A stretch of DNA of 64,000 nt from Antitrichia curtipendula (lineage: Eukaryota; Streptophyta; Bryopsida; Hypnales; Leucodontaceae): NCBI GenBank assembly GCA_951230915.1, contig OX579639.1, forward strand, positions 24,800,001 through 24,864,000, read 5' to 3'. This document shows, one piece after another, positions 1 through 64,000 of this stretch. The position numbers were made by a program, and so were the translations under genes. Below the pieces are notes generated by a model that did not search any database, was not told where the DNA came from, and saw nothing but the letters and a program-made list of their open reading frames with translations. How positions within the stretch are numbered: position 1 is the stretch's first letter; each line of letters starts with the position of its first letter.

Positions 1-1960
1 TTGAAACAGAGACTCGACGAATTTCTCGCTCTTCCAACCACTCTCTTGCCTCTCCTGCCGTGCGCACTCAGATGACCGTTATGCCTGCAGCCTGTCGAGC
101 TATGCCACTGTGAGCCCCCAAATAGAATTGAAGTTCGATTAATTGTTTTCTCCGGAGCACGTTTTTGAGTGTTGGTACCCCTGCCACGAGAAATACGGAG
201 TGACTTTAATTCCAGTCACGTTCATGCCCACTCCATGAAAGCATCTTACTAGTCCTTCTCCCCCTCGAAGACCTTTTGCCCCGCCCGAAGACACGCTGAC
301 AATCACGTGATTCAGTTCCATGTCGCTCAAGGACTCGGGAAGAGCTCGCCAGTACTGTAAAGTAGTACAAGCCAGACAGTAAAGCTCCAGTTAAGTACAG
401 GACAGGACAGGAGCTGCGTGCTTGCTGAGCGATCGAGCGGGATGGGACCTCTCAACTAAGCACGTTGCTTACTGCGCGGGAAATGCGTGACGTACATCTT
501 CTTCAAAATAAGCAACCTGCAAGTGCCGGTCGTTCATGATCGATCATTGTCGCCGATGAAGCGACAAGGTGCACTAGGAATGGAATTTTGAACACAACGA
601 ATCGTCCAACATTTGTCCAATTTTCCAGTGGATTTCTCCTGTGAATCTGTGGTTCAACTGGGTCCAAGGTCGAACTCTACCAGGTTTCTGTCCTCGATCT
701 TTCACCTCGATCGCCTGCAACCCTACGTGAAGATCGCCGCGGCCTAGACATACATGCACATTAAATACTTAGCCCAGGCTGCAGTCGCCAGTGCTCAACG
801 ATTTTAATAAAAGATCGGGAACGAATCAATTAAGGCCATGCCAGCCTCAAGTCTGAGGGCATGCCTTGCATTTCTAAGCCGCCCTCGTGACAGTACTACT
901 GTACTTAGTGCTCTGACATAGCCATCCATCCATCCATTCATCCATCATCGCATCTTCTTCTATAATATGTCATTATATTCTTCCTCTGTCCTCTTCTCAT
1001 TGACTCGAGGTGAAAGATCGAGGACAGAAACCTGGTATAATCCAGTGCTTATGACTAAAATTAATGATATACCGGTATAGAGAATAAATTATTATTAACG
1101 AATGTTTGGCCGTTTATTCGAAGATATATAGTATTCTAGCCCAATAAATGCTCCTCAGAGCTGATGTAGGCGTAGGCATTGGAGTGACCCTGGCCGGCGC
1201 GGCTGGCGAATCACAAATAGATCGGGCGTAGACTTTAATCGGAGTCAACTTGGGCGGACTTCATTTACCACCCAAGCGAGTATATTCGATTCACTTCATC
1301 GTCCACGACCTTCTAGAATGTGAGAAGATCCAGGAGCACAATGCCAAAGCTGTGCAAATGCATATGCATCGGCCGGGGTCGATATATGTTCCCGATCGTC
1401 CTTGTTGTGTCCGCGCAAGCCCGAATTGCGAAGTCGCACAACACGTACATATGTGCGTCGATCCATATTTGCCTCACCATGGACATGGTCGCACTAGCTA
1501 GCTAGATCCGCTGCAGTCTACGAGCGAGATCTATTTATTCCATGAAAGCAATCATAGATGATCGAGGAATTGAAGTTGCTTGCCGACGACGTACATTGAT
1601 ATATCGGAGTACGTACCCGAGCGGTGGACTGACAATATTGCTGGCGCACGGCGTTTGATTGATGCTGCCCAGCTTGGGTACGGTGCTCAGCTCGATCGAT
1701 CGGTCTCGGTACGTCGGACGAACTCGTGGAGCTAAGTTCAGTTCTGAGCTAGCTAAGTTAGCCGACTTTTTCATGGCGATGGCCTGGCCATTCTTCTGCT
1801 GAGCTAGTCGGGTGCAGTAATTGTAGTCCATGCTCGACCCATACCGGCAATTGGAGGTCCTGCTCTCCAACCCGGTCAGGCCAGGAGATCGATCGGTCAT
1901 CTCATCGTTTATTGCACACCATTCTATGGTATACCATGAAGCTTTATGCCAAAAAACTTC
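1..1960. other. Gene-poor flank, GATC-rich
   Basis: I see no supportable gene here. The stretch has higher GC than what follows and many GATC/CGATCG clusters. Short open frames occur on both strands, the longest about 168 codons on the minus strand at 1,535-2,041. None shows a recognisable domain, and the longest runs into a dispersed repeat copy. Confidence 0.5.
679..1036. repeat. Perfect 32-bp inverted repeat pair
   Basis: The 32 bases at 679-710 recur exactly as their reverse complement at 1,005-1,036, separated by 294 bp. Both arms contain the reverse complement pair around TTTCTGTCCTCGATCTTTCA. No target duplication is evident and no coding frame spans the loop. It could be the ends of a small foldback element or a local inverted duplication. 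Confidence 0.75.
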
Positions 1961-1964
1961 AATT

Positions 1965-2870
1965 TCGCCGCTAAATGACCAGCATGCATTTTTTGGCAAC
2001 ATAGAAATTTTGGGCAGGATCTTGTGACTGCAGATTTGCATATTTTAGGCTGAAATTTTAAAAGAAGGTGGGGATAAGGAATATCTTTCATATGCACTAA
2101 ATTTCACAACATTTGAACACATGAGTCAAAAGTCATGGCCTAATATGTTACCTTTTTTCCCAACCACGTAGTCCGGGTAGATTAAAAAAATCATTTTTTT
2201 CATAAACAAAAATTTGAAATTGATTTTCTAAAGAAATATACACATTGAAAGTTTTGAATCACTCCATTTCAATCAATGAGTCAAAAGTTACGAGGAGTTT
2301 TAGTTTGCGGCCAAGTAGTTATAGATTCTCTATTGTAAAATAATCTTTGAAGTCCTTTATTTATTCAATTTTCAATATTTTTTGAAAAAAATAAAATTAC
2401 AGGATGTAGATTGTTTATTACAACATTTCAACCATTGGGACTGATATTTTTCAATTCCATAACAAAATTCTTAACAATTTTGTATTTTGAATCATTCTCT
2501 ACTTCTTTCTACTCACTATTTTTTTCCTATATGTTATACAATTCCAAATTTTTTAAGCATAAAGACAACTTGTCTAGGAAAAAGAATCCAAAGAAGCACC
2601 ACCATTATGGACATTTTATCATTAAAAAGTGAGCTTGTAAAGTGCAACTACTCTGTTTTTGCATGGCCAAAAAAATGATTTAAGTGAATTTGAATGTTTA
2701 TATCTTGCAATCTACACGGTGGAAATTTTTGATATTTCTACCACATGTTTTCAAGTCAACATACTACAAGATCCTACGGTTACATGACTAAAAAAAAAAG
2801 AAATTCAAAAATTTGGTACTTGTACTAGAAATGGCAATTTGGGAGAGTTTTTGATGAAAACATAGTCAAG
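1965..2870 (+). repeat. Dispersed ~0.9 kb repeat, copy 1
   Basis: This AT-rich non-coding block begins near GACCAGCATG. It aligns through most of its length with 3,950-4,870 and, in reverse, with 47,270-47,760. Shared landmarks are GGCTGAAATTTTAA, TTTCATATGCACTAAATTTCA, AGTCCGGG and TTTTGGACATTTT. It contains no open frame with a recognisable product. The superfamily is unknown. Confidence 0.7.
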
Positions 2871-3213
2871 AAACTTAAAGGATTAAGCTGAAAAAACTTG
2901 GATGAAATTGCCAAATTGTTGATGAAAATATAACTATGAATATGTGATATATGCTAATGTGATATTTTCTATCCAATACGTGGATGAATGTTGAAACTTG
3001 TAGCACCACCATAACTTTTGTATCACCACTTTGGCACTTCATAAAAAAATGAAAAAAAAACTTGCCAAAAGTTGCTTGCAAACATTATGAGGACACTTCA
3101 TTTGGAGGACTATTGTTTTAAGATATTCACATGCATGTACACATATTCCCATGATTGACTCTAAGATTCACAAATAATTAAAACAACCCTATGTACTATC
3201 ACCTTGATGCACT

Positions 3214-3500
3214 AATGGAGAATTTCATTAAAATGACAAGTCATTCCGCAACTTTAATAGGAAATTTTGTTAAAATGTTGGTATTATGTGTGCCATTTTC
3301 AAACAGCTTAGTTTCAACCGTAAAAGTGCCATTTAGGATTGGTATAGATTTTAAATCACATTGTCTAAACCGTAAAAGTGACATCCATGACTAGTGTAGA
3401 TTTCAAACATCTAAACAGGGATACATTTCAGACTGCCCAGTCTGAACTGTAAAAACTGTCAAAGTTGCGGAATGGTGCCATTCTAATGAAATTCTCCATT
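3214..3500. mobile_element. MITE-like element with ~40-bp terminal inverted repeats
   Basis: The left end (3,214-3,255, starting AATGGAGAATTTCATTAAAA) and right end (3,461-3,500, ending GAAATTCTCCATT) are near-perfect reverse complements around a non-coding core of about 200 bp. The core holds repeated phrases such as AAAGTGACAT and GATTTCAAACATCTA. A diverged relative with similar core phrases lies at about 6,690-7,170. The target duplication is not clear. Confidence 0.65.
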
Positions 3501-3949
3501 TTGGCACTTTTACAGTTTAGACCGTGTGGTTTGAAACATCAAAGAAATAATCGAACCTCTAGAGGGCCGCTTCACAATGACACCGTTAAGGTTTTTCACA
3601 TCACTATTGGCCCTATAGATTCATACAAACATGAAGTTCAACAAGTCTATTTGTGCAAAAGATGTCAAAGAATATTAAATCAAGGCACATCAAGGCAGGA
3701 AAGTACAAGGTGTTCAATTGGCTAATTAAACAAACTAAGCCAAATTAAATGGCTTTTGATGCTAATTGCCTTCACCAACTTGCTTCTTAGGCCACTTAAT
3801 TAATTTGATATTTTTGAAGTTTAAAAGAGAAGTTCTTTATACAAGTTGGGTAGTAGTAGGGGAAACAATCCATGTGGGATATGTAAATTAGGAACAATAG
3901 GAGCTCAACTGCTCATAGTTAAGTAAAATGCAAGAATTGTGTTTAACCC

Positions 3950-4870
3950 CTAAAGGACCAGCATGTGATTTTGGCAATATAAAAAATTTGGGCAGGTACT
4001 TGTGACTGGAGATTTTTATATTTTTGGCTGAAATTTTAATAGAAGGTGGGCGCAAGGAGTACCTTTCATATGCACTAAATTTCATGACATTTGGAAATAG
4101 GAGTAAAAAGTTATGGCCAAATATGTTACTTTTCTTCGTAACTAGGCAGTCCGGGCAGATCAGAAAAAATCACTTTTTTCAAAAATAAAAAATTGAAATT
4201 GGTTTTCTAGAGTTATGTATACGTATAAAGCTTTGAATCATTCCATTTCGACCAATGAATCAAAAGTTATGAGGATTTTTAGTTTGCGGGCAGTTATAGA
4301 TTCTCTACTCTGAAATAAACTTTGAAGTTGTTTATTTAGCTCAATTTTGAATTTTTTTTGAATTTTTTTTTCCATAGGATGTAGGTTGTTTATTACAACA
4401 TTACAAGCGTTGGGATTTGTATTTTTTTAATTCCATAATTAAATTCTTAACAATTTAGTATTTTGGATCATTCTCTACTTCTTTCTACTTACTATTTTTT
4501 TTGTATATGTTGTACAATATCAAATGATTTGAAAAATTTTAAGCATGTAGAGAACTTGTTTAGGAAAAAGAATTCAAAGATGCACCACCATTTTGGACAT
4601 TTTTTCATACAAATGTGACCTTGTGAAGTGCAGGTGCCCTGTTTTTCGCAGGGACAAAAGAAAGATTTTTGCCAATTCAAATGCTAATATCTTCCAATCC
4701 GCTTGGTGGAAAATTCTGAATTTTTTTCGACATCTTCTAAAACTAGTTTACTATAAGATCCTACAATTATATGTGTCAAAGTTTTATTTTAAAAAAAAGT
4801 TTGGTACTTGTACTACAAATGGCAGTTTTGGAGTGTTTTTGGTGAAAACATAGTCATAGAACTTTAGGGG
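3950..4870 (+). repeat. Dispersed ~0.9 kb repeat, copy 2
   Basis: Second direct copy of the block at 1,965-2,870, offset by about 1,985 bp and clearly diverged by substitutions and small indels. It shares GGACCAGCATG near the start and ACATAGTCA with AAACTTAA/GAACTTTA at the end. Non-coding. Confidence 0.7.
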
Positions 4871-7629
4871 TTAAAGTCAAATTCTAGGCCTCATTTAGGC
4901 ATATTAGAATAACTATCATAAAAATAAAGTTGAACTAAGTTAATGTGAGGAATCAAGTTAAATTTCATCTTCAAAAATTCATTTGAGATTTTGAGACTCC
5001 AACTAGAAGTTATGGACAAATTTCAGAAAGGGGTTGTAAAGGACATTTTTCTTACATTTTCAAACACCCACTTTGAATTTTGTTCATAACACTTTATTGA
5101 AGACTCAAAACCTCAAACTAATTATTAGAAATAAACTTTATTTTGATTCTCCAACTTTTCTTAGTGCAATTTAAATTTTTTTCATTATACTATGCTTAAA
5201 TGAGGTCTGAAATTCAACTTTTTATACAATTTCTACGTTTTGACAATGAGTGGCCAAGCTCTGAACTTCAAATTATCCCATACTCTTCAAGAATTCATGA
5301 TGGACAATTCATTTCATTATAAAATCAACTTCTTCACCCTTTATTCTCACCAAATATCAAAGAAGTAAGTCTTTCACATTACCATCAAAATAATTTTGAT
5401 GATAGATGGTCATTACACTATTTTGGACATTTGTCCCTTTTTTCCACAATTTGATTGAAAAGCAAGACACATCCAAGTTTAAGGTGTTTAATAATTAGAT
5501 TAAGGTGCATCAGAGTACCTTAATCTTGATTATTAAACAATTGTACTTGATTTAGGAGTTGTTGACTATCATCCAATAATTTGACAAGAAATAAACAGGA
5601 AAATAAATCCTTAAGCCAAAAAAATGTAAGTTGTGGGGTCCTAAGAGGGCTGCAAAGTAGCCCTAGAGAGGCCTAATTTTTTCTCAAATGATCTATACAT
5701 GTTCTAGATGGTTTAAACAATGCGGTTTGAAATCTGTACATGTCCTAGACATTTTAAACCATGTTGTCTGAAAATGACATTTGTAATATCACCATTTTAA
5801 CAAAATTTCTTATACTAACATTTCTAAAAGAATGATGGATAGAAGAACATAGCATGTATATTTATATGATCCAAAGTAAGTATACCTAATTGCAACCCTG
5901 ACCTAATTGCATTACAATTTTCATGGTATAATAGTTGGTTAATAACATTTTGTGATGGACAACAAAATCAAGAATATGAAGTGCCTTGAGTTGAATTTTG
6001 TATAGGCAACTACAACATATATCGTATCCAACTATTACGGTTAGCATTCTATGCTAAATAATTAACTAAAGTTGGAAAAAGTGGATCAATAGGTGCTTTT
6101 AAAATTTATAAAAATTTTAATTGCTATTTTAAAAAAAAAATTCCAAAACCTTCTATTTTGCCTCTTTGTACATCTACAACATACATATCTTTATAAGACA
6201 CTTAATGTTTGCTTTGAGGAAAGAAGGCAAGTGATTCATAGAAGTGGAAAGGTAGGAGGTACAAGAATCAATGTGGAGTATATAAATTAAGGCCCGAAAA
6301 AGCTCAAGCGCTCATATTCAAGTCAAAACATTAATGCAATAATTGTTTTCACAACTTGACTTCAAACCTCCATAACTTTATGTTAAAGATTCTAAATCAC
6401 AAATAGATTTTGGGAAGTAAAACTTAACTTGATTTTTCACATTTTTCAATTTGATTATCAATTTTTTTCTTAAGAGTCACTTTACAATGCTCAAATGAAG
6501 TTTGGAGTTCCAGTTGAACACAATTACTTTGTTCTTTCTTTGAGCTCCCACCTTGCTTCAAATATTCTATAACCTTTGAGGATTGATGAAAAACAATGAA
6601 CTTCACTATGATGAGGACCTTTTGTTCTCTCCTATTCACAATACATCAATGAAGTTAGCCTTTCATATCATAATTCAAAAATAACTTGATAGAGAATTTT
6701 GTTAAAATGATGATCTTCCGTGTGCCATTTTCAAATTGCTTGGTCTAAACTATAAAAGTGACATCTAGGACTATTATAGATTTCAAAAATCTAGGATAGG
6801 TATAGATTTCAGAGCATATAGTTTGAACCGTGAAAGTACAATCTATAATATGTGTAGATTTCAAACATCTAAAAACGGTATAGATTTTAGACATCTAGGA
6901 CAATTGTACACTTTAGACCGCCTGATTTGAACAAAGGTTGCTATTATGTGAGCATAGGAATGTGAGCCTATAAGCCTAGATTACTACACACCTATGTTAT
7001 AGGTGTTTATAATACATACACCTTCTATAGTGTGTGGTGTCTATATTATAGGTACCTATATTATAGGTTCAATGTTCATAAGCTTGCATTCTTGGGCTCA
7101 CATACTAGCACCGTTGTGGTTTGAACTGCCAAAGTTGAGGAATTTCGCCATTTTAATGAAACTGCCCAAGCATCTTGATATTTAATGATGCATGTGATAG
7201 TTTAATAAAATTTAAACTATTAATTTTTGGAGGATTTTATTAACTTCAAATTCTACCATTTGGCCCGTTTATGATATTTAGACATTTGTAACATTATCCT
7301 ATTTTGTTTTCCAACTCCCGCCAAGAGTAATTCAACTCTTGATTTTTTTAATTCAATTCAATGATGAATAACTACGACCTTGATAGGTGGTACGGTACAC
7401 AAGCATATCAAGGAATTTTTCTGTGTGTGTGTTCACCATATGATCCCAATTAGGAAAGTTCGTCTCCCAACAAAGTATTGAAATTCAAGTCATCTAATAG
7501 ATTGTTTTTTCTTCAGTTGCATGTGCCATTGTAAGTTGCGACTCCTTAATCAAATCGATATAATCTCTGCAACAAATTGAAGCCACTAGATGTTAGCATC
7601 AAAGGCCTACTAAATCAACTACCATATCA
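4870..7629. other. AT-rich intergenic DNA with a diverged MITE relative
   Basis: No gene is supported. At about 6,690-7,170 there is a degraded relative of the 3,214-3,500 element. It shares AGAGAATTTTGTTAAAATGA, GTGCCATTTTCAAA and, near its right end, GCCATTTTAATGAAA. The remainder is low-complexity AT-rich sequence. Confidence 0.4.
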
Positions 7630-7812
7630 CACTAGAAGAAAACCATGTTTTTTTGGACATGCCTAGTATTTTTATGACGGATTTTTCTGGACATCTATTT
7701 TGACATCTAGCTGTTTTTATGTTGTTTATGATGTTCATTGGATGTTATTGTCCAAAAAACTCCATCATAAAAATACTGGACATGTCAAAAAAAACATGGG
7801 TTTTTTCTTGTG
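7630..7812. mobile_element. CACTA-like MITE
   Basis: The element starts CACTAGAAGAAAACCATG and ends CATGGGTTTTTTCTTGTG, with terminal inverted repeats of roughly 48 bp (several mismatches). It is flanked on both sides by TCA (7,627-7,629 and 7,813-7,815). A CACTA start and a 3-bp target duplication are the known signature of CACTA/EnSpm elements. At 183 bp it has no coding capacity, so it would be a non-autonomous derivative. Confidence 0.75.
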
Positions 7813-7815
7813 TCA

Positions 7816-9600
7816 TCCCAAAATCTACAGAGAGACTAAGTGGTTCAAACTATTGGACATGCATATGTTGGACATGTACAGCATCAACCAGGATTGAAGA
7901 CCTCAATAGAATTGCGGATGGCTCATTAGGGTTTTAGAAATTGGGGTACGACTATTTGCATAGTCTTTTTCTCTTGTCTCTGAAGCTCTTTGGCACTTTC
8001 TCTCACTTGCGTGCTTTGATCATTGCCTACTCGCCTTTGCCCTCACCCTCTTTTCATTGGTGAATTTCTTTACTTTCCTTTTGTTTTTGCATGTTGGTTG
8101 GTTGTATGTTTTATTTTGCAGTGGAAAGTTATTTTATGCTTGCGTTTCATGCTTGTTAGTTCAATCAGCTTGTTGGTTTGCATTTTATGTTTGCAACTTG
8201 CTTTTGTTTTGTTTGTGTAATTGTACTGCGATATAACATCATGCCCGTCTTAATTCTACAGTACGTGGGCTTGTTCTCTTTGCTAGGGTTTGCAAGAAAT
8301 TGTAAGAGTGTGCCAAGAAGTATCCGTCTCTCCATTAGTAAGCTTTTTTCCATTGTTTTTTTTCTTACATGTTTGTTGGTTGCATGGTTTAGGGTTTAGG
8401 ATTCAGCGTTGTTTTATTGAAGTACGTGAGATTGTGTTAGGTGTTGGAATTTGAAGGTGACAGAGCGGTGTTGGGGTTTGGTGGGAATTTTTCTTTTTCA
8501 AAGTTGAACTTCTGAGAGGTGCTGTGGTTTTTTTTGTTTTTTTTTAGATATTTTTGGAGGTTAGCTTGAGGGTCTGTTCAATTGTGGTATTCTATTGCAC
8601 AATGAGGGCAAGAGCAATGTGGATTAAGGTTGGGGGGTGGAAGTAGGGGGGTGTCGACTTTGCTGAGAGTCATCAATTATTGCCAAAAGAGGGTTTGAAA
8701 TGTGTTCTTTAGTCGAGGAGAGATGGGTGAGAGGTTGGATTGAAGAAGCTGTGGTGCTAATGGGGTCCGTCAGCTATAGGGGAAGAAAAGATAGGTAATT
8801 AAATTATGGTAGCAAAGGTCATCTTTGTGAACTAGAATAACGAGTCGCAATGGTTCAAGATGCACCTGTTTGGACCAGGAAAGAACAGCATCAAGGTGGG
8901 CAATGTGTTGGCTATGTTCAAATCCTCAATGGCTAGCGTGGATGACAGGAATATGATGGAAGCCGCCAAAGACGGGTTGAGTTTGAATACCTTTGTTGCG
9001 GACGGCACCTACTTTCTCTCGCTTGCACAACAAGGTTTTGGTATGTTCTGACAGGTTTCACACTATTGTTGAGATGACAACGAATGAAAATATGGCTATA
9101 ACTTTGGTTGATGAAATTTTTGTTGAGATGTCAACACTATGTGAGTGTTGCTTGCGAAGACATTCTTGTTGTTTACAAGGATTTGTTTGCACATCGCTAA
9201 CAAATTCTCCGCTTGTAATTTTGACCAAAAAGTAGGGACTAATTACAAAGATTGAAGTCACTTGTAGGAGATGACAACAAGAGGGGGAGGATTAGTTTAA
9301 AGTTGCTAGATATAGATGCAAAATATCGGGTTGCTCTATTTGATGGTAACAATGATACCATGCAAACATCTCTTCTTGGCCTGTTGGTGCTACTGTTGCT
9401 AATATAATTTCTTTCCTACAAAATTGGTCAAACAGTTGGATATCCATGGTAGTTTTTGTTACTCTTTCTCTGATCTTACAATGGCTATTTTAGGATTTAG
9501 GGTTACAAGGGTGTCCATGAGCATTTTGAGTTTGATTGGATCCCTGTGAGTGTTTCTAACTCCACCCTTGAGTCAGAAAGTTACGTACGGGCTCTAGCGG
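7816..9600. other. Intergenic DNA with unrecognised short frames
   Basis: No convincing gene. A stretch around 8,840-9,240 has slightly more balanced composition and short plus-strand frames (for example 8,860-9,051, about 63 codons). I do not recognise the product, and the frames are too short to support a call. Confidence 0.3.
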
Positions 9601-9639
9601 CTATTTCGTTGGAGATTCACTCTTAATTAGTATTTCTAA

Positions 9640-12600
9640 ATAAGTGTTTGCCTTCCAAGCAATGGACACTTTTTGTGACTGATGATCCTATGAAATTTCA
9701 CTAATTCTAAGAAAAAAAACTACTGGTTAACTAGTTAAAATGTTATGGTTAGGTAAAGAAGGGAAGAAAGAAAACAAAATCTAATCTAATTAAATTGTAT
9801 CTAAGTAGCCTTTTAGAATATAAAATTTCCTCCCCAGAATGGTACAAAAAACTAGATTCTAAGATTCCTAGCAAAAGTTACCACGGGGTGAATTTGGCCC
9901 CTTAGTTGTGCTAACCTTCATCTACTAATCTAAAATAGCAAATCAATCCAAAATAATTCTAAATTTTAAGGTTAAGTTAGTAATTCCTTTAAGTTATGGA
10001 TTCTTAAGATTAATTGGGATTTGACCTATTTGAATGTTTTTCGTCCAAAATTGGTCTCAAACTTCATCCAACCTTTTATCCTTCAAAAATAAAGTATTTT
10101 CAAAAGTAAAAAGGGATTTTGGAATCTTTATAGATTTTTATTTGATTCCTTATTAAAAGATTCTTTTGGATGAAAATCTTAAATTATCATCCAATTTTAT
10201 GGTTCTAGTTAATTATTAGTAACTTCCATTGTTGGGTTCAATTTTAAATGTGACTTGACTTTAGTAACCTCTAAATTACCTATTAGGTTTTAAATTCTAA
10301 CTTAAATCCTAAAATTCTAATCTAAAACTAGCTTCTAACAACAATGATTCTAACTTTAATTTGAGAATAAAAACAAAGCAAGAGAAAGGGTAAAATTAGC
10401 ATACCTTTGTGTCCATCGTAGCCACAGTTCCGTCATTGCAGATCACTAGCATAATAGACTCAAAATAACCGTTGTCCTCCATCATGTGTACTCCGTCTAT
10501 TTGATGAGAGTTTGGTGTTAAAATATGTGGAAACTCTCTTTCCCACATTCTTTCTGGCTAATTTTTTATAAATAAAAAGGTTAGTCTAAGTTTTTAACTT
10601 AATTCCTTTGAGTTTATGAATTTACGTTAAAGTTCTAATGGTTTTTAGTTGATTTTTAAAACAAGTCTTTGAATTAAAATAAACTTCAAGGCCCTATTTC
10701 TAACTACCTTGAATGTTTATTTTAATTAAGAATTAATTTAAAAGATTAATATTTTCCAATTTTAATAACATTCAAATGAATAGTTAGTTTTGTTTGTTAT
10801 TCATTAGTTTAATATTTTATTGGATTAATCTGTTATTTTTGTTGGCTTTTTATTTTTTCCTATTTGGCTTATTAGGCCTAATAAAATAAAACTTAAACCA
10901 ACATTCAACCAACTAATTTCCACCGGAATACTAATTAATGATTAAAACCAAATTCTTCAATAGTAAAAAGAACAAATCAAAGCATTATTCAAAATGAATA
11001 GTAAATGAATAGGAGAAAAAGAATAAAAAACAACAATCAAGGTCCACATGAATAGTTAGATGAATAGGAAAAACAAACAAATCTAAGAACAAATCCAAAT
11101 GAATAGTTAGATACTTGTGAAGTATTAGTTTTTTAATCCTAATTCCTTCCCAAAGCCGCCACTTTGTCTCCTTCTTCTTCAAATGTTTTTGGATTCAATT
11201 CTTGATTGTCATTTGAAGTGTGGCTATGGAGTGTTGAGAGTTGTGGATTTGCACATGTGTAGTGAGCTTTTGAAGTTCAAGAATGATTAGTCATCATTTT
11301 AGGAATAAAAGCCAAAATTTTGGTGGCGTGGCGAGCAACGGCCTAACCTTGTTTTGGTGTAAACCTTCAAATGATGATTTGAGATTTCTTAAACTTCAAC
11401 CTTTACGAAGGATGGGACCTTGTAATTGAACTGTTTGGACTCATTGCCAAACTGCCTAGGCTCACTTCAAACTGCCTGGCTCACTTCAAATTGCTTGGAC
11501 CTCCAACAACCCCAGCGACCTCCTCTAACACTTGCAGCGACCACCCCAGTGATTGTAGCGACCTCCCAGACCTTCCCAGCACTTGTTGTGACTTCCCCAG
11601 CACCTGCAGCGACCTCCCCAGTGACCTGTCCTAGCACCTCCAACTCCTTCTTAACCTCCCTGGACTTCTAAATTAATAACTAGGCAAAGCAATCTAAATG
11701 AAATGTTGGGTTTTTTGGAATAATTAAGCAAATCAAATCTAAACAAAATGTTGGTTTGTTGGAATAATTAAGTACAACAAATCTAAACTAAAACAAAACT
11801 ATCTAAACTAAAAAATCCATAATTTTGGCAAATTAGGATGACATGGTAAATGATGCAATACATGGAACAGAAAGAGTCGATCGTGATGTTAGTTTTGGAT
11901 TTAAATAGCTTTTAACCAGCCAAGCTTTGGCAATTGCTACTGTTTGTCCCAAATCTTGAAGATAACCTTTAAAGGTCAAAGCTTTGCCGTGCGGAAGCAA
12001 CCCCAAGCAAAACTCGTGAAATATGGTTCCAAGTGGCTGTAGGAATGTTTTAGTTCTTAAAGGAGGTACACATAAAAGTGTTTAATACCAAACATTAAGG
12101 ACTAAAAGAATTCCCAAGATATCAGATGGTTTTAATTCTTAAAGGAGGTACACATGAAAGTGTTTAAACCAAATATTAAGAACTAAAAAAGTTCCCAAGG
12201 TATCAGATGGTTTTAATTCCTAATTGAGGTACACATGAAAGTGTTTAAATCAAAGATTAGGAATCAAGTCAAACCAAACTTTGTTATATAATGAAGTTTG
12301 GCTGGTATTTTGAGTATTAGAATCTTTTGGTAAAGACTAGCTTCACTGCCTTAAGAATTCTGACTCAATGGTTGTTACAAAACACAAAATTAGTAGGTAA
12401 ACAAGGTATGCAAATTTTTTGGAGGATGAAGGCTCCCAGAAGCGTGGTTTTAGTGTGGTTTGATGGTTTTGAAGGAAACCCCGAGTCCTCTAACCAAATC
12501 CTCTACTAAATGAAAGCAAAGAAAGCAAAAATGAGCAAAGATAACCAAAATTTGGCCTAACTAATTGCTTCCGACAAAGCCAGTAAGCAAATTGAACAAA

Positions 12601-14200
12601 AGAGAGTCTCTACACTCCGACAGAGTGTCGGTAGGCAGATAATGAAACTAAAAGGGGGTATGAGAAACTTTGGAGGGGGGCCTTATATACTTGCTAGAAG
12701 GCCCCGCCACCTTAGTTTACCATGAGATATTAGTTCTTTTATTCAAAAACTACCCTACGTTAAATTCTAAACTATCCTAAGATATTTGCTACATAATCTT
12801 TGTTTAATCATTAGAATTTTCTAAAACAAACCTTAATTACAAAGGAAATCTTTTCCAAATAAAATCTAAGATTTTTTCCAAAGATATTTAGGAATTTAAC
12901 TATTTTGACCTTGAGATATTTTGCAAACAACCCTAGGATATTTCCAAATATTCTTGACTTAATCTAAATTGACTTTTAAAGGAAAGATTTGAAATATTAA
13001 CCAAATCAAATCTTCGACTTCCACCAAGATATTTTGTAAATTAACCTCGAATTACCGCTAATTACTCTAAAAAAGTCAAACTTACGGCTGAACTCTTCCT
13101 ATCTTCTTGAGAACAACTTCAAATTGAAAACCAATTGTGCCATCGCGTTCAGAAGACCCCAATTAGTCTAGGGACCCCCACACCCCCTTCTTCCAGGCTG
13201 TAAATATTTGTAAAAATCACTCACGGTAACTCCAAAGAAAAGTCAAAAATCCCAATTAATGGAATTTATATTTCCCGAAGAAATTGATTGGCCAGAGTTG
13301 CCTACAAGGTTTGTGAGAGTAAGAAAACATTCCTTGTTTGCAACATTTGGACATCGCTGGCTCCTGGTTTGTCAGTCAACCTGCCGCCATGTTGTAAATT
13401 TTTGTTAAATTCGATGTTGCTGCTGATTCTGGTACTTTTGACTATCAGAAAGTCTTCAAACTTGACAGGTCGCTTATTTAAAATGTAATAATCTAATCTA
13501 ATTTTTAGTGAGATATTACCACACTTTGGGTAATTTTTATAAAATTACCATCAGTTTCAAAGGCGGTTGACTTCCCATGGAGTCATTGTAGAGGTTTGTA
13601 AAATCCCGAAACTTTTGGGCAAACTTCTAGGAAGTGTCCAAAAGCCAAGGGCAAAACCAAAGCTCCAATAAAGATGCTAAATTTAGCAATTCCTTAATAA
13701 TTTCCATCCAAGGGAAAATTATTCTGGTATCGGGGTTGTTGTAGATGATTAGCTTCACTATTGATCTCTTGGCATGCTTTTACCCTAAAAGCACCTTTTT
13801 GTAAGTTCCAATCACCTCGCCCTCTTTCTACTTTGCATTCTGATTCATATTCTTCAACATTTGCAGATCTTCACGTAACTAGTCCATATTCTACATGAAT
13901 TGGATCTAAATACTTCTAAACCTGGATATAGACTCTTGTAGTTTAGCCAAGCTGTCACATGCACTCTACATGTTGAGTTTTACATAGATCAGATACTTTG
14001 ATTGGCTAACTCTCACATCCTCACATCTCTCGAAAACGCTAATCTGGAATATAAGATACTTAAACTAAGACCTAAACCTGGAAAAGCAGAGTATTTTGTG
14101 CTTTCCATGATTTTAGGAAGACTCCTCACTAATCTGGCAGGGACTTCTACCAAACTCTTCTCAACTGACTTATTCATGCTCTTTGGCATGAATTGACGCT
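9640..14200 (+). repeat. Repeat family copy A (most diverged)
   Basis: Diverged copy of the large non-coding repeat also present as B (15.5-19.3 kb) and C (23.0-27.2 kb). Collinear landmarks with C or B are GCCTTCCAAGCAATGGA (9,649; also 23,097), TCAAAGCTTTGCCGT (about 11,977), a CCTTATATA...AAGGCCCCGCCACCTT block (about 12,682-12,716) and TCTAATTTTTAGTGAGAT (about 13,497). A local ~82-bp tandem repeat occurs at 12,047-12,270. No gag, pol or transposase frame is present. Limits are approximate. Confidence 0.5.
12047..12270 (+). repeat. ~82-bp tandem repeat, nearly three units
   Basis: The unit contains TTCTTAAAGGAGGTACACAT, AAAGTGTTTAA, ATTAAGGACTAAAA and TTCCCAAGATATCAGATGG. Three successive units differ by a few substitutions; the last is truncated. 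It lies inside repeat copy A and is absent from B and C. Confidence 0.75.
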
Positions 14201-15480
14201 AAAAACTAATACTAAATCACAAAAAATAAACCCAAAGCTCCAAGTGCTAACTTGAGGGCTCACAATCCCTTCCTCCATTTTCAGGATCAACAATCCAATG
14301 ATGTTGTCGGAATGCTCTATAACTTTCTAGATTTGCAAATATAGAAGGTTTTACTTCTAATTTTAACTTTTGACTTCTGCCATCTGAATTTATTTATGGA
14401 TTCCGAGGAGAACACTATATTCATTATTTTGAGAGGTTCGAACCCTCTCATTATACTATTTCTTGTTTAGCCTCTAAAAATTGAATGTTAGTTTTAGCTA
14501 ATTTAGGTTGCTTATCCCTAAATTTATTAATTCTGAAGCATAATTTTCATTAAAATGAGAGTTTTTTTTAATTAGGGAGTCCTGCAGTACATCTTGCTAC
14601 TTGTAATAGTAGTCTTTTGACTCTTATAACTGAAGATCATGTTATATTTGAACACCAAGTTATGACCTTTGCGGTTGATTGTAAGGAGTTGTTTATCTCA
14701 TCAAGGCGGTTCGGGTTTGATTCCTTTGAATTTGTATGAGCGCATCAAAAAAAAAACATGACTTGGTGAGGCTAAGTGAGCTTCGTAGGCAAGAAATTTA
14801 TAACAACCAATCGACCCCCCTACCCAATATGTAAAAGTGCTTAACATGTTAACAAAATAAAAATAGTGGATATACCCACTATTCTTTTGTTTCAAATCAA
14901 AGTAGAATTTCAGAAAACAAAAACACAAAAAGAAAAACAAAAAGAAAATGATTGAATAATAGAGAAAACAAAATACTATAATTTTGTCTTCATATATTCA
15001 TACTATATGTAAGTACAATTTCTTAGTAAATAAAGCACATACTACTGGAAATAGATATGCAAAAGCAAACAATAATATAAAATCAATCAACTGAAACGTA
15101 ATTCATCTACTCTAACATTTAAATACCATTTTGTACGAAATATGACAATGTGCTACAACATTATTAAAAAGCGTGCTTCACATATGCTACACAACTTTTG
15201 GATATCGAGTGTATGATGCAAGACTCTGGTTGATGACTTCAATTTGAACAGACGGGATCTTGATCATGCAATGGACGGTGTCACTTCTTATGGAAGAACT
15301 CCACGCTGTCATTATGGCGTTTGTATGCTCCCAAATTGGTGGCTCAGTTTCTTCAACCTTCCAACGCAAACCTCTATCGCTGTCCCATCTAGTGTAGTTA
15401 TCTTGAACATCCCGATTTCTCGATGTTGGATGGAAATATTGAATGAGAATGCAATTTGGTTTTTCAGGGTTTTAGTTTGG
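14200..15480. other. Intergenic DNA between repeat copies A and B
   Basis: No gene is supported. A palindromic GGTTCGAACC at about 14,445 resembles a pol III B-box, but no partner A-box was convincing. A minus-strand frame of about 60 codons at 15,187-15,369 could be a remnant of the transposon gene cut at 19,290, but I cannot show that. Confidence 0.3.
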
Positions 15481-15499
15481 ATTAGACAATGCCCTCGCA

Positions 15500-15800
15500 A
15501 TTTAACTCTAAATGTTTACTCCTAATTTTAACTCCTAAATTTAACTCTAAATGTTTACTCCTAATTTTTACTCCTAATTTTTACTCCTAAATTTAACTCT
15601 AAATGTTTACTTCTAATTTTAACTCCTAATTGTTTACTCCTAATTTTTAACTCCAGATTTTTACTCCTAAATTTAACTCAAAATTTTTAACTCAAAATTT
15701 TTACTCCTAATTTTAACTCGAAATTTTTACTCCTAAATTTTTAACTCGAAATTTTTACTCCTAATTGTAACTCTAAATTTTAACTTCTATTTCTAATTTT
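15500..15800 (+). repeat. Short tandem ACTCCTAA/ACTCTAAA tract
   Basis: Degenerate ~14-18 bp units of the type TTTACTCCTAATTTTAACTC repeat across the tract. The equivalent position in copy C (23,430-23,770) holds a similar tract with its own variants, so expansion or turnover occurred after the copies separated. Confidence 0.75.
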
Positions 15801-16919
15801 TATCTTTTCTTATCACGGTGTACCTTTCACGTGGAAAGGGCTAATTAAGGAGATCAATGCTAAAGAGGAAAAAAACACAACACCAAGTATGGATTCAAGA
15901 ACTCACCTCGTCACTTCCGGTGTCGGAAATACGCTCGTCCGCATTCGTGCGTACATTCCCATACTCCATGGTGGCCCTTGGGTGGTGGGACCTTTTCCCA
16001 ATTTCACCACTTATGTTTCGAAAATTAGGACCCGTGCAATCTAACCTCTTTCTTTCCCTCCTCCTTTCTTCTCTCTCCTTTTCTTTCCCTTCCTCTCTTT
16101 CTACACTAACACTATTCTACCTAAGCTTTGATGGGGTGTCTTACAACTATAGATTCAAACCCCAAGAAGTTTTAATGTCCCTCCTAACCTCTTACACAAC
16201 CTTGTCTTCGTGTCATCCTAATCCTACTTCCTAATGGTCACTATGAATCCTCAAGATTTCCTTTCTAACACCTATTTAGCTAAGCCTAGGGCACTATTTA
16301 TCGTCTCTCTCCCCCTTTCTCCTATTTAATTCTATGACTCACTAACCTCCCTCCATTGTGTGTAGGTGTGATTTTGGTGAGAGTTGAGAGTTGTTTGATG
16401 CAGGTATGGAGGTGCTACTTATCCTTTCCTCCCCCTTCCCTTTTTTGATTTTTGACCCTAATCTCTACCCCAATCCCTACTTAGCAATAGGTCAACCCCC
16501 ATTCTCCTTTGTTTTGTTTAGCTTGTTTTTGTTTTGTCCTAGTGTGAGAGAAACAAAAAAAAATCAGGAAAAAAAGAGTCCAGAAATGGGGACCGAGCTG
16601 GGGCCCCAACTGCCTGCCGAACCAAGCCTAGCCTCCCGGCTGGCTGGCTGGCTGCTGGGGGGTCGGTCTGTGGTTTTCTGATGACGTGACCTGGTCTGTT
16701 TGGTTCTCGACTTGATCTGGTCTGTTCTGGCTCTCGACTTGATCTGGTCTGTTTTGGTTCTTGACTGATCTGGTCTGTTTGGTTCTTGACTGATCTGGTC
16801 TGTTCTGGCTCTGGACCTTGACTACTTAAGGGAAAATTGGATTTTTGGCAAACTGGATTTTTGGTGAACTAAAGGAAAATATTTGGGGAAAATAGGACTT
16901 GAGGGAAATAACACTTGGG

Positions 16920-17035
16920 AAAAATAAGATTTAGGGAAAATAGGACTTGAGGAAAATAGGACTTGAGGAAAATAGGACTTGAGGAAAATAGGACTTGAGG
17001 AAAATAGGACTTGAGGAAAATAGGACTTGGGAAAT
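16920..17035 (+). repeat. 16-bp tandem repeat (GGAAAATAGGACTTGA)
   Basis: About seven consecutive units of GGAAAATAGGACTTGA with little variation, inside repeat copy B. No coding role is apparent. Confidence 0.85.
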
Positions 17036-17244
17036 AACTAGACTCACTAAAAACTTGAGGGACAACTAGACACATTAAAACTTGGAAAACATGAAGACTC
17101 ACTAAACACTTAGGGAACAACTAAACTAAGAGAATTTTGGGATTAGCTAAACTTCACTAAATGCAAGGGAATCTACATATCTTGGAAGCTAAACTCTGGA
17201 TGTTTCCACAAAGGTCTTGGAAACTAGACTTTGGAACTAAACAC

Positions 17245-17490
17245 GGGAGGAGTGCAAAGCTTCGCCGTTAAGTTGGTTTTAACACCATCTTTAGGACTCC
17301 TTGACACCTCGGGGGTTCAAAGCTCCGCCGTCTACACTTTTAACACATGCTTTAGGACTTCAACTTTGTCACTAGTTCAAAGCTTCGCCGTTTCCAAGGG
17401 GGTCCACACACTGGGAGAGACTTTAGAAGAGGGAAAAAACTAAACTTTTAAAGACGAAAACATACACAGGGTCAAAGCTTCGCCGTCCCG
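17245..17490 (+). repeat. Spaced CAAAGCTTCGCCGT motif array in copy B
   Basis: GCAAAGCTTCGCCGT, TCAAAGCTCCGCCGT, TCAAAGCTTCGCCGT and TCAAAGCTTCGCCGT occur at about 17,252, 17,318, 17,377 and 17,470, spaced about 60-95 bp apart. Copy C has the matching series at about 25,219-25,420 with variants, and copy A keeps one at about 11,977. Confidence 0.7.
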
Positions 17491-19289
17491 GAGGGGGATT
17501 CACTCAACAAGGAGAAGATTAGAAGAGGGTGTAAGAAAAAACACAAAGAGAAAACACACAAGTTAGGCCATGTGGCAACACAAAGCTCATACGCTAAAAG
17601 CCCCCCAAAGCGGCATCGTCAAGGTACGGTGGGGGGTGACTTTAGGATTAGTACAAGATACAAAGAAGACTCTTAAAACTTCACAAGTTAGACCACAACA
17701 CATACAAGAGAGAGAGGAAAGCTCTCCCCTTACAACAAGGTACCAAAAACTTCACAAAAGAGTACACAAAGCAAGGTAAAAGGACCTCCAAGGACCTTCA
17801 AAGCTTGAAAATAAGCAACAATGGAGCCAAAAGTGCTCCAAAAACACCGTAGAGGTTTCTTAGCTAAAACGCCAAAAATCCCAACATAAATTGGACCCAC
17901 GGACCCAAAATAAGATTTGGGGGTCTTGACAAGATTTTGGGGGTGTTCTTGAGAGAAAAATGGGGACCTTAAATAGGTTTCCAAGGCCCCACCTTCCCTT
18001 CAAGAGTTCTAAAGTAACCTTATCAACTTCGATTTTCATCCTCATCTTCAAAGATTTTCATCCTCATCTTCAAAGATTTTCATCCTCATCTTCAAAGATT
18101 TTCATCCTAATCCCTAAAAAACTACTTTTACCTATCTACGCTGGACCAACCTCCTAACTTTTGGAGAATTACTCCAATCGTCAAACGGATTGCGCCATTG
18201 GCTCCAGATCACCGTGTTTAGTCCATGACCCCTTTATCCCCGTACCGAGGACAAAAACCCATCGTAGGCTAATTTAGTTTTAAAAACTAAACCGTGGTAA
18301 AATCCTAGATATTGGGGGTCTCCTATTTTGAAAAATGTAAATAGCTTAGGATTTCCAGTAGGTGTGAGGGAGTCGGAAAAGACTCTTGGTTGACTTCGTT
18401 TCGCCATCGTATGGTCATGGGATGCCGGTCAACGCGTTGGGGACCCCGCCACGTGATTAATTCTTGAGGAATCTCGCCGGTTCGGGTACTTGCTGCTATC
18501 AAAATGTCGCGAAACTTCACGGAGCGCATTATTAACATAAAACAAGCTAGTCTAATTTTTAGTGAGATTTTCTGGCAACCTGGGTAATTTCCATGAAATT
18601 CCCGTTGGAGGTTACTAGGGTTGACCACCCGCAAAAGGTTCTTCTGCAAGTCAGAAGATGACGGGTTTTTTCACAGGACCTCTCATGGGGTCACATGAAA
18701 GATGTGCAGGTGCGTTTCCGTACCTGGCACAATTGGTCAGTGGAGATGAATTGGTCATCTCCTTGAGTTTATCGATGATGCGGGAATCTTTTGCAGATAG
18801 GGGAATCTTGGCGAATCAATTTTGTCGTTGGACTCTTGGCATGGGATTTACCCTAGGACACCATCCTTGGGCTGTAGATTCCTCCACAGGCTCGGTCTTG
18901 CGTTAGTAGCTCCTACATGCTAACAATCGGGGTTTTGGTGTATTTCTAAACTTAACTCTAGGACCCAACCTAGTGGCCTTGTTGTGGATCCCTCGGACCG
19001 ACTTAGCCATGAATTGCCACATTCATGGTGGAATTTAGCCCTTTTGGGCCTATGTGACTTGAATCCTACAAATCCACCCGTTTCGCTCTTCCTACCTATT
19101 TTTGGGCCCGGTTTGGTGGGATTCTAAGTCTAAACACAAATCTAGACCAAATACTATAATGGGTATGTTACAACCCTATTTTGGTTCTACACTCTTTTTA
19201 TGGCTTTTTGTATATTTTTCTTAACTTTAAATTGCAAATTTCCAAAAAAATAATTCTACGAGTCCCAAGTGACAAATTGGGAGCTCACA

Positions 19290-20915
19290 GGGGAGTGATG
19301 CTTCACACATCTCTTTTCCCTTCAATATTGCTTCAAACAGAGGTGTCGATGCTGCATTGATAAACAACGCCCTTGAAGAAGAGTTTGGTGGTAGTTCAAT
19401 ATCATGCAACAACTTTGCCATTGAACCAATGGTGTAAATGGAATCATATTTAAACAGATCCAAACCATAATGTGCATAACGGACATCAGCATGCCCATGC
19501 GCAATCATGCCCGTGACGGATACAGGCAACTTCATTAGGCCATCAAGCTCTTTACTTTTGTGTGAAAAAACAAGAAAAGCGGTTTTTGCATGATCCATCT
19601 TGTCGTGCATGATTGTTATACATTCATGCGGAGAACTTTGTGACCAATATTGGTTTGCATAATTAATTTTCCTATGACCGCGAGCAATGGCGAGGTGTTT
19701 ATCCAATCTCCTTGACCATAACATAGCGGTTTGAGATCCTACAAGAGCACTCTTTATGAGCTCCCACAACTTGTCACAAACAGCACATCGAGCAAAATTA
19801 TCTCCAAGTTGCTTCACATTGTACTCTTGAAACCTAGTGGACTTGATCTTGCTCAAGTTTGATGTAGTTACCTTTTGCAATCCGAAAGCAGTATTGATCT
19901 CGTTTATTTTTGCCAATTGACCCTTCCATTGAAACGTAGCTGGCAAAATCTTGGAGACCACCTTCTGCCCAGACTTCAGAGTCCGAGTACGATGTGGCAT
20001 GTGATGTGCTTCTTTCTCCAAGATGCATTTCAAAATAACCGCTGCTTGTTCTGTGTGTTGCCTTTGGCTTAAGTAGTTCCAAATTGCCATGTTCTCTTGC
20101 TTCTCGACCATCCTTTAATGCGTATTTTTGATAGCGATAAAATGTAGATTCCGGAACCCCGGCAATATGCATCATTGCATCCATGCTCGCATGCACACAA
20201 CAATTTCATCAATAGTCACTATCCTTCTTCCTTGCGAATCACAGTGCATCTGTCTATGAACTTCAGTCTTTATGAAGGCTCTGTGCTTGAACGTAGAATT
20301 CTGATACATCCGCTCACGGAAAGCTTGAATTTTTTCTCTTGGAAATGGCTGAACGCAATTCTTACTACAACAGGTTTTGCTAGACACCAAGTTGATGGAG
20401 CCCTGACTGAGAAGGTCCTTCATTATGATGCAAGACTCACGAGGGGGATTTTAAACACTACTTGTATACGGCCAGTTGGACTTCAAAGTCAGAGGGTTCT
20501 CACGGCTAGCTTGTAGTTGATTGAAATTATCCCTCACATCATGGTCATGCAGGCTTACCCTACGACAATGGACCAGTTTAATTGGCCATGCTACCAATGT
20601 GCACACTTGCTCTTGAGGGATGTCCGCTTCAGAATGAGTTTTGGAAATGTGCACCGCTACATAAGTATCTCCAAGAGGACCATTGGCACCAAGCACAAGA
20701 TCCGAGTTCACACTGTGGCATATATCTTCACCAACAAGAATACCTGCATCATTATAGAGGGTAACAACACTTGTATTCTAGAGCTGCCTTGGAATTCCAT
20801 CACACTCGGGAATGTCAACATCCATTTCAACATAGTCTTCAATATCATTGTTATCTTAATCTATATTCTTGAGAGGGTCGTCTGGGAGGCTCATTTCACC
20901 TGCACAGGTGAGAAT
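19290..20915 (-). pseudogene. Decayed transposon-encoded protein, 3' end cut by repeat B
   Basis: Fragments of one minus-strand coding region lie in shifting frames. The 5' part (about 20,915-20,450) includes GDTYVAVHISKTHSEA. A middle part (20,423-20,172) has CCSKNCVQPFPREKIQAF and HRQMHCDSQGRRIVT, and then AGVPESTFYRYQKYALKDGR. The last part (20,111-19,290) has CAVCDKLWELI and MHDKMDHAKTAF. The Cys pairs and the acidic HDKMDHAKT motif resemble DDE-type transposase-like proteins common in ferns, mosses and charophytes; that is recognition by memory, not a search. At least one frameshift and upstream stops break it, and its 3' end is replaced by repeat copy B at 19,289. No promoter is assignable. 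Confidence 0.5.
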
Positions 20916-20982
20916 AAGGTAAACTGATAGAACTATAAGCTTTGAATGTACAAATTGCGTATAAAGTACTACATGTCAACAT

Positions 20983-21798
20983 TTTAGGTCGAATCGATCT
21001 AACCATCAACACCATCCAATGTACAGATTCTAAAAGATATCGAAGAATCCAAACCCAGAAATTCCTCTACAAGATGATATTGATACCACGGCTAAATAGA
21101 AATCCTGCCAGATTATCTACAACGTAGACTGTCTAATGTAAGGTCTGGACAAGCAGCATTCAATACTCCAAAGCAATAGAAGTAACTACATTGACCCAGT
21201 ATAAGCAGGATCAACCAAAATGCCAAGGCTACTGAACAAATCGTACTGGTTAAGTTTGTTTACATAACTAGCCCCCTAAGTCATCCAATTAGATAAACTC
21301 CAACAACCTTAAAGAGAAGGAGTTTATTAACCAAACGGATCTACAGAGTTTAGGTCGAGTCGACCTAATTCAAATTTTATAATCCCAGTACAAATATCTG
21401 GAAAGTAGACATCCACGTTGAAGTTATTACAATAAAAAATTAGAAAAATTCTTCTTGTAGAAAGCGTTTACATGAGTTGATTCCATGACTCATGTCGGCT
21501 TCGCATTTAGGTCGAGTCAACCTAAATGTGTGACATTACTCACTTCACTTGGCATCGTACTTGATTACCATTTCCTTAATACTAGCAATGCAACAAAGTC
21601 CACAGGCTTCAAACGACACAAGAAAACTAGTAGATTTCATTTGTTCCAGTTTAGGTTGAGTCGACCTAAAGTAAGCTTTGGAAGAGAAAGTCTTCACGAT
21701 ATACAGTGCCGGTCCCAGTAGTGTTCAACTCATACCTAATCGTCCAGTGATACAATCCCACGTATCGTATCCAAGTTTTAGGTCAAGTTGACCTGAAT
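20983..21798. repeat. Dispersed TTTAGGTCGA(n)TCGACCTAAA palindrome array
   Basis: Near-palindromes of about 20 bp lie at 20,983-21,002, 21,349-21,368, 21,505-21,527, 21,650-21,670 and 21,777-21,798. All have TTTAGGTCGA facing TCGACCTAAA around one or two central bases. Spacing is about 365, 158, 144 and 128 bp. The intervening DNA is not obviously repeated. The same motif recurs at 30.96-31.73 kb and 53.53-53.61 kb. Confidence 0.8.
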
Positions 21799-21799
21799 T

Positions 21800-22975
21800 A
21801 TGTAATATAACTAGTGTATTACGATGTTGGTCGAGTTAATTTTCTCCATTATTTCAGGAATCCCAGGAAAAGTCAAATGTTTCTTCTTGTTTCCAGAAAT
21901 TACGGCAATATAATCGAGTATTTTAGGTCTACACTAGAGAATTCTTAAGTGTCACAGGGATCTGAATAATCTCACGTACAATTCACATCATTGCTTAACA
22001 CCACAACATCTGATCAATTTTGAACAAGATTGACGAAAATACAAATGGGAGTGGCAACTGAAAGGACTTGTGCATTTTTTACTAAGCAATTTGCAACGAG
22101 CTCCAATAAATCCTTAACAAGGTAAAAAGTTAACCAAACATGCAACGTCCAAGTACAATGAAAGGAGCACTGCCTACACAGAGTTGCAATCGCATTTCCA
22201 AAAGTATCAAAAGAGGAGTCATTGAAGCGAACGTCGATAAAAGTCGAGCACTTCTTGGCGGGAATGGAGACGGCGGGAAGTACAAAGCTTGCATTCAAAT
22301 TTGAAAATGTCAACCCGGAAAGCGAGGTTGTTCATTGGAGTTCCCTGAGATACCTCTACTGTTCATGAAGAAGAAGACATGGGTGGTACGAGGGCTCCAT
22401 TCTCCCATCGCCTTATTTAGGGCCGAAAGATCAGTATTGTAGAATTCTACATTCTATTGGATTCTCTTTTTTGGATTTGGAGAATGTTTCCAGAATTCTT
22501 TTTTTAATACCGATATGAAATTTTCATTGCCATTGCGCTTTTTCAGATGATGGCTATAGCAACTGCTATCAATAATTTTGTTGTTTTTTAAATGTCAACA
22601 ACATCATTAACCCCTATACATGATGGACCCATGAACACTGATTTTGAGCCTCATTGTTTGTCACTCAATTTACATGTCTACTTTACTTTAGGTAGAAAAA
22701 TACCATTCTTCTGTGGAAATTGATTTTCTTGAGAATTTTTGAAGAAAATCACACCAATACGAAGTTATTTCAAAAATATTGAAAATTTCACTATGTGTAT
22801 ATATTGAAATGAAAAACATTATGGTGTAAACTTAATTTCTGTGTCATTCTATAATTAGAAAAAATACACATTGAAAATACATTCTAAGTTCAAACATCAT
22901 TATAAAACATTCAGTATTAGGAATTTTTTCAAAGTTTAAGATGGAGTTGGAACTACAATACATGGCTTTCATTTT
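21800..22975. other. Intergenic AT-rich DNA
   Basis: No gene is supported. Short frames, such as minus strand 22,014-22,313, show no recognisable motif. Confidence 0.35.
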
Positions 22976-22979
22976 GTTA

Positions 22980-25900
22980 GTTAGGCTGTGGGCGCAAGAT
23001 TATCCACCCTCGGCAATCGGGCGAACATCGACCAGGTTCTATGCCTTTATCCACTTTTTAAATATATATGTGGGTGTTGTGAGCACGGTCCACTGTGCCT
23101 TCCAAGCAATGGATCTTTTTTGTGCTAACGTTTTCTAAGTGTCGTGGATGGCAGCGAATACTACTAGAATTGCATGGGTAACTAACAAGTTGACTGCGAT
23201 GATCAAGGTGATGGCGATTCCTAACTCCCTAACTACCTATCCTACGTCTAGGTTTGGTTGGGTGGTTGGCGTCATTTCTAACGTGCCTAGCTACGGAAAA
23301 GGGGGATCCTTACATTCCCCCTATAATCTCTAAGACTACCTTTTGAAGTTGAAAACTTCTTCCGGAAGCTGTAACTTATTGGCTAACCCTAAGCTTATTC
23401 TTTATTCTGATTTCTAGCTTCTAATTGTACTCTCGATTTTCACTCCTAGAGTTAACTCTAAGGTTTTACCTCTATGGTTACCTCTAAGTTTTTACTCCTA
23501 ATTTCAACCCTAAGGTTTTACCCCTATGTTTACTTTAAGTTTCTACTTCTAATTAACTCTAATGTTTTTACTCCTAGATTCAACTCTAAGTTTTTACTCC
23601 TATATTTGACTCTAAATTTGACTCCTAAATTAACTCTAGGGTTTTACTTCGAAAATTAACTCTAAGTTTTCACTCTTAAACTTAGCTCTAAATTTTTACT
23701 CTTCAATTTAACTCTAGCTTTTTATTCCTAAACTAACTCTAGCTTTTTATTCCTAAATTTTACCTCACCTACCACAGATTACTATTCACAAAAAGAGGGT
23801 TTAAGGTTAAGGGAAGAATCAAAAATTAACTAAGAACACACACCTAAGATTAAATCAAAAACTCATCCCTTCGCTGCCGGTATCGGAGAGAAGTTCGTCC
23901 CTGTCCGTATGCACATTCTCGTGCTCTATGGTGGTCCTTGACTTCGGTTGGATTTCTTTGAGCTCACTGCTTATTTTTGGGGAAAATTATGACCCTGTGC
24001 AATCTAGCCCTTCCTCCTTCTTTCTCCTTCCCTCCTTCCTCTTTTTCTTTCCCTACTTCGTCTTTCTACCCTAACACTATTCTACCTAAGTCTTTAAAAA
24101 TGTCTTACAACTATAGACTCTAACTTCGAGGGGATGTAATGTCCCTCCTACCCTCTTACACGACCTTGCTTTTGTGTCATCCTAATCCGCCTTCTAATGG
24201 TCGCTTTCAAATTCTTGAGATTTTCTCCCCTAAGTCTACTTAGCCATGCCTAGGTCACTATTTATCGTCTCTCCCACCTCCTATCCTATTTCATCCTACT
24301 TCCCTCTAATCCTCTTCCATTCTCGTGAGTTCAATTTGGTATAGAGAGAGATGGTCCGTGAGTATTGTATGCAAGGTTTTTAAGGCAAATTGGCGTGTGA
24401 CTCCCTTTCTCCCCCTTCATTTTATTTCCCTCTCTCTCTTGGTATTTTGTGTTAGATTCTTTGTTTTGTCTAAGTCGAGCCTTGATCCTTAGTTTTCGAT
24501 TTTTGTTCAAACCAACTCCCAAAAAAAAAGAATGGAGGGACCCCGACTCCCCAAGGACCCCGACTTCTCAGACCCCTGGACTCCCTGGACCTCCGAACTC
24601 CCTGGACCTGGTGACTCCCCGACCTGCAACCTGGTGACTCCCCCTTGCGACTTGGCTGACTGCCTGACTGCGACCTGGCTGACTCGCCCGACTGCAACCT
24701 GGTGACTCGCTCGACCTACGATCCCCCACCCCAATGCGACCTGGCTAACTGCCCGACTTGCGACCTAGCTGACTCGCCCGGGACTCCTTCGGACTGGCCC
24801 AATGACTGATTTAATGCTAAACCCAACTGGCCCAATGACTGATTTAAGGCTAAATCCAATTGGCCCAATGATTGATTAAGCTAAACATAATTGGGCCCAA
24901 TGACTGATTTTAGCTAAATCCAACTGGCCTAGTGACTGATTAAGCTAAACACAACTGGGCCCCAACCCACCTTTTAACAGAACTGAGGGGGGTTGGTTGG
25001 TTGGATTTTCTTTAGCGATGGTTTTTCTCTCTTCTTTTCTTCAAATTGGTGTCCTGGGTTTGGGGCGTGGAAATAACTGGGGGGAGTATTCCGCTGGTTG
25101 AGGGGGGCTCAAAGGTTCTCACTACTGCTCTTGTTTCTAATACTTTTGGATGCTAAACTTTGGTATTTTCCAAACATATTTTGGAAACTAAACTTTGGAG
25201 TTGAGAATAGGGGAGGACTCAAAGCTCTATGGTCTTAGTGGCTTTAACATCAATTCTAGGACTTCCTAAGGACACTAGATTCAAAGCTCCTTTGCTGGTT
25301 ACTATTTTAACACACGATTTAGGACTTCTTGATACTGATGGGTTCAAAGCTTTGCCGTCTTCTAGGGGTTCCACACACAATCTAGAACTTCTCAATCCTG
25401 ACAGGTTCAAAGCTTTGCCGTCTCTGGGGGTTCCCCACACAGTGAACGCGACTTTGGACAAAGGTTAGTTCCCAAATGGGGTCACTCCACACGACAAAAA
25501 AGGCTTCCAGGGGTTAGTGTCACTTAACATGCATGGGTTAGTACGGAAAGAGTTAGTTTAAGCACTCAACAATCCACACTAAAGGCCCCCCAAAGCGGCA
25601 TCGCCAAGGTACGGTGGGGGGTATCTTTAGGATTAGTACAACACCCCAAAAGACTTGACCAAAGAACTTGTTAGTCCACGTGAACAAAAAGAGAAGAGCC
25701 AAATGACACACGCAATCAAGTAGGAGGACTCCACAAAGACTTCAAAGCTCAAACTTTAGCATCAATGGAGCCCAAAAAGAGCTCAAAAACAACACCATAG
25801 AGGTTTCTTGGCTAAAATGCCAAAATCTTCCAACATAAGTTGAACCCACGAACCCAATACAAGATTTGGGGGTGTTCTTGAGAGAAAAATGGGGACCTTA

Positions 25901-27175
25901 AATAGGTTTCCAAGGCCCCACCCCTTCCTCAAGAGTTCTAAAGTAACCTTATCAACTCGGATTTTCATCCTCATCTTCAAAGATTTTCATCCTAATCCCT
26001 AAAAAACTACTTTTACCTATCTACGCTGGACCAACCTCCTAACTTTTGGAGATTAACTCCAATCATCAAACAGATTATGCCAGTGGCCCCAGATCGCCGT
26101 GTTTGGTCCAAGCCCCCCTAACCCCCCGTACCGAGGACAAAAAACCATCGTAGGCTAATTTAGTTTTAAAAACTAAACCGTGGTAAAATCCTAGATCTTG
26201 GGGGTCTCCTATTTTGAGAAATGTAAATAGCTTAGGGTTTCCAGTAGGTGTGAGGGAGTCGGAAAAGACTCTTGGTTGACTTCGTTTCGCCATCGTATGG
26301 TCATGGGATGCCGGTCAACGCGTTGGGGACCCCGCCACGTGATTAATTCTCGAGGAATCTCGCCGGTTCGGGTACTTGCTGCTATCAAAATGTTGCGAAA
26401 CTTTACGGAGCGCATTATTAACATAAAACAAGCTAGTCTAATTTTTAGTGAGATTTTCTGGCAACCTGGGTAGTTTCCATGAAATTCCCGTTGGAGGTTA
26501 CCAAGATTGACCACCCGCAAAAGGTTCTTCTGCAAGTCGGAAGATGACGGGATTTTTCACAGGACCTCTCATGGGGTCACACGAAAGATGTGCAGGTGCG
26601 TTTCCGTACCTGGCACAATTGGTCAGTGGAGATGAATTGGCCATCTCTTTGAGTTTATCGATGGTGCGGGAATCTTTTGCAGATAGGGGAATCTTGGCGA
26701 ATCAATTTTGTCGTTGGACTCTTGGCATGGGATTTACCCTAGGACACCATCCTTGGGCTGTAGATTCCTCCACAGGCTCGGTCTTGCGTTAGTGGCTCCT
26801 ACATGCTAATAATCGGGGTTTGGGGAATTTCTAAACCTAACTCTAGGACCCGACCTAGTGGCCTCGTTGTGGATCCTACGGACCGACTTAGCCATGAATT
26901 GCCACATTCATGGTGGAATTTAGCCCTTTTGGGCCTATGTGACTTGAATCCTACAAATCCACCCGTTTCGCTCTTCCTACCTATTTTTGGGCCCGGTTTG
27001 GTGGGATTCTAAGTCTAAACACAAATCTAGACCAAATACTATAATGGGTATGTTACAACCCTATTTTGGTTCTACACTCTTTTTATGGCTTTTTGTATAT
27101 TTTTCTTAACTTTAAATTGCAAATTTCCAAAAAAATAATTCTACGAGTCCCAAGTGACAAATTGGGAGCTCACAT
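22980..27175 (+). repeat. Repeat family copy C
   Basis: Longest well-preserved copy of the family. It includes the GCCTTCCAAGCAATGGA landmark at 23,097 shared with A, and the ACTCCTA-type tract at 23,430-23,770. It also has a CTGGCCCAATGACTGATTTAAG tandem (24,793-24,960), the CAAAGCTTTGCCGT series (25,219-25,420) and the CCTTAAATAGG block at 25,895. Its right end GGGAGCTCACA is the same as that of copy B. Where B has about four CATCTTCAAAGATTTTCATC units (18,040-18,110), C has one or two. No protein-coding capacity was found. The left limit is approximate. Confidence 0.6.
24793..24960 (+). repeat. ~45-50 bp tandem repeat (TGGCCCAATGACTGATT)
   Basis: Five successive units carry TGGCCCAATGACTGATT followed by TAAGCTAAA-type sequence, with small differences. 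It lies within repeat copy C; the equivalent site in B has an unrelated TGATCTGGTCTGTT tandem. Confidence 0.75.
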
Positions 27176-27294
27176 AGGCCCAAAGTCATAAAATAGCATG
27201 TTTGTGGAGAAATTTCAGATTTAAAGCAAATAGCAACAACTTCCTCACATACATTAAAGTAGCATATTCTATGATCCAGTGGAAAAATAATACA

Positions 27295-27860
27295 TACAAG
27301 TTGGAAATACATCACTCAGTTAGAGTCCATGGCCATTTTGTTCCAATGCTATGTGTTTGCACTTTAAAAGTCGATTCAGAAATTATAAAAGTAATAAACA
27401 CCTCGCAGTAATTCACAAAATCCAAGAACAATGAACACAATCAACCACTTATTAGAAAAATTCAAAAGGTGTAGGAAAAAAATGCATGTAAGTTGGAATT
27501 ACTTCTAAGTGAACACTTACTAGAGTCCATGGCCATTTCATTTCAACGCTATTCTCTTACACTGAAGAAATGAGTCCAAAAATTATTGGACCCCTCTGGC
27601 GTACTATTTCACCTCAAAATCTAAGTATTAATCTCTACACTTGTCAAAATAAAGCTAAGTGGTTGGAAGAAAAATATACATAGTCACATGATGGAAATAC
27701 ATCCCTCGTTTAGAGTCTACAGCCATTTTGTTCCAATTATACTACTTCTTCACACTACAAAAGTCAATTCAACAATTATAAAAATAATGGAACCCTCATA
27801 CTAAATAATTCACAAATTCCAAAAACAATACTCCACAATCAATCAATCAGCACAAAAATA
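27295..27860 (+). repeat. ~195-bp diverged tandem repeat, three units
   Basis: Units start near 27,299, 27,490 and 27,683. Each contains TTGGAAaTACaTC, TAGAGTCCATGGCCATTT (or TAGAGTCTACAGCCATTT) and TTCCAA. They have diverged by substitutions and indels. Non-coding. Confidence 0.65.
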
Positions 27861-29030
27861 CAGAACTAAAATCCAAAATGTCACGATATAAGATTTTTTT
27901 GAAGTGTTGGGTATATAAAATTAGTAATATAATTAGACCTTCATCAAATGTCATAGAATTTGATTTTGGAAGCCACTTGAAATAAATTGTGGAAGTTGCA
28001 AAATTCTTTGAAATATTTGAATTCACAATAATATACAGTTCATATCTAATTTTAGTCTGTCGTTGCGTCTAATAAAGAAAATTTGGAATACAACATTGGG
28101 CATTTACAGTAAATAATGGCCACTACCATGAGAAGTCATAGTATTTAATTGTGGAAGAGCTCTCAAATTTATTTTAAAATTGCATTGACATTTAACTGAA
28201 AACTAGAACAAGTATGAATCATCTTTGAATCCTATATGTTGAAGACATTTCCCAACTTCAACTTTTTTTTTTCTACTTTGTATTTTCATTAAGTCCTTAG
28301 TTAACTTTTTTAATGACAATTTTTTGAACAGAAGAATAAGACATTGTTTTTTAATTTTTATATAGAATCTTAGCACATTCTTCAAAATAATTAAGTTACA
28401 TACTTTTGGGTTTTCATTGTAGATTTTAAAATCCGCTAATTATCTATGAAAATTAGATTATAAAAACATAACATGCGATAAATAATGCACTATTTCTATG
28501 AAATATGTGGATGAATGTTGAAATTTAGAGCATTAGTGAAACATGTAACCCTTTTCTTATGCCGACAGTACTAGGAAGTTTAATAAAATCTAACAAAGTT
28601 TTTGTTTTGAGTGGTTCACATTTTTGAAAATAACTCTTTTGCGCTGTTGTTTTAGTACCCAATACACTATTTTGGAAATCACTGATTTCAGAGCACTATC
28701 TTTGTTTTAGCATGTTCACAATCAATGATTAGAATCTTTCATCTCATGTTAGTTTGTAAGTGATATTGTTGTGTTTTATTCACCTAGTATACAATCATCT
28801 TACCTCTCTGTTTGTCTATAACTTAAAGTGATATTGTTGTTTTTTATTCACCTATGCAATCATCTTACATCTCTATTTGTCTGTAACTTAAAGTGATAAT
28901 GTTGTATTTTATGAATAATCTAAGTAATTAGTAACATGTATACTTCAAATTTTTATGGTTATTTTTAATTTTTTTTCCATATATATTAAAACAATGCATG
29001 TTATTTGGTCAATTTAGGCTAAAGCCCGAG
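27860..29030. other. AT-rich intergenic DNA
   Basis: No gene is supported. A ~75-bp direct duplication around 28,770-28,910 (CTTAAAGTGATATTGTTGT and neighbours) is visible. Nothing else stands out. Confidence 0.4.
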
Positions 29031-29099
29031 AAGCTTAAAAAATGTCATTGGGCATTTGAGGATGAGCATGAAGACTTTGGCAATTACTAAACAAAAAAC

Positions 29100-29560
29100 A
29101 TGAAGGAAAAAACGGAACTTTCCTTTTATTTTCTGCGGCTTTGGGGGCCTTACCAACGGAATTGGAATCTTCTTTGCCGCGGTTGTAGGTCGTCTCTCCC
29201 ACCTGGAGACTCAGGCCGCCAACGTCGCCGGCAGTTGTCTGCGCACCTTCTTCGCCCTCATCGTCGTCGTCCTCCCTCCTCCGCTGATGTGCATCCTCCA
29301 AGGTACCTGGAAGTTCTGTCTGCATGCCACTTCTTCGCCCTCGTCGTCGTCGTCCCCGGTCCTCCGTTGATGTACATTCTCCGGGGTACTGAAAGTGGAA
29401 GCTCAGTTTTTTTAGGGTTTAGAAGATAGGAGGGAGTTCGGGAGTTCGGGCGACGAAGTTGGAGCACGGTGATTTCTGTGCATGGTTGCGACTGCTGCGT
29501 GGTTCTTTGCGACGGGAGGTTGAGCATGGCTTCATCAGGGCCTTTAGCAAGTAGGTAATG
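29100..29560 (+). other. GC-richer block with an ~80-bp duplication
   Basis: The segment around 29,245-29,390 contains two copies of a unit with CTTCTTCGCCCTC, TCGTCGTCGTC, CTCCG(C/T)TGATGT and a following GGTAC. Open frames exist on both strands, but their products are low-complexity (Arg/Pro-rich or Glu/Asp-rich), so I do not call a gene. It could be a leader or first exon of an unrecognised transcript. Confidence 0.35.
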
Positions 29561-30955
29561 CAATGTTTTTGAGGTTGAGGGAGTTGGTGTTTGAGTGAGC
29601 TTGGAATGAGTTGGTCTTGGAGCTTGTAGCCAGTTTGGGTTTAGGTTTTCCCTTGCGATGATCTACATCTTTTGACTTGTTAGTGGCTGGAATTGGTTAT
29701 TTAAGGATTTATTTGATTTTGTTTTTGGATGCCAAAATGCTGCACAGAGTGAGGTCTGTACCACTGCGATTTTAAAACTAAATGGCCCGTGTGCTTTACA
29801 ATTTGAAGTCAATGAGCTTTAATGCCGAGCTTTATCGTTCTGTTTAATGGAATGGAAACTGCGTATTTGAAACTGAATGGCCCTTGTGCTTTACAATTTG
29901 AAGTCAGTGAGCTTTAATGTTGAGCTTGAATGTCGAGCCTTATTGCTGCGTTTACTGGAATGGAAACTCTTGAATGACCAATTTTCGTTTGGAAATGTCT
30001 CTGAAATCCATCAACTAGAAGATGCAGGGGAAGAACTAGTTGCGTAGTTAGTATAGACATTACAAGTTCAAGACGGGTGGATTTCATTTTCTTGGAATTT
30101 TGGGGTTGTTCATATGAAATACTGTGGTTTAGGTTTCTTGCTGTCTTTGGGTTGCAATTTTCAACATAATTTTTGTTCTATATAAGAGTCAACATCTGTT
30201 GTAGCTTTCTTGTTGGCTTTAGAAGAGTGTGCCTGGTAAATTGAACTGTGAAAGCAGAATTCCTCACGTTGGCATGATATCTTTTTTTATCGCATGTGAT
30301 CATTTCTCTACAGTGGCCGTTGAATTGTGAACGTTGTGGATTATCTTCCTGCACGGAGGCTTACTTAATTGCCTGGTGTATGCAAATGCTGACTACACTA
30401 ATTGGTTTTTGACTGTCGTTGATAATTAGTTAATTTGTTGATCGGATGTACTGTACATTGGTTTGTTGTCTGAATTAATAAATCAGCAATTTCTTGATCA
30501 AATGAAAAGCAACACGACACTAGCAAGCTAGTCTGGGTTTGGTTTGTTTATTGCATGTGAGGAAGTTTGCTGTCGATCTGAGTTGCTAGTTTGTTGAATG
30601 GATGTGTACTAGTTTTGGCCGGGTTGTTGTTTGGATTGATCGGGAGGATGACAAGTTTCTGTCGGTGTTTTGGATTCAAGGATTGAACGTGAACTTGTCG
30701 AGCCTTTCTAATCCGACGAAACAAGTATGGATGGACCCCTCTCTCTGGAGCACCCTCCCAATGGTTTGAGATTTTTGGGTTCAACAGAAGGTTGTAATTT
30801 GTTTCACTACTTACGTACATTGCTTGTGGTTGATGCAAAGAACTATTAATTTCTTTCTGCCCTAGAATTTTCACGGTGATACAAAAACCAGGAGGAGATT
30901 ATTCAATACATCCAAGTCCAGAGTCTTGCCAAGATACTAAAGGTGAGCATCAATT
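29561..30955. other. Intergenic DNA
   Basis: No gene is supported. A ~95-bp direct duplication at about 29,790-29,950 (GGCCCGTGTGCTTTACAATT, AGTCAATGAGCTTTAATG) is visible. Short frames lack motifs. Confidence 0.4.
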
Positions 30956-30967
30956 CAACTGGTTTGC

Positions 30968-31733
30968 AGTTTTAGGTCGGCATCAATTTAGGTCAAAGCC
31001 AGTTTAGGTCGACTACACCTTTTTAAAATATACACAGGATTCAAACATAAAATATCCACTTAGGTCGACTTGAGCTAAATGATAAAACTCAAACTCAAGA
31101 CCACAAAAATATCCACAAAAAACCACGTCCACAACGGAGCACCGAAGATACCACTACAGTTAGGTCGAGTTGACCTAAACCGTCTACCCCACACAGACAA
31201 AGGGCATAGAGGAAACAGAACACTATACAAGCTGAGAAGTGTTTCCAAAACCCGGATACCTTCTTATTTAGATCAAATCGACCTAAATGACCACGCTCAT
31301 TGAGTCAAATAGCGTAGAAACACAACAAACCCGTTAAGACAGAAGAGAAAAGCAAACTGCTAAATTAGGTCGATTTGACCTAAACCGGAGGCTCCTGTTC
31401 AATTAAATCTAGTCAACCTACACTGCATGACTGCAACCTTCACAGAGAAAAACAGCGTACAATTGTGAATAATTCCACTAAGATAAGAATGAAAAAGCGT
31501 CCCGAATGTCGTTCAGTACCTTAAAGGCCGACTCGAGTAAATTCAAAAATATAAGCAGATCACATACATACGCGCGGCATGAAAATTGACAAACCATAAA
31601 CTATTAGAGACCTTTAGATCGACTCGACCTAAACGCATACACCTGATGCTGAGTACAAATGACGATTTCTTAACCCATTCACTCAGAAACAAAATAAACC
31701 ATGTCGTCTTTGTATTAGGTCGACTCGAGCTAA
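30968..31733. repeat. Second palindrome array (TTAGGTCGA / TCGACCTAA)
   Basis: Three half-sites lie at about 30,970, 30,986 and 31,002. Near-palindromes follow at 31,060-31,079, 31,160-31,178, 31,267-31,289, 31,365-31,383, a weak one near 31,405, then 31,613-31,633 and 31,715-31,733. Several successive intervals are close to 100 bp. The array runs up to the coding region interrupted by the large hAT element, and two more palindromes follow the other half of that gene. Confidence 0.8.
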
Positions 31734-31734
31734 A

Positions 31735-32157
31735 CCATGAATATATTGATAAGTTCGTCCGCGTTGACAAGATGGAAGAACAAATACCAAGACTGGAGAC
31801 GTTCTTCAAGCAATGTGAAGTCGCTCAAGATGAGGAAGATGGAGACGACATCGACAACGATGAAGACTACTGGGAGTTTCTCAACCCCGAGAAGATGGAC
31901 AATTATCGGCAAGACGCTGTGCAATCGACTGAGGTCATTATTCGTGACCTTCAAGGTTCTAAAGGCAAAGCTAGAGTCCACAAAGAGGGACATGGTCACG
32001 CGAACTATGTCTCAGGAGATGCTGCCTCAAGGAAGGGAGGGACAAGCTTCCATGGGGACTCCAGGTACATAGAACAGTCGTGGTACCAGGAGAAATCAAC
32101 AGTCCAGGACACCACCTCCGCCGCTGAACAGAAGTAACCTTGCTTCAAATTCCATGA
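31735..32157 (+). pseudogene. 5' part of a gene split by the large hAT element
   Basis: Coding-like sequence continues from the palindrome array to the insertion site. One frame gives an acidic stretch (MEEQIPRLETFFKQCEV, then DDIDNDEDYWEF). From about 32,073 a second frame is open through a proline-rich tract (RTPPPPLNRSN) up to the target duplication. That second frame is in phase with the frame resuming at 52,716. The switch between the two frames needs a frameshift or an intron near 32,060-32,075, where CAG and TAG acceptor-like triplets occur. The product is not recognised. The upstream start is unknown. Confidence 0.5.
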
Positions 32158-32445
32158 CAGGGTTGTCCAGATGTCCGAACACCCTGGACGTCCGGATGTA
32201 CGTCCAGAGTCCCAAGACGTTGGCCTCCGGACGTACGTCCAGAGTCCCAGGACGTTGGCCTCCGGACGTCCCTGGGCATTCAGACGGACCCCAACCCCCC
32301 GTCCAGTGGATGGTCGGACAGGGGGTCGAGAGGTCGGACGGGCCTTCGGGACGTCCGAGGTCGGATAGAAATGTGGACGCTTCGTCGGAGGTTGGACGGG
32401 CTGGAGGAAAGTCGGACGGGAGCGGGCGTCGGACTGGCGATTTTT
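32158..32445 (+). promoter_or_regulatory. Left subterminal motif array of the hAT element
   Basis: GC-rich zone starting at the terminal repeat. It has GGACGTCCGGA, two copies of a ~45-bp unit with GACGTTGGCCTCCGGACGT, and further in GGTCGGACGGG and AGTCGGACGGG. I count two exact TCGGACGG octamers and several near matches. Subterminal repeats of this sort are bound by transposase in known hAT elements; binding here is inferred. Confidence 0.65.
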
Positions 32446-32464
32446 TTCTTAAATAAATATTTTT

Positions 32465-33164
32465 TCAAATTGAAAAGCCTTTAAGGTATTCAATTTCAAA
32501 AAGAAATGGGTAGAATAGGAAACTAAATACTCTCTAGGGTATTGAATTTTTTCTAAAAATGGGAAGAATAGGAAATCGAATACCCCAGTTGGTATTGAAT
32601 TTTTTTTTAGAAAAAGGTGGAATAGGAAATTGAATACCTTGTAGGGTAATCAAATTTTTTTTAAATGGGTTGAATAGGAAATAGAATACCCTACAGGAAA
32701 CTCAATTATTTTTGAAAAATGGGTAGATTAGAAAATTGAACATCCTCTAGGGACTAGTGTATTGAATTTTAAAAAAAGATGGGTAGAACAGGAAATTGAA
32801 TACCCTCTTACCCTCTAGAGTATTCGATTTTTAACCCAAAATGGGTAGAATAGGAAATGGAATACCCTGGAGGGTACTAAATTTAAAAAAATGAATCAAT
32901 AGAGTAGGAAATTGAATACCCTCTAGGGTGTTCAATTTTTTTTAAATGGGTTGAATAGGAAATTGAATACCCTAGAGGAAATTCAATTTTCTTTTAAAAA
33001 TGAAGAGAATAGGAATTTGAACACCGTAGAGGATATTCAATTTTTTTTTAAATAGGTAGAATAGGAAATTGAATACGCTCTAGGATATTGAATTTTAAAA
33101 ATAAAATGAGTAGAATAGGAAACTGAATACCCTGAAGGGTATTCAATTTGGAAATAAAATGGGT

Positions 33165-33206
<42 letters not shown>

Positions 33207-33675
33207 CCTCTACTCCTCTAGGGTATTCATTTTTTTTCTTAAATGGATGTTTCTTCAAATCCAATACCCTCAAGGATATTCCATTTTGAAAAAAAACTAG
33301 ATAGAATACATATTGAATACCCTAGATTCCTAGAGGGTATTCAATTTTTTTAAAGAAATGGATACAATAGGAAATTGATTATCCTAGAGGGTATTCAATT
33401 TTTTTTTTAAATGGGTGGAACAGGAAATTGAATACCCTAAAGAAGTAAAGGGTATTCAATTTTTTCAAAAAATGGGTACAATAGGAAATTGAATACCCTA
33501 AAGAAGTAAAGGGTATTCAATTTTTTCAAAAAATGGGTACAATAGGAAATTGAATACCCTAAAGGGTATTGAATTTTTTGTTAAAAAAGGGTAGAATAGG
33601 AAATTGAATACCCTAAAGGGTAGAATAGGAAATTGAATACCCTAAAGGGTATTCAATTTTAAAAAAAAATGGGTA
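32465..33675 (+). repeat. ~50-60 bp minisatellite with a palindromic core
   Basis: Some twenty units share GGGTAGAATAGGAAATTGAATACCCT followed by AGGGTATTCAATTTTTTT, so each unit contains a GAATACCCTnnAGGGTATTC hairpin. Unit length varies through the A/T run. A (TA)n microsatellite interrupts the array at about 33,168-33,202. Near-identical units at 33,420-33,560 suggest recent expansion. Non-coding. Confidence 0.85.
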
Positions 33676-34030
33676 GACATTACTGAAAACCTAAATATAA
33701 TGTATTCTATTTGCATTGTCCTATTACATGCATGTTCATATGACAATTCATACAACTTCTCACAGAACCTTATCAATCCAACATCCATCAACAAGAATTT
33801 ATGCATTTTTGGTTAAAGCGGTTTATGTATTTTATATAAAAAATGATGGAGAAGATATACAATTTCCGGACACTATAGAATCCAAAATGTACATCCAATT
33901 GCATATAAATTGGTATATACTGGAAATGGAAAATAATACTATTTAGGCCACATGGTCCACAAACGTAAATCCTCAATTCTACGTATTTCCAAATACTTCT
34001 ACAGTTCTATAGTCTATATAGTATGCTCAA
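33676..34030. other. Spacer downstream of the kinase-like gene
   Basis: AT-rich sequence with short frames only. It would contain the 3' end signals of the minus-strand gene to its right; none is distinctive. Confidence 0.3.
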
Positions 34031-34033
34031 GTA

Positions 34034-35510
34034 CTAATATGAATGTCGGAAGTGTTCATCTGGTATTGGCCAATTGTAAGAATTGGTAAATCGATTGGTA
34101 ATTTCAGCCAAACTACCTCGTGAACTGTTGTCTTCATTGCAAAGTCGCTCCAAGTATTGATGAAACACCATTGCCAAATCCTCATGGCTAAACTTTGTAT
34201 GTCTTTGGGTTTCCCGGTGTAACTTGTGGTAGGCCACTGACATGCACTGTTTGTTGATCTTCTGAGCTATTCGACCTACCACATATTCCTCTGATTTTCG
34301 TGATAAATTGGGAATGACTTCCACATCTGCAATTCTCTTATGCAAATATGCAATATTGGGGTCTACCCACCACCTCCTTCGCAAAGCTTCTTCCTTCTCA
34401 CCCGCAGATGTGAACGTGTACAAGGATTTGGGTGCTTCGCTACTTACAGAAGTCAAGCCCCAATCGCAAACTCCAATGTAGACTAGGGACTCGTCTTCGG
34501 GAAAGTGAAACATGATGTTGTCCGGGGAAATATCATTGTGGAGATGTCCAACATTGTGCACTGCATTCATGATGTGCAGCAATGCCCATGCAAGCTCCGT
34601 GCGCTTCCTCCTCCAACGAGCGAGACGGAAAGCTCGAATCACCTCTTCGGGATCAGCGTTTGCACAAGCCAAAGCAATACCTATGTTGTCTGGATATTGT
34701 ACATCCAAGTTCAACATTTGCCGCAGTATTCCGCCGTTCCACCAGTATGAATACCCATCGTTGTTTGTTGCATGCACTGCATAAAATCGTATGACTCCAT
34801 CATGTGGAATCCTCACTGCCATTGACTCGTTTTGGTGTTCCAATTTTGCGAGTTTTGGTTGTATACCATGTTGGCGAGATACCTTTGATGCAAACTCCCA
34901 AAATACGGGTATCCCAGGACATCCTTCAATTCGGACCCTACGAATTGTTGCATATCCGCCCATCATGACTTTGTCATCTTGTGCAATCACCCTTGCTGTT
35001 TCTGGAAGTGCTACGAGATGCCGTCGCCCCTTCTGCAATTCCGCCATTCCCTCAACGCTCTTCCACCAAAACACTGACCCTTGCCTATTCCGTGAATTAG
35101 CAAATGGACGGCACCGTTGAATAAATAAGTCTGCCTTGAGAATGACTTGCTCGAAGTCTGCATCCTGTGCACGGTAGCTCTTGCTGAATTTTTCTACAAT
35201 CACTTTGGCATTCCAAAATGCATCGTTCACCCTGTTCGCCAAGAATTTGTTGAAGCGCGGTTTGTCCATCTCATGCCTCCATTGCGGAACGTTCAGTGCT
35301 TCTAACATCTTCTGCGTCATGTCGTCTTTGAATTTTTGAATGCATTCCTCTTGATATCCAAGGACGTGGTGGTTTCGGACTCATAAAACTTGACAGTAAA
35401 TTCGACCAAAAATTCTTTGCAAGCATCTGTGGATATTCCTTAGTTATCCTAGCTTCTTCATCATCTGACAGCACCCGCTTGCCTTTCCCTCCCTTCTTTG
35501 GCCTCGGCAT
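34034..35510 (-). CDS. Protein-kinase-like protein carried by the hAT element
   Basis: The main frame (35,320-34,034, 428 codons) has the marks of a protein kinase fold: a glycine-loop-like GGYATIRRVRI (residues 121-131), a candidate ATP lysine in FASK (K146), a catalytic loop HNDISPDNI (H261, D263, N268) and DWG (D286) in place of DFG. All core catalytic residues are present, so activity is plausible, although HND replaces the usual HRD. An upstream frame (ATG at 35,510) adds a basic, nuclear-signal-like start (PRPKKGGKGKR). It overlaps the main frame at about 35,271-35,400 and must join it through a frameshift or small intron. The closest subfamily is not recognised. A TCGGACGG array lies about 260-590 bp upstream. 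Substrate and function are unknown. Confidence 0.65.
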
Positions 35511-35727
35511 CTTGCTGAACTGTACTATCAATGAATATTCAAAAGATGAAATTGAACTCGGGATTTCACTTCAAATCAAAAATAATGCATACACCGTCAC
35601 GCCAAAACTGAAAAAAACAGCAATAAGGGGGCCCCTATAATCCGACTCTTGCCTTCCCTAAGAAAGGAGCCAATGGAGGATAAACCACCAAGCTCTCCGC
35701 TCCTCTTGTTAAACACAAGGGAGAAGG

Positions 35728-36115
35728 CAAGAGTGAGGGCGGTCGGGCCGTCCACCACTCTTATACTTGTCGGACGGCCTTCTCGGCAGTCGGCCCGATT
35801 CTCCGCCATCCGATCAGTCGGTCGCGACTCGGCTGTCCGATGAAGCCGACCGATCAAACGGCTGTAACGGGTATCGGACGGGGTATCGGACAGATTTTCG
35901 GACGGTTACAGGTTGGACGCAGCGGTTCTCGGATGAGTGGTTCAGACGGGTTTTGTGACAGTTCAGTCGGCCGGGTTGTCGGTCGGGGACGCAGAGGTTC
36001 TCGGACGGTTGTACCGGACGAGGTATCGGACGGGTGGTTCGTCCGGGTTTTGGAAAGTTCGGTCGTCCGGGTTCTCGGTCGGGGTCAGGGTCGGACGGGG
36101 TTCCTAGTGGGGACA
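35728..36115 (-). promoter_or_regulatory. TCGGACGG array upstream of the kinase-like gene
   Basis: GC-rich stretch with six exact TCGGACGG octamers (for example GGTATCGGACGGGTGG, TTTTCGGACGGTTAC) plus many CGGAC and GTCGG variants. It sits 5' of the minus-strand kinase-like gene. The sequence is like the element's subterminal zones rather than its AT-rich surroundings. Control of the gene by a shared binding factor is inferred. Confidence 0.6.
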
Positions 36116-36119
36116 GATT

Positions 36120-36670
36120 CAAACTACACATGTTAGAGGTCTAATACCAAAAAAAAAAAAAGAATATCACGGATGGAGTTCAAGATTATAATGTTTGACC
36201 ATGAGGGTGCTAGAACTGCTAAAATCTTTCAATCTTCTTCCATTGAAAGATAAATCTAAAAATTTGGTGACCAAAACAATATGAGGTTAAACTGTTAAAC
36301 AGTTAAAGGGCCTAATAGCCCTAACTTGTATAACCCCAATCAATTTATGGCTTCTTCAAATGTACTCCACAATTTTACTAAATGGATTTTGAATGTGAAT
36401 TTTCCTCCAAGATCTAGTATATTTGAGGCTCATTTTGAAGAGCTCTCAACAGAAAGGGAAGTCAAGATTGCAAATTTGCAATGGGTACCCTTGTACAAAA
36501 ACTTGAATAGAAAAACCTCTATCATTTATTTTCAAGATCGGACTTTTGTAGCTAAAACTAGACTTGTAGAAGAATTTTCTAAAAGTATGAACTATTAAAA
36601 ATAGCAACTTGGTTAGGTTTTATTGAACTTCAAAGTTCTGCAAACACCACATTTGTGTGGCTTTGGCATT
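36120..36670. other. Spacer with one unrecognised frame
   Basis: A plus-strand frame of about 90 codons (36,326-36,598) includes NFTKWILNVNFPPRSS and EELSTEREVKIANLQW. It looks more protein-like than chance, but has no motif I can name and no paralogue in this window. It is not called as a gene. Confidence 0.25.
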
Positions 36671-36674
36671 AAGG

Positions 36675-37260
36675 GGTTAACACTTGGAAAAAAATTGGAA
36701 ATGAATGACAAGTAGACTGAGAGCCCAAAAAAATGAGGAATGAACGACAAAAAAACTTGAAGCCCTAAAAATTGAAGAATGACTAACAAGATCAGAAAAC
36801 CCCCAAAAAATAGGGATGGCATGACAAGGAAAAAATAAGCCAAAAAAAAATTGGGAATGAACGACCAGGAAAAGGAAAGTCCGAAAACATGGGGATTGGG
36901 GAATGCATGACAAGACAACATAAAGCCCAAAAAATTGGGGAATTCATGCCAAGGGAACGTGAGGCCCAAAAAAATTGGGAATGAATGATCACGAAATAAA
37001 AAGCCCAAAAAAATGTGCAAGTTCATGACAAGGAAACATAAAGCAAAAAAAAATTGGAAAAGAATGATGGTCCTCTGAAAACAAATAAGGATGGGGAATG
37101 AATGATAATGAAACTTCAGATTTTTTGCGACAGGGTCTCTCATTTGTAGTCCAAGTACTGAAACTCCAGATTTAATAAAAATTGGGAATGAATGGAAAAG
37201 AAACTAAAAGCAAAAAACGTGGATGAAATGAATGATAATGAAACAGAAGCAAAAAAAGAA
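36675..37260 (+). repeat. ~30-60 bp minisatellite (TTGGGAATGAATGACAAG)
   Basis: Imperfect tandem units contain AAAAAATTGGGAATGAATGA, a [CA]AAGGAAA segment and AAAGCCCAAAA. Unit length varies. Open frames on the minus strand are hydrophobic products of the low-complexity repeat, not genes. Confidence 0.75.
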
Positions 37261-37777
37261 GAAGGGGAGGTAATATAAATCCACCACCAAAACTAGAACC
37301 AATACCAATTTCCGATAACATTATGCTTCGGATTTAAATGTGAAGTTTTCATTCACTCAATTGGGACTACAAGCATGATTCAGAATGTATGGACTATGTT
37401 TGGGGGGCACAATGTGATGCGTCAATCATTTCTTGGAAAAATAACTTATACAATGCATTTTTTGAGGTCAATACGGAAGTCATTATGTTCTTTGTTGGAG
37501 ATTTACATACGTTACTCAGTTGTAGAATGCGGACCGATACCATATGTATATTAAAAAAAAACATTGGTTATACAACAACGGTATTCAAGGAGAATACCAT
37601 CACATGGCTACCAATGTACTTCTATATGGACATAAAAACTTAATCCCGCTAACTTAGAAAATCAGGAACTGCAATTCCCCAACATCACTGTACAATGCTT
37701 GCCGACAACAACAATCCACGGCCATTACAATCAACGGATAAGGTGCTCAGGCTTGCACTATAAGACAAAACACCGCT
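37261..37777. other. Spacer
   Basis: No gene is supported; AT-rich with short frames. Confidence 0.3.
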
Positions 37778-38856
37778 TCACTCTGAATCAGAATCGGTAT
37801 CATCTCTCTTATTTGGGCCTCTAGAACCACACCCATAAACACCAAGATATGGTCCTCCTCCGTAGGTGTCTCCCTGTCCACTTGGAGCCACTCCTTTTTC
37901 CGTTTTTTGTAATTTGGACAGTAAGGACCTCCAAAAGGAGGAGGAGGAAGAATGGGAACATTGTGCTGGGACCCTCTTTCACTTGAACCACCATAATAAG
38001 AACCTCCATGATGATGATATGAAGCAGGTGCAGTACTCCCAAGATAGTATTGGGAGCCACTTTGGCTAGCATCGTCATACCGCGTGCTTTGAGAGCCACT
38101 TTGGGATGCATTACCGTATTGTGAACTTCTTCCTGAATCTTGTGGGGCACGTGAACCACAGTCAAGGTGGTGCGATCAGTCATGCCCATGTTGTCGACCA
38201 CGGTCCTCCACGCTACGACGCATTGCCTCTCGCATCTGTTCCTCGTACTCAATGTCTTCGTGAGCTTCTCGCCGTTCGTGTCTCTCTCCAAATGTCACAG
38301 GTGCTTCAACATCGGGAACATCATCGTCATCCAAAACATCATCCTCTAAGTCAGGCAACACAACCGACGGTGTTCCAGAATGTCCTCGATTGGACCACTC
38401 TGGCAAGCAATCGCTCGCTCCAACCCAATTGGTATAAATCATGTGCTGTCGGTGATTCAGAGTTTTTACATTTTTCCCATACACTGTTTTCCAATCTACG
38501 TCTTTGTGGAGTACAATCTCCGCCCACACCATGGCCATAGTCGAATAAGTCATGACATTCGTTTTCGACATTGGTAAACCACATGCCGATAGAATCTCTT
38601 CGTACCGGCGAACAAAATGGACGCTACTGCACGTGGTCATTTGCTCTTCCCAACGTCGAGCTTGTACCTTCGCACGAGCACGTGACCACAATTTGGAGAT
38701 GTGTGTCATTTTCACATACTTTTTGCACGTTGTGCAATCCCACACTTTTTTGGGCTCTTCTTGCCATCCCGGCTCCGCTACGCAAAGAAGATTTTCCCAT
38801 TCTGCCCAATTCATCTCTTGTGATATTCCCTTCGGTGCACTTTCCCCGCGTGGCAT
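37778..38856 (-). CDS. hAT-element accessory protein with Cys/Trp-rich N-terminal domain
   Basis: The ATG at 38,856 opens a 226-codon frame. It starts MPRGESAPKG, then WAEWENLL, a CTTCKKYVKMTHISKLWSRA motif and VHFVRRYEEILSACGLPMSK, and ends in an acidic Asp/Glu segment. The CKKYVKM...KLW...PMSK...VDW block is shared with the gene starting at 43,617, so the two are paralogues. It may be a DNA-binding domain of Myb/SANT or trihelix type; that is inference. After the stop at 38,176, another frame encodes a Gly/Ser/Gln/Tyr-rich tail (DASQSGSQYY, HHHGGSYYGG). A third ends in RGPNKRDDTDSDSE at 37,778. Two frame changes, by indel or intron, are therefore needed. A TCGGACGG array lies upstream. Confidence 0.55.
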
Positions 38857-39139
38857 GGTAACTTTGATTACATTTTTAGGAGTCGATTTTAGAATTTTAA
38901 TTGATTTTTTCAACACATCCGTGCAATGCTATGAAGTTAGAATGTGGATGAAAAAAGGGGACTTGCACATTATAAAAACAACTTAGTTTCGATTTTCAAA
39001 ACTTGACTTAGGACTAACAGCACCTCAATCTCGAACCACAGGCCACAGCTATTCACACACCAAGCTGGAAGGGGCGAGCAGAATCCCGAAGGCGCTGGAT
39101 CAGCCCACTCCGCAAGGGAAACGATTGTGAAAAGTGAGC

Positions 39140-39460
39140 CGACCGACGCGCCCTTAAATGGTCGGACTGGGCGTACGTCGCTCTAGACATCGAACGGCTC
39201 TAGGTTCGGACACCCAAATTGGACGGCCACGAAGCTCCGGATGTCCAATCGCATGGCCACGGATGGAAGGTGGACGACTCAGGGATCGGAAAAATCGGTC
39301 GGAGCGACCGACCAATCGTCGGACGGGGCAGCGGGCGGTCGGCAGCAACTTCGGACGACCATAATCATGCCTCGTCGGACGGCTTCATTTCGGACGCCAG
39401 AAGGTCGGACGGCTCCAGTTTCGGACGCCCAGGTGGTCGGACGGCGTTCTGATCAAATGG
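39140..39460 (-). promoter_or_regulatory. TCGGACGG array upstream of the accessory gene
   Basis: Four exact TCGGACGG octamers (39,330-39,450, for example TCGTCGGACGGCTTC and GGTCGGACGGCTCC) with related TTCGGACG and GGTCGG variants. It lies about 300-600 bp 5' of the minus-strand ATG at 38,856. Composition matches the other arrays in the element. Confidence 0.6.
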
Positions 39461-39485
39461 CGTGGATATTGGGGCAGGAAAAAAG

Positions 39486-39867
39486 CAGGGTTGTCCCCAT
39501 CACGTCCTGTTAGTCCGTCAGGATTCAACCCCGGCGTCCGTCAGGATCCAAAAAAAAAAAAAAAAAATTTTTTTTTTTTTTTCTTGTGGACAGTCTGACC
39601 GTCCTGTGGACAGCCGGCCGTCCCCAAAAAAAAAAAAAAAAATTTTTTTTTTTTTTGTGGACGGCTGGTCCGTCCCTGTGGACGGCTGGCCGTCCCTGTG
39701 GACAGACAGTCCGTCCAGGTCGACGGACAGGCCGTCCTTGAAAAAAAAAAAAAAAAAAAAACTTTTTTGATCCTGACGCAATTTTGACGCGTCAGGACGC
39801 GTCCGGACTGACGCCAGCGGACATCCGGACGTGAAAACCCCACGTCACGTCCGGATAGACAACCCTG
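39486..39867. mobile_element. Nested 382-bp non-autonomous hAT element
   Basis: Starts CAGGGTTGTCCCCATCACGT and ends CGGATAGACAACCCTG, the same 10-bp terminus as the 20.6 kb element. The flanking 8-mers GAAAAAAG (39,478-39,485) and GGAAAAAG (39,868-39,875) match at 7 of 8 positions. The inside has two long A-run/T-run palindromes (about 39,550-39,580 and 39,625-39,655), a later A-run, and GTGGACGGCTGGCCGTCC repeats. It has no coding capacity. It is presumably mobilised by the same transposase family. Confidence 0.85.
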
Positions 39868-39875
39868 GGAAAAAG

Positions 39876-41150
39876 GGGGAGTTTTAAGGTAAAATAGCCT
39901 ATTATTGTTAATTTTCCAACTCAGAGAGTAGACCAGCCCAATTCCGTCACCTCATTTTGTCCATAAAACATCCAAATCTGTCCACAAAACATCCACTTTC
40001 ATTCGTCTTATGACAGAAATTAAAGCGTTCTATGATAAAATCTGATTTTTTATGACAACAAGGGATAATGTGTCACTCTATTAATGGTCAATATTTTGTA
40101 CTTGACTTGGGCGGTTATGGGTTCATTAGGGAACGTTTATTTCTGTAGTCTACTGACGGTTTTGTAATTTCAGTCCAATTACTTCAAAAATTTATAGAAA
40201 TTACAGTTTTAATTGAAAAATTATAATTCCACTTGGGTTTGATTCGTGAAACAAGCACACACCTCTGAAAAATATGTACCACTATTGAAATTGGCCCCAA
40301 GATATTCAGATTGCAAGTCAGGGGGGTGATAGGTAGTTTTACCTTAATTCAAACTGCATTGATGCCAGAGGGAATTATGATTTTTTGAACCTCCTGTAGA
40401 TTCCTTTCCAAAGCTATGTTGGAAGAACCTGAAATTATTTTCAGAAATTGAACCCTAAATCCTAAACTCTAAACCCTTGACCTGGAATACGTTTATAATA
40501 TTCATTTGTTCAGAGTATGTGATGATGTCAGTTCATGTAAAGAATCTCTACGCACACTACTGAATTGTGTAGGCACATTTTGAAAGCTTCCATGCATACA
40601 AGTCTATAACTCCTAAAGAATTTGGCAAACATTTAGAGTTCAAACTTGTACTTATGCAAGCTTGTTGAAGTTTAAAATTTCTAATTTTATATTAAAATGT
40701 GATGATTAACTCCTATGCAATCCCCGTTTTAGACTTTTAGTGTTTTCTTTAAAAACATTGCATCACAAATGAACAATTGTCTGTCAAGTGTCGTAGAATT
40801 GTACATGATGAACATGTCCAAATAGAGGGGCATTTAGAAGCTCAGAGAGACAACTTAGTTATTCTTGTAAAAGAAATGTGGATCAACCACATTCATGCAC
40901 AAAAAGTGGGTATCCTTATGAAATTAGTGACAACACCATAATAAGGAGGCATACGGGTATTCTTACTTCTTTAGGAAAAAACATGACTTTACGTTAGACT
41001 GTAGTGGGAAAAAAAATTGGATATCCTTATGAAATTAAAGACGACACCATAATAAGGGGGCATATGGGATAATGGTTATTCTTATTTATCTAGGAAAACA
41101 CATAAATCAACGCCAGACCATATTGAAAAAGAAATGATTGGATATCCTTT
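39876..41150. other. Non-coding spacer in the hAT element
   Basis: No gene is supported. A diverged duplication of TGGATATCCTTATGAAATTA-like text occurs at about 40,910-41,150 (with ACACCATAATAAGG). Otherwise unremarkable AT-rich sequence. Confidence 0.4.
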
Positions 41151-41930
41151 TTAAAATCATTGTGGCTTTGTTTCGGTTTCAAATGGAAAAATTTAAATCA
41201 CGATGGCTTGATTTTGGTTTGAAGTAGCAAAATTGGCTTGAAATGGCAATATATAAATCATCGTGTCTTGATTTGAATGTGAAGTACCCAAATCTAAATC
41301 ATAGTGGCTTGGTTTTAGTTTCACGTACCAAAACTTAAATTATGTTGCCTCCATTTTAATGTGAAGTAGCAGAAATTAAATCATGGTTACTAGATTTTGG
41401 TTTCAAGTGGGAAAATTAAATCATAGTGGCTTGATTTGAAATTGAAGTATCAAATTTAAATCATGTTGGCTTGGTCTTAGTTTCACGTAGCAAAATTCAA
41501 ATCATGGTGTCTTGATTTTAGTTTGAAGTAGCCAAATGTAAATCATGGTGTCTTGATTTTTGTTTGAAGTAGCAAAATTTAAATTTTGGTGGCTTGATTT
41601 TAATTTGAAGTAACAAAATTTAATCAAGGTGTGCTGATTTTAATGTGAAGAAGCAGAATTTAAATTATGGTGTCTAGATTTGAATGTGATTTAGCAAAAT
41701 TAAATCATGGTGGCTTGGATTTATTTTTAAGTAGGTGAATTAAATGAAGGTGGCTTCGTTTTATTTGTGAAGTATCCAAGTGAAATCATGGTGGCTTCGG
41801 TTTTAATTGAAGTGCACAAAATGAAATAATGGTGCCTCCATTTACGTTTGAAGTATTAAAATCAATTCATTTAAACTTCGTTCTAATTTGAAGAGATCAA
41901 ATGAAAATCATATCATGGTCGCACTCTAAA
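41150..41930 (+). repeat. ~45-bp minisatellite (AAATCATGGTGGCTTGATTTT)
   Basis: About seventeen imperfect units contain TAAATCATGGTGGCTTGATT followed by TTGGTTTGAAGTAGCAAAA. Units differ by substitutions and 1-3 bp indels, so the array is old. Non-coding. Confidence 0.85.
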
Positions 41931-42149
41931 TTTCATTTATCCGCCCCCCCCGCAAAAAAATGAAAAAAGAAAAAACGTCAAGCCAAGGCATGATTGTACA
42001 TGAGTAGCAAATATTATTTACATGTGGAAGGAGCAGGTGTCCAATCTTGAGGGTTTCGAATGGAGAATTTTGAGTTTAGAGCATAAATGTTTGTAGTTGG
42101 ATGGTACTACAAACATCCTCCTTCTAAACTCGAGATCACCCCTTCCAAG

Positions 42150-42390
42150 CACTCCATTTCAACACCTCCCCCCTCCACAAGCAAATCGTGATTCCCTCCC
42201 AAATACAAACACAATTTGGTTGGATGTCTTTTTTTGGTTTTTTGGATGGTTGGCTACCACGACCAAACCAAATCCCACAATCAGGGAGGTGACATCATCA
42301 AACAAGGTAGATGATGTCACTGGGAATCGAACTAGAGACCACTTCAAACTCAAATGAGTTCGAAGGACAAAGGAGGCCACTACTTCCGCC
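42150..42390 (-). mobile_element. tRNA-derived SINE-like sequence
   Basis: On the minus strand, TAGTGGCCTCC (42,372-42,382) resembles a pol III A-box and TAGTTCGATTCCC (about 42,320-42,332) a B-box, spaced about 40-50 bp as in tRNA-derived SINEs. A tail with CCAAAAAACCAAAAAAA follows at about 42,225-42,245. It abuts the MITE at 42,393. The A-box is imperfect, and the left limit and target duplication are unclear. Confidence 0.4.
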
Positions 42391-42392
42391 TA

Positions 42393-42802
42393 AGGTAGGA
42401 GGCTGTAAAACAGAGCGGGCATTAAGAATGGACCCTATAAATGACTGTGAAATGGACATGAGATGGTTGTGAAATGGACTAGTACATTCATTGAATGAAT
42501 CAAGGAAAAAAGTCTAATTAATTGCAAGAGCCAATCATTCTTTTTGCTTTCCCCATTTTTATTTAGAATTGCAAGTGAACTGTTTATGAAAGACCTAGGG
42601 TCACAAATAGGGACCTATGACCCAACTTGTTTGAAAATTCATAAGTAATTCAAAAATGATCGGAAAAATACAAAACCACTTGGGATAGATTCCTCGTCAA
42701 TTTCTCTATGTCTGAAAAATGAGCTAAAAATATTCCCGTCCAAAGAAATACATGAGAAACGCAGACCAGCCCTTAGATGCTCCATTTCTGAGCCTCCTAC
42801 CT
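42393..42802. mobile_element. TA-flanked MITE, copy 1
   Basis: Ends are AGGTAGGAGGCT and AGCCTCCTACCT, flanked by TA on both sides (42,391-42,392; 42,803-42,804), as for Stowaway/mariner-type elements. The inside shares GTTTGAAAATTCATAAGTAA, CTGAAAAATGAGCTAAAAAT and GACCAGCCCTTA with the copy at 60,351-60,988. Non-coding. Confidence 0.75.
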
Positions 42803-42965
42803 TACTCGGGTTGACCTTTGATGTTGCAAGTTCATGAGTTCATGATTTTTTTATCTCCTGATTTTAGCAGCCGTCGTCGCATTGGATGCTTGTTTCATGA
42901 ATAATGGGCCTTGGAAAAGGATCCTAAGATCACTGAATCTTATATTTATATACTTCCAGAAACCT

Positions 42966-43400
42966 GATCGGACGGCGAGTCGAACGTTGGTTGGACGAAG
43001 ACCGACCGATCGTCGGACAGTGGGTCTTGAACGGCGCTTCGGACGGGGGTCGCAAGCGGCATCGGACGGCTGGTAGGAGTGTAGGACGGGCCATCGGACG
43101 GCCGGTTGGATTGGGCATTGGACGGGGGTTTAGGTCGGGGAATCGGACGGCAGTCCCAGAGCGACCGTCGGCGTCCGACAGCCGGCCGTAATCCGCTTCG
43201 AGTTCGGACGGCTAGGTTCGGAGGTCGGACGTCTCGGTCTGGCGGTCGGACGGCGTGCTGCCCGTCCCACCCCAAAGCGGTCGGCATCGGTCCATCCGAC
43301 AAACCTCAGGTCCGGGGACGCTTCGCGACGTCCGGGACAGGTTCGGTACCGGACCTGACTTAGGTCTGCCGTCCGAATGCTATAAGGTCGGACGGGATGT
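42966..43400 (+). promoter_or_regulatory. TCGGACGG array upstream of the RING-type gene
   Basis: The densest array: eight exact TCGGACGG octamers (for example GCATCGGACGGCTGG and GCGGTCGGACGGCGTG) with many GTCCG/CGGAC variants. It lies about 220-650 bp upstream of the ATG at 43,617. A pyrimidine tract (TTCTTCTCTCCTCTC) follows it and may mark a transcript leader. Confidence 0.6.
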
Positions 43401-43616
43401 TCATTGTTCCTCACTTCTTCTCTCCTCTCAGAGGTATTAGAACCGTGTCGGATGTTCTGCTCTTGCTTCACCGCGCGAGCTGCTCCTACATGGTGGAGAG
43501 TTGGGGTCATTCATTTTTCATAACGACATACGCTCTTTTTTCGATTGAAATACACGTGGTTCGAGGGGGTCACTTTCAGTGATTTTTGAAGCGGTTACAA
43601 ATTCAAAGCGACAGTC

Positions 43617-46600
43617 ATGAGCGGTGAAGTTGTTGCGGATATTGGTAGGATGAATCGAGGGGCGGAAAGCAGTAAGAAAACTAAACGGAAAGGGGCACCC
43701 CACGGGCTCCATTCAGAGATTACGGACGACCCTAACATCAAAGCGGAGCCAGATTGGGAGAAGGAGACTGCGGAATATTGGAACTCCAGGATGTGCAAGA
43801 AGTATGTAAAAATGTACCACATCAACAAGTTGTGGCCCAAGGAGTCCCATGCCGCTCAGACGCATGATTTTAGTTGCAAGCCATGGACTTGCAACGACTA
43901 GCATTTTAAGGAACGATCGTTGGAGGTGTGGAAGACACTCTTTGGGGACAAACCAATGAGTAAAGGGTACATAAACTACAGCTTGGCCTCCATGGTGTAT
44001 GTAGAACTCCAATTAGCCCGGAAGGTGGATTGGAGCACGTTTCCAACGACAGCCAAGGAGCCACTGCATCTTAATCGCAATCAAAAAGATATTCCGGATT
44101 TGTACAATCCACAGGTAGGGCCAAAAGAGACACCAAAACCAAGAAGAGTATTAAAAAATACTTTAGTGCCGCAGACAATCATCTCTAGGGGCCCAAGCGA
44201 TGCATTACCGTTGGCTTCTACGCAGACTCCAACAACAGTGAGTCGTGCCTCCTTGGGAGATCCGGAGGGAGAGGTGTTTTTTACTCCTCCAACGGCTTTG
44301 ATGTGCACACCGAACGTAGAAACCGTGATTCCAGTAAATATGGTTCTGAACAAGCAGAACGTTCTAAGCGAACGTGGGGGCCATTTTTCGCGACGAGAAC
44401 ATGAGCAGGACCCTAGACCGGAACAAGTCGCAAGGGCCTATGCTACAATTGATAATCTTTTAGAGAGCAATGCTCTAGATTCCTTGACACATGTACCTTT
44501 GAACCCAGACGAGACAGGGTCGCCGAGCCCAATATTGAGCCCTCGAGATCAATGGCGTCGGTCAATAAGAAATAAAGCACCAGCCCATGATGTGACTCGG
44601 GATTCCACCATTCATGGCGATGACATTGCGAGCAAGTATCCAGGAGTGTCAGCTATTCCTCCCTCGCAATTGGAGATTCTCCGTCACATGCCAAATCTGA
44701 AGGAATTGGAAGCCTTGGTGCAGTGCTCTGCTCGATGGAAGGAACTTCACATAGGGATAAGCCCATTCGTATCAGATGCTGAGGCGGGCAGCTCTGATAC
44801 TTTTCCTAAACCCGACACAAGGTGGGAGGCGTTTGCCAGAACCGCTGTCTCATTGACCACAGCAGCGGGGATGGTGCAAGAAATGTCCCCGAAGGTTACG
44901 GAATTTGCAGAGGAATTGGCCAAAGTATCGCCTGAACTGATCATTGGTGCCGTGGCTTTCATGAAGTACACGCAGGCTATATTACCATTCCTTGACAACA
45001 AGTACAAAAAGCTGAAAGACTTGGTTGCTCTAGCAAAAGAAAATCAGACGTTGAGGGCCTTGAACGATTCCAATGACAACTGGAAGGCACAATGTGATGA
45101 ATTGAAAAAGAAGTACGAAAGGCTACAGAGGATCCATGAGTGCTCATTTGAGTAGCCGATGAAGGATATTCCAGGGTTGGTGCCCATAACACAAGAGGTG
45201 CAAGAGACTCAAGAGAGTGATCAACTCTCTCTTCCTTTTGAAAAAGATGCAGCTGTGGAGGGCCACAAGAGCAAGGAAGTAAACCCTAAAACCGCCATTT
45301 GTAATCCTACTCCAACATTGCAAGATGCTTCCATGCAAACGGAAGGAAGTGAGGTCGAAGAATTGAAGCAAAAATTGGATGAGGCGACCAAAGAGAATGC
45401 CCATGCTTGGTCTGAGGTGGTGCGCTTGAAACAAATAGTGTGGTTGGATAGCAACATGCCATCGGGCAGTGCGGACTCTCGGATGGTTGGCATGGGTACA
45501 GAAGCTCGAAGACAAATCGACCGTAGTAACCCGAGCAATGAAAAGGCTCCTGAAATTAGCAATGAAGTCAGAAGATGAATGCAATGCCGTGGAGAGCTCT
45601 TTTTGGCGACTGAAACAGATGTTTGAGGCACATCCGAGGGGGTCCACCGACATTACGTATTGGGGAGACATGGATGCAATGTTTGAGCGCTTGAACCACG
45701 CAAATAACAACCAGCATCCCCACATCAATTGGACCTTGGAAGCAGAGGAAGGATGGGTCTCTTACAACACGTTTTCAGCACACATCAAGAAGAATGAGAA
45801 GGAAGTCGTGCACGCTCATGATCCTAACGTCGGAATCATGGAGGGCAGGTGTAGCATTTGCCTAAGTCATACTGGTCCGGAAGGAGCCCTAATAATGGAT
45901 CAATGCCGCCACATTTTTCATGTCACATGCATTGTCAAAGCATCTCTCATTCAATCACGGTGTCCCGAGTGTAAAACTCCTTTCTGTCCAAGGTTCTATG
46001 AAATGCTTGGGATCTCAGAAAGTATGCCCCCCGGCCACAAATACAATCAATGGAACCTTCCACTTGACCAAGCGCCATACAAATTTCAAAATTACATGCA
46101 TTGGGGAAAACCTATAACGCGGAATTCATTAGACCAAGTGCACGACCTAACCAAGGCGTCTTCATGTGAAAATGATCATTACGTGTGGATGACCAAGGAC
46201 AGAGAAGTGGAGTTGCGGGCCAGAGGTATTGAGGATGACGAGGCTCGTGAAATGTTTTGTCGCAGCATGGGAGGACATTGGAGCATGCAACACAAGAAAT
46301 TCTTCCGATTTCCGGAAAAAGAGGTGCGTAAAGATGGAGATGGCAATTGGATAGAACAAGAGCATGCTCAAGAGTTCCATGAGCAATACTCGGCGTACAA
46401 TCACACTTTGATAGGTAGGCCCTTCTTTTGTCCAAGTTGGAACAATCCGCAGAAGTTCGTGCTTTTGTGGAAATAGATGTAATGTCAACTGCAGGGCATT
46501 ATTATGTGGACGTGGCAAGGGAATTTGATAAGAGGGTGGGCGACATCATAAGTGCATGGAGGGTGTTTCTAATGGGAGGAGATCGACTTGCATGGTTATA

Positions 46601-46904
46601 CATGCAAGATGATGATGCAATGGTCAACGCCTTGGTCCGTCGAGTGGATAGTGCACTCAAAGCATTGAAGGCAGGGGAAGTGGACTTGTCTCCCAAGCGG
46701 AAGCAAAAACGGAGGTTGGAAGACGACGATGACCACTCTCCAGAAACAAAACGACAGTTTGGCCTCATTGACTTGGAAGCTAGGTCCGCAGGGCCCACCG
46801 TTGGAACAAGTCTTGTGCATACGCCTCGCCGCAGAAGTGTAAGACTCATGGGTGATGAGGGTCCCTCTCGTGTATCGGGGGAACGTAGCGGTAATAATAT
46901 ATAG
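43617..46904 (+). pseudogene. Large accessory protein: shared N-terminal domain + coiled coil + RING-H2 (broken)
   Basis: Five consecutive segments read as one ~1,090-codon product. Segment 1 (43,617-43,901) carries CKKYVKMYHINKLW, the domain shared with the gene at 37,778-38,856. A TAG at 43,899 falls where the paralogue has Val, and the same frame resumes with HFKERSLEVW, then PMSK and VDW. Segment 2 runs to another in-frame TAG at 45,153. It ends in a coiled coil (KYKKLKDLVALAKENQTLRA, about 44,990-45,145). Segment 3 runs to about 45,470, where the frame shifts. Segment 4 (to 46,476) holds a RING-H2 finger at 45,850-45,972 (CSIC, CRHIFHVTC, CPEC). A last frame change near 46,440 gives a tail with a basic KRKQKRR signal to 46,904. 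RING-H2 proteins are usually E3 ubiquitin ligases; targets are unknown. The two stops make this copy a likely pseudogene. Confidence 0.65.
45850..45972 (+). other. RING-H2 finger coding segment
   Basis: The spacing C-x2-C-x14-C-x-H-x2-H-x2-C-x10-C-x2-C fits the RING-H2 consensus with all eight metal ligands intact. It is unusual to find this domain in a hAT-element-encoded protein. Confidence 0.85.
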
Positions 46905-47269
46905 TGCCGGTGGCCTTTTTTTGGAATAGGGTAGAATTGCGTGGAGTGTTGTTTGGATCTCAGGAGAATGTAGTACCACTAAAGCAATGTACCCATGGTA
47001 TTTATGAGTTTCTTTTAATATAAGATTATGTGCAGAATGCAAATATGTTTTGATTTGCTAAGAGTTTATGGTATTTTGTGCTATCCCTTTTGGACAATTA
47101 TGTGATTTGCGTCCTTCTATTACAAGTTACTTTTTTGTCACTGATGGATGAATTCCTAAATGCCAGGATACATGCTTGGTAGATTTTGTAGTAAACTTGT
47201 TAATGTGTAGAATAGGGAAAATTTCAGAATTTTTCACCTTGTAAATTACAAGGTATTAGATTTGTAATT

Positions 47270-47760
47270 GCTGAAAAAAACTTTTTCAGGCGCAGCCAAA
47301 AAAAGGGCCGCTGCACTTGACAAGGTCGCATTTAAATGGAAAAATGTCCAAAATGGTGGTTACTCCTTAAATTAATTCTTGAAACCAATTTGGATACATG
47401 CTTGAAAATTTTCAGATCATTTGGAATTGTACAACATATATGAAAAAAATAGGAAGACGCAAGAAGTAGAGGTTGGTTCAAAACACTAAATTGAAAAAAA
47501 TATAATTATGCAATTGAAAAACCTCAATCCCAACGATTCTACTGTTGCCCTAAACAATGTACCTATTTTGCTTTAATTTTTTCCAAAAACTATTAAAAAT
47601 TGAGTTAAATACAAGACTTCAAAGTTTATTTTACAATAGCAAATCCATAATTGCCCGCAAAATAGAAAACACTTTGTAATTTCCATCTCAAAAATCAAAA
47701 TGGAATAAGTAAAAGCTTTTTACGTATATATAAATCAAAGGAACCAATTTTAAAAGTATA
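47270..47760 (-). repeat. Dispersed ~0.9 kb repeat, inverted partial copy
   Basis: Its reverse complement aligns with the right half of the blocks at 1,965-2,870 and 3,950-4,870. Shared text includes CACCATTTTGGACATTTTT, CTCTACTTCTT, TATGTTGTACAAT and TAAACTTTGAAGT. It sits between the RING-type gene and the transposase gene, so the family also inserted into the hAT element. Confidence 0.65.
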
Positions 47761-48130
47761 TTTTAGTGTGCTAACATGATTTTTAGTTGTCCATCTCACG
47801 TCCAATCCCAAGAAAAATTTGTTTCCTAATTTGTCAAATATAATGGGCATGAGAAGTACACATATATTTTTTCAAATTTTTTCAATTCATATGCAATTTG
47901 ACACTAGAGATCAGTGTGCATATTAATAATAGTAATAAGCTAAAACATTGAACACGTCTACGGTTTGATTTTGGAAAACAAACAATTTCCTTGAGTGTGG
48001 AGAACATACAATGCGCCAACTATAACTCCATAAGTCTATGCTCTTTTTTCACAAGCTAGATACTCTAGATAGGGCCTTAGGCATGTAAGGATCAAGCCCT
48101 TGAGACTTGAGCCCTTCACTTTGTGAACCC
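47761..48130. other. Spacer
   Basis: AT-rich; no gene seen. Confidence 0.3.
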
Positions 48131-48134
48131 AAAC

Positions 48135-48415
48135 AGAAATCGGTCGATTCGACCGATCGTCCGACTATCGGACGGAGAGGCCATCCGACCTGTGCACCGC
48201 CGACTGACCGTCCGACGTTCGGACAGAGAGCCCGTCCGACCTATGCACCGCCGACCGACCGTCCGACATTCGGACGGAGAGCCTGTCCGACCTGTGCAGC
48301 GCCGACCGAACTGCCGACCGAATTCCGAACCCTATCCGACCGATCGTTGGGATAGTCCGACACCGTTCGACCCCGTCCGACTCTATGTCCAACAGTCCAC
48401 CTGACCGTTGGGACC
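48135..48415 (+). promoter_or_regulatory. TCGGACGG array upstream of the transposase gene
   Basis: Six exact octamers (two TCGGACGG, four CCGTCCGA). They are partly arranged as about three tandem ~57-bp units with GACCGTCCGACnTTCGGAC, GGAGAGCC and GTGCACCGCCGACC. It lies about 320-540 bp upstream of the ATG at 48,712. Autoregulation by the transposase is an inference from the shared motif at the element's ends. Confidence 0.6.
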
Positions 48416-48711
48416 GAAATAATGTTCTTCATTCCCTGTTCGACGGTCACTAGCAACCTCAAAACTATAAATTCCAGACCCTTGCCATTTGCAAGCACTC
48501 TTGAGAAACTAAACGCTTTGATTTCCAAGGGCTAGGTTCCGACCCATTTTGGGTCCCTTGCTTGGTAATGTATAGTTCAGTGGACAGGGGGGCCTTGGTT
48601 ATCAAGGCTTTGTGCACACATTGTGTGTCTTGTTTTTGACAAAATTTATCAACCCGTTACTGCGTTACTTTTACAATTTCATTCGAATATAAACAATCCG
48701 AATTGGTCACT

Positions 48712-51229
48712 ATGAGCAAGGATTGGTCTTGTTGGTATGGTACCCCATCAGTTGGTAAAGTGGAATGCAAAGCTTGCAAATTGGTGTTCGCGAGGAAAAC
48801 AAGCCGTTTGTTTAGCCATCTAGGATATAAAGGTGCATCAGGTTTGAGAGATAACGGAATAAGCCTTTGTTTGAAGTTGACATCTCAAGTTCAAAATCTA
48901 TTTCTTCGCTGCAATGGAGATATACCACGAAAATCTACAGGAGACAATGTGGATGGCAATGGCATGCTTGTGGTCGCCAATGATCTTTCAAGTGGGAGGC
49001 AGACGTCTCTTTGTACACAAGAAGACTCGTGCACAGCACAGCAACAATCCTTTCGTGCGGCCTCTGATGGAAATCCAAATACACAAACATCAAGCGAATG
49101 TGACACTGTGCGGGGATCAAGCAATAGGCCGCAGAGGCAGAGCAGGCTATCGGATGGATTTGAGACGGCCAATAAATGGATTCTAAATGCAATCAGGGCC
49201 AAATTCTTTTATGCGGCCAACATCCCATTTGTTGTAGCTCGAAATCCAGCATTCAAAGAAGCAGTGAAGAAAACAGTTGAGTTTGGTAGGCCCTACATCC
49301 CGCCATCGTACAATGATATACGCAATAAATTGCTTGACGAAGCAAAGGCGGAGGTGCAGACAAATTTACAGAAGAGGACCAAAGACAGCATTAGAAAGTT
49401 CGGAGCAACGTTGTCCATTGATGGATGGAGCTCGACCGGAAATCGGCCATTGATAAATGCCATGCTAGTGTCCTCTGCGGGGGAGCAATTCCTAGGAGAA
49501 GTGGATACGACTGGGGCCGATAAGAACGCTACGTATTTGGCCGCTCTCCTAGAGAAATTCATAGTCCAAGTGGGCCCTCAAAATGTGGTGCAAGTGACTA
49601 CAGATAATGCGCCTGTGAACCCCGCAGCATGTGCTCTAGTGATTGCTACATACCCACACATTTTTTTCCAAGGTTGCGCGGTACACGCCTTGAGTTTGTT
49701 GCTAAAAGATTGGGGAAAACAAGCATGGATAATGGACCAAGTGGACAATGCGGAAACCGTAGTGAAGTTCTTCAAGATGAGGCATAAACCGCTTGCAATA
49801 TATCGGAAGTATGAGCCCAAGTATAGCTTGTTGATGCCGGGTGAAACAAGGTTTGCCTCCAATTTCATCACAATTGCACGTTTGTTGCAGGTGAAGGGTC
49901 CAATGCAACAGACAGTGACGGACCCGCAGTGGAATGAGTACGTGAGGAAGTTTGGCCGGACATCGAAATCTCGCAGTGACTGTCGAGAGGTATTTAAGAT
50001 ACTTATGAGCGAGCATTTCTGGCGCCGTTGTCAGAATTTTAAGGACTTGGTGGGTCCTGTTGTGCATGGGCTACGTGATTTGGATGCGAAGACGCCCTGC
50101 ATGGGCAAGGTTTTGCACATTATGAGAAATCTAGAAAAACACGTCTCCGGTTTGGTTGGAGAGCCTTTTTGTTTGAACAAGGCTCTTGCCGATCCACTGC
50201 TGGCGTATTTTAAAGACCGACGCAAAATGGTAGAGACCAATCTGCATTTTGCAGGAGCTCTTCTGAATCCCTACCTTCTAGAAGACAAAGAATTAGCCAA
50301 CGATCCTAAATGCGATAGAGGCATGCAAGCGTGTTCTCATGAAAATTTGTAAACCAGAAGATTACGCCGCGGTTGTGAAGGAGTTTGTCGCTTTTTGACT
50401 TAGGGAACCGCCATTCCACAACATGTTGGAGCCGAGTGAATAGCAATTGTCGGCACATGCTTGGTGGGATTTTGAAGGCGCGTGTGGAAAGCTCATTGCT
50501 CCAATTGCCAAGAGCATTTTGGCACAATTGGTCTCCTCTTCTTCGTGTGAACAAAATTGGAGTAGCTATTCTTTTGTTCACAACAAATCTAGGAACAAGT
50601 TGAAGCCACAGAGAGCAGATGATTTGGTGTACGTGTATACCAATTCAAAAGTCTTAGCCCAATCCAAGGAAAGGGATGAGAAAAAATGGTATCAGGAGAA
50701 CGTGCTTTTTGAAGATACAGATATGCCTATCTCCGAAAATGAGGATTCGGAAGATGGCGAGCCCGCATTCGATGATGGAGGTGCTATGGACAACGACATG
50801 CACAATTCGGATGCTGAAAATCATGAGGCTGCATTTTATGATGGAGATGCTGTGAACTATGATGAGCCGATTTCGAACGATGAGCCGTTTCAAAGCCCTA
50901 ATCAGAATGATGAAGATTTGGGAGCCAATGATCGAGACGTCTACGATTATATATCAGATGAAGGCAATCGTGGATGTGATGAAGAGAACCTTCCGATAGC
51001 CAAATATATGGATGGGACCGGGTTGTTGACTAGCGAAAAGATTTTAGCGGATAAGGAGGCAATCAATGTACGAGATGCAGCAATAAATGGGGCAATGCTT
51101 ATCAATGGTGGGACTCCTAAAATGGGGGAAGAGATTCCAATTCCCGACTCTCCATCCACGGTAGCGGCACGAGCGGAACAGATTGACAAAGACAATGACA
51201 AAGGCGGATTGGGGGTAAGGTCCCAATGA
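48712..51229 (+). pseudogene. hAT transposase (BED finger, DUF659 core, hATC), broken copy
   Basis: ATG at 48,712 (MSKDWSCWYG). An N-terminal BED-type zinc finger has C19, C22, H36 and C53. The catalytic core is DUF659-like: D237 in SIDGWSSTGNRPL, D298 in TTDNAP and C322/H325 in GCAVHALSLLLKDW, matching the hAT DDE core and its CxxH. The first frame stops at 50,352. The coding sense moves to another frame near 50,315 (ACKRVLMKICKPEDYAAVV), with in-frame TGA (50,396) and TAG (50,441). It then continues through the hATC dimerisation region at about 50,460-50,660 (SSSCEQNWSSYSFVHNKSRN). A long acidic tail runs to 51,229. In hAT elements this enzyme cuts and pastes the element with 8-bp duplications. 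The frameshift and two stops imply this copy is inactive unless spliced differently. Confidence 0.8.
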
Positions 51230-52065
51230 ATATGGGGAACACAAGGGTTCAATTGAAAGCGGTGTTCTCGAACAAGAAGAGTGGTGAACCAAGGATTGAG
51301 AATATCAAACCACGTGAAGTAGAAGAGAATGAAGACATGCGTTTTATGAAGTTTGGGAGTCCAATCCTAGCCCGGAATGGAAAAGGAAAGGAGCCACTTC
51401 TGCGAGATCCCCAATTACCACCGCGTACTGGTCTTGCACCGGGTGTACGTACACTACTTACAACTGCTAGTACAACTTTGGATGGTTGCGGAGGTTCATC
51501 ATGTGGAAAACGGCAATTTATTAATCACAGTCTATCCATTTCATCATGTAGTGATGATGACAAGGACGAGACGTTGGCTCAAATGTTCGCTCAAAAATCT
51601 AGGCATTCATCACAAGGTCTTCTCAAATCAGCAAATCGTATACCGCAGTCCTTGAGCGCAACAAAGGTAATCATTCAAGGAGGCAAAAAAGCAAGACAAT
51701 TAGTTGTGAAAGAGTCTAAAATAGACAAAAAAAAAAGAGCAATAGAGCCTTTTGCTATGTCTCCTTCAAAGAAAGCGAATGTGAGTAGAACCCCCCTAGA
51801 TGCACTTCAGCCTACTCCGATGACGAAAATAAAACTGGTCACCGACCTTAGGAAAAGCATTGGAAAGTCCATATTACAAGTGAAAAAGGAGGGTAAAGCA
51901 TTTAGATCACGTAAATCTAGGGAAGTACATGGTTCCGGAGTGAGAATTCTACAATCTTCATCAGACAATATGGAAGAGGCATCCAGCGATGAAGACACCG
52001 GATGGAAAAGAAGAGGTGAGAGTAGCGGGGCTGAAGTGAAGGGAGACAGTGATTACAATCCTTAG
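51226..52065 (+). CDS. Basic/serine-rich C-terminal extension of the transposase gene, or separate small gene
   Basis: A 280-codon frame opens at an ATGA overlap with the end of the previous frame (51,226). The product is disordered-looking: Lys/Ser-rich with basic patches (KKARQLVVKESKIDKKKR, SPSKKANVSRTP) and an acidic SSDEDTGWKRR end. No domain is recognised. Its position, same strand and overlap suggest it is the frameshifted C-terminal tail of the transposase, which would extend the protein about 400 residues past hATC. An independent ORF is the alternative. Confidence 0.45.
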   Translation: MNMGNTRVQLKAVFSNKKSGEPRIENIKPREVEENEDMRFMKFGSPILARNGKGKEPLLRDPQLPPRTGLAPGVRTLLTTASTTLDGCGGSSCGKRQFINHSLSISSCSDDDKDETLAQMFAQKSRHSSQGLLKSANRIPQSLSATKVIIQGGKKARQLVVKESKIDKKKRAIEPFAMSPSKKANVSRTPLDALQPTPMTKIKLVTDLRKSIGKSILQVKKEGKAFRSRKSREVHGSGVRILQSSSDNMEEASSDEDTGWKRRGESSGAEVKGDSDYNP

Positions 52066-52480
52066 GGACTGAAGGGATGTAAACCTAGATGTCCAAATAC
52101 TTATGATACATAGATGGCACTATGTGGCAATCGATTGTTTATTGCCGCTTCATTGTAGTAAACTGATGTTTGGAATACCATTAAGGTTTTGGGGTTTCCA
52201 ATACAAAGGACAAATTCAATAAAATTTGATTTTGTGCATTTTATTGTAAATGGAGCATGACATTCTAAAATGTAATTGTACAATGCAACAATTTTGCCTT
52301 CAAAGTCGTCTAAGTTCTGTGCATTTTGAAAATAAAAAGAACGCTTACACTGAGTGTCATTTCCACATTTTTCAATGACAAATGCAATTGAAGAGGTTTT
52401 AAAACCAGATCTTCCTAACCCTAAAACTCATTTGCAGAAGTTAACTAGCTCTCACCACCCAAAAATCCTCCATTATAACT
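52066..52480. other. 3' region of the transposase gene
   Basis: AT-rich sequence, probably containing the transcript end; AATAAAA-like text occurs (for example near 52,330). No gene. Confidence 0.35.
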
Positions 52481-52489
52481 GCCTGTCTA

Positions 52490-52715
52490 CTGACGGTCCC
52501 GTCCGACCGAAAAAGCGTCTAACATAATACGCATCCGATTGGCCGTCGGAGAGACCGACCGACGGCGCGTCCGACCGACGCCCGGCACCCGACCGACCGA
52601 CGCCCAACGACTGCCGATCGCCGGACGCCGTCTGCTGCGTCCAGTATGTCTGCTACGTCCGGACGTCCGGATTTTGGACGTGATTTTGCCCTGGATGTAA
52701 AATGTGACAACCCTG
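52490..52715 (-). promoter_or_regulatory. Right subterminal motif array of the hAT element
   Basis: Contains CCCGTCCGACCG, several GACCGACCGACG units, GGACGTCCGGA, and the terminal GACAACCCTG. It has one exact CCGTCCGA octamer and several near matches. It mirrors the left subterminal zone, where GGACGTCCGGA and GTCGGAC motifs also lie within 300 bp of the end. Confidence 0.65.
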
Positions 52716-53448
52716 TTCCGGGAGGAAATCAAAGACCCAAAAGCCTGAAGAAGTAGTATTGGATGAGACTAGTTTGGCGTCGGCTGTTACTAACATCGCA
52801 GAGGCTCACAACCCTCAACGTGACCACGATTACAAATTATCTGTGGAGGCCTACAAGAACTACTGGGCCACTTGCGCAGACGCCTACGTGTTTGCGATTG
52901 ACGAGAAGAAGTCAATCCCGATTGAACAACTTATCTCATCGCCGGCGGATATGAACATCCAAAGCCATGAGGATAGGCTTGCTTCGGACGTTATGCATTT
53001 CTATGTGCATATGCCAGACAAGTCCACCAAGCAGACTCTATGCGTCATGCCCGTGAACCAACCTGAGAAATCCAAACCTGAGTCGTGGGATGAGATCAAA
53101 GGTGGAAAATTCTACCTGATTAACAGCCAACACAGTGTGACGGCTAGCAAGATGATGGTGCAAATGAGATTGGACAAGTCCATTCTCAAGCATTTTAGGG
53201 AGTGGTACTGCTATGTTGTCTGGTCAAATGACAACGAGAAATTGAGGTCCATATTCGCCTACTACAATAGGGTAAACCATTTTGTCGCCATGAAGCCTTC
53301 GTGGTCAACCAACATCCTCGGTGCACAAAGTATTTGGGAGAAAATGGGAAGGCCAAGGAGCCCGAAGGATCCCTCCTTAGCGGGTACGATGTCAAATACA
53401 AGGCATAAAGCCGAGGACAAGGCCAATTTGGTGAAGTTCAAGGGATAA
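52716..53448 (+). CDS. 3' part of the split gene, ParB-like motif
   Basis: The frame is open from the right target duplication through GRKSKTQKPEEVV to a stop at 53,448 (about 230 codons beyond 52,759). A central GGKFYLINSQHSVTASKMM resembles the INGQHR-type motif of ParB/sulfiredoxin-fold domains. Proteins with a similar GQHSV motif are, from memory, repetitive and uncharacterised in bryophytes and algae. The frame is in phase with the segment ending at 32,149, so both were one exon before the hAT insertion. It is probably itself repeat-associated, because palindromes of one family flank both halves. Function is unknown. Confidence 0.55.
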
Positions 53449-53530
53449 ATTTATCAAGTGAATACTGAAGATATTGTGTGGATTTCGTGATGTCCATTTT
53501 ATGTGTTAAGTTTGAATCTGCTTGTTCTAT

Positions 53531-53613
53531 TCAGGTTGAGTCAACCTAAACAGGATTGTGTCACGCGATTCTACAAAGTCTATGAGTTATGTAGTTAGGT
53601 CAGGTTGACCTAA
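53531..53613. repeat. Two palindromes after the split gene
   Basis: TCAGGTTGAGTCAACCTAAA at 53,531-53,550 and TTAGGTCAGGTTGACCTAA at 53,595-53,613 belong to the same palindrome family as the arrays at 21 kb and 31 kb. They support the view that DNA on the two sides of the hAT element was once contiguous. Confidence 0.75.
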
Positions 53614-53689
53614 ACATATGCTTATGGCTCCCCCTCTGGATGGATTTTGCAGGAGTTCGTGAAGGCAATGAACGCTTGCTTCACAATGC

Positions 53690-53850
53690 TCGACGTTGTG
53701 AACAACGACGCTAGCATGCGAGCCTAGAGCGGCGAGCTTGTGAGCTGCGAGCGTGGAGCTTGTGAGCCTAGAGCCCCAAACACGATTTTTTTTTTTTTTT
53801 TTAATCCAATTTTTTTTTTTCCCAAAAAAAAAAAAAAGAACTATTTATAG
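53690..53850 (+). repeat. GAGCTTGTGAGC short repeats and T/A runs
   Basis: Three related GCGAGCTTGTGAGCTGCGAG-like units (53,725-53,775) are followed by long T and A runs. Low-complexity spacer. Confidence 0.6.
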
Positions 53851-54119
53851 TGAATTTTATGACCTATTACCGCTACACCTATGACCGTGGATTTTTGATA
53901 TATATATTTTTTTTCTTCCAATTGTTATGGGTTAGGAAAAAGACCCTAAAACTTGAGTGCATAGTTTCAGGTACTACAATTTCAGTGCCTACATGGTTAC
54001 AAAATTTCAATACAACGGAATGTACTAAGTTTAAGAAATAGTACGCTGAAAAAGAGAGGTGTATAATACTTAACCTCTGCTACAACTAGTCTAGAACAAC
54101 TCATATCATAAGCTCAGTA

Positions 54120-54245
54120 TATAGAGAAAGCGCCCACTGGCATAATTACGGGCCTCGCAGGATTTGAACCCGGGCCAACATGTGATAGTCTCATGGACTT
54201 CTTGCAAATATACTCCAATTTAATGGAGTGACCACTTCTACGAAA
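54120..54245 (-). mobile_element. tRNA-derived SINE-like sequence
   Basis: On the minus strand, CCGGGTTCAAATCC (54,160-54,173) is a good pol III B-box. AGTGGTCACTCC upstream (about 54,226-54,237) is a weak A-box, about 60 bp away. No cloverleaf closes, so it is not a tRNA gene. The limits are uncertain. Confidence 0.4.
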
Positions 54246-54730
54246 ATGAAGACTATATAACACAAAAGAAGGCCCCAATGGAAAAAAAATAAAAAAATGA
54301 AAAAAAATAAAACTGAGTGAAAGTGTGGATGAAAAGTTGGATGAAAATATTGGATGGAGAAAAAAATAACATAAAAGTAAATGATGGAAGACAGAAAAGA
54401 GAAAAGAAGATAAAATTAAAAAAATTAAAAAAATAATTGAAAATAATTGACACATAAAAATGCAAAAATAATAAAAACTTTGAAAAAGTGAACTGACAAC
54501 AAAAAAAAGTAATATCAATACCCAAGTTTGTACGTGGTCTAGATGTTTATGGGTCACAATTGTAGTACTTAGACATTCATATCTTCTTACTTCAAATAAT
54601 TTGACTAATGGCATATACTCACATATTTCACAGATGCATGAACATTTGAAACCTCATACACTTTAAGTCATTTCACTCGTAACCAATGTAAATTAATACA
54701 ATGCAAATGAAATACATAAACAAATGTCTT
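54246..54730. other. A-rich spacer
   Basis: Low-complexity A-rich plus strand (AAAATAAAAAAATG-type text). The hydrophobic minus-strand frames are an artefact of composition. Confidence 0.5.
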
Positions 54731-56195
54731 CACGTCTATTCTGAAACAGTAATGATTCCTGCTTGAACAAGAAGAAGCTTCAACTCGTTGAAGCTATAAC
54801 TCGGAGCATGAATGAACTTGTCATCGTGCACATCCATCTTACAAAAGAACCTGTACAAGTAGTACAAGTGTTTGCAATTCACGTATTACTGACGCCCTCC
54901 AATTGCAGAAACTGCCATGTTCACAAAGTCCGGGCAGTTGCAGGTAGGGAACATACCCAACGTAATTCGGTAAACATTCTTGTTATGTTCCGCCCCAATC
55001 TCCAGCGAAACTATTGCACCTAGGCCCGGCATAGGAAGCAAAGTCACTCCCAATATTTCTCCTTTTATGTTCCCAGCACTCTCCCATTTATTCCGTTGTT
55101 CTGCTGTTGGTGCATTTGCAATTCGCCGTATTGTTCGATTGCTCCTAACCGTTGGATATGCATCTGGATTTGGTGGCAACGGTTGATCATAATGAACGGT
55201 CTGAAATATCTTAGACATGCTGAAGAGGCAACATGGCGACAATGTAGGGCGCTCTTGGAGACGGAAGCCAGCGTGCTGCAGCAGCAAGGTCTCCTCCCTA
55301 GTCAGATTTGTCCCTGTCAGAACTGGCCAAACCTCCGGCAATTCGGGCCAATCTATAACAAATTTGCGCTTCGACCCTTTCACACAGCGCTCAATGTCAT
55401 CCCAGCAAAACCAAAAGTCCACTACGATTTCTCTATGACTCCCGTATTCTTCCTTTCTTCCGCGATAGGTTGGAGCTGGGGTTCCTTTTCCTCCCTTCGA
55501 AATTTTGGCAAGGCACTTCATGTTGGACCCACATTGTTGAGCTTGACATTTCACATTAGATTTGTGGCTCAGCCTTGCAATATGCCATTTGGCCGTGCCA
55601 CAGTCACTTTCGTAAGCTACTGCAACATGTCGAGAAGTGTTAGCCTCACATTGTGTTCCCGTACCCTCCGAAGACTGCACAAGAATAGAAATGGACCTCG
55701 TTCGAACACGAGGTTGAGAGAAGTTCACTTTGTCGGGTCAATGTGAGTCTCCTGCATCGCCAATTGGTACGTCCAACTTCCTCTTCGTGCTTCCAAATAT
55801 TTCTTCTCCTTCCAAATGCGGTATGCGCGATCCAACACCTTCAGCTCCAGGTAATGTATTTAGTGCCTCTGCCATTTTTTTGGGATCTCCGCTTCGTCTC
55901 GCAGCTCTCAACTTCAACTCCCCCTTCGATGGACTAGATCCAGATGCATGGCCTCTCAAATAAGCACGGTAGTTTGTCATTTGCATCCATGCACGGATAC
56001 TATCGTCGCAAGTGGCATCAAACAAATTGTTTCCTTTGTTTCCGGACATTTGAAGCCACTTGTTGTGTACAGTTTCTAACAAATTGCATGAAGGCATGTC
56101 TGCCAACTCTTCCAAATTCAAATCCTTCAAAAACATCCATAACAAGACATTAGTTCTCATATTAAAATTGAAAACTTCTTCTCATTTGCTAAATT

Positions 56196-56272
56196 GAGAG
56201 TACCGGAAGCCACCTCAAAATCCTTAGTCGGATCCGACTAGTTTGTTGGGGGTGGATATCCATGGCCCCAAA
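56196..56272. repeat. Foldback palindrome, copy 1 (degenerate)
   Basis: Centre CTTAGTCGGATCCGACTAGT, with imperfect arms (GGAAGCCACCTCAAAAT against TTGTTGGGGGTGGAT). It lies in the intron of the MULE-type gene. Confidence 0.6.
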
Positions 56273-56443
56273 ATCAAGAAACTGCCAACCACAAATGCTA
56301 ACTTTGTAGAAGCAAAGATAGAGTCTACATTGAAGTCTAGAAATATAGTGAACACAAATCAAGAACAGAAGAAACTCAATGAAAAAAAAAAAAAAAAATG
56401 CCCCCAAGATCTAAGTGCTCTGTTCTACCACAAAAACTAGCAA

Positions 56444-56525
56444 TTTGGAGGTAGCAATGCCCACCTTCAAAACACTAGTCGGATCCGACTAGTGTTTTGA
56501 AGGTAGCCACCGCTACCCCAAAATT
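56444..56525. repeat. Foldback palindrome, copy 2
   Basis: Arms of about 40 bp: TTTGGAGGTAGC, CCACCTTCAAAACACTAGTCGGA, then the mirror TCCGACTAGTGTTTTGAAGGT and GCTACCCCAAAA. It lies in the same intron as copy 1. Confidence 0.8.
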
Positions 56526-58832
56526 CACAAATTTATCCGATACAAATGTGAATTATGAGGAGGCAATGAAAACTTCTATACTAAATTCTAGAAATGGAAT
56601 GAAAGGGAATTAAGATCAAAAAAGAATTGAATAAAAACAAATTTACAAATCAAGCCTCTCAAAGTGCAAAGTTCAGCCTTTAAGAAAAAAGTGTGTCACT
56701 TAATACACTGCTGTATTTGAATATCACATGTATAAGTTCAAATCTAATGTTTCTCTTACCATTTGCATAAAGCCGTCCCACTGTCGATATCGAAAGTGCC
56801 AAAATGCAAGCCAGTGGTCCAAGTGGTGAAGTGCATCTTCGCTTGCAGCCCTAGAAGATAACCACCATGATCGAATTGCCAGGTAACGGTTCTCTGCCTC
56901 GTCCATAGTTTTAGAACCTTTATACTGTTTGCACAATGTATTGTGCTGTTGTTGCAAGTCTTCCTTGATGTGCTTTTGTGTGTGTTTCTGAAGAGAAGTA
57001 CTCCAATGCAACAAGCAGGTTCTTTCACGATTCACCATTTCGACTTCGGAAGAACCACTCCCGTAAACGATTCGGACTGCATTCCAATTTACAATAGCAC
57101 TATCTGCCATGAAACCCTTGAAGTTTGGGTGGTCCACTCCATATCGTGACATGACAGCGTTCAAGCATCTCCAGAACTGCACTTGAATCTCCGTATCTTC
57201 AGATTGCATATCGCATGTTGCGATAGTCATGACTTTCTTGTACTCAGGATCGTACACGTGGCAGGCCATCGTGGTCCACTCCTTCACTCGCTTCACGTGG
57301 TCGAACATCATCCATGCATTCTCCAGATTCTCTTCGGGTTGCATGCGGCTAATCAGGTCCACACCGCTTCCAGGTCCTTCGGTGAGCATCTTGAACACGT
57401 AAACCTTCTCCTTGCCTTGGCCGGGAAAGACGTTGTCATGTATGAACTCAAACTTCGAGTACTTCTTCATGGTCATGATGTTGTCAATGACACCTCCTTG
57501 ATTGTTATAGTGAAACGATGATATGACATTTCGTATATTTGGGCTGCTCAAAATTTGAAAGCAATCCATCACCTCTTCTAGTTTATCTCCTTTCAGCATT
57601 TCTTTCTCACCTTCCCCGTTGTGAAACAGATAGTTCGTCAAAAACTCCTTACTAGTGGAAAGAGCTATTGCGGAATTGGTGGCCTTAGGTGTTTTGGCCA
57701 CCTGCTCCGCAATAAGCTCAGAAATCTGCTCTGCAGAATCTCTATACATACCCTTAGCTACCGGATGAGCATGCTTTCCTAAGTGAATAGCGGCCCTACT
57801 CATTTTGGGATTATCACTGTAGGAGTAGTACATCCTTGCATCACATGTACTTACGCACATAGGTGATTGTTTACAGACCTTGCAAACTAGAGTGGAATCT
57901 TTGGGAGGACTGTCCCCAACAGCAAAAAGAAACGTTGTACAACCACTCCACTCTGTTTCGTTATATCTGAAAGCTCTCTTTAAATAATCACACTTTGGAT
58001 TCCTACATGCAAGATGACCAGCACAGTAAGACTTACGAAATTTGAGATTGTCGGAGTTGTGTATATTTGTTGTCACCAACTTGCACCAAGGGTGCCCATC
58101 GTAACGCTTGTCCATTCCCTCCAAGTTCCGAGCCGCTGATGAAGAAGAAGACGAACGACAAGGAGGTAACTCGAAAATGACATTGCCATTGAATGCGAGC
58201 AGCAGGAATTGTACACGGTGATGTTGCACACAATTGAGGTCCATGGTAGACAATTCGTTACGAGACCGATGGACACTGGCTAGTCTCTTCAAGCATTCCA
58301 TTATGCTTAGCCGGTCGACTGGAGTAGGGTGCAGTGGAGGACGGGAGAATGAAGAGTGCGTTGGACTAATTGATGGAGAGCCTATTGCGGGCTGAACAAC
58401 TGATCTACCACCTACTTCATGTTGGACACAAGATGATTGTCTTTTAAGTACCAACTCAGGGGACTCTCCTTCTGATTCACTAGAGAGCTCTATGATAGAA
58501 TCTAGTTTTTCAATTTTCACTGTTTGTAGCAATTCACTTCTTGGAAGGACCGGAAGAACCTCTCGAGGTGGACTTGGTGACACTATCGGAGGCATGTAAG
58601 GCATATCAACAGTGGATGTGGCAGAATGACGACTAGGAATCTCTGTTGACGTTGCTAGCATAGATAATGGAAGCCCATAAGCTCTATAGCTTCCGGGAAG
58701 AAGGTACCAACACTGCCCTTCTTCTAGGGACTTCACGACAGGGATAGACTGCTGTAGATTACCTCATGCTGACCTCTTCTCTTCCTCAACGTAAATTGAG
58801 GACTCTACAAACCTGAAGCGCACATGAAGTAG

Positions 58833-59821
58833 GTGACTGCAGACTCTAGCACAATTTTCATCATCTACCGGAAACACAAGAGGAACCTTGTAACCGTCTG
58901 CTCTAATAGAAGCCATGACAAGAAGACACCAACAATTGTTTCAGCTTGTAAGGGTTCACAATGTTGCAAAGGAAAGGAAGAAATAAACAAGAACATCCAT
59001 TACTATATTGTACGTTTTAGGGACCGTGAACTGAAGAGGTGGACGGTAGTTGGCACCTTCACATTTGCTGAACTACCGCATGATTGCTGTCAAGCCGCTT
59101 TCGATACAATTATTAGCCACCATATCTAGTAGTCATTTACTGTCTAGAGGCGGCTATGTCTTGAATGTAGGCCAAAAGTTCAATTCAAGTAGTGACGCAG
59201 CAAGGTCATAAAGATTGCAATTCAAGTTTCCAGGATTCATCAATAGGGAACTTCTCAAAGCGCGCATCATGCGTCATAAACTATGACGGCAACAAGTGGC
59301 AGTTGTCAGAAATGAAGGCCGTCGCATTCAAGTCTGTCAAGATCGCCGGCGTATCCAGAGACATCAATGACGGAGCATGGCAAATAGTGCTTATAAGCTG
59401 CCCAAACTTCACATATCTATCACACTCGTTCCAACGCAATGCCACTTCTGTTTTGTATCGTTCTCAGCTTTGAGAGAAGGTTTTACATGTAGTTCTCAGT
59501 CTCCTCATGCATGTTGACAACCTGAGTGTTGAGTGTTTTATTGTGAGGGATAGAAAGAAGAGGCGAAAGCGCGGTAGTCTTCTCTTCTCATCTTCCAAGG
59601 CTCTTAGAAGGTCCAGAATGAAAGGGAAAAGAGTTGCCTCTAAGACAGCAAAGGCGGCCTCTGGAGATCTTCGTAAAGTGTTGCGCTATGGAGAAGGAGG
59701 GAGCGCCGGAGATTCAGATGCTGGAACGCAAGACATGCAGGCAGCTGTGGAAGTGTCCAACGACAACAGAAATGTAGAACCTCAAGCCACTGGACACAAC
59801 ACCGTAAGTGTAAGAAACTAA
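58833..59821 (+). pseudogene. Unrecognised divergent coding region, frame-broken
   Basis: Three frames follow one another, divergent from the MULE-type gene: 58,833-59,129 (FRDRELKRWTVVGTFTFAEL), then 59,192-59,473 (CVINYDGNKWQLSEMKAV), then 59,507-59,821 (basic DRKKRRKRGSLLF, acidic tail). The second and third share a frame and are split by one TGA at 59,471; the first is in another frame. Divergent placement could mark it as the second gene of the same transposon, but no homology is recognised. Confidence 0.35.
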
Positions 59822-60350
59822 GAACCATTTCTTTTCCTTCTGAACATTTGTGTATTCTTTGAACTTCCCTAGAGGATTCACTACAGATGACTACAAATGA
59901 TGCTCCATTGAACCATGAGTAAGTCGATGTTGCATGGGTAGATGACTCTCTTTCTATTAGACTGTACATAATCTATTTGTGAAGTATAACATATATCAAA
60001 ACTTTACAAGTACATTAACATTTGTATGATAGTAACAAGTACATGCTGGGATTGAGTCCAAAAAACATTCTTCATTTTGTGTAGCTGTTAGCATAGTAGA
60101 AATGGCAGTCTGAAATGCTTTTCAACACTGAAATGGCCTGGAACCATTAGGGATTAAGTAGCACCTAAGTGCACATTGCTAATAGGGGTATCCCACATTT
60201 ACATGTACTTCTACAAATATAGTTTATTGACTTCAGATATTAGCCACCAATAAATATTTGGTGCAAATTTATTCAATTTCAAGTTACATAGGGCCAGTCG
60301 GTCTATATGAACTGGCTATGTAAGTGAACTACACCTTAAATACACCACTA
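59822..60350. other. Spacer
   Basis: No gene is supported; AT-rich. Confidence 0.35.
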
Positions 60351-60988
60351 TGGTAGGAGGTTCATAAACCGCTCAGGCCTTTGCACCTGTCCACTAGGAG
60401 GCTCTGAAATGGATAGTTGATTATGAGAAAATGAATTGTGGATTACATTGAAGCATGCTAAGACTTGGTTTTTACTAATTGAATGGATGGTTTCAGAGTC
60501 CCATTGGGTTCATTCATAACTAAGTGGATAGGTGTCTTGTAATTATATTGAAAATATGAATTGGTTGTTGAATTAACTTCTCTGAAGTGTTAAAAAATCT
60601 GAAATAATGATTTATTCAACCATCCATTTCAGTTTTTGAGATGGTCACATTTAGAAACCATCTCTATTATTTTTGATGTGTTGCAATGCTAGTTTTATTA
60701 TTTCTGATGTGTTGCAATGCTAGTATTTAAACAAAGTCTGATTGTCTTCCAAACTATGTATGTGTGAGTTTTCAAGGCCCTACTAATCACAAATAGAGCC
60801 CTATGCCAGACTCCGTTTGAAAATTCATAAGTAATTCATAAATGCTCCAGAAATTATGAAACGACTTTGGTTAGAATTCTCATCTAATTTTCTTTGACTG
60901 AAAAATGAGCTAAAAATATTCTAGCCCAAGGAAATACATGAAAACGGGGGACCAGCCCTTAAATGAGCGGTTTATGAACCTCCTACCA
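60351..60988. mobile_element. TA-flanked MITE, copy 2
   Basis: Perfect 25-bp terminal inverted repeats: TGGTAGGAGGTTCATAAACC continuing with GCTCA, and its mirror ending GAACCTCCTACCA. TA flanks both sides (60,349-60,350; 60,989-60,990). The right half is homologous to 42,393-42,802. The Stowaway/mariner-like duplication suggests a Tc1/mariner-type source. It is 638 bp and non-coding. Confidence 0.85.
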
Positions 60989-60989
60989 T

Positions 60990-61680
60990 ATCTTTAAGGA
61001 TAAATAGAATATGATGGTGCTAAGTAGAAGACCAAGTGTGAGGTGGAGTTGGATGCCAATTTCAGTAGTATGCAGCTCTATTTCTAGTACTTTGGAGGTG
61101 GCAACCTTACAATTGGTCAATTTTAAGTACGTATATGCTGTCTAAACTTCTTCCATGTGCCATGTGTTGTTAGTACAAAGGTAAGGGGCTGAAAAAGTGT
61201 CCCTTTAAGAGCTGATTGCATATTTGGGAGAAGCTAAACTCCTTAAAACTATTTTCAGTAAATTTTCAAGGTAAAAAAAATGGAATTGCCATCTAACCTA
61301 AGTCGTTTCATATTTTTTGGATATTCATGGAATTTGTTGTGATTTATTGAAGTTGAAAACAGTGGTTTCTAAAAGCGACCCCTCCTGGAATGTACACTTC
61401 TGATACATGTTAGAGGCAAAATCTACCAGATCGCATTTAGAGACAGGGTTGCTTTTACACCCCCTACCTTACTGTATTTTCTCTACGTGCATCAAATGCA
61501 TGTTTGCATTACCTGTCTATTATTTTTAGCAACCTATAGCATGCATCAATTAATAATTTGTAACTAATTCACAATCTGAAACCATTATGCCATAAGGAAG
61601 ATCTCTCCTTCAAAGGTAGTGAGATTAGAGAAATTCGAGTGATTTAAGAAATTCACCTTCAATTAATATTTGTTGAGTCT
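60990..61680. other. Intergenic DNA with a possible third MITE relative
   Basis: AAAGGTAAGGGGCTG at about 61,176 and CACCCCCTACCTTA at about 61,462 are inverted and resemble the ends of the TA-flanked MITEs. The interior is too diverged for confidence. No gene. Confidence 0.35.
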
Positions 61681-61990
61681 CCCTGGCCGGATTTAGTTTC
61701 ACCGCCGGCAGCGTCCCAGAACCTTCACGAGCAATTTCTCGACAGCACTGACAAGGCCAGAAATCATGCGCCTCCCCGCCGAGTCCGATTAATGTGGCGG
61801 CTCCCTGATTTCCGGCCCTATCGGAAACTCAAACTTCCATCGCCATCTGCCGCCCCACAAGTGATGAGCATTTCTTTCCGGCGTTTAGAATTTTCTGGAC
61901 CGGTTGGCTGGAGCTTCTCGCACTGATCTCACTGTGTTTTCTTCCTCGCTCAGACTCAGGCGATGACGCAGACAAGGAGGAGACGGAAGA

Positions 61991-62055
61991 ATGAGGAAGC
62001 AAGTAGCGCCCGAGATCCACCGCAGCAGCCTGGCGGAGCGCGCGAGAATTCTCAG
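61991..62055 (+). CDS. Possible first exon of an unrecognised gene
   Basis: After a GC-richer leader (61,680-61,990), an ATG at 61,991 opens 22 codons (MRKQVAPEIHRSSLAERARI) ending at a donor-like CAG|GTACGA at about 62,055. A downstream segment (62,120-62,300, after TTTAG) could be exon 2, with LLPDIHFASLDGQLF. No domain is recognised, and the rest of the gene was not found. This is a weak call. Confidence 0.3.
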
Positions 62056-62606
62056 GTACGAATCTCCTCCATTTTTTTGTTTGCTCATAGGCATGCGTGG
62101 GATCAAATTCAGTTCCTTTAGGAGGACGAGTTCAGAGGCTCAACTACTTCCGGATATTCACTTTGCAAGTCTCGATGGCCAGCTTTTTGTCCACCCTCAA
62201 AACGACCATTGGCCCGTGTGTCTGACCTCACTGGAAAAGAAATCATTCGACTGTCCAGACAAATCGGGTTGGTATGAATCATTGAGATGCTGCAGCAATT
62301 GAACGGAAGGAATGTGTGTACTGTCTGAGAACCTCTTTCAATTGCACAGTATTGCACCGAGTGACTGTAGATGATCGGATTTGGGCTGGGAGGCCTATAT
62401 AAAGTCGGTTTTTTCTCTTTTGCTCATATCCAGTATTCCCAAATTCAATCGTGACAGTTGAGATTTTGTGATTGAAAATGAGTGCATTAGTAATGACAAT
62501 GTCGAAAATGAGTGAATCGATATTTTCAAAATCCAATCAGCAATTCTCAGAGCAAGCGAATAGCTAGCAGAACACAAATCGGTTCTGTCTGGATTCTAGA
62601 AGCTCT

Positions 62607-62669
62607 TGCTTGGTTTTTGAACTGGGGGTGGCTGCTGCCACCCCCGGTTCCAAAAATTTGATCCCAAGC
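62607..62669. repeat. Foldback palindrome, short form
   Basis: GCTTGGTTTTTGAACTGGGGGTGGC faces GCCACCCCCGGTTCCAAAAAT. It lacks the central GTCGG/CCGAC core of the long form. Confidence 0.75.
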
Positions 62670-62794
62670 TTATGTAATTCTCTCGGGCACAATTTCCGAT
62701 CGAGGCAAAATGCACAGGCACCTAGTGAATGGGGAGATTCTCCAAGCCGTGTAGAACAAGATACTTGCTAAGAATCGGAAAACGCAGCAATGGG

Positions 62795-62912
62795 TGCTTT
62801 CAAAATAATTTGAAATGGGGGTAGCAGGAGCCACCCCCGAATCACCAGTCGGCCCCGACTGGTGATTCGGGGGTGGCTCTTGCTACCCCCGTTTCAAATT
62901 ATTTTGAGAGCA
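62795..62912. repeat. Foldback palindrome, best copy (58-bp arms)
   Basis: 118 bp with a 2-nt loop. The arms run TGCTTTCAAAATAATTTGAA, then GGGGGTAGCAGGAGCCACCC, then CCGAATCACCAGTCGG, mirrored on the right with only three mismatches in 58 positions. No coding frame. It could extrude a cruciform or give a long RNA hairpin. Confidence 0.9.
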
Positions 62913-63065
62913 CCACGTGAATTCTGTTTAGCTTGCCATGTTACAAGAGACAGATCCTAGAGATGTCCTCGTTTGCACCCAGTCACCGAGTGCAAGGACA
63001 CTTTATAATAACCAATTTAAAAAACAAACGTAAATCGAATTCAAGTCGTTACTAGGAATGAATTT

Positions 63066-63120
63066 GCAAAAAAAGAGAAACGGGGGTAGCAACAGCCACC
63101 CCCGTTTCTCTCTTTTTACG
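63066..63120. repeat. Foldback palindrome, short form
   Basis: AAAAAGAGAAACGGGGGT and its mirror CACCCCCGTTTCTCTCTTTTT surround AGCAACAGC. Short form without the GTCGG core. Confidence 0.75.
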
Positions 63121-63483
63121 CAATCAATTATATTAAAAAATGATTTGATTCTGACAGGCGGAGCAAGAGTCAGTTGTATTGTTGAGACGAACAAGAGTTA
63201 GGGTTTTTTTTAATTACTGGGTATGATTGAAGAATGTAAACTTTGTAGGAGGATTATTTTTGAAGGGTGCCATTTACCATCTCAGGTTTGGTCGACAGAT
63301 TCATAGACATCAGTTTTAGTATGATTTGCTCATTTTGCTGGGATGAAATCAGTGATCGACATAATGAAGCAATAATCTTATTATACTAATTTTGTTCGTT
63401 ACTCTGCATTGTGATTGAATGCGGTATTAGAGTTTGAATGAAGATGATCATTCCATTCCGAAATGAAGTATGTAACTTGATTT

Positions 63484-63596
63484 GTCCAAAAAAATGGAAA
63501 ATTGAAGTAGCAGCACCCACCCAAAGAACACCAGTCGGGTCCGACTGGTATTTGGGAGGTGGCTGCTACTACCTCCATTCCGCATTTTTTTTGGAA
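63484..63596. repeat. Foldback palindrome, long form
   Basis: Centre CACCAGTCGGGTCCGACTGGT, with arms GAAGTAGCAGCACCCACCCA and its mirror GGGAGGTGGCTGCTACTACC, and A/T-run outer arms. Confidence 0.8.
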
Positions 63597-63851
63597 ATAT
63601 AATTACCAATGATTCCAAGTGGCAGAGGTAGGTAGGTCCATTAGTGTGATAGGAATCGATAATATAGAATCATGAATGATTGTTTTGGCTTGAACATCTA
63701 TGTCCCTTGAAGGCATGAACTTAAGACTTCTACTTTAGTTTTTTCTCCTATTGTATGGAAGGGCCTCAAAGTATGGAAATCTAGGTTCTTACCTTGGAGT
63801 GCGCAAATGAGACTTTCGCAAATCGTTCATCTTGGACTCTTGTTTATAAAA

Positions 63852-63950
63852 CAACCTTAAATGGGTATAAAAGGAACCCCCTTGAAACACCAGTCGGGTC
63901 CGACTGTTGTTTTAGTGGATGCTGTTGCTATCACCGTTTCTTATTTTTTT
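63852..63950. repeat. Foldback palindrome, diverged long form
   Basis: Centre AACACCAGTCGGGTCCGACTGTTGTT, with weaker arms (GGTATAAAAGGAACCCCC against GGATGCTGTTGCTATCACC). Same family by its core. Confidence 0.65.
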
Positions 63951-64000
63951 CCATGTTTGCTAATGCCCCACCGTGCTTCATACATTATTATGTATTTGGT

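What the first reader, a model, noticed from the sequence alone, without database searches (positions are those of the whole stretch)
32158..52715. A 20.6 kb hAT-type element carrying three non-transposase genes
Seen: CAGGGTTGTC / GACAACCCTG ends, flanking 8-mers TTCCATGA and TTCCGGGA, and a hAT transposase gene inside. Also inside are a kinase-like gene, a Cys/Trp-domain gene and a coiled-coil/RING-H2 gene. Known: hAT elements make 8-bp duplications and normally encode only a transposase in a few kilobases. Inferred: a cargo-bearing hAT lineage whose extra genes help mobility or modify the host. The two mismatches in the duplication suggest age.
Basis: partly seen in the sequence, partly recalled or inferred. 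Interest (0 to 1): 0.92.

Follow-up and report, generated by a model that had tools for sequence, protein, structure and literature searches.

The report
Four-gene 20-kb hAT transposon in moss
A jumping gene in a moss genome carries, besides its transposase, three other genes (a kinase, a zinc-finger-like protein and a RING protein), with the same short DNA signal near its ends and in front of each gene, so it looks like a small self-regulating parasite rather than a simple transposon.

Summary
The 20,558-bp element at 32158-52715 is real. Its joined flanks match 38 other loci across the junction, i.e. empty sites; three were read and hold one octamer copy (TGCCGGGA twice, TGCTGGGA once). Six other copies, chosen by kinase-transposase spacing, were read: 5 have perfect 8-bp duplications, one lacks a recognisable right end. 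Exact 17/16-mer ends pair up 22 times (median 20,139 bp); 22 of 22 bracket at least two of the four genes, 11 all four. A second subfamily, 59-70% identical in all four proteins, keeps the set in another order. The host is a moss, by homologues. In 7 of 7 copies read, TCGGACGG arrays lie upstream of every gene and near the left end, with one site at the right end in 6 of 7. The one subfamily II island read favours GCGGACG. Best reading: a multi-gene hAT whose genes form one regulon, an element-coded factor probably recognising the motif; VANC-like anti-silencing is plausible but untested. None of the seven copies read has all four frames open.

The parts
32150..32157 (.). left 8-bp target-site copy TTCCATGA (mutated)
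   Evidence: three empty sites read TGCCGGGA, TGCTGGGA, TGCCGGGA
32158..32167 (+). left terminal inverted repeat CAGGGTTGTC
   Evidence: the 17-mer of better copies occurs 33 times in the genome, control 0
32334..32419 (.). left-end motif island (TCGGACGG x2)
34034..35510 (-). kinase-like gene K (497 aa from the first ATG of the 517-residue open frame in other copies; frame shifted near 35380 here; start placed by eye)
   Evidence: Pkinase E=2.5e-05, below the curated cut-off; 94 genome matches; frame of copy A
35770..36098 (.). motif island upstream of K (TCGGACGG x6)
37778..38856 (-). Cys/Trp-domain gene W (356 aa from the first ATG in open copies; stop at 38176-38178 here; limits placed by eye)
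39319..39444 (.). motif island upstream of W (TCGGACGG x4)
39486..39867 (.). nested 382-bp CAGGGTTGTC element, a later insertion; site empty in 6 of 6 other copies
42968..43395 (.). motif island upstream of R (TCGGACGG x9)
43617..46904 (+). coiled-coil/RING-H2 gene R, N-terminal domain shared with W; broken here (stops 43899, 45153; frame change)
   Evidence: zf-RING_2 E=1.2e-07; hhalign W versus R 99.7% over 144 columns; frame of copy A
48168..48380 (.). motif island upstream of transposase (TCGGACGG x6)
48712..52065 (+). hAT transposase gene T (1,117 aa from the first ATG in open copies; frame broken near 50350 here)
52499..52506 (.). right-end TCGGACGG motif
52706..52715 (-). right terminal inverted repeat
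52716..52723 (.). right 8-bp target-site copy TTCCGGGA (near ancestral)

Best explanation
SHOWN: a hAT-superfamily transposon of about 20 kb, with 10-bp inverted ends and 8-bp target duplications, has moved as one unit carrying a transposase (T), a protein-kinase-like gene (K), a small zinc-finger-like protein (W) and a large coiled-coil/RING-H2 protein (R). Every gene lies behind an array of one CpG-rich octamer (229-659 bp upstream of the start codons in the copy measured), which also occurs near the ends. INFERRED: an element-coded DNA-binding factor (most likely the domain shared by W and R, or the transposase) recognises the motif at ends and promoters. This would coordinate transcription of all four genes with transposition and probably counter host methylation of these islands. 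The kinase and the RING protein would modify or destroy host silencing or cell-cycle factors, or regulate the transposase.
For: Empty sites. Perfect 8-bp duplications in 5 of 6 non-window copies. 22 exact-end pairs, 22 with at least two of the genes, 11 with four. Family I order K- W- R+ T+ in 24 of 67 gene clusters; subfamily II order R+ T+ K+ W- in its 4 full clusters of 157. TCGGACGG 28 times in the window, all inside the element, shuffle mean 0.44; island order conserved in 7 of 7 copies; island-to-ATG distance 229-659 bp in copy A. GCGGACG 13 versus TCGGACG 4 in the one subfamily II island read. Catalytic kinase positions invariant in 22 of 22 homologues aligned, out of 53 found. W and R share a domain.
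Against: No binding, expression or methylation data. None of the seven copies read has all four frames open: copy A has K, R and T open but a stop in W, and its R ends in a different tail from copy F. Copy A reads HNN where the kinase homologues read HND. Within family I pooled dN/dS is 0.52 (T), 0.60 (K), 0.74 (R), 0.80 (W) over 21 pairs of 7 copies, so constraint between copies is weak, as expected of decaying copies. 11 of 67 family I clusters show only one gene. The motif switch rests on one island. The W fold has no match in PDB, so DNA binding is a guess. The right end bears only one exact octamer.
Confidence: 0.6

Rival explanations
1. Passive capture: host genes were picked up by a hAT element (Pack-type) and amplified with it; the proteins do nothing for the element.
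For: Many copies are pseudogenised (stops listed), and dN/dS between copies is 0.5-0.8.
Against: Two subfamilies only 59-70% identical keep all four genes despite different order and orientation. Kinase catalytic positions are invariant in 22 of 22 relatives aligned. One Ceratodon relative stands for a cluster of 126 member sequences (P0032), which suggests amplification in another moss. All four genes have the same motif island upstream.
Confidence: 0.1
2. The three extra proteins are transposition cofactors (end-binding, synapsis, or control of the transposase by phosphorylation and ubiquitination), not anti-silencing agents.
For: Motif sites lie near the element ends as well as at promoters. 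W and R share a domain. Kinase and RING proteins could act on the transposase.
Against: hAT elements elsewhere move with transposase alone (recalled knowledge). The motif is denser at promoters than at the right end.
Confidence: 0.25
3. The islands are ordinary transposase-binding and promoter sequences recognised only by T (as recalled for Ac and Spm subterminal repeats); W and R do not bind DNA.
For: Subterminal repeats bound by transposase are usual in hAT elements (recalled). Motif sites lie near both ends.
Against: The islands also lie upstream of three non-transposase genes, and two proteins share a Cys/His-bearing domain.
Confidence: 0.3
4. The ends belong to different elements and the genes between them are unrelated neighbours.
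For: The 10-mer is common (2302 sites).
Against: Empty sites, perfect duplications in other copies, 22 of 22 end pairs bracketing at least two of the genes.
Confidence: 0.01

Closest known systems
hAT superfamily DNA transposons (DUF659 / Dimer_Tnp_hAT type)
   Same: transposase domains, CAGGG inverted ends, 8-bp target duplications
   Different: 20 kb instead of a few kb (usual size recalled), three further genes, motif islands at each promoter
hAT7 elements with TET/JBP dioxygenase in Puccinia (PMC12730594, abstract and passages seen)
   Same: hAT transposase plus an accessory gene thought to counter methylation; that paper also reports an alpha-kinase gene in IS3EU elements
   Different: 7-bp duplications, a TET/JBP gene (none in the frames scanned here), fungi not mosses
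VANDAL elements with VANC in Arabidopsis (PMC5735166, PMC10398659, passages seen)
   Same: multi-gene DNA transposon; family-specific short motifs in tandem arrays in non-coding and terminal regions; motif differs between related families; protein with conserved and variable regions
   Different: Mutator-type transposase (recalled); its proteins were not compared with W, R or K here; anti-silencing shown there, not here
ToxhAT (PMC12506042, abstract start in search listing only)
   Same: large (14 kb) transposon with cargo, hAT by its name
   Different: fungal; cargo is the effector gene ToxA

Membership tests
hAT superfamily | hAT transposase domains | tested here: met
   DUF659 E=1.2e-31, Dimer_Tnp_hAT E=5.1e-10 in the copy A frame; both also in the window
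hAT superfamily | 8-bp target-site duplication | tested here: met
   5 perfect of 6 non-window copies read, the sixth lacks a recognised right end; window 6 of 8, explained by the empty sites
hAT superfamily | short terminal inverted repeats | tested here: met
   CAGGGTTGTC / GACAACCCTG; one end or both differ by one base in copies B, E and F
hAT superfamily | catalytic acidic residues and CxxH motif | tested here: inconclusive
   DGWS, TDNA, CAVH and CERNW strings are present in the open frame, but their assignment is recalled and no solved structure matched by sequence
hAT7 with TET/JBP | 7-bp duplication and TET/JBP gene | tested here: not met
   8-bp duplications; no TET/JBP family in the frames scanned with Pfam (not every frame of the element was scanned)
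VANDAL/VANC | Mutator-type transposase (definition recalled) | tested here: not met
   hAT domains instead
VANDAL/VANC (works like) | family-specific motif arrays in non-coding and terminal regions | tested here: met
   the subfamily difference rests on one subfamily II island
VANDAL/VANC (works like) | element protein binds motif and causes loss of methylation | not testable with these tools
   needs binding and bisulfite data
Protein kinase superfamily (K) | catalytic Lys, Glu, HxD, Asn, DxG | tested here: met
   K212, E231, D329, N334, D352, G354 invariant among 22 aligned of 53 homologues; roles recalled; Pkinase score below Pfam cut-off (24.2 versus 31.7 bits); copy A reads HNN
RING-H2 E3 ligase (R) | RING-H2 finger | tested here: met
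   window zf-RING_2 32.3 bits, cut-off 27.3; two relatives score 26.9 and 24.4, just below it; ligase activity not tested

The most novel reading that the evidence does not exclude
A bryophyte hAT lineage that independently evolved a sequence-specific self-activation or anti-silencing system: a new Cys/His-domain family (W, and the N-terminus of R) reads a CpG-rich octamer placed near the ends and at every promoter. Protein and octamer co-diverge between subfamilies (TCGGACGG versus GCGGACG), with a transposon-coded kinase and RING ligase as effectors against host silencing.
Probability: 0.35. Interest if true: 0.88.

Novelty: new variant of a known kind. Interest (0 to 1): 0.74.

Why it matters
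hAT elements are the textbook single-gene cut-and-paste transposons (recalled). A four-gene hAT regulon with motif-marked promoters, whose copies differ by only about 0.02-0.03 at synonymous sites, would show that multi-gene, self-regulating DNA transposons arose outside the Mutator group, in mosses; an earlier survey detected no hAT in the moss Physcomitrella (PMC6027215, passages seen). It offers a new domain family to test for sequence-specific counter-silencing, and a transposon-borne kinase and RING pair that I saw described in none of eight literature searches (listings; open-licence library only).

Tried and rejected
Rejected: two unrelated ends (empty sites). Rejected: fungal host (my first guess); of 53 kinase homologues the ones with an organism name are two from the moss Ceratodon purpureus and one labelled Bacilli MAG, probably contamination. 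Led nowhere: kinase relatives in viral contigs and in prokaryote genomes (none confirmed); fold searches with the model of a W relative (no match); the R model was poor (mean pLDDT 38.7) and was not used; search of T against solved structures (none). Not obtained: the genome-wide search for the subfamily II end CAGGGTTGATAG, so its second end and target duplication are unknown. The match lists are capped (76 of 1642, 94 of 1348, 150 of 1784, 117 of 1344 candidates scored), so gene sets per cluster, above all in subfamily II, are lower bounds, and single-gene clusters (11 of 67 in family I, 98 of 157 in subfamily II) cannot be read as genes living alone, nor as proof that they do not. In my tally I used 117 of 123 places and left out 6 short second pieces of split matches. 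For alignments I used 25 of 48 W, 7 of 7 R and 22 of 53 K homologues. Pairing of ends allowed up to 80 kb; 3 of 22 pairs are 39-66 kb long and may join ends of different elements or contain other insertions.

Full report
What was checked. The 10-mer alone is weak evidence: it occurs 2302 times in the 400-Mb assembly, though 7.5 times more often than its reversed control. So the insertion was tested directly. The flanks joined with one octamer copy match 38 other loci across the junction (81-90% identity; 40 of 61 candidates scored), 29 of them without any net length change, while the window itself matches only as two halves. The element therefore sits in another repeated sequence whose other listed copies are empty at this point. 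Three empty sites were read: TGCCGGGA, TGCTGGGA and TGCCGGGA, each with a single copy. TTCCGGGA agrees with TGCCGGGA at 7 of 8 positions, so the right copy is near ancestral and the left copy TTCCATGA carries further mutations.

Other copies. Seven copies were read in full, counting the window; the six others were picked because kinase and transposase matches lie about 14-15 kb apart. Five have perfect 8-bp duplications (TCACTCCT, TTTTTTAG, GTGGACAA, CCAGTTAA, CCGGACTG); for the sixth no right end was recognised. Lengths where both ends are known are 19,960 to 20,355 bp, and 20,558 bp in the window. The window is longer in part because a 382-bp element with the same 10-mer ends inserted at 39486-39867; that site is empty in 6 of 6 other copies. 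A test not tied to that choice paired exact 17-base left ends (33 in the genome, control 0) with exact 16-base right ends (38, control 1). It gave 22 pairs with median length 20,139 bp (3 of them 39-66 kb). Of these, 22 bracket at least two of the four genes, 19 at least three and 11 all four, in the same orientations. 38 of 38 right ends have at least one of the genes inward within 25 kb (24 the transposase), and 27 of 33 left ends have the kinase inward in the expected orientation within 12 kb; 5 of the 33 left ends have none of the genes nearby.

The genes. In window orientation they are kinase (K, minus), Cys/Trp gene (W, minus), coiled-coil/RING gene (R, plus) and transposase (T, plus). 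Frames in other copies, stop to stop, are 517 aa for K and 1,141 aa for T (copy A), 380 aa for W (copies E, F) and 1,120 aa for R (copy A). None of the seven copies read has all four open: copy A has a stop in W, and its R ends in a different tail from copy F. The window copy is decayed in all four genes. K has a weak Pkinase match below the curated cut-off, but Lys, Glu, HxD, Asn and DxG positions are invariant in the 22 homologues aligned of 53 found; copy A reads HNN at the HxD site. R has a RING-H2 finger. W is matched by no Pfam family above cut-off. Its N-terminal domain, modelled on the relative P0065 (block pLDDT 80-93 over residues 21-130), has no similar solved fold by Foldseek. It holds invariant C48, C80 and H84 and a nearly invariant C45 in 25 aligned of 48 homologues, and is homologous to the N-terminus of R (hhalign probability 99.7%, 144 columns). 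The C-terminal tail of W is low in complexity and varies between relatives.

Two subfamilies. Listed genome matches fall into two groups for all four proteins: family I (mostly 88-100% to the window, three at 78-80%) and subfamily II (T 62-64%, K 68-70%, W 60-65%, R 59-63%). In family I, 24 of 67 clusters have all four genes as K- W- R+ T+, and 11 show one gene only. In subfamily II the order is R+ T+ K+ W-: 4 of 157 clusters hold all four, 98 show one gene only. The lists are capped at different depths, so these are lower bounds. The set has thus survived a rearrangement of the element and long divergence. The one subfamily II end that could be read begins CAGGGTTGATAG at C1:36769227 and runs through a CpG-rich island towards the W match at 36769806; its partner end was not found.

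Motif islands. TCGGACGG occurs 28 times in the window, 28 of them inside the element, where shuffles of the window give 0.44. The sites form groups near the left end and upstream of K, W, R and T, with one site at the right end. The same layout holds in the 7 copies read, with 28 to 44 sites each (no right-end site in copy D, whose right end was not found); 2 sites fall outside an element in the flanks examined, about 49 kb. In copy A the islands lie 331-620, 334-581, 229-659 and 339-555 bp upstream of the K, W, R and T start codons. In 250-bp steps of copy A those with two or more sites of the shorter TCGGAC have 47-66% G+C and observed/expected CpG of about 1.0-1.5, the rest 25-54% G+C. In the subfamily II island GCGGACG occurs 13 times and TCGGACG 4 times, whereas the six non-window family I copies hold 43-59 TCGGACG and 1-4 GCGGACG over their whole length.

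Mechanism. Transposition as a unit is shown. Coordinated expression through the islands is inferred from their position. Which protein binds is unknown: W and the N-terminus of R are the best candidates because they share an unknown Cys/His domain, and T is the other. The closest working parallel is VANDAL/VANC, where a transposon protein binds a family-specific motif arrayed in non-coding and terminal regions and causes loss of methylation (PMC5735166, PMC10398659, passages seen). A kinase and a RING protein would suit an attack on, or control of, host or transposase proteins; this is conjecture. Against it: no functional data exist, and dN/dS between family I copies is only 0.52-0.80.

Known or new. 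It meets the tests of the hAT superfamily that could be made. It is not hAT7 (8-bp, not 7-bp, duplications, and no TET/JBP in the frames scanned) and not VANDAL (hAT, not Mutator transposase). A large cargo-bearing hAT element and accessory genes in fungal hAT elements are known (PMC12506042, listing; PMC12730594, abstract and passages), so this is a new variant of a known kind. Eight searches of the open-licence library listed no moss element of this make-up; most subscription papers are not in it. A 2026 review of gene capture in plants (PMC13317346) has no hit for hAT, moss, bryophyte or kinase. The host is taken to be a moss because the kinase homologues with a plausible organism name are from Ceratodon purpureus (50% and 43% identity); the species is not known to me.

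Noticed in passing
window 39486-39867: Nested 382-bp non-autonomous element with the same 10-bp ends and 7 of 8 matching flank octamers; inserted later than the host element. Counted by eye, 11 +/- pairs of the 10-mer within 1 kb stand among the first 100 places listed, so small derivatives look common.
   Followed up: partly
window 31858-32157 and 52716-53023: The sequence into which the element jumped is itself a repeat with at least 38 other copies, 30 of them on contig C5; its nature is unknown and no Pfam family matched the two flanking frames scanned.
   Followed up: partly
contig C5 of the assembly: C5 (9.3% of the assembly) holds 16 of 47 family I kinase and 20 of 49 family I W matches. 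It may be a repeat-rich chromosome, perhaps a sex chromosome; not tested.
   Followed up: no
window 54886-58763, minus strand: Open frames that by eye look like a SWIM/MULE-type transposase (recalled pattern); no Pfam match.
   Followed up: no
window 32504-33651, 36688-37068, 41238-41870: A+T-rich tandem arrays (54/61-nt, 39-nt and 41-nt units) in non-coding parts of the element; role unknown.
   Followed up: no
P0059 and P0069: An R and a W relative are each listed with a longest contig of 17,649 bases from the same source, which suggests one foreign contig carrying both; not verified.
   Followed up: no
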